Shown here piece after piece: positions 1 to 34,450 of a DNA stretch of 34,450 bases. The notes under the pieces were generated by a model. It was not told the origin of the DNA, did not search any database, and saw only the letters and a program-made list of their open reading frames with translations. Both the position numbers and the translations under genes were made by a program. How positions within the stretch are numbered: the stretch's first letter is position 1; each line of letters starts with the position of its first letter. Location of the stretch: positions 1 to 34,450 of the forward strand of contig SVGJ01000027.1 of NCBI GenBank assembly GCA_015056415.1, in the 5' to 3' direction. This stretch comes from Clostridiales bacterium. GTDB taxonomy: Bacteria > Bacillota > Clostridia > Christensenellales > Aristaeellaceae.

Positions 1-1
1 T

Positions 2-76
2 TCCTCAGTAGCTCAATGGCAGAGCACCCGGCTGTTAACCGGGTTGTTGTAGGTTCGAGCCCTACCTGGGGAGCCA
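2..76 (+). tRNA. tRNA-Asn (anticodon GTT)
   Basis: A full cloverleaf can be folded. The acceptor stem pairs 2-8 with 66-72, 73 is the discriminator base, and CCA is encoded at 74-76. The anticodon stem pairs 27-31 with 39-43, and the loop carries GTT at 34-36, which reads Asn codons. The T arm (49-65) has the standard TTCGAGC loop. The window begins one base before it, so it may be the last gene of a tRNA cluster. Confidence 0.97.
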
Positions 77-80
77 TCTG

Positions 81-122
81 ATCACGTAGATATTGAAGCA
101 ATGTCTACGTGATTCTTTTTTA
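81..122 (+). terminator. Rho-independent terminator after tRNA-Asn
   Basis: A perfect 10-bp stem (81-90 with 104-113, ATCACGTAGA/TCTACGTGAT) is followed directly by a T-rich run. It sits 4 bases after the tRNA CCA end and would end the tRNA transcript. Confidence 0.9.
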
Positions 123-304
123 TTCAATCGGAATAGCGGCCGGTTGCGGCAATTTAAACGAACAGGGGCAGTTTGTCCGCTGAATATGACGATGTGACCG
201 GTTTGGGATTGCCCCTGCCGGGCTCTATTCTTTTGGGGAGAAACCTCATGCCCTGGACGAATACCGCAACTTGTATTATCCGGGAGGGAGGGAAGGTCGG
301 TTTC

Positions 305-334
305 TTGACACAATTGAGATTCCGGATGTATTAT
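305..334 (+). promoter_or_regulatory. Sigma-A-type promoter for the 416-aa unknown protein
   Basis: A perfect TTGACA -35 box lies at 305-310 and a TATTAT -10 box at 329-334, with an 18-bp spacer. Transcription would start near 341 and leave a leader of about 180 nt before the start codon at 522. The stretch 123-304 holds no gene that I can support; it contains only an 8-bp inverted repeat (163-170 with 210-217). Confidence 0.75.
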
Positions 335-521
335 ACAACAAGCGATTGTACATTTGTAAATAAAAGACAAGCTTGCAGGGACAGAAACTTCCATGACAAT
401 TCCGGACAGCATGACCGGCATTGATGTGATGTCCTTGGGCTTCGTCCCGCACATCAGCTACAACGGTCCGGAAGAATCTGAGGATAGACGGGGTGAAAAC
501 CGCAGAAGCAGAGGAGAGCAT

Positions 522-1772
522 ATGAACGGGAACCGAAATCATGAGACCGATGTCCAGAACACTGACGTGGCACCTGCACAGGCCCAGGAAACGACGCAGG
601 CAACCGGCAGCTCCTTTACGCTTGAATTCCATTTCAAAAACCGGCGGGAGACGGATCTTGATGAGATCAACAGGACGCTTGCCCGGCATGCGCTCAGCGG
701 GCTGAAGCTTGAAGATCACAGCGGCTATCTGACGACGGAAACCACGACGAAGCCGGATGAGGAAGACAAAATCATCCGATACTGGTATGGTCTGGATGAC
801 CTCATTCTTGGCTGCTGGCCTGCGACCGCCCAGGACAGCTTCATCTATCAGATCAGCACCATGACCATGGAAAAAACCGAAAAGGACTGCGCCGCCCGAT
901 GGCGCGAGGCCAATCCCGGCAGAGCTATGCGGACGATGCTGCAGATGGAGTATGAAGACCGCTATGCCGTGATTGTGCTGCACCATGAGAAGATAGAATG
1001 TGCAGATGCGGCCGATTGTGAGCAAGTGGAAGCGGAGAACCGTAACGAACAGGAGCTTCGGTATGCGGAAACCGAGGCGTACATGAAAACGTTCATCGGG
1101 CGCATGCATGCGGCATCCGGCTACGAAGAGATGCATCAATTGCTGGCCGAAGGCGTGTTTGAGGAAGAACTCACGAAGATCGATACGATTACGTATTCCT
1201 GCGGTGACTATATCATTGAGGATGTGCTCAGCCTCCCGGTGAAAGAAAAGATAACGGTACTGAAGAGGCTCAATGAGAAACACCTGCGGATTTTCCCGGA
1301 ATATATAGATTCGCAGGTTTTCGGGGATTTTTGTATTCTGATCATCCGAATTGACGGAACAAACGGAGAAGCGATGATTCCCTTCCGGCAAGGATACCAG
1401 CTGCTTTCCGAGGAAGCCCGGATGGAAGCCTACAAGGATATTGAGCGCCTTGTACGGGCGAAGCTGTTTGTACGGTCGATACTGTCGGCGCGGTACAATC
1501 CGCTGCTGATCACACCGGTTACGCATCGGCTGGTTTTGGGGAATTGGATGTTTGTTGAAATTATCAAAGCCGAGGAAGTGGAAGACATACTGGATGATGT
1601 ATATCGTCTGATATTTGGAAAAGAGCGGCAAGCGGAGACGCCCTGCGCAAGCGAGAGTGCTCCGGATCAGCCGGTGGACACAGGCGTCCGGGAGCATGAG
1701 CACGCAAAGGATCCAAAGCCGGGTCAGCTGCCGAAAGGGCTCCCGTGGTGGGAAAAGTGGGGGAACAGTTAA
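522..1772 (+). CDS. Hypothetical acidic soluble protein (416 aa)
   Basis: I do not recognise this protein. The start at 522 is chosen because GAGGAG (511-516) lies 5 bases upstream; the frame stays open to 393 but has no ribosome binding site there. The first ~35 residues are polar and low in complexity (Asn, Gln, Thr, Ala), likely disordered. The body (about residues 40-370) mixes hydrophobic strands and acidic helices; the C-terminal ~45 residues are again polar and Pro-rich and end in a Trp-rich tail (PWWEKW). No signal peptide or membrane segment is seen, so it is probably cytoplasmic. It has its own promoter and downstream terminator, so it is a single-gene unit between a tRNA and the lipid operon. 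Its base composition looks less GC-rich than the downstream operon, which together with the tRNA neighbour could hint at acquisition, but I found no flanking attachment repeats. Confidence 0.85.
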   Translation: MNGNRNHETDVQNTDVAPAQAQETTQATGSSFTLEFHFKNRRETDLDEINRTLARHALSGLKLEDHSGYLTTETTTKPDEEDKIIRYWYGLDDLILGCWPATAQDSFIYQISTMTMEKTEKDCAARWREANPGRAMRTMLQMEYEDRYAVIVLHHEKIECADAADCEQVEAENRNEQELRYAETEAYMKTFIGRMHAASGYEEMHQLLAEGVFEEELTKIDTITYSCGDYIIEDVLSLPVKEKITVLKRLNEKHLRIFPEYIDSQVFGDFCILIIRIDGTNGEAMIPFRQGYQLLSEEARMEAYKDIERLVRAKLFVRSILSARYNPLLITPVTHRLVLGNWMFVEIIKAEEVEDILDDVYRLIFGKERQAETPCASESAPDQPVDTGVREHEHAKDPKPGQLPKGLPWWEKWGNS

Positions 1773-1954
1773 TAAGTATTCTGAAAAAGATATTTCATAC
1801 GTTCGTACGTGGTAATCGGTCGGCCGGGGTGCACCCCCGGCCACATCCGAACCGTCAAAGAAGGTGCTGTAAGCTTCCCGGCATAGACGAGAAGAGTACG
1901 ACTGGTTTGTACCCGGATGCCCGGTATCATAATCAACCGGATCAATCAGATTAT
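1773..1954 (+). other. Gene-free structured stretch between CDS and terminator
   Basis: This 180-base stretch has no credible ORF with a ribosome binding site. It contains a very strong hairpin (GGCCGGGG at 1822-1829 with CCCCGGCC at 1835-1842) that can be extended by CGGT 1817-1820 with ACCG 1851-1854, and a weaker one (CCGGT 1921-1925 with ACCGG 1936-1940). It ends in the terminator at 1955-1986. It may be a structured 3' UTR or a small RNA; I do not recognise a known riboswitch class. Confidence 0.45.
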
Positions 1955-1986
1955 CACCCATGCAAAAACGGCATGGGTGGTTTTTT
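1955..1986 (+). terminator. Rho-independent terminator
   Basis: A 9-bp stem, CACCCATGC (1955-1963) with GCATGGGTG (1971-1979), has a short A-rich loop and is followed by a run of six T (1981-1986). It ends the transcript of the upstream hypothetical gene and insulates the lipid operon. Confidence 0.9.
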
Positions 1987-2114
1987 ATGCAAAAAGATGA
2001 TCGAAGGTGAAACGGTTCCTCAGGGGGGGGTGGGGAAACGATCCTTACCCTGCACAAACGACAGGAATTTTCTTCCATAATTCGCGAAAAAGCGGCACAG
2101 TACGACACAAATTG

Positions 2115-2143
2115 TAGACTTTTCTTTCTATGCGTAGTATAAT
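2115..2143 (+). promoter_or_regulatory. Main promoter of the acyl-lipid operon
   Basis: A perfect TATAAT lies at 2138-2143, with TAGACT (4/6 match to TTGACA) at 2115-2120 and a 17-bp spacer. The -35 sits inside TTGTAGAC, which recurs in the same place in the promoter near 34366. The start would be near 2150, giving a leader of ~165 nt. A second TATAAT at 2220-2225, with only a weak -35, could be an inner promoter. Confidence 0.7.
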
Positions 2144-2149
2144 GTATTG

Positions 2150-2313
2150 TGCATAGGTGTCTGCAACCGGTCGATTCGGGGCCGGGCGATTTGCTGTTCT
2201 GGAGGCTGGATCGCCTCCATATAATGCAACATTCGCAGGCATCATATTGGATAAATTTGCTTGAACCTATGCGAGATATGCCGCAATACATCATCCGGAA
2301 ATGAGGTTGTTCC
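2150..2313 (+). promoter_or_regulatory. Long 5' leader of the acyl-lipid operon
   Basis: The ~165-nt untranslated leader holds a perfect 6-bp hairpin (GGAGGC 2201-2206 with GCCTCC 2213-2218). The ribosome binding site TGAGG (2302-2306) is 7 bases before the ATG at 2314. No known riboswitch class or FapR/FabT-type operator was recognised. Confidence 0.4.
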
Positions 2314-4257
2314 ATGACCCTGTCAGGCGCTCCCAATGGAAAGGGAATCGACGCATATGTTTCCGCTAAGCTTGAATACGCGCAAAGCCTTGATCATACA
2401 TTCGGTACGTTATTCAATCTGATGTTTTCTGAACGGGAAAATATCTTCTGGGAGACGAATGACGGCTTCAGCATCATCAAGACCACATACGGAGAAAGCG
2501 CGGACCGCATCCGCAGGCGCGCAGGCACCCTTGCACAGCGCCTGGGGGAGATCGGCCTGGCTGAGGATGCGGCGGTGGCCCTTTACATGGACAATTCGCT
2601 GGAATGGATCGAAATGTTCTGGAGCATTCTCCTGTGCGGACGCCGGCCCCTGCTCCTGAATCTGCGCATGAGCGACGCTATGCTGAACGGTGTGCTGGAA
2701 GCCATGCAGGTCTCCGCCGTTATTTCCGATGGCAAGCAGTTCCCCTGCCGGACGATCCTTGAAAGCGAGCTGGGCGAGGCGGAAACGCCTTTGCCGGAGG
2801 GCGCCTGCGGCCAGGAGATCCTGCTGATGTCCTCGGGCACCTCGGAGAATATCAAGGTCTGCGCGTATACCGCGGCGGAGATTTTTGCGCAGATCTCCAA
2901 TGCGGGCAGCATCATTCGCGAAAACAAGCGGATGAAGCGCCACTATGAGGGCTGCATCAAGCAGCTGACGCTCCTGCCCTTCTACCATGTTTTCGGCTTG
3001 TTTGCCGTCTATTTCTGGTTTGGCTTTTTCTCGCGTACGTTCGTCCATCTGCCGAATATGAATCCGCAGACGGTCCTGAACACCGTGCGCAAGCATAAGG
3101 TGACCCACATCTTCGCGGTTCCGCTCTTCTGGGATACGGTGTATCGCAGCGCGATCAGCACGATCAAGGGCCGGGGCAAGCAGACGGCGGACAAGTTCGC
3201 CAAGGGTATGCGGCTGGCCGCCAGGCTGGAGGACGTCCCCGTGCTGGGCGGTTTGTTCAGCCACATCGCCTTCGGTGAGATCCGCGAAAATCTCTTTGGC
3301 GAGAGCGTTCAGTTCTGCATCACCGGCGGCAGCGCGATCCGCCCGGAGGTGCTGCGGTTCTTCAATGCCATCGGCTATCACATCGCCAATGGCTACGGTA
3401 TGACGGAGATCGGGATCACCTCGGTGGAGCTCTCCAATAAAAAGAGCGTGCTGAACAGCGGCTCCATCGGCCGGCCTATGCGTTCGGTGCACTATGATTT
3501 GGCGGAGAACGGCTCGCTGCAGGTCAGCGGCGATTCCATCGCCCACGCGATCATCGAGGGCGGGAAGCGGCAGACGCTGGACGTCCGCGCGCTGGAGACC
3601 CACGATGTGATGCGTACCGAGGGCGGCCGCTATTACATCATGGGCCGCATGGATGACGTTATCATCTCCGCTACGGGCGAAAACATCAATCCGGATATCA
3701 TGGAGCAGGCATTTGACTTGCCCGAAGCCGAGGGTCACTGCCTGATCGCCGCCCGGGAGAACGACAGGGTCGTCCCCACGCTGATCGTTTCGGTGAAGCC
3801 CTACACCATGCCCGGCAGGATCGCCAGGCTTTCCGAATCGATCCAGGAGCAGATCGAAAGCAATCACTTCACCGGGCAGATCGCCAGGGTCGTCTTTGTT
3901 AGCGACAAGCTGATGAAGCCCACAGAGATCAAGGTGAACAGAAAGCGCCTTGCCCGGGATTACCAGGCGGGCAACCTGCATCCCATTGGCGAAACGGAGC
4001 GTCGCGACGAAGAGGTGCGCACGGAGATCCAGCAGCGGGTGATCCAGCTTATTGCCGAAACGTTGGACAAGAATGCCGATGATATCAGCCTTGGCAGCGA
4101 TTTCTTCCTGGATGAAGGCGGCACGAGCATGGATTATTACGCCCTGGCGGGCAAGCTGCACAGCGAGTTTGGGATCGACTTGTCCGGTGAATCGACAAAG
4201 AGCCTGTCTACCGTTCAGGAAATTTGTGCTTTTCTTGAGGAGAGGTTGCAAGCATGA
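2314..4257 (+). CDS. Acyl-AMP ligase fused to a C-terminal acyl carrier domain
   Basis: This is an ANL-superfamily adenylating enzyme (about residues 1-560) with a C-terminal carrier domain (about 570-645). It probably activates a fatty acid with ATP and loads it onto the phosphopantetheine of its own or a separate carrier. Visible motifs: P-loop-like SSGTSENIK at 173-181 (K181), YGMTE at 361-365, GRMDD at 444-448 and the likely catalytic Lys in the KPTEIK segment (K540). The usual TGD motif is replaced by THDVM, and the P-loop lacks the common TTG/PK signature, so this is a divergent family member. The carrier domain has GGTS with the attachment Ser at 605. It is the first gene of the operon; the next start overlaps its stop (ATGA). 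The substrate is unknown; a fatty acid is inferred from the neighbours. Confidence 0.88.
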   Translation: MTLSGAPNGKGIDAYVSAKLEYAQSLDHTFGTLFNLMFSERENIFWETNDGFSIIKTTYGESADRIRRRAGTLAQRLGEIGLAEDAAVALYMDNSLEWIEMFWSILLCGRRPLLLNLRMSDAMLNGVLEAMQVSAVISDGKQFPCRTILESELGEAETPLPEGACGQEILLMSSGTSENIKVCAYTAAEIFAQISNAGSIIRENKRMKRHYEGCIKQLTLLPFYHVFGLFAVYFWFGFFSRTFVHLPNMNPQTVLNTVRKHKVTHIFAVPLFWDTVYRSAISTIKGRGKQTADKFAKGMRLAARLEDVPVLGGLFSHIAFGEIRENLFGESVQFCITGGSAIRPEVLRFFNAIGYHIANGYGMTEIGITSVELSNKKSVLNSGSIGRPMRSVHYDLAENGSLQVSGDSIAHAIIEGGKRQTLDVRALETHDVMRTEGGRYYIMGRMDDVIISATGENINPDIMEQAFDLPEAEGHCLIAARENDRVVPTLIVSVKPYTMPGRIARLSESIQEQIESNHFTGQIARVVFVSDKLMKPTEIKVNRKRLARDYQAGNLHPIGETERRDEEVRTEIQQRVIQLIAETLDKNADDISLGSDFFLDEGGTSMDYYALAGKLHSEFGIDLSGESTKSLSTVQEICAFLEERLQA

Positions 4258-5561
4258 TCCGCCTATTCAACTGGTTTGTCAAGCTGACGGGCTACCTGCC
4301 GCAGCGGCTGGTGTTCCGCACCAAGGTGCATTACGAGGACGCCGCCACGCAGAAGCGCCACATCAAAGGCCCCGCGATCATTATTTCCAACCATACCAGC
4401 GTGATGGACTACGCGATGCTGATCTTCGTGTTCTTCACCCGCACGCTGCGCTGCCAGGCGGCTGAGCTGCAGTTCAACCGCCCGGTGATGGGCTGGTTTC
4501 TCAAGCTGCTGGGAGCGATCCGTGTTGACCGCAGCTTTGACGATATGAGCTGCGTGGGCAAGTCTGAGGCCATCCTGCGCAAGGGCGGTGTGGTCGCCAT
4601 CTTCCCCGAGGGCAGATTGCCCCTCGCCCAGGAAAAGACGCCCCTGCCCTTCAGGCACGGAGCCGCGTACCTGGCGCTCCATGCCGGCGTGCCGGTCATT
4701 CCGGTGTATTCCGATGGCAGGTACTTTGCAAAGGGACGGGCCCAGGTGGTGATTGGTAAACCCATCAACGTTCGCGCATTGTATGACGAAAGCAAATCGG
4801 AGCGCGAGAACCTGCAGGCCATCTCCCAGGCGTTTGCGCAGAAGGTGTACGGGCTGAAGGAGAAGATCGCCGAAAAGCCCGCCAGAAAGCGTGCCTACGG
4901 AATCGCGGCGAATCTGGCCTACGATTTCGTGAAGATCACCGCGGCGATCCCCGCGCTGATCTGGATGCGGCCCAAGTGGGTGAGCGTAGCCCGGGAATCG
5001 CGGCGCGTCCGAGGGCCGGCGCTGGTGGTCAGCAACCACAACAGCTTCTTCGATCCGATCGCCCTGATGGTGGCCGTGTTCTACTGCCGCTTCCGCTTCG
5101 TGGCGACGGAGGAGCTCTTTGCCGGCAAGTTCAAAAACTGGCTCTTCGGAAAGGTGTTCCGCTGCATTCCCATCGACAGAAAGAACATGAGGATGCAGAC
5201 CTTCCGCCAGGTCAACGAAGCGCTGAAAAGCAACGAGATCGTTGCCCTTTTCCCTGAGGGCCACGTCCTGACGGACGAGCAATCCCAGCAGGGAACGATG
5301 CGCTCGGGCATGGTGCTGATGGCCGCGCAGGGCAAATGCCCCATCGTACCCGTTTATATGCAGACCCCGGCGAAGTGGTATCACCGCCTGCGCATCGCCA
5401 TCGGCGAGCCCATTCAGGTGCAGACCAGGGGCATGATGCCCACCCTGGAGGAGATCAACCGGATCACCGGCGATGTGGCCTCCAGCATGAGGAGCCTGCG
5501 CGAGATCTGCTACAACGACCAGTATGCTCAGAAAAACAAGGGAGAGGAGATACCCCTATGA
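4254..5561 (+). CDS. Tandem two-domain PlsC-type acyltransferase
   Basis: The protein holds two copies of the 1-acylglycerol-3-phosphate acyltransferase fold. The first has the catalytic NHTSVMD motif (H47, D52) and FPEG at 117-120; the second has NHNSFFD (H262, D267) and FPEG at 333-336. Both copies keep the HX4D catalytic pair and the FPEG phosphate-binding motif, so both may be active. Single-domain PlsC proteins are typically ~200-250 residues; this one is 435. PlsC enzymes move acyl chains from acyl-ACP or acyl-CoA to lysophosphatidate or lysophospholipids at the inner membrane face. It starts in an ATGA overlap with the upstream ligase and ends in another with the next ligase, so the three are probably translationally coupled. 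Two successive acylations, or two different lysolipid acceptors, are both possible. Confidence 0.9.
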   Translation: MIRLFNWFVKLTGYLPQRLVFRTKVHYEDAATQKRHIKGPAIIISNHTSVMDYAMLIFVFFTRTLRCQAAELQFNRPVMGWFLKLLGAIRVDRSFDDMSCVGKSEAILRKGGVVAIFPEGRLPLAQEKTPLPFRHGAAYLALHAGVPVIPVYSDGRYFAKGRAQVVIGKPINVRALYDESKSERENLQAISQAFAQKVYGLKEKIAEKPARKRAYGIAANLAYDFVKITAAIPALIWMRPKWVSVARESRRVRGPALVVSNHNSFFDPIALMVAVFYCRFRFVATEELFAGKFKNWLFGKVFRCIPIDRKNMRMQTFRQVNEALKSNEIVALFPEGHVLTDEQSQQGTMRSGMVLMAAQGKCPIVPVYMQTPAKWYHRLRIAIGEPIQVQTRGMMPTLEEINRITGDVASSMRSLREICYNDQYAQKNKGEEIPL

Positions 5562-7063
5562 TCAAGACAAATGCTGAGGCCTTCCGGAAGTATTGCAGCG
5601 AGGAAACCTTCCAACGCATCCAGCCCTTTGAATCCATTTCCGCCATGTGGGATCATTGTGTCGCTTCCTATGGCGACCTGCCTGCCATCCGCACGGCTGC
5701 CGGGGCCTATACCTTCGCCGAGATGGAAAAGCACGTTGCCCACATCCGCGCGGCGCTGGCTGCCGCCGGCCTGAAGAAGGGCGACCGTGTGGCGCTGCTG
5801 GCTCCCAACGGTTATGCCTTCGCCGCCGCCAGCATGGCTATCATCACCTCCGGCATGTGTGCCGCCGTGCTGCCCGCCCACCTGGATGAGCGCGCCGTCT
5901 TTGGCCTGAGCATGAAGTTCGGCGTCAAGGGCATTCTGTTCGATCCCGCGCTGGAGGCCCGTACCAGCCTGGCCGCTGCCCTGGTGCGCCTGCCCATCGA
6001 GCTTTCCGCGGAAAACAGCGCTCCCGCCGTGGCCGCCAACGGCCAGGACGAGTGCGTGATCCTGCTCACCGGCGGTACCACCGGCCGCAGCAAGGGCGCG
6101 CTGCTCAGCCACGCGAACATCATGCAGGGCGTGATGAACAGCTGCTATGGCTATGAAGATGTCTTCCATCAGCGTTATTTGCTGGTGCTGCCCCTGTCCC
6201 ACGTGTTTGGCTTTGTGCGCAATATGATGGCCTCGCTGTACACCGGCAGCGAAATGTTCATCTGCGAGAACATGAGCGACCTGTTCCGCAACGCCATGAT
6301 GTTCCAGCCCACCATCCTGGTGGTGGTTCCCGCCCTGGCTGAGATGGCCCTGCGCCTCTGCCGCCAGATGAACCGCGATATGCTGGGCTCCCAGGTGAAG
6401 TACATCATCTGCGGCGCGGCCGTTGTTCCGCCCTATCTGGTCAAGGCTTATGCCGAGCGCGGCATCACGATGTGCCCCGGTTACGGCCTGACGGAATCCG
6501 CCAACCTGGTCTCCGGCAACCCCGAGGCGATCAAAAAGCCCACCTCTGTGGGTATTCCCTATCCCAACCAGGAGCTGCGCATCGAGAACGGCGAGCTGTG
6601 GCTGAAGGGCTCCAACATGATGCTGGGCTATGTCAACGAGCCCGAGGAGAACGAAGCCGCCTATACCGACGGCTGGTTCCGCACCGGCGATCTGGTCCGT
6701 CTGGATGAGGAGGGCTTCCTGTACATCACCGGCCGCACCAAGGAGATCATCGTGCTGCCCACCGGCGAGAACATCTCCCCCGCCGAGCTGGAGACCCTCT
6801 TCAACGAGCTGGACGTGGTGCAGGATTCCCAGGTGTTTGAGGATTACGGCCCCGATGGCGGCAGGATCCTGGCGCTGGAGGTCGTGCCGCGTGCCTTTGA
6901 GCTGACCGGTATTGAGGATCCCGGCGCTTACATCACCGAAAAGCTGCAGCAGGTGAACCAGTCCCTGCCGCCCTTTAAGCGCGTTTCCCGCATCGAGATC
7001 CGCACCACGGATTTCGAGCGTACGCCCGCCATGAAGATTGTGAGGTACAAGAAATGCAACTGA
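5558..7063 (+). CDS. Acyl-CoA/acyl-ACP synthetase (AMP-binding ligase)
   Basis: This canonical 501-aa ANL ligase is likely to activate a carboxylic acid to acyl-AMP and pass it to CoA or to the ACP encoded next. Motifs: TGGTTGRSKG at 171-180 (P-loop), YGLTE at 309-313, RTGD at 375-378, GRTKE shortly after, and the catalytic Lys at K493 in the PAMK segment near the C-terminus. The start at 5558 is chosen because it forms ATGA with the upstream stop and GGAGAGGAG precedes it; the open frame further upstream has no such site. Unlike the first ligase it has all core motifs and no carrier domain. It overlaps the ACP gene by 10 bases, so ACP is its probable partner. A fatty acid substrate is inferred from context. 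Confidence 0.9.
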   Translation: MIKTNAEAFRKYCSEETFQRIQPFESISAMWDHCVASYGDLPAIRTAAGAYTFAEMEKHVAHIRAALAAAGLKKGDRVALLAPNGYAFAAASMAIITSGMCAAVLPAHLDERAVFGLSMKFGVKGILFDPALEARTSLAAALVRLPIELSAENSAPAVAANGQDECVILLTGGTTGRSKGALLSHANIMQGVMNSCYGYEDVFHQRYLLVLPLSHVFGFVRNMMASLYTGSEMFICENMSDLFRNAMMFQPTILVVVPALAEMALRLCRQMNRDMLGSQVKYIICGAAVVPPYLVKAYAERGITMCPGYGLTESANLVSGNPEAIKKPTSVGIPYPNQELRIENGELWLKGSNMMLGYVNEPEENEAAYTDGWFRTGDLVRLDEEGFLYITGRTKEIIVLPTGENISPAELETLFNELDVVQDSQVFEDYGPDGGRILALEVVPRAFELTGIEDPGAYITEKLQQVNQSLPPFKRVSRIEIRTTDFERTPAMKIVRYKKCN

Positions 7064-7311
7064 CCCGCAGCGATATTCTCGCAAAGCTCAAGGAGATCAT
7101 GCAGAGCATGTACGATACCCCCTCCGCCCAGATCCAGGCGGCAACGGAGGAGACCCGGCTGATCGAGGAGCTCGGCTTCACCTCTGTCAGCTATCTGTAC
7201 ATGGTCATCATCGTTGAGGAGAACTTTGGCGTCCGCTTTGATCAGGTGGGCGGCAACCAGTTCCAGACCGTCGGCGACGTGATCACCTATATCCAGAGCC
7301 AGCAGTCATGA
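7054..7311 (+). CDS. Acyl carrier protein
   Basis: This 85-residue acidic helical protein is the size and pattern of a free ACP. The attachment Ser is S44 in LGFTS (the family more often shows DSL at this point), followed by the helix-II hydrophobic pattern. It would carry an acyl chain on 4'-phosphopantetheine between the ligases, the PlsC protein and the LRAT domain. It lies between an acyl ligase (10-bp overlap) and the fused phosphopantetheinyl transferase (ATGA overlap), so the operon carries its own ACP and its own activating enzyme. It is unlikely to be the housekeeping fatty acid synthesis ACP, because no fab genes are near and DSL is absent. Confidence 0.92.
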   Translation: MQLTRSDILAKLKEIMQSMYDTPSAQIQAATEETRLIEELGFTSVSYLYMVIIVEENFGVRFDQVGGNQFQTVGDVITYIQSQQS

Positions 7312-8345
7312 AATGGTGGCCTGGAAAATGTAAGCCCGGAGACATGATCCGCGTGAAGCTGGGGCCGCTTTACCACTACGGGATCTTCGTCTCTGACCAG
7401 GAGGTCATCCAGTTCGGTCATCCCCACCGTGACCGGAATGCTGCGAGCCCGGGCGAAGATATACGCGTCTTCGCCGGTTCCGCCTCCGAGTTTGCAGCGG
7501 GGAATATGATCGAGGTGGCCGGCATGGATCTGCGGGAGCGCATGAGGCGCTTCCCACCCCGGAAAACCATCCGGCTGGCACGCTCGCGGATCGGCGAAAA
7601 CGGATACGACATCCTGCACAACAACTGTGAGCATTTTGCCAATATGTGCGTATTCGGCAAGAAGATCTGCCTGCAGACGGATCGCATCGTCGCACAGTGG
7701 CGGACGCGGCCCATCCTGGATGTGTATCTGTGCCCGGTGGAGGAATGTGCGGATGGCGCGTCCACACCGGTTGAGTTGCGCGAAAAGCACATCAGCCGCG
7801 TGAAGGATCCCGAGCTGCTCAGGCAGAAGCGGGCTTCATGGAAGCTGCTGGAGTACGCCATGATGCGCTCCTGCGGGCAGAAGATGAGCGATGCCCGGTT
7901 CGCCCTGAGCAGCGGCGGCAAATGGACCTGCGACAAGCTGAGCTTCTCCATCGCCCACACGGCGGGCTGGGTGGCTGTGGCGGTGTCGAACGAGCCGGTG
8001 GGTGTGGACATAGAGGAGACGGACGCCTTTTCCATGCGTGATCCGGCCCAGCTCACGCCCATGATCTGCACGGATGCCGAACAGGCCGCCAACCCGGCGC
8101 CTGAGGATCTGATGCGCCTGTGGCTCTGCAAGGAAAGCATCTTCAAATGCGGGGGAAAGGGCAAATTCGTTCCCAAACGCATCCCGGCGGATTCGGAGCC
8201 TACGGTCTGCCTGTCCGCGGTGTCCGGGACGCCCCTGGCGCTGGCTGTGGCGGGTAAAAATCTCTCAAAGCTTCGCCTGTACCGGTATGAGGCGTCAAGC
8301 GGCGCAACGCCCATTGAGCTGAAGGCTGGGGAGAAAAGCAAATGA
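7308..8345 (+). CDS. LRAT-like acyltransferase fused to 4'-phosphopantetheinyl transferase
   Basis: Two enzymes appear joined. Residues ~1-135 look like an LRAT/NlpC-P60-type fold: GDMIRV, then YHYGIFV with H23, and NNCEHFAN with the putative catalytic C107. The position where vertebrate HRASLS enzymes have a second His is Gln (Q35), with H38 and H40 nearby. LRAT-family enzymes form an acyl-Cys intermediate and move acyl groups between lipids, alcohols and amines. Residues ~160-345 look like an Sfp-type phosphopantetheinyl transferase: FSIAH, VGVDIE (D234, E236, metal binding) and WLCKES (E276). That domain would convert apo-ACP (previous gene) and the ligase-ACP fusion to holo form. The reading frame is continuous, with no internal ribosome binding site noted between the parts. 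Its start overlaps the ACP stop (ATGA). I know of no described protein with this pairing. Confidence 0.82.
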   Translation: MKWWPGKCKPGDMIRVKLGPLYHYGIFVSDQEVIQFGHPHRDRNAASPGEDIRVFAGSASEFAAGNMIEVAGMDLRERMRRFPPRKTIRLARSRIGENGYDILHNNCEHFANMCVFGKKICLQTDRIVAQWRTRPILDVYLCPVEECADGASTPVELREKHISRVKDPELLRQKRASWKLLEYAMMRSCGQKMSDARFALSSGGKWTCDKLSFSIAHTAGWVAVAVSNEPVGVDIEETDAFSMRDPAQLTPMICTDAEQAANPAPEDLMRLWLCKESIFKCGGKGKFVPKRIPADSEPTVCLSAVSGTPLALAVAGKNLSKLRLYRYEASSGATPIELKAGEKSK

Positions 8346-9256
8346 AAGTGTTCCTATGGATCGTGATCGGCGGCGGGATCTTCTTCGCGCTGCCATCCAC
8401 GATGTACCTGGCTGTTTTCAAGGGGATCTTCGGGCGTGTCAAGCTGCCCGAACCTGACCTGAAGGTCTGGTGCCGCGGGGATGAAGCGCTGGAGACGCTC
8501 TACTGCGAGGCGCTGGAGGAGTTCAAGGCGCTGCGGTTCCGCGATGTGACCATCGAAGCCTTTGATGGCAAGCGGCTGCACGGCAGATACCTGAACCGGG
8601 AAAACAGCAAGCTGATGATCCTGGCCCACGGCTATCGTACAAGGCCGGAGATCAACTTCGCTCCGCAGATACAGGATTTTCTTGCCCAGGGGTTTGATCT
8701 GCTGCTCATCGATCATCGCGCTCACGGGCAAAGCCAGGGCCTCTTCGGCAGCATGGGCAGCCTGGAGGGCCGGGACGTGCTGAGCTGGATCGACTGGGCG
8801 CCCTATGAGCAGGTCGTGGTGTATGGCGTATCCATGGGCTGCGCCGCTGTGGGCCATGCCTCGGGGAAGATCAGGGATGGCAAGGTGCGCGGACTGATCA
8901 TGGATTGCGGCTTCAGCAATTTCTATGATGAGCTGAATTACAAATGTGACCTGTGGAAGATGAAAAAGACCGGGTTTGCCAACGCGGAAAACCTGCTGGC
9001 CAAGCTGTTCCTCCGCGTTGACCTGAAGGAGAACACCGCCTCCTCGCTGAAGCGATGCAAGGTTCCGATATTCTTTATCCACGGCGCCCTGGACGACGAG
9101 GTGCCTGTACAGGAGCTGTACCGGCAATATGAGGCCTGTGCCTCGGCAAGGCAAAGCCTCGTGATCGAAAACGCGCATCATGCGTTGGCCTATGCCATGG
9201 GCGGTGAGCGCTCAAGGCAGGCGATACGCTGCTTTCTGGAGCAATGCACCGGTTAA
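8342..9256 (+). CDS. Membrane-anchored alpha/beta hydrolase (Ser nucleophile)
   Basis: A 304-residue alpha/beta hydrolase of the serine aminopeptidase/monoacylglycerol-lipase type. An N-terminal hydrophobic helix (~3-27) probably anchors it in the membrane. The oxyanion-loop AHGY is followed by the nucleophile elbow YGVSMG (S164), an acid at D251/D252 in GALDDE, and His at 279-280 in NAHHALA. Likely roles are lipase, lysophospholipase or thioesterase, fitting release of fatty acids from lipid or from ACP. The start overlaps the previous stop (ATGA). It is the first of three hydrolases in the operon; the other two share the N-terminal membrane segment. Confidence 0.85.
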   Translation: MKVFLWIVIGGGIFFALPSTMYLAVFKGIFGRVKLPEPDLKVWCRGDEALETLYCEALEEFKALRFRDVTIEAFDGKRLHGRYLNRENSKLMILAHGYRTRPEINFAPQIQDFLAQGFDLLLIDHRAHGQSQGLFGSMGSLEGRDVLSWIDWAPYEQVVVYGVSMGCAAVGHASGKIRDGKVRGLIMDCGFSNFYDELNYKCDLWKMKKTGFANAENLLAKLFLRVDLKENTASSLKRCKVPIFFIHGALDDEVPVQELYRQYEACASARQSLVIENAHHALAYAMGGERSRQAIRCFLEQCTG

Positions 9257-9284
9257 TGAACCCCACCGAAAAGGAGGACGTCCA

Positions 9285-10238
9285 ATGAAGCATGATTTTT
9301 GTATCATCTCTGAATCCACCTGTGACCTGAGCGAACAGATCCGCACAGAATTCGACATCGGATACATTCCGGGACATGTGCTGCTGCCTTCCGGGGTGCA
9401 AGTCGCCGCACGGCTGGATTGGGATGCGTATGAAAGCTATTCAAACGGCAGCGCGGAAACATTCTATGCCAACCTGATGAAGGATCCCGACCGATTCAAG
9501 ACCTCCCCCTGCAATGTGCAGGAGATCTACGAGGAGCTCCTCCGCCGTGTTGAGGCGGGCCAGGGTGTGCTGATGACCTGCATCTCCTCCAAGATGAGCG
9601 GCACGTATTCCTTTGCCTGCGAGGCCCGCGCCAAGGTGCTGGAGGTCTGCCCCGACGCGCAGATCCGCATCGTGGATACCAGGCGCTACAGCGTCTGTAA
9701 CGGTCTGATGTGCATTTACGCCTCCATCATGCGCGGGCAGGGCAAAACGCTGGACGAGATCGCTGATTATCTGGAGCAGAACCGCCTGTGCTTCCATCAG
9801 ATGGGCTGGCACGATAACCTGAGCTTCGTTGCAAAGAAGGGCCGCATCACCCACAGCACGGCCTTCATGGGCCGCCTTGTCGGCATCAAGACCCTGGGCG
9901 AATGCTCCGCCACCGGCATGACGACGGTGATCGGCAAGGTCAAGGGTACGCCAAAGGCCCTGCGCGCCGTGATGGAGTATATCGCTCAGACTATCGTCCG
10001 GCCTGAGGAGCAGACCATCATTATCGGCCATTCCAGCCGCCTGCCCGGCGCGGAAGAGCTGAAAAAGCTGATCGAGGAGCGCTTCCATCCCAAGGCGGTG
10101 TACATCTGCGATATTTTCCCGTCCTGTGGCGTGAACATCGGCCCCGGTCTGGCCGCTGCCTATTATTTCGGCAAGCCGGTCTCCGACGACCTGGCGGAGG
10201 AGCGGGAGCTGCTCAACAACATTGTGGCGCAGTCATAA
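9285..10238 (+). CDS. DegV family protein (FakB-like fatty acid-binding subunit)
   Basis: A 317-residue DegV protein. The start at 9285 follows AAGGAGG (9271-9277); the upstream open frame has no such site. Family marks: SESTCDL near the N-terminus (usually DSTADL), ISSKMSGTYS at 100-109, and GVNIGPG near the C-terminus. DegV proteins bind a fatty acid in a buried pocket and, as FakB, present its carboxylate to the kinase FakA, which makes acyl-phosphate for phospholipid synthesis. A FakA-like kinase is encoded two genes downstream, so a complete FakAB pair is likely in this operon. Chain preference cannot be read from sequence by eye. Confidence 0.9.
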   Translation: MKHDFCIISESTCDLSEQIRTEFDIGYIPGHVLLPSGVQVAARLDWDAYESYSNGSAETFYANLMKDPDRFKTSPCNVQEIYEELLRRVEAGQGVLMTCISSKMSGTYSFACEARAKVLEVCPDAQIRIVDTRRYSVCNGLMCIYASIMRGQGKTLDEIADYLEQNRLCFHQMGWHDNLSFVAKKGRITHSTAFMGRLVGIKTLGECSATGMTTVIGKVKGTPKALRAVMEYIAQTIVRPEEQTIIIGHSSRLPGAEELKKLIEERFHPKAVYICDIFPSCGVNIGPGLAAAYYFGKPVSDDLAEERELLNNIVAQS

Positions 10239-10246
10239 TATTATAG

Positions 10247-10288
10247 GGGACTGATCATAGAGGACTGATCATAGAGGACTGATCATAT
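10247..10288 (+). repeat. Three tandem 14-bp repeats carrying Shine-Dalgarno cores
   Basis: The unit AGGACTGATCATAG occurs three times in a row (10247-10260, 10261-10274, 10275-10288), with one mismatch in the first copy and one in the last, where it merges into the ATG at 10287. Each copy carries a GGA core and the palindrome TGATCA. The last GAGG (10274-10277) is 9 bases before the transporter start and is its ribosome binding site. Confidence 0.9.
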
Positions 10289-11648
10289 GAAAAAAATCAC
10301 GAGCAAAGGTAAACTTCTCCTGTACGGTATGTCCGCGCTGGGCTTCAACATGATGAACCTGGTGATCGGCTCCTACCTGTGCGACGCGCTGATGGTCGAG
10401 GGCTTCGACGTCAACGTCGAAAGCTGGACCTATGCCAACAAGACGCTTATCGTGGCGGGCCTGTGGTCTGTTTTCATCCTGATTTCCAAGGTGCTGGACG
10501 GCGTGATCGATATTCCGATGGCTGCCTGGACCGATAAGCTCAAGTCCCGCTGGGGACGCCGCCGCCCGGCCATTCTGGTGGGCATGGTGCTGACCATCGT
10601 GGCGTATCTTGCGTTCCTGGTCATCCCTTCCAATGCCGAGCACAGCATGGGCAACACCATTTACTTCGGGATCATGCTCGTCCTGTTCTATTCCTCCTAT
10701 ACGCTCACGCTGGTGGCTTACTATGCCACCTTCTCCGAGATCGTCGATAACGAGAAGGACAGGCTCCGCCTTTCCAACTACAAGACGGTCTTTGACGTTG
10801 TGTATTTCGTGCTGGGCTACGCGCTGATCCCCGCGCTGGTGGGCGCGATGAACATTCGCGTGATCGCGCTGCTGTTTGCCCCCCTGGCGCTGACGATGCT
10901 TATCCCGCTGTTTATGATCAAGGAGCGCTCCACCCTCGACCAGGATCAGGAGCCTGCTGAGAAAGGGGCCGGGGAAGAAGAGCAGACTGTCGGCATGGTG
11001 CAGTCCGTCCGCTATCTGCTGGGCAACCGCGCGTTCCTGATGTGGATGCTGGTCTATTCCGCCCTCCAGTTTGGCCTGCAGCTGTTCCTGACGGGCCAGA
11101 ACGTGTTCTATTCAAGCGTCATGAAGTTCAGCGGTCTGCAGATCACCCTGGTTATGGCCTTTGCCTTTGCACCCGTCCCGCTTACCCTGATGCTCTATAC
11201 TTACATCGTCAAGAAACGCGGCCTGATCACCGGCTACCGTTATTCGCTGGTGCTGTACCTGCTTTCCATGGCGACCATGATGCTGTGCCGCGCGGACTGG
11301 ATCCAGAGTGACGTCATCCGCGTGAGCCTCGCCATCGTTGGCGCGATCCTTTCCGCCTTCGGCACCGGGTGCTTCTTCTCCATCAACTACACGATCCCCT
11401 CCGCCATTGCGGATAAGGAGCGCCGGGAGAAGGGTATTTCCCATCCCGCTATGTTCTTTGCCGTGCAGGGCCTGATCGGCGGTATTGCCACCGGCATTTC
11501 CACCGGTATCATCTGGGTCAACCTGAAGGATTACCAGGACGGCGCCATCGTGTGGCTCATGCCCGTGATCGTCATTGCCGGCGGACTTGTTTCGTACGCG
11601 CTGACCTATCTGCTCCCCAAGGATATCCGCTTCCTGGGCAAGGAATAA
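10287..11648 (+). CDS. GPH/MFS_2 family cation-coupled transporter
   Basis: A 453-residue polytopic membrane protein with about 12 hydrophobic segments. The signature DIPMAAWTDKLKSRWGRRRP around residues 75-95 is typical of the glycoside-pentoside-hexuronide:cation symporter group (MFS_2, MelB-like). The basic/acidic linker after ~210 is the central cytoplasmic loop. Most bacterial members move sugars, but the same superfamily includes the vertebrate lysolipid symporter MFSD2A. It lies between the FakB-like and FakA-like genes in a lipid operon, so a fatty acid, lysophospholipid or acylated product is a reasonable substrate guess. A sugar cannot be excluded. Translation starts from the last of three repeated ribosome-binding units. 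Confidence 0.87.
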   Translation: MKKITSKGKLLLYGMSALGFNMMNLVIGSYLCDALMVEGFDVNVESWTYANKTLIVAGLWSVFILISKVLDGVIDIPMAAWTDKLKSRWGRRRPAILVGMVLTIVAYLAFLVIPSNAEHSMGNTIYFGIMLVLFYSSYTLTLVAYYATFSEIVDNEKDRLRLSNYKTVFDVVYFVLGYALIPALVGAMNIRVIALLFAPLALTMLIPLFMIKERSTLDQDQEPAEKGAGEEEQTVGMVQSVRYLLGNRAFLMWMLVYSALQFGLQLFLTGQNVFYSSVMKFSGLQITLVMAFAFAPVPLTLMLYTYIVKKRGLITGYRYSLVLYLLSMATMMLCRADWIQSDVIRVSLAIVGAILSAFGTGCFFSINYTIPSAIADKERREKGISHPAMFFAVQGLIGGIATGISTGIIWVNLKDYQDGAIVWLMPVIVIAGGLVSYALTYLLPKDIRFLGKE

Positions 11649-11666
11649 GGCAAGGTGAGGTCGCTT

Positions 11667-13316
11667 ATGGATAAAGTGAAGCAAGTGTTTGAGATCAACG
11701 GACATGATTTCGAGCGGATGGTGCGCAATGGCCTGGCTAACCTGAGCCAGCACGTGGACGAGATCAATGCGCTGAATGTTTTCCCTGTCCCCGATGGCGA
11801 TACGGGCAGCAATATGTATCTCACGCTGAAAAACGCGGTGGATCAGGCTGAAGGCAACAGGGATCTGCATGAGTACCTGCGCAGCCTGAGCGCCATGATG
11901 CTGCTGGGGGCGCGGGGCAACTCCGGCGTGATCCTCTCGCAGCTGTTCAAGGGCTTTGCCGAGCGCCTGCAGGGCAAGGACGAGGCGGACGCGGGCGATC
12001 TGTGCGCCGCTTTGATCTCTGCCTACAAGACGGCCTATGCCTCGGTCAAACGCCCGGTGGAAGGCACGATGCTGACCGTGGCCCGCGAGGGCATCGAAAA
12101 ATCCCGCAGCCAGATCAAGAGAAATATGCCCATCGACAGGGTGCTTTCCTTCTATCTGGTGGAGATGCGCAGGAGCCTATCCTACACGCCCACCCTGCTC
12201 CTCGCACTCCGGGAGGCCGGCGTGGTCGACAGCGGCGGAATGGGCTATATCCTGATCATCGAGGGTATGCAGAAGGAGCTTTACGGCGAAGCCATCCAGA
12301 TGACCGAGGCTTCACAGCAGCTGGCAGCCCCGGCACCCGCCATCAACACCGAGGGATTTGACGCGGATGCGGAGTTCACCTTCGGATACTGCACGGAGTT
12401 CCTGCTGCAGCTGCTCAAATCCCATGCGGATATCGATGATTTCGATCCCAACGCCTTTTCTGACGCGCTGGGCGAGTTTGGCGATTCCATTGTGGTCGTT
12501 CAGGATGGGGACAGGGTCAAGGTGCATGTGCATACCCAAACCCCCGCGAAGGCCATCGAATACGCGCAACGCTATGGCGAGTTTATTTCCTTCAAGCTGG
12601 AAAATATGCATCTTCAGCACAGCCGGTTTGTAACCACGGCCCAGAAGAAGCATTTCCCCATTGCCGTGCTTGCCGCCTGCAATGGCGATGGCATGGCAAG
12701 GCTCTACAAGGAATTTGATTATTGCCGCGTCATCAACGGCGGCGAGCTGATGAACGTCTCCTGCCAGGAGTTCATCAACGCCTTTGACAGCGTGGACGCC
12801 GATCACCTGATCGTGCTGCCCAATAACAAAAACACCATCAGCGCGGCCCAGCAGGCGGCAAAGCTCAGCAAGAACAAGAACATCAGCGTGCTTTCCTCCG
12901 CCAATGTGGTGCAGGGCTACCTGGCGCTGTCCATGGACATGCCCAGCGATACCGTGGAGGAGCGCATCACCGCGTTCCATGAAAACGTCGGCGACGCGCT
13001 GACGGTCTGCGTGGCGCGGGCAGTGCGTGCCAGCGTGGTGAACGGCGAGACCTGCAATGCCGGCGACTATCTGGCCTTCATGAACGGCAAGGTGATCGCC
13101 CGGGATACCGATGTCGTGCAGCTGATCCAAAAGGTGGTGGGCGCGCCGGAGATGGACGCCGCGCCGGAGGTCATGCAGATATTCTGGGGCGCTGCCGTAA
13201 ACACGGAGCAGTGTATGCGATTGGGAAACGCGATCGAAGACGCTTTTGCGGGGATGGAGATCATCCATGTGGACTCGGGCCACGCGATCTACGACCTGAT
13301 CATCAGCCTGTCGTAA
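11667..13316 (+). CDS. fakA: FakA-like fatty acid kinase (DhaL/DAK2 domain protein)
   Basis: A 549-residue protein with the YloV/FakA layout: an N-terminal DhaL kinase domain (~1-200), a middle linker/domain, and a C-terminal DegV-related domain. NVFPVPDGDTGSNM carries the Mg/ATP-binding Asp pair D43 and D45. GARGNSGVILSQ and DSGGMG are further DhaL marks. FakA phosphorylates a fatty acid held by a FakB (DegV) protein to give acyl-phosphate, which PlsX/PlsY systems use. The start at 11667 is preferred over a GTG at 11655 because AAGGTGAGG (11652-11660) lies 6 bases before it. FakA is often a single housekeeping gene; here it sits inside an operon with ligases, a carrier and acyltransferases and may be a dedicated second copy. 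Confidence 0.9.
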   Translation: MDKVKQVFEINGHDFERMVRNGLANLSQHVDEINALNVFPVPDGDTGSNMYLTLKNAVDQAEGNRDLHEYLRSLSAMMLLGARGNSGVILSQLFKGFAERLQGKDEADAGDLCAALISAYKTAYASVKRPVEGTMLTVAREGIEKSRSQIKRNMPIDRVLSFYLVEMRRSLSYTPTLLLALREAGVVDSGGMGYILIIEGMQKELYGEAIQMTEASQQLAAPAPAINTEGFDADAEFTFGYCTEFLLQLLKSHADIDDFDPNAFSDALGEFGDSIVVVQDGDRVKVHVHTQTPAKAIEYAQRYGEFISFKLENMHLQHSRFVTTAQKKHFPIAVLAACNGDGMARLYKEFDYCRVINGGELMNVSCQEFINAFDSVDADHLIVLPNNKNTISAAQQAAKLSKNKNISVLSSANVVQGYLALSMDMPSDTVEERITAFHENVGDALTVCVARAVRASVVNGETCNAGDYLAFMNGKVIARDTDVVQLIQKVVGAPEMDAAPEVMQIFWGAAVNTEQCMRLGNAIEDAFAGMEIIHVDSGHAIYDLIISLS

Positions 13317-13334
13317 GGAGGGACGAAGCTCTTG

Positions 13335-14270
13335 ATGTATTTGTGGTACATTCTTGGTTTCGTTGTGTTGTCGGGCATACTGATCATGTGCGTGGTGGTG
13401 CCGGCGATCGTTACCACGAAGGTGTTCGTCCGCGTGAGCAAGAAGAAATGGCATTACAACTGCCAGGAGCCCGGCGACGTGGAGCAGGTGGAGCTGTACC
13501 GGGAGGCGACCGAATGGGCCGACCGGTACGCGGCGAACCGCAAGCCCGTCCACACGACCAGCGACGGCTTTCACCTCTATGGCGAGTATTACGACTTTGG
13601 CTGCAAACGGGCTGTTATCATCATCGCCGGCCGCACGGAGGCGTGCCGGTACTCCTGCTATTTCGCGGAGGCATACCGGCGCGCGGGCTACAACGTGCTG
13701 ACCATCGATAATCGCTCCCACGGCAATTCCGACGGTGTGGTGAATACCCTGGGCATCCGCGAGCATCGGGACATCCTGTGCTGGATGCGCTTGCTCCACG
13801 ATGAACTGCATAACGACGGCGTGATCTGCCACGGCATCTGCATCGGCTCGGCCACGGCGCTGTATGCGCTGGTGCATGAGCAGTGTCCCGATTATGTGAA
13901 CGGTATGGTCGCCGATGGTATGTATGTGCACTTTGGCGAATCCTTCAAGAATCACCTGATCGAAAGAAACAAGCCCATTTTCCCGTGCTATCAGGTCTGC
14001 ATGGCGCTGGTGGGCATGGTGGCGGGGCGCAATCCCCGGAAGTTCGGCCCCCAGAATGTGATCCACAAGCTGCGCAAGCCGATCCTCTTCCTGCACGGCA
14101 AGGAGGATATTTACTCCGTGCCTGAAAAGGCGGAGATCCTGTATGAAAAGTGCGCCGCGAAGAAGAAGCTTGTCTGGTTTGACAAGGGGCGGCATTCCTT
14201 CCTGCGGTATCACGCGCCGGAGAAGTATGACCAAACCATCGTGGATTTCCTCAGCGAGCTGGACGCCTGA
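13335..14270 (+). CDS. Membrane-anchored alpha/beta hydrolase with Cys at the nucleophile position
   Basis: A 311-residue alpha/beta hydrolase with an N-terminal membrane helix (~3-28). The nucleophile elbow reads HGICIGS, with Cys169 where Ser is usual. The acid is likely D258 (HGKED) and the base H287 (GRHSF). TIDNRSHGNSDG is the typical strand-5 region. Cys nucleophiles occur in dienelactone hydrolases and some thioesterase-like enzymes and favour acyl transfer or specialised hydrolysis over general lipase action. The start could instead be a TTG at 13332; the ATG at 13335 is chosen, with GGAGGG 12 bases upstream. The gene follows fakA closely and belongs to the same operon. Confidence 0.84.
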   Translation: MYLWYILGFVVLSGILIMCVVVPAIVTTKVFVRVSKKKWHYNCQEPGDVEQVELYREATEWADRYAANRKPVHTTSDGFHLYGEYYDFGCKRAVIIIAGRTEACRYSCYFAEAYRRAGYNVLTIDNRSHGNSDGVVNTLGIREHRDILCWMRLLHDELHNDGVICHGICIGSATALYALVHEQCPDYVNGMVADGMYVHFGESFKNHLIERNKPIFPCYQVCMALVGMVAGRNPRKFGPQNVIHKLRKPILFLHGKEDIYSVPEKAEILYEKCAAKKKLVWFDKGRHSFLRYHAPEKYDQTIVDFLSELDA

Positions 14271-14303
14271 CGATGACCTCGGTTGAAAGGAGAGCTGATC
14301 GGT

Positions 14304-15533
14304 ATGTCTGATAAGGATTCATCCTTTTTCCCGCTGAGTTCGATCCTGGGCAACCTTCACCGGGTGCTGACAAAGGGCAGCGCCGAGAATGACGTGAGCA
14401 GCTTGCCCTCGCTTTCCGACAAGAAGGAGAGCGAGACCTCCGGCAGGAATCAGGGGCAGGGCTCGAAGACCTTCCTGAAGACCATGGCGATTCTTGGCGC
14501 CGGAACGCTGGCTGTTACGGGCAGCGTGGGCCTGTATCAGAAGATGTTCTCCCGATATGAAAGGCCCGATTACGCGGTGACGCCCGGCGTATACTGCTAC
14601 GAGCGCATCGCTGACCGGCTTTCGCGCAGGGAAGTGCCTTTCTACTCAGGCGATACCAGGCTGGCCGGATATTACTATCCGGCGGCAAACGCCAAGGGGC
14701 TTGTGGTCTTTGCCCACGGCTTCCATGCGGGCGCAGATGACTATCTGCCGGCGTTTGAATTCCTGGTGCGGAATCAATACGCTGTGTTCGCCTTTGACAT
14801 GAAGGGCACCTACGATTCGGAGGGAGATTCGACGGTCGGCCTGCCCGAGGCCCTGGTGGACCTGGACGCCGCGCTGAATTTCGTCAAATCCCAGGCGGAG
14901 TTCCGGAAATATCCGCTGTTCCTGCTGGGCCATTCCTGCGGGGGATACGCGGTGACGGCCGTGCTGAACCTGCACAAGGATATTCTGGCCTGCGCGGCGA
15001 TCGCCCCCATGAATCAGGCAGCGAACATGATCATCGAAAAGGGTGAGTTGTACACCAGTATGCTGCCCACCGATATCCTCACCGACCTGCCCGCGGCATT
15101 CCTGATCCCGTATCAGAAGCACCTCTTCGGAGAATACGCGGATCTGACGGCGGTGCGCGGCATCAACAGCACGGAGACCGCTGTGCTCATCGCCCACGGC
15201 GACAGGGACATGGTCGTTGATTTCAACACGCCGCTGTCCGTCATCGGCCGGAGCAAGCAGATCCGCTCGGAGAATGTATACTATTACGTTGGCAGCGACG
15301 AGCAGAGCGGCCACGACAGCGTGTGGCATTCCACTGACGCGGTCCAGTATCAGAAGTGGGTGAAAAACAAGGTCAAGGAGTTGAACCGCGAAGAGGAATT
15401 GCAGTATAATGAACAAGTGCTGTTCTACGCCAGCGTTGACCATGAGCGCTACAGCGCCATTAATGAAGAGCTGTTCTCGCAGATCCTCGATCTGTACGAT
15501 TCGGCTCTGAATAAAGTCATCATAAGCTATTAA
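14304..15533 (+). CDS. Alpha/beta hydrolase with N-terminal tail and membrane helix
   Basis: A 409-residue protein. The first ~50 residues are polar (likely cytoplasmic), followed by a hydrophobic helix at ~55-75 and then an alpha/beta hydrolase domain. The oxyanion region is FAHGF, the nucleophile elbow GHSCGG (S211), the acid probably D300 or D302 (AHGDRD) and the base H337 (SGHDS). A further ~55 residues extend beyond the fold. The start at 14304 has AAAGGAGAG upstream; a TTG at 14283 overlaps that site and is less likely. It is the third hydrolase of the operon and may deacylate lipids or carrier-bound acyl groups; the substrate is not visible. Confidence 0.84.
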   Translation: MSDKDSSFFPLSSILGNLHRVLTKGSAENDVSSLPSLSDKKESETSGRNQGQGSKTFLKTMAILGAGTLAVTGSVGLYQKMFSRYERPDYAVTPGVYCYERIADRLSRREVPFYSGDTRLAGYYYPAANAKGLVVFAHGFHAGADDYLPAFEFLVRNQYAVFAFDMKGTYDSEGDSTVGLPEALVDLDAALNFVKSQAEFRKYPLFLLGHSCGGYAVTAVLNLHKDILACAAIAPMNQAANMIIEKGELYTSMLPTDILTDLPAAFLIPYQKHLFGEYADLTAVRGINSTETAVLIAHGDRDMVVDFNTPLSVIGRSKQIRSENVYYYVGSDEQSGHDSVWHSTDAVQYQKWVKNKVKELNREEELQYNEQVLFYASVDHERYSAINEELFSQILDLYDSALNKVIISY

Positions 15534-15551
15534 AGAAAGGAGGAATGAACA

Positions 15552-16013
15552 ATGTATTGTCGTAAGTGTGGAGCATACGTCCCCGGTAATGAGGAGTATT
15601 GCGAAAACTGCCGTGTGGAGCTGGCCGCGCAGAAGGAGGTGACTCCCCGGCTGGATATGTCCGCCGAGGGCCGTGGCGCCGCGATCGCATCGATCGTGCT
15701 GGGCGTGGTGAGCCTGGTGCTGATGTTCGTTGCCATCATCTGTCTCGCGGCTGAGAGTGTTGGCGGCGCTGTGTTTGTGGGCCTGGCCTGCCTGGCCTGC
15801 ACCGTGCTGGGCATCATCAACGGTATCCGCGGCATTGTCGCCTTCCGCCGCGCCTGCAGGGCAAAAGCTTCCAAGCCCATCGCTTCGCTGGTTTGCGGTA
15901 TCGTGGGTCTTGAGATCGCAGCGGTAACCCTGATCTACCTGTTTTGCCTTGGCTTTGTTGGCGCTATCGCGCTGGCTGTGTCCGACTCGTCAAGTTACTA
16001 CCGATATTATTGA
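15552..16013 (+). CDS. Zinc-ribbon membrane protein (DUF4190-like), copy 1
   Basis: A 153-residue protein with an N-terminal zinc ribbon (CRKCG and CENC, a CX2C pair repeated) and three to four hydrophobic segments from ~45 to 145. The layout (ribbon, then a helix-rich DUF4190-like region with GIINGIRG) is common in Bacillota and has no defined function. A strong AAAGGAGG lies just upstream. It is 17 bases after the third hydrolase and in line with the operon, so it probably works at the membrane with it, for example as a scaffold. A near-copy follows immediately. Confidence 0.8.
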   Translation: MYCRKCGAYVPGNEEYCENCRVELAAQKEVTPRLDMSAEGRGAAIASIVLGVVSLVLMFVAIICLAAESVGGAVFVGLACLACTVLGIINGIRGIVAFRRACRAKASKPIASLVCGIVGLEIAAVTLIYLFCLGFVGAIALAVSDSSSYYRYY

Positions 16014-16030
16014 TCAAGGAGGAATAAATC

Positions 16031-16459
16031 ATGTATTGTCGCAATTGTGGAACGGTTGTCCCCGGTAACGAGGATCTCTGCGAAGCCTGCCGCATGGAGC
16101 AGATCATTCAGAAGGATCAGTCCGCTCCCCGGCCGGATATGTCCGGCGAGTGCCGCGGCGCTGCCATCTGCTCCGCTATTCTGAGCTTTGTGGGCCTGAT
16201 CCTGTCCATTGTCGCCCTGGCGCTGGCTATGGAAGAGCTCGTTGGCGGTTTTGTTTTCATCACCATGGCTGGCCTGGCCTGCAGCGTCATCGCGCTGATC
16301 AACGGCATCCGCGGCATTTCCGCCTTCACTCGCGCCGGCCGGCTGGGCGCTACGCGTCCCATCGCCTCGCTGATCTGCGGTATCATTGGCGTATCCGTTA
16401 CGGCTTTTGCCCTGCTCTACTGGTTCATCGCGATCATTGGTGCTATTGCTTCGTTCTGA
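16031..16459 (+). CDS. Zinc-ribbon membrane protein (DUF4190-like), copy 2
   Basis: A 142-residue paralogue of the preceding gene: the same MYCR-CG opening, VVPGNE, CEAC, the INGIRGI turn and the RPIASLICGI helix. It is a tandem duplication that has since diverged, mainly in the linker after the ribbon and in the last helix; the C-terminal Tyr/Ser tail of copy 1 is missing. It has its own AAGGAGG site and is the last gene of the operon, 30 bases before a strong terminator. Confidence 0.8.
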   Translation: MYCRNCGTVVPGNEDLCEACRMEQIIQKDQSAPRPDMSGECRGAAICSAILSFVGLILSIVALALAMEELVGGFVFITMAGLACSVIALINGIRGISAFTRAGRLGATRPIASLICGIIGVSVTAFALLYWFIAIIGAIASF

Positions 16460-16488
16460 TCGAACGGATGCACGGCAGCCGCATACCC

Positions 16489-16528
16489 GAACGCCCGCGT
16501 GTCACAGGACGCGCGGGCGTTCTTTATT
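16489..16528 (+). terminator. Terminator of the acyl-lipid operon
   Basis: A perfect 11-bp GC-rich stem, GAACGCCCGCG (16489-16499) with CGCGGGCGTTC (16512-16522), is followed by TTTATT. No comparable stem with a T-run was seen inside the operon from 2314 to 16459, which supports a single long transcript. Confidence 0.88.
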
Positions 16529-16539
16529 CCCGAGGCAAA

Positions 16540-16568
16540 TTGACGCTGATGGCGGAGGATGGTATAAT
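16540..16568 (+). promoter_or_regulatory. Promoter of the esterase gene
   Basis: TTGACG (16540-16545) and a perfect TATAAT (16563-16568) are separated by exactly 17 bases. The start would be near 16575, about 37 bases before the ATG. Confidence 0.88.
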
Positions 16569-16611
16569 AGAGGCACATAGCTTGAAACAAAATAACAGGG
16601 GGTCGATCACC

Positions 16612-17667
16612 ATGGCAAGGCGCTGCGCTTCGCAGGCGGTGGCATTTTATCCGGTATTGGGGGATCAGGGGATCCGTTATCTGGCGGACGGCGCTGCGGA
16701 GCTCCGCCTGGAGCTGCCGGAAACAGCAAAGAACGTGCGGCTCAAGCTGATGGACGGCCCCTGCTTTGACCTGCAAAAGGACGGGCAGGGCATGTGGTGC
16801 GTGCGGTTCACCGTGAGCACCGGCTTCCATTATGCTGACGTGGTGGTGGATGGCACGGTGGTGCTCTCGCCCTGGCTGCCCATTGGCTTCGGCGCCTCCC
16901 GGCCCATCAATTACATCGATGTGCCTGGCGAGGGCGACGGCTACTATCAGCCGGACGAAGGCCCCAGGGGCACGGTGGTGCGGCACTATTTCCAATCGGA
17001 GGTCACCGGGGAGATGGAAAGCTGCCTGGTGTATCAGCCGCCAGAGTTCGACCAGGGCAAGGCCTACCCGGTGCTGTACCTGCAGCACGGCATGGGCGAG
17101 AACGAGACCGGATGGGTGCATCAGGGCCGGGCGAATTTCATCCTGGACAGGCTGATCAATGCCGGCCAGGCGGAGCCCATGCTGGTGGTGATGTGCAGCG
17201 GCATGGTGCAGATGAATGGCGCGTATGACCGGGAGATATTCCCTGAATTCCTCGTGCGGGACGTGATCCCCTTTGTGGAGAGTGCCTACAGGGTGCTCAC
17301 CGATAAATGGCACCGGGCCATGGCGGGCCTGTCCATGGGCAGCGTGCACACCAGTGTGGCCACCTTGAGCCATCCGGAGCTGTTTGGCTACGCGGGACTG
17401 TTCAGCGGTTTCCTGCGCCGGTTGTGGGTAGAGGATCAGTCCCATTTGAAGATGATGGATGATCCGCAACGCTTCGCGGAGAACTATCGCGTGTTCTTCC
17501 GCGCCATGGGCGAAGGGGACGAGTTCTTCTCCCGTTTCCTTGAGGATGACGCCATTGTGGCGGAAAAGGGCGTAAAGGTGACGCGCAAGCTCTATCAGGG
17601 CGGACATGATTGGCAGGTCTGGCGGCAGTGCCTGCGGGATTTCCTGCCGCTGCTGTTCAAGGATTGA
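16612..17667 (+). CDS. Esterase D-family enzyme (feruloyl esterase-like)
   Basis: A 351-residue protein with an N-terminal Ig/CBM48-like domain (~20-105, similar in layout to bacterial ferulic acid esterases such as Fae1A) and a C-terminal esterase domain. Motifs: LQHGMGENETGW (oxyanion side), AGLSMGS with nucleophile S241, LFSGF, and catalytic H332 in GGHDWQ. The start at 16612 follows AGGGGG and the promoter; the frame runs open far upstream but only through the terminator and the previous gene. No signal peptide is seen, so it may act inside the cell on imported feruloylated or acetylated xylo-oligosaccharides. It is a single-gene unit. Another ester-cleaving role (for example S-formylglutathione-like) is less likely given the N-terminal domain and the GH43 gene nearby. 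Confidence 0.82.
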   Translation: MARRCASQAVAFYPVLGDQGIRYLADGAAELRLELPETAKNVRLKLMDGPCFDLQKDGQGMWCVRFTVSTGFHYADVVVDGTVVLSPWLPIGFGASRPINYIDVPGEGDGYYQPDEGPRGTVVRHYFQSEVTGEMESCLVYQPPEFDQGKAYPVLYLQHGMGENETGWVHQGRANFILDRLINAGQAEPMLVVMCSGMVQMNGAYDREIFPEFLVRDVIPFVESAYRVLTDKWHRAMAGLSMGSVHTSVATLSHPELFGYAGLFSGFLRRLWVEDQSHLKMMDDPQRFAENYRVFFRAMGEGDEFFSRFLEDDAIVAEKGVKVTRKLYQGGHDWQVWRQCLRDFLPLLFKD

Positions 17668-17676
17668 AAAGGACGC

Positions 17677-17712
17677 AAAAAGCCCGCTGCCTGGTGAAGG
17701 CAGCGGGCTTTT
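17677..17712. terminator. Bidirectional terminator between convergent genes
   Basis: AAAAAGCCCGCTGCC (17677-17691) pairs with GGCAGCGGGCTTTT (17699-17712). It has A on one side and T on the other, so it can work in both directions, for the esterase (plus) and the CotH-like gene (minus). Confidence 0.92.
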
Positions 17713-17721
17713 CGTATGGGA

Positions 17722-19680
17722 TCACTCAAAGAGGGCCTGCAGGGTGAATTTCTTGTCAAAGCTCACCTGCACGGTGGCGGCGGTTTCGTCGCTCAGGGTG
17801 GCGTTCTCGGCGGTCCAGCCCTTGAAGGTATGGCCCTCGGCAGGGATGGCGGTCACAGTAATGTCATATTCCGGGAAGTACAGGCCGGTGAAGCTCTCGC
17901 CCAGGGGGATCTGTGTGCGGTTCACCTGCACGCTGCCCAGGGTCGCATCGTTCACGGTGATGGTGGCCTCCACGGGGTATTCAAAGCCGATGACCTTCTT
18001 GAGCACATAGGGGTAGCGGTCGTAGCGGCCGCGCATATAGGTGATCAGCTGCTCGATCTCGTCCTTCTGGTAGTTATCCAGGTTCCACCTGACGATCCAA
18101 TCCGGGCCGAAGCGCAGGTAGGTCTCGCGCATGAGCAGCTCGTAGATGGGTCGCATTTCGTTCAGGGTGGATTCCAGCCGGGCGGTGTTGAAGTTCACGT
18201 TGCGCAGGTCGCACAGGGCCATGATGAACTCGCGGCGGAAGTCCTCGTTCTGATAGAGGGAATAGAACAGCTTCTGGGGATGGCGGTCCTCGTGCTCGGA
18301 GCCGTCGTTGGTGATGACGGCGGTCAGGTTATCGGAGGAGAAGCTGCGGCCGTCGCCCCAGATATCGGCGGAGTGCTCGGTATCAAAGAGCAGGAAGCGC
18401 CACTTGCCGTCGCCATAGGCGGTATCGTCGGTATCGCGGGCGCGCCAGATCTGCCAGTTGTTGTTCTGGAAGATGCCGTCCACGTTATCGATATACAGGT
18501 GGAAGGCGCAGTACTGGGCGAAGGCGGGGAGATCCAGCATTTCGCCGGCCTGCTCATAATTGGCCTCGTCGGTCATGTCGCTCCCGGCGATGAAATCGAA
18601 CATATCCTCGTAGAGGAGGATGTCACTTTCCTCGCCGTCCTCCACGCGGCCGTTCTTGATGATGATCACGTTCTGGTTGGCCACGCCGAAGTTGTTTTCG
18701 ATGGCGTTGTCGCTGTATTCCTCGGTGAGGGTGTAGGTGCCCCAGTATTCACCGTTGATGAACACCACGCAGGGCCGGGTGGCCTGGGTCATGAAGCCCA
18801 GCCCCTCCGCCAGCTGCTGGAAGTAGGGATCGCGCAGGCGGGTGGTCTCGGAGTCGTTGCCGCCGTTGCGCAGGGTGATGGACTTGTACTTTTCCACAAG
18901 GCCGGTGCCGTCGGCGCGCAGGTTATCGGTGAAGACGGGGTACTTCAGCTGCTTTTTGCCGTACTGTTCACGGGCGATCAGGCGCAGGCTCTTCTGGGGG
19001 AAGTAGCGGGAAACGCCGCCCTTGATGCGTACGCCCATATCCTGGGTAAAGCCTTCGCTGCCGTCGGCGGGGAGGAACTGCACGGTGATGGGGCGCTCCC
19101 AATCCATGCCGCGCTGGGAATAATTGCCCTGGGTCTGCCAGTCCTCGTATTTGCTTTCCTGCTGGGAATCCCACTCGGCCCAGTAGGCGCCCATGACGTA
19201 GATGCCGTTTTCGTAATCGAAGAGATCCTCGCTGTTCATCATCAGGGAGATAACGGGCACGTCGGCATAATGCTCCTCGCGGTCCACGCCCACAAAGAAG
19301 GTGCCGTTGAGGACTTCGCTCTCGCTGCCATCGGGGTAAATGGCCCAGGCGCGGATCACATGGGCCTTGACCACGTTATCCTCGGGGATATACTGGGTGC
19401 GGGCGACGCCGCCGATGGCGGAAAGCTCGTTGGGCTCGTAGGTGCGGTCCTCCAGGGGGAATGCGCCGTCGTAATAGAAGCTGCTTTCCCCGTCCTCGGT
19501 AGGAACGGAGCCGTCCAGCGTGTAATAGATATCCGCTTCGGGATCGTCGCAGAAGATCTCCACCTCGATGGGGTCGGCATAGAAGCCGCTTTCGTGGCTG
19601 AACCACAGTCCCTCCTGCGCCAGCGCACCGGCGGGCAGCAGCAGGCACAGGAACAGCAATGCCATGATCAGTTTGCGCAT
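17722..19680 (-). CDS. Secreted CotH kinase-family protein with N-terminal sheet domain and C-terminal InlB-type repeat
   Basis: A 652-residue exported protein. A signal peptide (MRKLIM, a Leu-rich core, ALA) is followed by a chitobiase-C-like domain (~22-100, YTLDGSVPT), a CotH kinase core (~135-520) and a C-terminal InlB B-repeat-like domain (~570-650, TFKGWTAEN). CotH marks include RIKGGVSRYFPQKS, LRNGGNDS, VFINGEYWGTYTLTEEY and LFDTEHS. CotH proteins phosphorylate other surface or spore-coat proteins; non-spore bacteria use them at the cell surface. No LPXTG or dockerin is seen, so attachment is unknown. The start at 19680 has AAGGAG 8 bases upstream; the ATG at 19686 is too close to that site. 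Confidence 0.87.
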   Translation of the reverse strand: MRKLIMALLFLCLLLPAGALAQEGLWFSHESGFYADPIEVEIFCDDPEADIYYTLDGSVPTEDGESSFYYDGAFPLEDRTYEPNELSAIGGVARTQYIPEDNVVKAHVIRAWAIYPDGSESEVLNGTFFVGVDREEHYADVPVISLMMNSEDLFDYENGIYVMGAYWAEWDSQQESKYEDWQTQGNYSQRGMDWERPITVQFLPADGSEGFTQDMGVRIKGGVSRYFPQKSLRLIAREQYGKKQLKYPVFTDNLRADGTGLVEKYKSITLRNGGNDSETTRLRDPYFQQLAEGLGFMTQATRPCVVFINGEYWGTYTLTEEYSDNAIENNFGVANQNVIIIKNGRVEDGEESDILLYEDMFDFIAGSDMTDEANYEQAGEMLDLPAFAQYCAFHLYIDNVDGIFQNNNWQIWRARDTDDTAYGDGKWRFLLFDTEHSADIWGDGRSFSSDNLTAVITNDGSEHEDRHPQKLFYSLYQNEDFRREFIMALCDLRNVNFNTARLESTLNEMRPIYELLMRETYLRFGPDWIVRWNLDNYQKDEIEQLITYMRGRYDRYPYVLKKVIGFEYPVEATITVNDATLGSVQVNRTQIPLGESFTGLYFPEYDITVTAIPAEGHTFKGWTAENATLSDETAATVQVSFDKKFTLQALFE

Positions 19681-19757
19681 TTCCATCTCTCCTTATCGCA
19701 GGGCTTGCCCCGGCAGGGGGCGGGTTTTTCCGTGCCGGGGAACAGCACTATGGCATG

Positions 19758-19786
19758 ACTTTATCACAAAGCGGCCTTTCCGTCAA
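19758..19786 (-). promoter_or_regulatory. Promoter of the CotH-like gene, with a leader hairpin
   Basis: On the minus strand, TTGACG (19786-19781) and TAAAGT (19763-19758) are 17 bases apart. The ~70-nt leader holds an 8-bp inverted repeat (19708-19715 with 19733-19740, CCCCGGCA/TGCCGGGG) that could fold in the mRNA. Confidence 0.7.
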
Positions 19787-19861
19787 TATAAGGGAAAGGA
19801 AGGACAAAAAATGATCGGATATTCATAAAAATAACGCTTTTCATGGATGTACAATTTATGG

Positions 19862-19867
19862 TATGAT
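19862..19867 (+). promoter_or_regulatory. Likely -10 box of the sensor/GGDEF gene
   Basis: TATGAT lies about 80 bases before the start codon at 19946. The best -35 is TTTTCA at 19838-19843 (18-bp spacer), a weak match, so an activator may be needed. A, T-rich sequence surrounds it. Confidence 0.45.
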
Positions 19868-19945
19868 ATATGCAGGATATTCCGGTCGGATATAGTTGCG
19901 TAACCCTCCGGAAACGAAGAGATCGTGTGAAAGGGGACTTGTGAA

Positions 19946-21889
19946 ATGCTGACTGACGGCCGTAAGACGCTGGGTGTTTTCATGAACAAGGCCGGTTTGA
20001 ACTTCCAGACGACCGTGCAGCGGGTAACACAGCGTAAGGCGAAGGAGCTTGGCTACGATGTGTTTTATTTCTTCACGGTGGGCTACCGCGAAAGCCAGAA
20101 TTACTACGACGTGCAGGAGAAGACGGTTTTCTCCTTCACGCCCATGGAGCAGCTTGATGGCGCGCTGGTCACCCCCGATGCCTATGATATGCCCGGCTTC
20201 CGTGAGGCGCTGTTCGATATGCTGGACAAGCGGGCGAAGTGCCCTGTTGTTTGCGTGCGCGATGATAACAGCCCCTACGACAGCTTCTATACCGATGAAA
20301 CCATGGCCCTGCGCCCGCTGATGGCCCACCTGCTGGACGATCATGGCTTCCGCAAGGTGTGCTTCCAGGCCGGCTATCCGGATCATCCCGCCGGCAGCCG
20401 CCGCATGAAGAGCTACCTGGAAGAGATGGAAAAGCGCGGCATTCCCCTGCCGCCCAATGCCATTCACTACGGCACCATGTGGACCCGCGGCGCGGACGTC
20501 GCGTTTGAGCATTTCTTCGGCGATCCGGATAACTGGCCCGAGGCTGTTGTCTGCGCCAACGATTATATGGCCCTGGCCCTCATCGATGAGGTGCAGGCCC
20601 GTGGCTACCGTGTGCCCGATGATGTGGTGATCACCGGCTTTGACAATGTGGAAAGCTCCTCTCTGTCCTGGCCCACGCTGACCACGGTAGGGCAGGATTA
20701 CGAGCAGATGGTCAGCAAGGCAATGGATCTGCTCCACGAGCGGATCCAGGAGCGGGAAAAGGGCATCACCTTCCCGGTGATGCGCCACCTCGGTCTGCCC
20801 GGCAACCTGGAGATCCGCGAAAGCTGCGGCTGCAGCCGCAATTACGGCGAACCCCGCATGCGCAACGAGATCCACCGCCTGAGCAAGCAGATCAGCGATA
20901 TCGACGGGCGCGAGGTCAGCCAGACCTATTTCGATATCGAGCTGAATGCCGCCGATGATTATCAGGCGATCCACGATATTATTTTCCGCAAGCTGGAGGA
21001 CATCCCGCATCTGCGGGACTTCTACCTCTGCCTCTTCGAGGATGAGAACGGTTTTGCCGGCCATATCACGCCCAATGCGCGGCTGGTCTCCGCCATCCGC
21101 GACAGGCAGGATCTGGGCACGCCCATGATCCCCTTCAGCCGGGACAAGCTGCTGCCCTCTATGGTGGAGCGCCCCGATGAGCCCCAGACCTTCTACGTCC
21201 ATCTGCTGCACCAGCGTGAGAGTACCTATGGCTACACCATGATGCAGTTCAAGGATGGGGAAACGCCCAGTATGTTCTACCTGCACTGGAACGTGATCCT
21301 CTCCATCGCCCTGCGCAACCTGGATAACCAGAACAAGCTCAAGGCGCTGTATGAGGAACGCCGCCGCTCTTCCATCACCGATGCGCTGACGGGCCTGAAT
21401 AACCGCCGCGGCGTCAGCGAGCAGCTGGATCCCATCTGGGAGGAAATGTGCCGCGAAGGGAAGACCGTATGCTTCGCCTCGCTGGATCTGGACAACCTCA
21501 AGCCCATCAACGATACCTTCGGCCACCAGGGCGGCGACGAGGCGCTGCGGGCCATTGCCGATGGCATCCGTGCCGCTATGCCCAAGGGTTCCATCCCTGC
21601 CCGCATCGGCGGCGATGAATACCTGATCTTTATGCCGGATTGCGACGAGGCAGGCGCGGAGGCCTTCCGCCAGCGGTTCGAGGAGTATCTTGCCCAGCAT
21701 AACAAGAGCTCCCGCTTTGTGGTGGGCGCCTCGGTGGGCACCTGGGTGATCCGCCTGGAGGCGGGCGTCAGCCTGGATCACTGCGTGAACGAGAGCGACG
21801 AGCGTATGTATCAGGTGAAGCGTCAGCGCCACGCCGAGCTGGAGCGTCATGCCCAGAGCTTCGGCGTCACAAGGAGCAGACATGCGTAA
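19946..21889 (+). CDS. LacI-like ligand-sensing domain fused to a diguanylate cyclase (GGDEF)
   Basis: A 647-residue cytoplasmic protein. Residues ~8-285 resemble the periplasmic-binding-like ligand domain of LacI regulators (KTLGVFMN, FRKVCFQAGYPDHPAGSRR, VPDDVVITGFDN), but no helix-turn-helix precedes it. A middle region (~300-465) follows, then a GGDEF domain (~474-635) with GLNNRRG, LDLDNLKPIND and RIGGDEYLIF (GGDEY 555-559). GGDEY is compatible with cyclic di-GMP synthesis; no RxxD inhibitory site is seen just before it. The protein probably makes c-di-GMP in response to a sugar. It overlaps the following GH43 gene by 8 bases, so the ligand may be a product of that enzyme. Confidence 0.88.
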   Translation: MLTDGRKTLGVFMNKAGLNFQTTVQRVTQRKAKELGYDVFYFFTVGYRESQNYYDVQEKTVFSFTPMEQLDGALVTPDAYDMPGFREALFDMLDKRAKCPVVCVRDDNSPYDSFYTDETMALRPLMAHLLDDHGFRKVCFQAGYPDHPAGSRRMKSYLEEMEKRGIPLPPNAIHYGTMWTRGADVAFEHFFGDPDNWPEAVVCANDYMALALIDEVQARGYRVPDDVVITGFDNVESSSLSWPTLTTVGQDYEQMVSKAMDLLHERIQEREKGITFPVMRHLGLPGNLEIRESCGCSRNYGEPRMRNEIHRLSKQISDIDGREVSQTYFDIELNAADDYQAIHDIIFRKLEDIPHLRDFYLCLFEDENGFAGHITPNARLVSAIRDRQDLGTPMIPFSRDKLLPSMVERPDEPQTFYVHLLHQRESTYGYTMMQFKDGETPSMFYLHWNVILSIALRNLDNQNKLKALYEERRRSSITDALTGLNNRRGVSEQLDPIWEEMCREGKTVCFASLDLDNLKPINDTFGHQGGDEALRAIADGIRAAMPKGSIPARIGGDEYLIFMPDCDEAGAEAFRQRFEEYLAQHNKSSRFVVGASVGTWVIRLEAGVSLDHCVNESDERMYQVKRQRHAELERHAQSFGVTRSRHA

Positions 21890-23309
21890 AGAAAATCCAA
21901 TCATTTATGCGGATTACCCCGACCCGGATATCATCCGGGTGGAGGACGTCTACTATATGTGCACCACCACGATGCACGTTTTTCCCGGGGGCGAGATTCT
22001 TCGCTCCCGTGATCTTTTGCATTGGGAGCATTGCGCCTATGCCTACGACGCTCTGAACGAGCACCCGGGCCAGCGCCTGGATGACGGCAAGGGCATTTAT
22101 GGGCAGGGCATGTGGGCGGGCTGCCTGCGGCATCACGGCGGGTTGTTCCACCTGGTGTTCATGTGCAACGATACCCATTCCGCCTACTATTTCACCGCGG
22201 AGAACGCCGAGGGCCCCTGGACGCGGCACCCCATGGCGGGGTTCTATCATGATCCCTCCATTCTTTTCGATGATGACGGGCGGGTGTACATCGCCTACGG
22301 CAACCGGGATATCCGCATCACCGAGCTGGAGGCCGATCTTTCCGCGCCCAGGCCCGGCGGGCTGGACAGGCTCGTCATCCATGACGATTGCGATGGCCTG
22401 GGCTGGGAAGGCAGCCACCTGTATAAGCTCAACGGCAAGTATTACCTGCTGGGCATCCATTGGCTCAAGGGCAGCCTGCGGGCTCAGGGCTGCTATGTGG
22501 CGGAATCGCTGGAGGGCGATTTCCGGGGCGGCGAGATCCTCTGCCAGCCCTTCCACGGCCGCAATGACGGCCCTGCCCAGGGCGGCATGGTGCAGACGCC
22601 CCAGGGGGATTGGTACCTGATGCTTTTCCAGGATCACGGCGCGGTGGGGCGCATTCCGGTGCTGGTCCCCATGCGCTGGGAGAATGATTATCCCGTGGTG
22701 GATGGCGTTCCCGCGTATTTTGAGGGCGAAACCGTCGCGTGCAAGCCCCTGGTGGAGAGCGCTTCCCTGCGGAATGGGCTAAGCGATGTGTGGCAGTGGA
22801 ATCACGAGCCCCACGGGGAGCTGATCCATCAGGATAAAAACGGCCTGCGCCTGACTACGGACCGTGTGGTGAGCAGGCTTCCCCAGTCCGTCAACACCCT
22901 GACCCAGCGCACCTTTGGCCCCCGCTGCTCGGTGGAGGTCACCGTGGAGGGCGGAGAGCTCAACGACGGGGATTTCGCGGGACTGTGCGCCCTGCAGGGG
23001 CATTTCGGACAGATCGCCCTGACCCGGGAGGGTGGGAGCTATGCTCTGGCCATGACCACTCACGAGGGCGAGATGGCCCGTATCCCGTGGCACTGCGCCT
23101 CCGTTCGTCTGCGGGCTTGCTTCGATTTTGAAACGGACACGGTTCGGTTCTTCTATCTGGATGACGAATGGAAGCAGCTGGGCGGCGCCCATCAGCTGAG
23201 GTATATGCTGGATCACTTCATGGGCGTACGCGCGGGCCTGTTCTGCTATAGCATGGAAAAGTATGGCGGCAGCGCCGTCTTTGCCGATTTTGTGTATACC
23301 ATCGTGTAA
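21882..23309 (+). CDS. Glycoside hydrolase family 43 enzyme with C-terminal beta-sandwich
   Basis: A 475-residue protein without a signal peptide. The catalytic trio of GH43 is visible: general base D14 in YPDPDI, D124 in YHDPSI and general acid E176 in GWEGSH. Residues ~1-285 form the five-bladed propeller; ~300-475 look like the GH43 C-terminal concanavalin-like domain. Likely action: beta-xylosidase or alpha-L-arabinofuranosidase on imported oligosaccharides. The start at 21882 follows AAGGAG (21871-21876). It overlaps the sensor/GGDEF gene and ends 9 bases before a broken GNAT gene, so the three share a transcript. Confidence 0.9.
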   Translation: MRKENPIIYADYPDPDIIRVEDVYYMCTTTMHVFPGGEILRSRDLLHWEHCAYAYDALNEHPGQRLDDGKGIYGQGMWAGCLRHHGGLFHLVFMCNDTHSAYYFTAENAEGPWTRHPMAGFYHDPSILFDDDGRVYIAYGNRDIRITELEADLSAPRPGGLDRLVIHDDCDGLGWEGSHLYKLNGKYYLLGIHWLKGSLRAQGCYVAESLEGDFRGGEILCQPFHGRNDGPAQGGMVQTPQGDWYLMLFQDHGAVGRIPVLVPMRWENDYPVVDGVPAYFEGETVACKPLVESASLRNGLSDVWQWNHEPHGELIHQDKNGLRLTTDRVVSRLPQSVNTLTQRTFGPRCSVEVTVEGGELNDGDFAGLCALQGHFGQIALTREGGSYALAMTTHEGEMARIPWHCASVRLRACFDFETDTVRFFYLDDEWKQLGGAHQLRYMLDHFMGVRAGLFCYSMEKYGGSAVFADFVYTIV

Positions 23310-23318
23310 GGAGATCCT

Positions 23319-23819
23319 ATGAACGTTGAGATCAGGCCTGTGACCCCGGATGAAAAGAATACCCTGAACAACCTGCTGGAGAAATACAATTACGAGTTTT
23401 CCCAGTACGACAGGATCCCCTTCGGCGCGGACGGGCTGTATCATTACTAGCCGCTGGAGCTTTACTGGACGGAGAAGGACAGAGCGGCTTATTTCATCAC
23501 GGTGGATGGCGTACTGGCGGGCTTCGCGCTGATCAACGCTCACCCGGAGTGCGAGCGTCCGCTGGATCACGCGGTAGCTGAGTTTTTCGTGGCCTATCCG
23601 TACAGACGCGGCGGCGTGGGCAGCGAGGCGATGCGGCAGATCTTCCAGCGGCATAAGGGCGTGTGGCACATCAAGTATCACCCGGCCAATACCGCCAGCG
23701 TGATTTTCTGGAACGGCATCGCCCGGCGTCACGCTGTGGGACCGGTGGAAAAGCTCAGGGGCAGCGAGGACTACTACGACGGCACACCCTCGGAGGTGCT
23801 GGTATTCCAAAACATGTAA
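23319..23819 (+). pseudogene. GNAT acetyltransferase interrupted by an in-frame amber codon
   Basis: The 167-codon frame starts at ATG 23319 (AAGGAG upstream) and encodes a GNAT-like protein with YPYRRGGVGSEAM as the acetyl-CoA loop. Codon 44 (23448-23450) is TAG, between GLYHY and PLELYWTE, where homologous proteins run on without a break. After it the frame continues undamaged to TAA at 23817. One base change (CAG to TAG) would explain it. It may be a young pseudogene, a sequencing error or, less likely, read-through. The downstream part alone has an internal ATG at 23502, but without a clear ribosome binding site. Confidence 0.8.
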
Positions 23820-23844
23820 GCCGGTACGACCGGCTTTATTTTTT
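23818..23844 (+). terminator. Terminator after the GH43/GNAT unit
   Basis: An 8-bp stem, AAGCCGGT (23818-23825) with ACCGGCTT (23829-23836), has a 3-base loop and is followed by TATTTTTT. It overlaps the last codons of the minus-strand amidohydrolase. Confidence 0.88.
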
Positions 23845-24969
23845 CGGCCAGACCTGCCTGCCATTGATGAAGGTCGCTTTCACGCTCGCCTTGAGCTCCA
23901 GCGGATCTCCATCCCAGACCACGATGTCCGCGTCCTTTCCCGGGGCAAGACTGCCCAGACGGTCATCCACCCGGCAGATCCGCGCCGCGTCAATGGTGAT
24001 GGCCCGCAGCGCCTGCCATTCGTCCCAGCCCTCCTTGGCGGCAAGGCCGGCGCATAGCGGCAGGTGCTGGATGCGGGACACAGGGTGATCCGTTGTCAGC
24101 GCCACCATCACGCCTGATCGCTGCAGGATGCCTGGGGTCTTGAAGTCCGATTGGCTCACCTCGTCCTTGCTGCGGGAGGCCAGGGTAGGGCCAACAATGG
24201 CCGGGTATCCGCTCTGCGCGATCTCCTGCGCGATCAGATGTCCCTCCGTACAGTGATCCAGCGTCAGCCCAAGGCCGAATTCCTTCGCGATGCGGATGGC
24301 TGTGAAGATATCGTCCGCCCGGTGGACGTGCGCCTTCAGCGGGATTTTCCCTTCAAACAGATCACGGTAGCATTCCAGCGTGAAATCCTTCTGGCTGTTG
24401 CTGCTTTCATTGGCGAAATATTGCTGTGCGCGAAACAGATCCTCCCGGATCAGCGAGGCGATGGCCATCCGTGTGGAGGGCATATTGCCGTTCATGCCAT
24501 AGTTGGTCATGGGATTCTCGCCAAAGGCGATCTTGATGGCTGCAGGCGCCTTGACGATCATATCATCGATGCGCCGCCCATCTGTTTTGATAAAGGCAAA
24601 CTGTCCGCCGATGGGGTTTGCGCTGCCAGGCCCCACCATCACGCCGGTGATCCCGGTGGCAATGGCATTGTGGAAGGCGCTGTCCATGGGATTGATGGCG
24701 TCGATGGCCCGCATACAGGGCGTGATGGGGTTCGTTCCCTCGTTGGTGATGTCGCCCTGAACGGTTTCCTTTTCCTGCGCGATGCCGATATGGCTGTGCG
24801 CGTCAATAAAGCCAGGATATACGCGCATTCCCCGGGCGTCGAACACCTCCTCCTCGCCGCAGGGGATCGACGGGGCGATCTTCGCGATCTTTCCGTCTTT
24901 TACCAGCAGATCCGCCTGCGCCGGTTTTTCCGATTCCATCGTAAACAAAAGGCCATTCCGAATGAGCAT
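23836..24969 (-). CDS. Amidohydrolase (imidazolonepropionase-like)
   Basis: A 377-residue metal-dependent amidohydrolase. The N-terminal sheet (LIRNGLLFTME) leads to the metal-binding DAHSH (H58, H60); later ligands appear in KAHVHRADD, LDHCTEG and the Asp in TTDHPV, and GKDADIVVWDGDP marks the C-terminal sheet. The overall pattern is close to HutI-like enzymes of the imidazolonepropionase group, but no histidine-degradation genes are near, so the substrate is open. A strong AAGGAGG precedes the ATG. It is divergently oriented from the Asn/Gln-rich gene, with a 28-bp palindromic promoter-like element between them. Confidence 0.87.
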   Translation of the reverse strand: MLIRNGLLFTMESEKPAQADLLVKDGKIAKIAPSIPCGEEEVFDARGMRVYPGFIDAHSHIGIAQEKETVQGDITNEGTNPITPCMRAIDAINPMDSAFHNAIATGITGVMVGPGSANPIGGQFAFIKTDGRRIDDMIVKAPAAIKIAFGENPMTNYGMNGNMPSTRMAIASLIREDLFRAQQYFANESSNSQKDFTLECYRDLFEGKIPLKAHVHRADDIFTAIRIAKEFGLGLTLDHCTEGHLIAQEIAQSGYPAIVGPTLASRSKDEVSQSDFKTPGILQRSGVMVALTTDHPVSRIQHLPLCAGLAAKEGWDEWQALRAITIDAARICRVDDRLGSLAPGKDADIVVWDGDPLELKASVKATFINGRQVWPKK

Positions 24970-24992
24970 CAGTTCATCCTCCTTTTTCCGCG

Positions 24993-25023
24993 TGAATAGT
25001 TTGCCTTGATCCGGTCAAACTAT
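24993..25023. promoter_or_regulatory. Palindromic divergent promoter/operator region
   Basis: ATAGTTTG (24996-25003) and CAAACTAT (25016-25023) form a perfect inverted repeat. Read on the plus strand, TGAATA (24993-24998), a 17-base gap and CAAACTA (25016-25022) resemble a forespore sigma-G/F promoter; the minus strand reads GGATA-N17-CAAACTA in the same way. It could instead be an operator for a dimeric repressor. Weak evidence for either. Confidence 0.4.
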
Positions 25024-25053
25024 CCTCGCAACCGCAAGAGAGGGGGTGGAACG

Positions 25054-25209
25054 ATGGATTGCAAGCAGAATAGCCAGCAGTATAATCACAACAACCAGAA
25101 CCAGCAGAACAATAACAGCAACAACAATCAGCAGAACAACCGCAGCAATGACAACAACCGCAATCAGAACAACCGTCAAAACAACAACCGCAATGACCTT
25201 GACCGCTAA
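25054..25209 (+). CDS. Small Asn/Gln-rich low-complexity protein (51 aa)
   Basis: A 51-residue protein that opens MDCKQNSQQY and is then almost wholly Asn, Gln, Arg and Ser, ending RNDLDR. The start at 25054 has GAGAGGGGGTGG just before it. It has no hydrophobic core, signal or membrane segment and should be disordered and basic. The composition recalls gamma-type small acid-soluble spore proteins and other spore-coat or RNA-binding low-complexity proteins, but I see no defining motif. A terminator follows. The sigma-G-like promoter upstream would fit a spore role; this is inference only. Confidence 0.7.
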   Translation: MDCKQNSQQYNHNNQNQQNNNSNNNQQNNRSNDNNRNQNNRQNNNRNDLDR

Positions 25210-25249
25210 GGGCTGACGTGTTTGTCCCCTTGCCCCAGGGTCATTGGCG

Positions 25250-25285
25250 CCGCTTGCTCTCCGCACGGAGAGCAAGCGGTTTTTT
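25250..25285 (+). terminator. Terminator after the Asn/Gln-rich gene
   Basis: A perfect 14-bp stem, CCGCTTGCTCTCCG (25250-25263) with its complement at 25266-25279, has a 2-base loop and is followed by six T. Confidence 0.9.
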
Positions 25286-25334
25286 GATGACTATCATCCC
25301 CTGCAAAAGCGTTAGCGGCCGTCCGGTGAGAAGG

Positions 25335-25365
25335 AAAAAAGCAGAGCTTCCAGCTCTGCTTTTTT
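25335..25365. terminator. Bidirectional terminator
   Basis: AAAAAAGCAGAGCT and AGCTCTGCTTTTTT flank a 3-base loop. With A on one side and T on the other it ends the minus-strand amidohydrolase and backs up the preceding plus-strand terminator. Confidence 0.9.
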
Positions 25366-25379
25366 GCGTGCGTATTGGC

Positions 25380-26975
25380 TTAATAAACCTGTTTGCCCCC
25401 CAGCCAGGTCTGCAGGGGATGGATATCGCCGATCCGCTCCGGCGCCGCGCTGAGGGGATCACCGTCCAGGACGGTGAAGTCCGCCAGATAGCCCGGGGCG
25501 ATGTGGCCCTTCACGTTTTCCTCAAAGGAGGCGTGGGCGCCCTCGATGGTATAGGAGCGCAGGGCTTCCGGCACGGTCATGGCTTCCTCCGGGCGGTAGG
25601 GGCCCTTGCCGGAAAGGGTGCGTCGGGTCACCGCGCACTGGATGCCTCGCAGGGCTACGGGCATTTCCACCGGGCAATCGGTGCCGTTGGACACGTGAAG
25701 GCCCAGCTCCTTCATGGTGTGGAAGGCGTAGCTGGTGCCGGCCACTTCCGACCCCACGCGACTTTCCACGATGTTGATGTCATAATCCAGGAAGATGGAT
25801 TGGATATAGGCGTGGAGGTTCAGCTCCCGCATGCGGCGCAGCTGCTCGGGCCGGGTGATCTGCACGTGCACCACGCCGCTGCGGTGATCGGCGCGGGGAC
25901 AGGCGGAGAAGGCCTTTTCATATGCGTTCAGCACCCGGTCAAGCACGCCATCGCCAATGGCGTGGATGGCCACCTGCATACCGCTGGCATGGGCCAGGGA
26001 AACCATATCGTCAAACTGCTGCTGGGTGAAGATGGCCAGTCCGCGCTGGCCGGGAGCATCGGCGTAATCCTCCCGCAGGAAGGCCGTCCTTGCGCCCAGC
26101 GAGCCGTCGCCCAGCATCTTCAGCGGGCCTATGCGGAACATATCATCGCCCCAGCCGGTATTGTAGCCCTTGGCCAGGAAACCCCGCAGCCCCTCCAGCG
26201 TGGGGAGCTGCGCCTGCTCATACACACGCACGGTGAGGCCGCCCTCATGCTGTAGCTCCCGGTAGGCAGCGATGATCTCCTCGTAGTCCAGATTTTCAAA
26301 AGCGCAAAGGTCGTCGGTCTGGCAGGAGGTGACGCCGCAGCGGTTCAGCGCGGCGGAGGCGCTGCGCAGCATGGCCTTCAATTCGCCGCGGGTGGGGGCG
26401 GGCAGCCGGGTGTACACCATGGACATGGCGCTGTCCTCAAACAAGCCGGCGGCCAGGTCGTAATGTCCGCCGTAGGGCTGGGGAGCATCCTCATTCAGCT
26501 CAAGAAGCTCGATGGCCCTGCTGTTCACCACCAGGCAGTGGCCGCAGCACCGCACGATGCAGATGGGATGCTCGGCGCTCACCGCGTCCAGATCGGCGCG
26601 GGTGGGCAGGCCGTGACCATCGGCGAAATAATCCTGGTTCCAGCCCCGGCCCCGCACCCAGCCGCCGGGCGCGATGCCCCGGGCGGCGATGAAGGCTCGC
26701 AGGCCCTCCTGCAGGTCGGTGATGGAGGAGGTGTGCTGCATCAGGTCGCAGCAGGTCATGGCGAAGCCGTAGTTCAGCAGGTGCATATGGGAATCATTGA
26801 AGCCGGCGCAGACGAAACGCCCCTCCAGGTCGGTGACGATATCGTCATCACGGCGCAGGGCGAGGAGCTCTCCGGTGGAGCCAACGGCGGTGAAGCGGCC
26901 GTCCTCCACGGCGAAGGCCTGCTGAAGGGCTTCCTCGCCGGTGAAGATCGTGCCATTGATGAACAGGTGTTTCAT
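25380..26975 (-). CDS. Amidohydrolase family 3 protein (YtcJ-like)
   Basis: A 531-residue metal-dependent hydrolase. DSHMH (H63, H65) is the first metal pair; other marks include WVRGRGWNQ, LGDGSLGARTA (typical of YtcJ), IHAIGD, HVQIT, SNGTDCPVE and LADFTVLDGDP. The family hydrolyses N-formyl, N-acyl or similar amides; the exact substrate is not evident. It starts 1 base after the cinA stop, so the two are co-transcribed and probably translationally coupled. There is no signal peptide, so it acts in the cytoplasm. Confidence 0.9.
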   Translation of the reverse strand: MKHLFINGTIFTGEEALQQAFAVEDGRFTAVGSTGELLALRRDDDIVTDLEGRFVCAGFNDSHMHLLNYGFAMTCCDLMQHTSSITDLQEGLRAFIAARGIAPGGWVRGRGWNQDYFADGHGLPTRADLDAVSAEHPICIVRCCGHCLVVNSRAIELLELNEDAPQPYGGHYDLAAGLFEDSAMSMVYTRLPAPTRGELKAMLRSASAALNRCGVTSCQTDDLCAFENLDYEEIIAAYRELQHEGGLTVRVYEQAQLPTLEGLRGFLAKGYNTGWGDDMFRIGPLKMLGDGSLGARTAFLREDYADAPGQRGLAIFTQQQFDDMVSLAHASGMQVAIHAIGDGVLDRVLNAYEKAFSACPRADHRSGVVHVQITRPEQLRRMRELNLHAYIQSIFLDYDINIVESRVGSEVAGTSYAFHTMKELGLHVSNGTDCPVEMPVALRGIQCAVTRRTLSGKGPYRPEEAMTVPEALRSYTIEGAHASFEENVKGHIAPGYLADFTVLDGDPLSAAPERIGDIHPLQTWLGGKQVY

Positions 26976-26976
26976 G

Positions 26977-28221
26977 TCAGTTCCTTTCGGCTTCTTTCAG
27001 CACGGCGTACATGGCGTGCTTCATGGTCAGGGTGCGGATGCGGGTACGGTCGCCGGTGAGTCGCAGGGGCAGCACCCGGGTAGCTTCCGCCGTGGCAAGG
27101 CCCACGAACACCGTACCCACAGGGGTTTCGGGGGTGCCGCCATCGGGCCCGGCAAGGCCTGTGGCGCTGATGGCCACGTCAGTTCCCAGGCGTTCACGGG
27201 CGCCCTCGGCCATGGCGCGGGCCACCTCGGCGCTGACCACGCCATGACGGTCGATCAGCTCCGCAGGCACGCCGGTGAGCAGGGTTTTGGATTCCGTCTG
27301 ATAGGTGACGAAGCCGCCCTTCACCACGCAGGACGCGCCGGGGATCTCCACCATGGAGGAGGCCATCAGCCCGCCGGTGAGGCTTTCGGCGGTGGCAATG
27401 GTCCAGCCGCGGCGCTTCAGGGCCTCCACGGCGCAGCGGGCCAGGGAGCCGGCGTCGTTCTCCTCAACGGCGTAGATCACATCGCCCAGGCGAGTCCTGA
27501 CCTCCTCAAGCAGGGGCAGGAGCAGCGCCTCGGCGGCTTCGGTGGTATCGGCACAGGCGGTGGCGCGCAGCAGCACCTCGCCGGGAGAGCAGTAGGGCGA
27601 AAGGGAAGGATTGCTGCCGGTTTCCAGGTCGCTCAGGCACTGATCCACCTCGGATTCACCCATGCCGAAGATACGGATGTACCGGCTCACCAGCGTCTTG
27701 CCGGACCGGGCGCGCAGCCATGGCTCCGCATGGTCGATCCACATGGGCTGCAGCTCCGCCGGCGGGCCGGGCAGATGAATGACCACCTTGCCTCCGCCCA
27801 TGGGAACGATGGCTCCCGGCGCGGTGCCGTGGGGATTGGGCAGAAGGGTGGCGTCAGGGGTGAACATGGTCTGGGAAAGATTATTGGGCGTCATGGGCCG
27901 GTTGAAGCGGGCAAACCGGGCGCGGAGCATCTCCTCTGCCTCGGGGTTGCGCACCAGCTCCTTGCCTGCGATCTTCGCCGCGACGCGCTTGGTGATATCG
28001 TCCACCGTGGGGCCAAGGCCGCCGGAGGTCACGACCACATCGGCCCGGCTCAGGGCCAGACGGTAGGCCTCCTCCAGACGGTCGGCGTTATCGCCCACCA
28101 CGGTCTGATGATACTGGCTCACGCCCAGGGCGCTGAGCCGCCGGGAAAGGAAATACGCATTGGTGTTCAGCACCTGCCCCATCAGCAGCTCTGTGCCGAC
28201 GCAGAGGATCTCGGCGATCAT
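26977..28221 (-). CDS. cinA: CinA-type protein with C-terminal nicotinamide-nucleotide amidase domain
   Basis: A 414-residue protein with both CinA parts. The N-terminal MoCF-like domain (~1-170) shows CVGTELLMG, TSGGLGPT and LPGPP; it acts on ADP-ribose-type pyrophosphates. The C-terminal domain (~255-410) shows TAESLTGG with the active-site Ser and SATGLAGPDGG; it deamidates nicotinamide mononucleotide in pyridine nucleotide salvage. The start at 28221 has GAAGGA 6 bases upstream; the GTG at 28239 overlaps that site. Length is normal for the family. In many Bacillota it lies beside recA; here it is paired with an amidohydrolase instead. Confidence 0.94.
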   Translation of the reverse strand: MIAEILCVGTELLMGQVLNTNAYFLSRRLSALGVSQYHQTVVGDNADRLEEAYRLALSRADVVVTSGGLGPTVDDITKRVAAKIAGKELVRNPEAEEMLRARFARFNRPMTPNNLSQTMFTPDATLLPNPHGTAPGAIVPMGGGKVVIHLPGPPAELQPMWIDHAEPWLRARSGKTLVSRYIRIFGMGESEVDQCLSDLETGSNPSLSPYCSPGEVLLRATACADTTEAAEALLLPLLEEVRTRLGDVIYAVEENDAGSLARCAVEALKRRGWTIATAESLTGGLMASSMVEIPGASCVVKGGFVTYQTESKTLLTGVPAELIDRHGVVSAEVARAMAEGARERLGTDVAISATGLAGPDGGTPETPVGTVFVGLATAEATRVLPLRLTGDRTRIRTLTMKHAMYAVLKEAERN

Positions 28222-28279
28222 GACAAATCCTTCTTTCACTTGGGATATGATTATGATACCATTTTTTCGCCAATTATGC

Positions 28280-28285
28280 TATACT
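28280..28285 (+). promoter_or_regulatory. Likely -10 box of the flavoprotein gene
   Basis: TATACT lies about 34 bases before the start codon at 28319. No good -35 stands at 16-18 bases, so the promoter is only partly supported. Confidence 0.45.
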
Positions 28286-28318
28286 TGCTGCAATAGGAAC
28301 GTTCAAGGAGGTCATTGC

Positions 28319-28936
28319 ATGAAGGTATTGATGCTCAACGGCAGTCCCAGGGCCCATGGCAACACCGCCCGTGCCCTGCAGGAGATGGAGACCGTCTTCG
28401 CCCGGGAGGGCATTGAGACAGAGATCATCCATCTGGGAAACAAGGATATCCGCAGCTGCGTCGCCTGCGGACATTGCGGCAGCGCCGGCAAGTGTGTTTT
28501 CGACGATATCGTGAACGAGCTGGCCGTGAAGTTTGAGGAATGCGACGGCCTGGTGGTGGGCAGCCCGGTCTACTATGCCTCGGCCAACGCCACGCTGGTG
28601 GCCGCGCTGACGCGGCTGTTTTACTCCGTGCATTTCGATATGCGCATGAAGGTGGGCGCCAGCGTGGTGGTGGCCCGCCGCGGCGGCTGCTCGGCCACCT
28701 TTGACGAGCTGAACAAGTTCTTCACCATCAGCGGGATGCCGGTGGCCTCCAGCCAGTACTGGAACAGCATCCACGGCGGCGCTCCCGGCGAGGCAGAGCA
28801 GGACGCCGAGGGGCTGCAGACCATGCGCACCCTGGCCAGCAACATGGCTTTCCTGATGAAGTCCATCGCCCTGGGCAAGGAAAAGTACGGTTTGCCCGAG
28901 CGGGAAAAGCACCTGTGGACGAATTTCATCCGGTAA
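28319..28936 (+). CDS. Iron-sulfur flavoprotein (NADPH-dependent FMN reductase fold)
   Basis: A 205-residue flavodoxin-fold protein. LNGSPRAHGNTARAL at the N-terminus is the FMN phosphate loop. Cysteines 47, 50, 53 and 59 (CX2CX2CX5C) match the compact cluster motif of anaerobic iron-sulfur flavoproteins, which carry FMN and one [4Fe-4S]. GSPVYYASANATL is the second FMN loop. It probably transfers electrons in oxygen or metal stress defence or reduces small quinones. The start at 28319 follows AAGGAGG (28305-28311). It is a single-gene unit divergent from cinA. Confidence 0.9.
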   Translation: MKVLMLNGSPRAHGNTARALQEMETVFAREGIETEIIHLGNKDIRSCVACGHCGSAGKCVFDDIVNELAVKFEECDGLVVGSPVYYASANATLVAALTRLFYSVHFDMRMKVGASVVVARRGGCSATFDELNKFFTISGMPVASSQYWNSIHGGAPGEAEQDAEGLQTMRTLASNMAFLMKSIALGKEKYGLPEREKHLWTNFIR

Positions 28937-28940
28937 AAGA

Positions 28941-28970
28941 AAAGCTCCATGCGAATGCATGGAGCTTTTT
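28941..28970. terminator. Bidirectional terminator
   Basis: AAAGCTCCATGC (28941-28952) pairs with GCATGGAGCTTT (28957-28968), followed by more T. It lies between the convergent flavoprotein and typA genes and can serve both. Confidence 0.92.
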
Positions 28971-28978
28971 GCGTGGGA

Positions 28979-30802
28979 TCAATTCTGCTTGTTGCGCCAC
29001 TGCCGCGCGCGGTCGCCGGCGGTGAGGATCTTCTTGCGCATACGCAGCGTCTTGGGGGTGATCTCCAGCAGCTCGTCGTCGTCGATGAACTCCAGGCACT
29101 CCTCCAGCGTCAGCGGGTGGACGGAGATCAGGCGCATGGCGTCCTCCGAGGCAGAGGCGTTGCGCATATTGGTGACGTGCTTCTGCTTGCAGACGTTCAC
29201 CACCAGGTCGTCGGGGCGGGCGTTCTGGCCGCAGATCATGCCCTCGTAGACCTCCTGGCCGGCGCCGATGAACAGCGTGCCGCGCTCCTGGGCATAGAAC
29301 AGGCCGTAGCCGGTGGAGGTGCCGGTCTCGTGGGCCACCAGGGCGCCCACGTTGCGGTGGGGGATATCGCCCTTCACGGGCTCGTACTTCTCAAAGGAGG
29401 AGGACATGATGCCTTCGCCGCGGGTATCGGTCATGAATTCGCTGCGGTAGCCGAACAGGCCGCGGGAGGGGACCAGGAACTCCAGGCGCACACGGTCCAG
29501 GCCGGACATGCTCTCCAGCACGCCGCGGCGGCGGCCGATCTTCTCGATGACGGCGCCCGCGCTGGCCTGGGGGGTATCCACCACCAGGCGCTCGATGGGC
29601 TCGCACTTCACGCCGTCGATCATCTTGTAGATGACCTGGGGCTTCGATACGGCAAACTCATAGCCCTGGCGGCGCATGTTCTCGATGAGGATGGACAGGT
29701 GCAGCTCGCCTCGGCCGCAGACCTCAAAGGCGTCGGTGGTCTCGGTATCATTGACGCGCAGGGAAACGTCCGTCTGCAGCTCGCGCATCAGGCGGGCGCG
29801 CAGGTGACGGCTGGTGACGTACTGGCCCTCGCGGCCGGCGAAGGGGCTGTCGTTGACGCAGAAGGTCATGGTCACGGTGGGCTCGGAGATCTTCACAAAG
29901 GGCAGGCCCTCCACACAGGTGGGCACGCACACCGTATCGCCGATGGAGATATCCTCCATGCCGCACAGGGCCACGATGTCGCCCATGCTCACTTCCTTGG
30001 CGGGGATGCGCTTGAGACCGTCGTACTGGAACAGGCCGGACATACGCCAGCTCTGGCTGGTCTTGCCGGTCTCCAGATTGGTGCACACAACGCTCATGCC
30101 CTCGGTGAAGCTGCCGCGGGTGATGCGGCCCACGCCGATACGGCCCACATACTCGGAATAGTCGATGGTGGAGATCAGCACCTGGGCCGGACCCTCGGGA
30201 TCGCCCTCGGGCGCGGGGATGTACTTGAGGATGGCGTCGAACAGGGGGCGCAGGTCGGTACCGGGGGTCTCCGGGTCGGCGGTGGCGGTACCCTTGCGGG
30301 CGGACACGTACATGATGGGATTCTCCAGGGTGTCCTCATCGGCGTCCAGGTCGATCAGCAGGTCAAGGATCTCGTTGACCACCTCGTCGCAGCGGGCGTC
30401 GGGCCTGTCGATCTTGTTGATGACGATAAGCACCTTCAGCTTCAATTCCAGCGCCTTCTTCAAAACGAAGCGGGTCTGGGGCATGGGGCCCTCGAAGGAG
30501 TCTACCAGCAGCAGCACGCCGTCCACCATCTTAAGGACGCGCTCCACCTCGCCGCCGAAATCGGCGTGGCCGGGAGTATCCACAATGTTGATCTTGGTGC
30601 TGCCGTAATGCACAGCAGTGTTCTTGGCCAGAATGGTGATGCCGCGCTCGCGCTCCAGATCGTTGGAGTCCATGACGCGGTCCACCGTCTGCTGGTTCTC
30701 GCGGTAAATACCGCCCTGCTTCAGCAGCTGGTCCACCAGCGTAGTCTTGCCGTGGTCAACGTGAGCAATGATAGCAATGTTGCGAATATCTTCGCGGATC
30801 AT
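28979..30802 (-). CDS. typA: Translational GTPase TypA/BipA
   Basis: A 607-residue ribosome-associated GTPase. G-domain motifs: AHVDHGKTT (G1, ~13-21), ERERGITI (G2), DTPGHADF (G3) and NKIDR (G4). The later domains match BipA, with GRGELHLSIL and the C-terminal GSRGLFGYRSEF-like segment read as PSRGLFGYRSEF. BipA acts in 50S assembly and stress or low-temperature growth. The start at 30802 is preceded by AAAGGAG. Full length for the family. It is downstream of prfC on the same strand, but a ~290-bp hairpin-rich gap lies between them, so it likely has its own promoter. Confidence 0.97.
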   Translation of the reverse strand: MIREDIRNIAIIAHVDHGKTTLVDQLLKQGGIYRENQQTVDRVMDSNDLERERGITILAKNTAVHYGSTKINIVDTPGHADFGGEVERVLKMVDGVLLLVDSFEGPMPQTRFVLKKALELKLKVLIVINKIDRPDARCDEVVNEILDLLIDLDADEDTLENPIMYVSARKGTATADPETPGTDLRPLFDAILKYIPAPEGDPEGPAQVLISTIDYSEYVGRIGVGRITRGSFTEGMSVVCTNLETGKTSQSWRMSGLFQYDGLKRIPAKEVSMGDIVALCGMEDISIGDTVCVPTCVEGLPFVKISEPTVTMTFCVNDSPFAGREGQYVTSRHLRARLMRELQTDVSLRVNDTETTDAFEVCGRGELHLSILIENMRRQGYEFAVSKPQVIYKMIDGVKCEPIERLVVDTPQASAGAVIEKIGRRRGVLESMSGLDRVRLEFLVPSRGLFGYRSEFMTDTRGEGIMSSSFEKYEPVKGDIPHRNVGALVAHETGTSTGYGLFYAQERGTLFIGAGQEVYEGMICGQNARPDDLVVNVCKQKHVTNMRNASASEDAMRLISVHPLTLEECLEFIDDDELLEITPKTLRMRKKILTAGDRARQWRNKQN

Positions 30803-31095
30803 AGGTAACCTCTCCTTTCGCCTTCGGCGACCAAAGGGGCTTTGCCCCTTTGGAAACCCCACCAGAGAGGGCGCTGCCCTCTCTGGACTCTCCCGCGAAG
30901 GGCCGTTCGGCCCTCTCGACACCCGTTTTAGGTGCATTGATCGGGGAGGGGGGTAAAGTTGCAACAGTGCGTCGCGGCACGCCTGTTGCGTGTCGTGACC
31001 CCTGCAAGGATATCATCAAGTATACTTTCCCCGAATGGGAGTCCAGAGGGCCGAACGGCCCTTTGGTCGGGGATTCCTAAGGGGCTGAAAGCTCC
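30803..31095. repeat. Array of GC-rich hairpins between typA and prfC
   Basis: This 290-bp gap holds no gene. It contains a series of inverted repeats: 30818-30830, 30831-30853 (CCAAAGGGGC/GCCCCTTTGG), 30862-30886 (CCAGAGAGGGC/GCCCTCTCTGG), 30896-30918, 30971-30999 (GTCGCGGCACGC with a near-complement), 31043-31066 (CCAGAGGGCC/GGCCCTTTGG) and 31076-31100, which includes the prfC stop codon. Several share the motif of a Pu/Py-rich arm flanking a short loop and look like copies of one palindromic unit. AGTATACT at 31019-31026 could hold the typA -10 box. Confidence 0.75.
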
Positions 31096-32715
31096 TTAGG
31101 CGCGGTTTGCCGTTTCGGCCAATTCCAATCCCTCGTTGTTTTCGCAGGCCAGACGGATGGACCACTCGTTCTCGAAGAGGAGCACGTCGCGGTCACGGCT
31201 GTCCTTGGCGCGGCCGGAGGTGGAGGTCAGCTTCAGCTGGTCAATGGGCTTGGGGGTGTTGACCACCCAGCGCACATAGCGGAAGGGCATGCCCTCCATC
31301 ACGATGTCCACCTGGTACTCGGTCTTGAGGCGGTGCTCCAGCACCTCGAACTGAAGAACGCCGACCACGCCGACCATGAATTCCTCGCGGCCGGTCTCGG
31401 TGCGGATGAAGGTCTGGATGGCGCCCTCCTCGGCCAGCTGGCTGATGCCCTTCTGGAACTGCTTGCGCTTCATGGAATCCAGCGGGCGCACACGGTTGAA
31501 GAACTCAGGCGCGAAGACGGGGATGTTCTCGTAGTGGAGCTTGGGGCCGGTGGAAAGGGTGTCACCCAGCTGATAGATGCCGGGATCGAACAGGCCGATG
31601 ATATCGCCTGCCCAGGCTTCCTCCACGGCTTCGCGCTCGTCGGCCATGAACTGCTGGGGCTGCTTGAGGGTCACCATCTTGTTGGTGCCGGAGTGCCACA
31701 CGTCCATACCCTTCTCAAAAGCGCCGGAAACAATGCGCATGAAGGCCAGACGATCGCGGTGGGCGGGGTTCATATTGGCCTGGATCTTGAAGATGAAGCC
31801 GGAGAAATAGGGCTCCTTGGGGCCGATCTCACCCTGGTCGCTCAAACGGGGCAGCGGCGGGGGCGTGTACTGCAGGAAGCGCTCCAGGAAGGGCTCCACG
31901 CCGAAGTTGGTCACCGCGGAGCCGAAGAACATGGGGGTCAGCTCGCCCTTGCGCACAGCCTCCAGGTCGAAGGCGTCGCCGGCCTCGTCCAGCAGCTCGA
32001 TCTCCTCTTCCAGGCGGTCGCGGTAGTGCTTCTCCAGGATGGACTCAATGGCGGGGTCGTCCAGGGCAACGGTGGTCTTTTCGACCATCTTGGCGCCGTG
32101 ATCGCCGCCGGCGTAGAGCTCCACCATCTTGGTATCGCGATGGTATACGCCCTGGAAATCGCCGTCCACGCCGATGGGCCAGTTGATGGGGCAGGAGCGG
32201 ATGCCCAGCACCTGCTCCAGCTCCTCCATCAGGGAGAAGGGATCCTTGGCGGCGCGGTCCATCTTGTTCACGAAGGTAAAGATGGGGATGTTGCGCATCC
32301 GGCAAACCTTGAACAGCTTGATGGTCTGGGCCTCCACGCCCTTGGCCGCGTCGATGAGCATCACGGCGGCGTCGGCGGCCACCAGCACGCGGTAGGTATC
32401 CTCGGAGAAGTCCTGATGGCCAGGGGTGTCCAGGATGTTGATGTGGAAGCCGTCGAACTCGAACTGCATGGCGGAGGAGGTCACGGAAATGCCGCGCTGC
32501 TTCTCGATCTCCATCCAGTCAGAGGTGGCGTGCTTGTCGCTCTTGCGGGCCTTGACGCTGCCGGCGGAACGAATGGCGCCGCCGTAAAGCAGGAGCTTTT
32601 CGGTCAGCGTGGTTTTGCCCGCGTCAGGGTGGGAGATGATGGCGAAGGTGCGCCGCTTTTCCACCTGCTGTTGGAGCAGGTCGCGGAAGGCCTGGGTATC
32701 GGTTGAGGGAAGCAT
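31096..32715 (-). CDS. prfC: Peptide chain release factor 3 (RF3)
   Basis: A 539-residue GTPase that recycles RF1/RF2 from the ribosome after termination. Motifs: SHPDAGKTT (G1, ~28-36), EKQRGISV (G2), DTPGHQDF (G3) and NKMDR (G4), followed by the RF3-specific SDKHATSDW segment and the C-terminal MEGMPFRYVRWV region. The length fits RF3 (~525-540). The start at 32715 has AGGAGGT 5 bases upstream; an upstream extension of the frame lacks a ribosome site. Its stop codon lies in a hairpin of the array that separates it from typA. Confidence 0.97.
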   Translation of the reverse strand: MLPSTDTQAFRDLLQQQVEKRRTFAIISHPDAGKTTLTEKLLLYGGAIRSAGSVKARKSDKHATSDWMEIEKQRGISVTSSAMQFEFDGFHINILDTPGHQDFSEDTYRVLVAADAAVMLIDAAKGVEAQTIKLFKVCRMRNIPIFTFVNKMDRAAKDPFSLMEELEQVLGIRSCPINWPIGVDGDFQGVYHRDTKMVELYAGGDHGAKMVEKTTVALDDPAIESILEKHYRDRLEEEIELLDEAGDAFDLEAVRKGELTPMFFGSAVTNFGVEPFLERFLQYTPPPLPRLSDQGEIGPKEPYFSGFIFKIQANMNPAHRDRLAFMRIVSGAFEKGMDVWHSGTNKMVTLKQPQQFMADEREAVEEAWAGDIIGLFDPGIYQLGDTLSTGPKLHYENIPVFAPEFFNRVRPLDSMKRKQFQKGISQLAEEGAIQTFIRTETGREEFMVGVVGVLQFEVLEHRLKTEYQVDIVMEGMPFRYVRWVVNTPKPIDQLKLTSTSGRAKDSRDRDVLLFENEWSIRLACENNEGLELAETANRA

Positions 32716-32754
32716 GAATGACCTCCTGAAATACTTAATCACACAACTTCTTAT

Positions 32755-32782
32755 TTTATATTGCAAAGCCCGGTGTTGTCAA
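32755..32782 (-). promoter_or_regulatory. Promoter of prfC
   Basis: On the minus strand, a perfect TTGACA (32782-32777), a 16-base spacer and TATAAA (32760-32755) lie about 40 bases before the prfC start codon. Confidence 0.82.
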
Positions 32783-32890
32783 GGCTTGCGGAACAAATTG
32801 AGGGAGGGGCTTATAGCCCCGACTAACGAGAGACAACGCTTGCGTTGGCCGAGTGTAGCCAGCACGGGGCGTTGCGCCGCGGGATGGCCG

Positions 32891-32921
32891 AAAAAAAGGA
32901 ACGCTGGTCAGTTAGCGTTCC
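32891..32921 (-). terminator. Terminator overlapping the GNAT stop codon
   Basis: On the minus strand, GGAACGCT (32921-32914) pairs with AGCGTTCC (32905-32898) and is followed by seven T (32897-32891). The 5' arm contains the last codons of the acetyltransferase, whose stop lies at 32914-32912. Confidence 0.87.
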
Positions 32922-33469
32922 AGAATGTGCATGATTTGATTCTTATCCAGTTGTGAGACGGGCAGCGGTTCGGCCGGCTCGCCATCGAAATCCCCCAAAG
33001 GCAGGCGCATCCAGCTGACGCTGCGCCATTTGCCCAGCTTGTAACCGGCGTTTTCAAACAGTCCCACCTGCGTGAAGCCAAAGCTATGATGCAGGCACAG
33101 GCTCGGCTCGTTGGGCAGGGTGATGCAGGAATAGGCGCTCTTGTACCCCTGTGCCCGCAAAAGGCCCAGCAGGCAGCGCATCAGCCTGCTGCCCACACCC
33201 CGGCGATGGACGGCTTCGTCCACATAGATGCTCAGCTCCACGTCCCAGCGGTAGGCCTCCTTGGCACGGAAAGCCGCAGCATAGGCATAGCCCAGCACCT
33301 GCCCGTTTTCCTCGCAGACGAGGAAGGGATAGAGGGACTCCATTTTGTGCAGGAAGTCCTCGGGTGTGAGGGGTACGGTGGCAAAGGTGACCGCTGTGTT
33401 GGCCACATAGGGGGCGTAGATCTCCGCCAGACGGGGCGCGTCGGCGGGGGAAGCGATACGGCAGCGCAT
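32912..33469 (-). CDS. GNAT acetyltransferase (Pat/YncA-like amino-acid N-acyltransferase)
   Basis: A 185-residue GNAT protein. The N-terminus (IYAPYVANTAVTFATVP) resembles phosphinothricin/L-amino acid N-acetyltransferases of the MnaT/YncA group. HRRGVGSRLM is the acetyl-CoA pyrophosphate loop, and the later LHHSFGFTQVG segment is also typical. It would acetylate a small amine or amino acid such as methionine sulfone. Three ATGs compete (33478, 33475, 33469); 33469 is chosen because AAAGG (33483-33479) is then 9 bases away. It is an isolated gene, with a terminator at its end. Confidence 0.86.
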   Translation of the reverse strand: MRCRIASPADAPRLAEIYAPYVANTAVTFATVPLTPEDFLHKMESLYPFLVCEENGQVLGYAYAAAFRAKEAYRWDVELSIYVDEAVHRRGVGSRLMRCLLGLLRAQGYKSAYSCITLPNEPSLCLHHSFGFTQVGLFENAGYKLGKWRSVSWMRLPLGDFDGEPAEPLPVSQLDKNQIMHILER

Positions 33470-33516
33470 GGGCATCATCCTTTCCGGAACAGTATACGCC
33501 CCGGAAGTCGTGCCGG

Positions 33517-33882
33517 TCAAGAGGTCAGGAAGAACCGCCTGCCGGAAAGCGCGTGCGGGCATACGCGGATCTCCACGCCCGGTTCCTGTACGGCGCCCAG
33601 GTCGGCCCGGCCCTCCGCCAGCACCACGTCGAACCAGGCGCAGCCGGGGCGCTCCACCTCCACGCACACCCGGCTGTTGCCGCGGAGGATGGTCATCTTC
33701 CGCCCGGCGGCGGGGCTGGCCAGGTGCAGGACGGGCTGCGTCCGGCGTACCTCCAGCTGAAAGGTCATGGGAACCACATAGGGCTGCCCGTCCTCCGAAA
33801 GGGCCAGCCGTGCCACGCCACCCTGACGCAGCACGTCAAGGATCTGCATCAGATTCAGCTCCTGATAACGCAGCTCAGCCAT
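33517..33882 (-). CDS. PPOX-fold flavin-binding protein (NimA-like)
   Basis: A 121-residue protein of the pyridoxamine 5'-phosphate oxidase-like fold. GGVARLALSEDGQPYVVP and LHLASPAAGRKMTIL are the standard NimA-type segments. Such proteins bind FMN, F420 or haem, and NimA itself reduces nitroimidazoles; function in this organism is open. The start at 33882 follows AAGGAG at 7 bases; the ATG at 33888 is too close. It is divergent from the SCP-2 gene. Confidence 0.8.
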   Translation of the reverse strand: MAELRYQELNLMQILDVLRQGGVARLALSEDGQPYVVPMTFQLEVRRTQPVLHLASPAAGRKMTILRGNSRVCVEVERPGCAWFDVVLAEGRADLGAVQEPGVEIRVCPHALSGRRFFLTS

Positions 33883-33929
33883 GGACATACTCCTTCCCGG
33901 GGTGCTCCCCCGATAATCTATGCCTCCGC

Positions 33930-33959
33930 TTGACAAGTGGTGCACCGCCGGAGTATGCT
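33930..33959 (+). promoter_or_regulatory. Promoter of the SCP-2 gene
   Basis: A perfect TTGACA (33930-33935), an 18-base spacer and TATGCT (33954-33959) lie just before the GGAGGTGAAGGAAG site of the following gene. Confidence 0.72.
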
Positions 33960-33978
33960 GATCGGGAGGTGAAGGAAG

Positions 33979-34302
33979 ATGAATTACGCTACACTGGATG
34001 ACTTTTTGCGGGATCTGCCCGCGTTGGCCCGGGAGCACCGGCAGGAGCTGGAGGGCCGCGCCGCGCTGATCCTGCTGCAGACCAATCAGGGGCGCAGTGT
34101 GCTGGTGCGGCTACGGGATGGAGAGGTGACCTTTCCCACCAGCTGTGGCGAGGAGCCTGAGTGCACCATCATCGCCGGCGAGGAGGACCTGATGGGCATC
34201 ATTGCCGGGAAGCTCAACCCTGCCATGGCGCTGATGTTCGGCAAGGTGAAGATCAAGGGCAATCCCAAGCCGCTGCTGGAGCTGATCTCGCTCATAAAAT
34301 GA
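33979..34302 (+). CDS. SCP-2 sterol/lipid-carrier-like protein
   Basis: A 107-residue protein with the SCP-2 fold pattern: a leading helix, a central four- to five-stranded sheet (AALILLQTNQGRSVLVRLRD, then CTIIAGEEDL), then LNPAMALMFGKVKIKGNP, the segment that closes the lipid tunnel. SCP-2 proteins bind and shuttle hydrophobic ligands such as acyl chains or sterols, or act as accessory domains. A strong GGAGGTGAAGGA lies just upstream. It is a single-gene unit with its own terminator; a link to the lipid operon 18 kb away is only speculative. Confidence 0.82.
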   Translation: MNYATLDDFLRDLPALAREHRQELEGRAALILLQTNQGRSVLVRLRDGEVTFPTSCGEEPECTIIAGEEDLMGIIAGKLNPAMALMFGKVKIKGNPKPLLELISLIK

Positions 34303-34320
34303 CATAATACCGCACGTTCG

Positions 34321-34352
34321 ACCCACTTCCGAATACGGAGGTGGGTGTTTTT
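34321..34352 (+). terminator. Terminator after the SCP-2 gene
   Basis: An imperfect 11-bp stem, ACCCACTTCCG (34321-34331) with CGGAGGTGGGT (34336-34346), is followed by GTTTTT. Confidence 0.85.
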
Positions 34353-34365
34353 GCGCATATAGTTG

Positions 34366-34394
34366 TAGACACGAAAAGCGACATATGGTATACT
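34366..34394 (+). promoter_or_regulatory. Promoter of a gene beyond the window
   Basis: TAGACA (34366-34371), a 17-base spacer and TATACT (34389-34394) form a good promoter. As at 2115, the -35 lies inside TTGTAGAC. No start codon of the gene is reached before the window ends. Confidence 0.72.
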
Positions 34395-34402
34395 GCATAT
34401 TG

Positions 34403-34417
34403 TGGCAGAATCTGCCA
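34403..34417. promoter_or_regulatory. Putative operator palindrome
   Basis: TGGCAGA-A-TCTGCCA is a perfect inverted repeat located 8-23 bases after the -10 box at 34389, spanning or just after the expected start site. That is a typical repressor position. The regulator is unknown. Confidence 0.6.
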
Positions 34418-34450
34418 TATTGGTTTCGTGTACCCATAATATGATGTAAT

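Follow-up and report, generated by a model that had tools for sequence, protein, structure and literature searches.

A conserved clostridial operon combining acyl-AMP ligases, carrier proteins and PlsC-type acyltransferases with FakA- and FakB-like proteins

In Escherichia coli, lysophospholipids are remodelled by the LplT-Aas system, described as a transporter, an acyltransferase and an acyl-ACP ligase (PMC11416262). A second route of fatty-acid activation is represented by FakAB of Staphylococcus aureus, for which Asn32, Asp38 and Asp40 have been reported at the Mg/ATP site of FakA and Cys240, His282 and His284 in its middle domain (PMC9136124). In the ligase-ACP-SPT sphingolipid sets of Caulobacter, as described in PMC9386255, a dedicated acyl ligase and carrier supply a lipid-making enzyme; the locus considered here resembles these sets in that respect but has PlsC acyltransferases and no PLP-dependent condensing enzyme. 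Judged by its genes, this locus would work like LplT-Aas and FakAB together, yet it is a curated member of neither. Its score against the curated Aas model PRK08633 lies far below the cut-off (115.9 versus 1221 bits).

The window, meaning the whole 34,450-nt stretch of Clostridiales DNA that was analysed, provides the coordinates used throughout. In the ORF list, 13 ORFs, all on the plus strand, span positions 2314-16459 (Table 1). Genes 1-6 overlap successively by 4-10 bp, and the later genes are separated by gaps of 6 to at most 48 bp; with the stated domains also matched, the 13-gene operon proposed in a first-pass annotation held up. The annotation had further placed the operon between one promoter region and one terminator. 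The terminator is graded strong (z = -5.6 versus shuffled sequences), and terminator-like matches within the operon have stems of just 5-7 pairs; the promoter half of the claim fared less well, as a consensus scan found 12 promoter-like sites across the region versus 8.2 expected, little above chance.

Table 1. Features of the operon, in window coordinates.
Feature	Position	Strand	Supporting match
Promoter-like site, TAGACT-17-TATAAT	2115..2143	+	About 170 bp 5' of gene 1; consensus scan alone, 10/12 matches
Gene 1, acyl-AMP ligase with C-terminal carrier (ACP) domain, 647 aa	2314..4257	+	PF00501 114.8 bits; PF00550 40.5 bits
Gene 2, tandem PlsC-type acyltransferase, 435 aa	4254..5561	+	PF01553 162.8 bits, 2 stretches
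Gene 3, second acyl-AMP ligase, 501 aa	5558..7063	+	PF00501 192.6 bits
Gene 4, free-standing ACP, 85 aa	7054..7311	+	NCBIfam ACP model E 3e-10, under its curated cut-off
Gene 5, LRAT (PLAAT-like) domain fused to phosphopantetheinyl transferase (PPTase), 345 aa	7308..8345	+	PF04970 65.8 bits; PF01648 33.8 bits
Gene 6, alpha/beta hydrolase, N-terminal hydrophobic helix 3-21, 304 aa	8342..9256	+	PF12146 40.5 bits
Gene 7, FakB-like DegV protein, 317 aa, ATG at 9285	9285..10238	+	TIGR00762 166 bits, cut-off 99.7
Gene 8, MFS_2 transporter, 453 aa	10287..11648	+	PF13347 122 bits
Gene 9, FakA-like kinase, 553 aa, GTG start	11655..13316	+	TIGR03599 502 bits, cut-off 396
Gene 10, membrane-anchored alpha/beta hydrolase, Cys nucleophile (GxCxG)	13335..14270	+	PF12146 54.8 bits
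Gene 11, alpha/beta hydrolase (GHSxG), 416 aa	14283..15533	+	PF12146 66.4 bits
Gene 12, small zinc-ribbon membrane protein, 153 aa	15552..16013	+	Weak Zn_Ribbon_1/DUF4190, sub-cut-off; 2 hydrophobic stretches
Gene 13, small zinc-ribbon membrane protein, 142 aa	16031..16459	+	Weak DZR_2, sub-cut-off; 3 hydrophobic stretches
Intrinsic terminator	16489..16522	+	15-bp stem, then T-rich tail; -31.8 kcal/mol

The two acyl-AMP ligases, two carriers with intact Ser, PPTase domain and two PlsC units with intact HX4D motifs form part of a conserved, linked set. The carrier Ser605 of gene 1 is invariant (23/23 aligned), and the carrier Ser of gene 4, whose Pfam ACP score falls below the cut-off (17.1 versus 20.8 bits), is kept in all nine aligned sequences. 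The double PlsC protein claimed earlier is borne out by the two PF01553 stretches of gene 2, as both halves carry the HX4D and FPEG motifs; relatives often encode this protein as two separate genes. The predicted LRAT-PPTase fusion is likewise supported by matches of gene 5 to both PF04970 and PF01648 (ACPS), and the GxDxE metal motif of the PPTase is found in eight of nine such fusions, L103 lacking it. Gene 3 shares 34-58% identity with 15 homologues. Like LplT-Aas as described (PMC11416262), the operon co-encodes an MFS transporter, a PlsC-type acyltransferase and an acyl-ACP ligase and uses a carrier protein. Unlike that system, in which Aas is one polypeptide, it has ligase and PlsC on separate genes; it also has two ligases, two PlsC units, its own carriers and a PPTase, an MFS_2 transporter rather than LplT, and a Fak-like kinase, an LRAT domain and hydrolases in addition.

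A FakA-like kinase with the reported residues, a FakB-like protein, the MFS_2 transporter and alpha/beta hydrolases belong to the same linked set. Gene 9 matches the FakA structure 7w7h (E 1.3e-152); it scores below the curated FakA_VfrB equivalog (377.9 versus 975 bits) and above the broader YloV model (502 versus 396 bits). Residues N41, D47, D49, C246, H291 and H293 are invariant in the 12 sequences aligned (from 21 loci with FakA), the first three being matched to S. aureus Asn32, Asp38 and Asp40 by motif position and the last three answering to Cys240, His282 and His284 of the middle domain. The DegV partner scores below the curated FakB1 equivalog (67 versus 350 bits), with Arg188 of its GR motif present in 14/14 aligned sequences and the GxN-xGPG motif in 13/14. 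Motif and PDB alignments suggest that Arg188 is the counterpart of FakB Arg173, which is essential for phosphorylation. In contrast to FakB, the position before the GPG loop is occupied by Asn (13/14) or Ser (1/14), whereas the three PDB DegV proteins in the alignments shown all have His; this His has a functional role in FakB. The kinase is a putative catalyst for phosphorylation of FakB-bound fatty acid, sharing with FakAB as described (PMC9136124) the catalytic residues of FakA and a DegV partner with the GR-motif Arg. A further likeness is that PlsX, also encoded in the window's own genome, lies directly beside FakA in some sister loci (L149, L151, L157 and L158) and at most 3 kb away in L165. 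The operon kinase differs from FakAB in being embedded with ligases, PlsC, MFS_2 and the Cys hydrolase and in forming its own clade: the window-type copies group as a clade of ten (98/99), separate from the main group of non-operon copies, which has 13 members (100/100). Another FakA is encoded elsewhere in 13 of the 14 searched genomes having FakA in such a locus, and the own genome has a second FakA outside the operon.

In the transporter, Asp71 and Asp75 are invariant (13/13 aligned). MFSD2A gave no match to gene 8 even at E<=10. Of the three hydrolases, all described earlier as membrane proteins, two (genes 6 and 10) show a clear hydrophobic helix at the N-terminus, but gene 11 has none at the same threshold; a gene 11 relative sits immediately 5' of gene 1 in L068-L070, L095-L097 and L101. 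The C170, D259 and H288 residues of gene 10 are invariant (11/11 aligned), and this Cys hydrolase tracks the kinase gene: of the tabled loci, 20 of the 21 that carry gene 9 have it, and none of the 16 that lack gene 9. Genes 12 and 13 both have hydrophobic stretches, as anticipated, but their zinc-ribbon scores are under the Pfam cut-offs; some loci have gene 13 relatives at their 3' end.

Comparison of gene order across relatives showed the operon to be a conserved gene system with variations between families. The layout table comprises 37 loci from 35 genomes, 35 of them with a ligase-ACP gene; four further loci (L073-L076), with a gene 1-like match and no other operon gene, were excluded. 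A nearly complete gene set is kept in eight loci from five families. One module consists of ligase-ACP, PlsC, PlsC, ligase, ACP and PLAAT-like LRAT with or without PPTase, and another of FakB-like protein, FakA, MFS_2, PlsC and Cys-nucleophile alpha/beta-hydrolase. These modules are often merged and sometimes apart. PlsC is present in 34/35 ligase-ACP loci, the sole exception being truncated by a contig end, and MFS_2 in 24/37 tabled loci. FakA and DegV occur together in 21/37, and 19 of those 21 also have the ligase-ACP gene, so the joining of the two activation routes first noticed in the window recurs; neither was found in 14/35 ligase loci, five of which are cut by contig ends. The minimal loci L153-L155 contain DegV, FakA, MFS_2, ligase-ACP, PlsC and Cys hydrolase, which amounts to the content of LplT-Aas (PMC11416262) plus FakAB. 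A splitting of the genes into unrelated loci, which would count against a common system, was seen in part: in G377 (L163) and G638 (L159) the Fak module has a locus of its own, and the two gene groups are therefore separable modules. The spread of the operon is sporadic. Within the genus, 2/18 genomes match gene 1 at E<=1e-40, one with the variant layout; thus, the operon is dispensable for living without fatty-acid synthesis. Such patchy spread, like a PPTase of its own and a pair of carriers, is as typical of specialised-lipid or natural-product synthesis as of salvage.

The first-pass annotation had noted that the operon lacks a ketosynthase and suggested that it handles ready-made acyl chains. 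No beta-ketoacyl synthase was matched among the 13 operon proteins in domain scans, and the idea is reinforced by the host group. The elongating ketosynthase domain PF00109 was undetected in 40/45 genomes tested, including 18/18 in the genus (controls match 14/14), and the FabH domain PF08545 in 40/45, with controls matching in just 10/14. Because neither was detected in 37/45 genomes, ready-made chains are probably the supply, and this group seems to have largely lost its own fatty-acid-making machinery; either domain is matched in 7/29 operon genomes tested.

We consider the chances about even that the operon is a system for acyl-chain capture, activation and re-acylation in bacteria mostly without their own fatty-acid synthesis. 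MFS_2 would move a lysolipid or acylated nutrient across or between leaflets, and acyl chains would be freed by the membrane hydrolases, including the FakA-associated Cys-nucleophile one. Freed chains may be phosphorylated by the FakB-like protein and FakA, and acyl-phosphate can reach ACP via PlsX, the neighbour of FakA in certain sister loci. Further chains would be loaded straight onto the two carriers, activated by the PPTase half of gene 5, by the ligases, and the tandem PlsC proteins would transfer loaded chains to a lyso- or glycerol acceptor. The LRAT domain may accept an acyl group donated by a lipid or carrier, hold it as a Cys thioester and pass it to another lipid; such transacylation is a possible further branch of the capture and re-acylation reading. 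Counting against this reading are the ligase substrates, which sequence does not fix, the sporadic spread with the isolated gene 1-like matches of L073-L076, the MelB-like transporter, the Asn or Ser at the FakB His position, the PPTase and carriers that suit specialised synthesis equally well, the ligase loci in which neither FakA nor DegV was found, and the operon genomes that do match a ketosynthase domain.

This domain bears on a credible but somewhat unlikely alternative, namely that the operon makes a special N- or O-acyl lipid, in which case scavenged chains on two carriers would yield a PlsC diacyl intermediate, LRAT would add the N- or O-acyl group, much as PLAAT acts on phosphatidylethanolamine or LnsA/LnsB on lipoproteins, MFS_2 would move the product, and FakAB and the hydrolases would merely supply chains. 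LRAT is well above its Pfam cut-off of 24.3 bits, and its profile matches only PLAAT/LRAT among solved structures, nearest the PLAAT family (E 2.7e-13). It shares with vertebrate PLAAT/HRASLS proteins the NCEHF motif and the catalytic His23 and Cys107, kept in all 19 aligned sequences (of 24 loci with LRAT), which favours this alternative. It differs in its linkage to carriers, in its fusion to PPTase (9/19) and perhaps in the second triad position, where Gln (13) is more frequent than His (3/19), with Ala in two and Glu in one; in the LRAT superfamily the third triad residue is described as a variable polar one (PMC7387801). In the same account, LnsA, an NlpC/P60-type protein with remote LRAT-like relatives, is required with LnsB for lipoprotein N-acylation, and the two are encoded at separate loci in S. 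aureus. The PPTase fusion with dedicated carriers, a third ligase-carrier in the variant loci L029 and L030, and the long frames of the same family also speak for a special lipid; gene 1 is 26-33% identical to their ligase-ACP part, and the one protein scanned, a ligase-ACP-aminotransferase, hints at special lipids made from loaded chains. Against it, no LnsB-like (CPBP) family match, and no amine-making, glycosyl- or head-group enzyme, was found among the 13 operon proteins in domain scans. LRAT is also missing from the minimal and type-C loci L107, L109 and L153-L155. Of the two readings offered at first pass, gene content thus favours salvage and re-acylation, because the minimal L153-L155 have no LRAT; LRAT occurs in 24/35 ligase loci, and an LRAT product is therefore conceivable.

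A bolder and rather unlikely proposal is that cis-acting ligase-carrier modules replaced lost fatty-acid synthesis as the acyl-ACP source. The operon would then be a self-contained line, in which a pair of loaded carriers, two PlsC reactions and a PLAAT-type transacylation lead to a new multi-acylated membrane lipid, while the Fak-like kinase and the Cys-nucleophile acyl hydrolase/transferase recycle chains.

It is improbable that the ligases activate aromatic, dicarboxylic or other acids for a small acylated metabolite that is made or salvaged and exported by a MelB-like symporter. The sequences leave the acyl substrate of both ligases unfixed, long-chain specificity being putative. Among curated models, menE is one of the best for gene 1, and gene 3 matches many different acid ligases; the closest solved structures are also varied, including benzoate, oxalate and succinylbenzoate ligases. 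The transporter, too, most resembles sugar symporters (MelB being the nearest solved structure, E 1.4e-4; NCBIfam matches to gph/MelB-type symporters only, with no LplT family). However, the two PlsC units, PLAAT-like domain, DegV and FakA all belong to lipid or fatty-acid families, and PlsC accompanies nearly every ligase locus. Finally, it is very improbable that housekeeping lipid genes have simply come to lie together, loosely clustered and without a joint pathway: content and order differ between families and the modules lie apart in G377 and G638, but this explanation is already strained by the paralogue pattern, with the extra FakA copies, the separate operon clade and an own genome that has PlsX, an AcpS-type PPTase and a second FakA apart from the operon, and genes overlap in an order conserved over five families.

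The capture and re-acylation reading draws its interest from the recurrent linkage of two fatty-acid activation routes that the cited papers treat separately, in a host group largely without detectable ketosynthases. Biochemistry gains concrete new targets in the Asn-type DegV and the Cys hydrolase paired with it. If the reading is true, a bacterial PLAAT-like enzyme would be tied to defined partners, a need for fatty acids or lysolipids in the culture medium would be predicted, and there would be a testable account of how acyl chains are fed into lipids in such bacteria.

Family searches, the ORF layout, and the terminator bear out the thirteen-gene operon and the domains that the first-pass annotation had assigned to it. 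The head-to-tail ORFs all lie on the forward strand; overlaps of 4-10 bp link the first six genes, and gaps of 6-48 bp separate the rest. The domain calls hold overall, although gene 4 (the ACP) and the zinc ribbons of genes 12 and 13 fall below Pfam cut-offs, and, of the three hydrolases described as membrane proteins, the one encoded by gene 11 lacks a clear membrane helix. The esterase gene that follows is probably a separate unit. No Rfam elements were found in window 1700-16700, and G+C content (0.589 for the operon vs 0.612 for 16600-34450) gives no clear sign of foreign origin.

Features of the operon and its flanks in the window
Feature	Position	Detail
tRNA-Asn	2-76	upstream of operon
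459-aa ORF	393-1772	upstream of operon; no Pfam match
Promoter-like site	2115-2143	consensus match only
Operon	2314-16459	thirteen ORFs, + strand
Domains in order (family searches)		ligase + carrier domain, tandem PlsC, second ligase, ACP, LRAT + PPTase, hydrolase
Domains, continued (family searches)		DegV, MFS_2, FakA-like kinase, two more hydrolases, two small membrane proteins with weak zinc-ribbon scores
Terminator	16489-16522	15-bp hairpin + T-rich tail; -31.8 kcal/mol, z -5.6
Strong promoter-like site and the esterase gene (PF00756) that it precedes	16540-17667	site TTGACG-17-TATAAT (11/12), directly past operon terminator

The operon is a real, conserved gene system. Relatives were searched with the LRAT-PPTase fusion (gene 5; 100 genomes) and with the ligase-ACP protein (gene 1; 300 family, 396 order, and 391 class genomes), and matching loci were then read and compiled in a layout table that, counting the window, holds 37 loci of 35 genomes. 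Nearly the whole set runs in one direction in eight loci from five families (window, L026, L095-L098, L100, L101), though in the table no second ligase or gene 4 is seen for L095 and L100, and no gene 6 for L098. Identity to the window proteins is about 25-65%, varying with gene and locus. Because gene order is kept across families, chance neighbours were rejected as an explanation. Gene 1 is present in 35 of the 37 loci, and of these 35 all but L156, which is cut by a contig end, also have PlsC (34 of 35); LRAT occurs in 24 and the second ligase in 18 of them. MFS_2 was found in 24/37 loci; FakA was found in 21/37, always alongside DegV.

These figures are counts over compiled loci, not frequencies: loci were chosen via gene 1 or gene 5 matches, which biases the counts of those genes upward, and many gene 1 matches lie outside the table. 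In the order search, gene 1 matched in 28 genomes, of which 19 were included (not G079, G345, G366, G384, G401, G454, G504, G513, or G523); the family search gave 117, of which 13 were fetched widely and nine of these included; all nine class-level matches outside the window's own genome were included. L073-L076, four loci where nothing but a gene 1-like match was seen, were left out. The genomes are drafts, and contig ends cut L029, L067-L071, L081, L154, and L156. The LRAT-PPTase query found some match in 21 of the 100 relatives and the full-length fusion in just one other genome, G069. A scan of genome contigs with gene 5 matched five loci by LRAT alone; at L028 and L031-L033, which carry only LRAT or PPTase, other operon genes were not found. 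Two class-level genomes encode additional proteins of weak LRAT likeness close to the operon (L149:16659, 216 aa; L150:18620, 244 aa). At L070:10070-10690 (G324), a resolvase-family recombinase gene directly precedes an operon-flanking hydrolase gene, a hint of mobility. Among the titles and abstract openings listed on LRAT-PPTase clusters, fatty-acid-auxotrophic bacteria, and ligase-ACP-SPT sets, no description of the operon was seen; absence from print is not claimed.

The proposal that the operon joins two routes, ligase/ACP activation and FakAB phosphorylation, needs qualification: the joining is real and repeated across loci, yet the routes are separable. L104 and L106 carry ligase-ACP, MFS_2, PlsC, PlsC, ligase, ACP, and LRAT but miss FakAB, whereas L153-L155 carry DegV, FakA, MFS_2, ligase-ACP, PlsC, and gene 10 but miss LRAT. 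Both groups are adjacent on opposite strands in L105 and occupy separate loci in G377 (L103/L163) and G638 (L106/L159). FakA and DegV both went undetected in 14 of the 35 ligase loci, some ending at contig ends (L067, L068, L081, L156, L029) and others lacking both genes in the stretch read (L099, L102-L104, L106, L108, L150, L030, L072). The hydrolase of gene 10 co-occurs with FakA, being present in 20/21 FakA loci and 0/16 loci without it; the missing case, L070, ends inside FakA. In L099, L102, L103, L104, L106, and L108, MFS_2 is 610-660 aa long, lies between gene 1 and PlsC, and has an extra C-terminal part, with a weak DUF4234 score in L106. A third ligase-carrier protein follows LRAT at L030:6528-8435 and L029:1000-2610, at the place taken in the window by the hydrolases and the PPTase half; in L029, its AMP-binding domain score is very weak.

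FakA N41, D47, D49, C246, H291, and H293 are invariant in all 12 proteins aligned (from 12 of the 21 FakA loci) and correspond in motif position to the residues that the excerpted text of PMC9136124 reports as catalytic in S. aureus FakA. Curated FakA and FakB1 equivalog scores are below cut-off for the operon proteins. All 14 aligned DegV proteins keep the Arg of the GR motif, read as the equivalent of FakB Arg173; a position at the GPG loop that is His in three PDB alignments is Asn in 13/14 and Ser in 1/14. Among further proteins, this position is Asn in L148, L159, L163, and one copy of L152; Ser, Cys, or Thr in both copies of L149, L151, and L158, the second of L152, and L157; and His in L165.

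FakA was present in 19/19 genomes searched, and 13/14 genomes with an operon or module-2 FakA (the module of DegV, FakA, MFS_2, PlsC, and a Cys-nucleophile hydrolase) encode a second elsewhere, G377 being the exception. The window's own genome has its second copy on contig 28, 34% identical to the operon protein. On a tree of 38 rows, ten window-type operon proteins group in a single clade (98/99), and a second clade (100/100) holds thirteen non-operon copies. Six more rows labelled non-operon lie outside the non-operon clade: four in their own clade, the second copy of G069 alone, and the G377 row (L124), which is in fact a module-2 locus. Because the operon label needs three changes on this tree, operon FakA proteins as a whole are not one clade. 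The second own-genome copy and the tree rule out the operon FakA as the sole or housekeeping enzyme; on sequence grounds, the window-type protein is a special paralogue. PlsX lies directly beside FakA at the operon in L149 and L151, elsewhere in L157 and L158, and within 3 kb in L165, supporting fatty-acid phosphate chemistry. At these five loci, FakA and PlsX make up separate clusters with one or two DegV genes.

Motifs of the remaining enzymes were read from alignments covering 19/24 LRAT, 11/20 gene 10, 13/24 MFS_2, and 23/35 gene 1 loci. Gene 10 has a nucleophile, C170 in GxCxG, which is invariant in 11/11 together with D259 and H288. A Cys nucleophile in an alpha/beta-hydrolase fold is known from PHA synthases; by this analogy, acyl transfer is as possible a role as hydrolysis. 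LRAT H23 and C107 are invariant in 19/19, with the second triad residue Gln in 13, His in three, Ala in two, and Glu in one. A profile of these proteins matched only PLAAT/LRAT-family structures in the PDB (nine sequences at E<=0.01, best 2.7e-13). The PPTase half is fused in 9/19, with GxDxE in 8/9. Both window PlsC halves carry HX4D and FPEG; among 39 homologous frames, HX4D is matched in 38, the first PlsC of L108 being the exception, and F/YPEG in 29. Two Asp residues, the counterparts of the MelB cation-site pair, are invariant in 13/13 MFS_2 proteins. Gene 8 matches only MelB-type proteins and one sucrose carrier among solved transporters (to E 10), which does not decide between an LplT, MFSD2A, or sugar-symporter identity.

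From gene presence, intact motifs, and linkage, all directly observed, we infer a scheme in which the hydrolases and MFS_2 would make chains and lysolipids available, the FakB-like protein and FakA would form acyl-phosphate, the ligases would form acyl-carriers, the PlsC units would acylate an acceptor, and LRAT would transacylate. Salvage and re-acylation is the leading reading, to which we give about even chances. The nearest working analogy is LplT-Aas, in which, according to the excerpt of PMC11416262, a lysolipid is flipped, acyl-ACP is made, and acylation follows; the operon has FakAB added and falls outside Aas/LplT by its curated scores, the structure of its genes, and the family of its transporter. 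A pathway that builds an N- or O-acyl lipid via LRAT is a distinctly less probable alternative, kept in view because LRAT is so often linked in the loci and because LnsA and LnsB are needed for lipoprotein N-acylation; LnsA belongs to the NlpC/P60 enzymes and counts LRAT-type enzymes among its remote relatives (PMC7387801, in part).

That ready-made acyl chains are handled, as the first-pass annotation had supposed, gained support from the genomes. Fatty-acid synthesis was judged from two ketosynthase domains alone: PF00109 (FabF/FabB) had no match in 40/45 genomes, including the window's own and 18/18 of the genus (controls, 14/14 matching), and PF08545 (FabH) none in 40/45, including 17/18 of the genus, with a weaker control (10/14 matching). 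Both were undetected in 37/45, and in 22 of the 29 operon genomes tested (of 35). PF00109 matched in G324 and G609 (each two matches, ~800-aa frame), G435 (weakly), G975, and G1007; PF08545 matched in G002, G527, G606, G975, and G1007. Among genomes >=90% complete and <=5% contaminated, PF00109 was undetected in 20/23; the window's own genome, a draft 84% complete, encodes PlsX and an AcpS-type PPTase. Since ketosynthase domains are undetected in most genomes, ready-made chains are most likely what the operon handles, and fatty-acid auxotrophy may be a trait of a large lineage. For the uncultured gut order RF39, the excerpt of PMC6784871 reports that fatty-acid synthesis is lost completely and suggests Fak-type uptake. 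The operon is not required for such life, as gene 1 matches at E<=1e-40 in only 2/18 genomes of the genus.

Most gene 1 matches listed in the family search sit in frames of ~1,050-1,200 codons at 26-33% identity. The sole one domain-scanned, L074:3595-7017, joins a ligase, an ACP, and a class I/II aminotransferase in one 1141-aa protein, as would be expected if an acyl-ACP ligase, its carrier, and a serine-palmitoyltransferase-like enzyme were fused; the others, which share the ligase match and occur across many of the family's genomes, were judged by length only. No such frame was found at E<=1e-40 in the window's own genome. In the family, these long frames suggest sphingolipid-type synthesis from loaded fatty acids, and their pattern agrees with a model in which, where fatty-acid synthesis is lacking, acyl-ACP for special lipids would come from ligase-carrier fusions.
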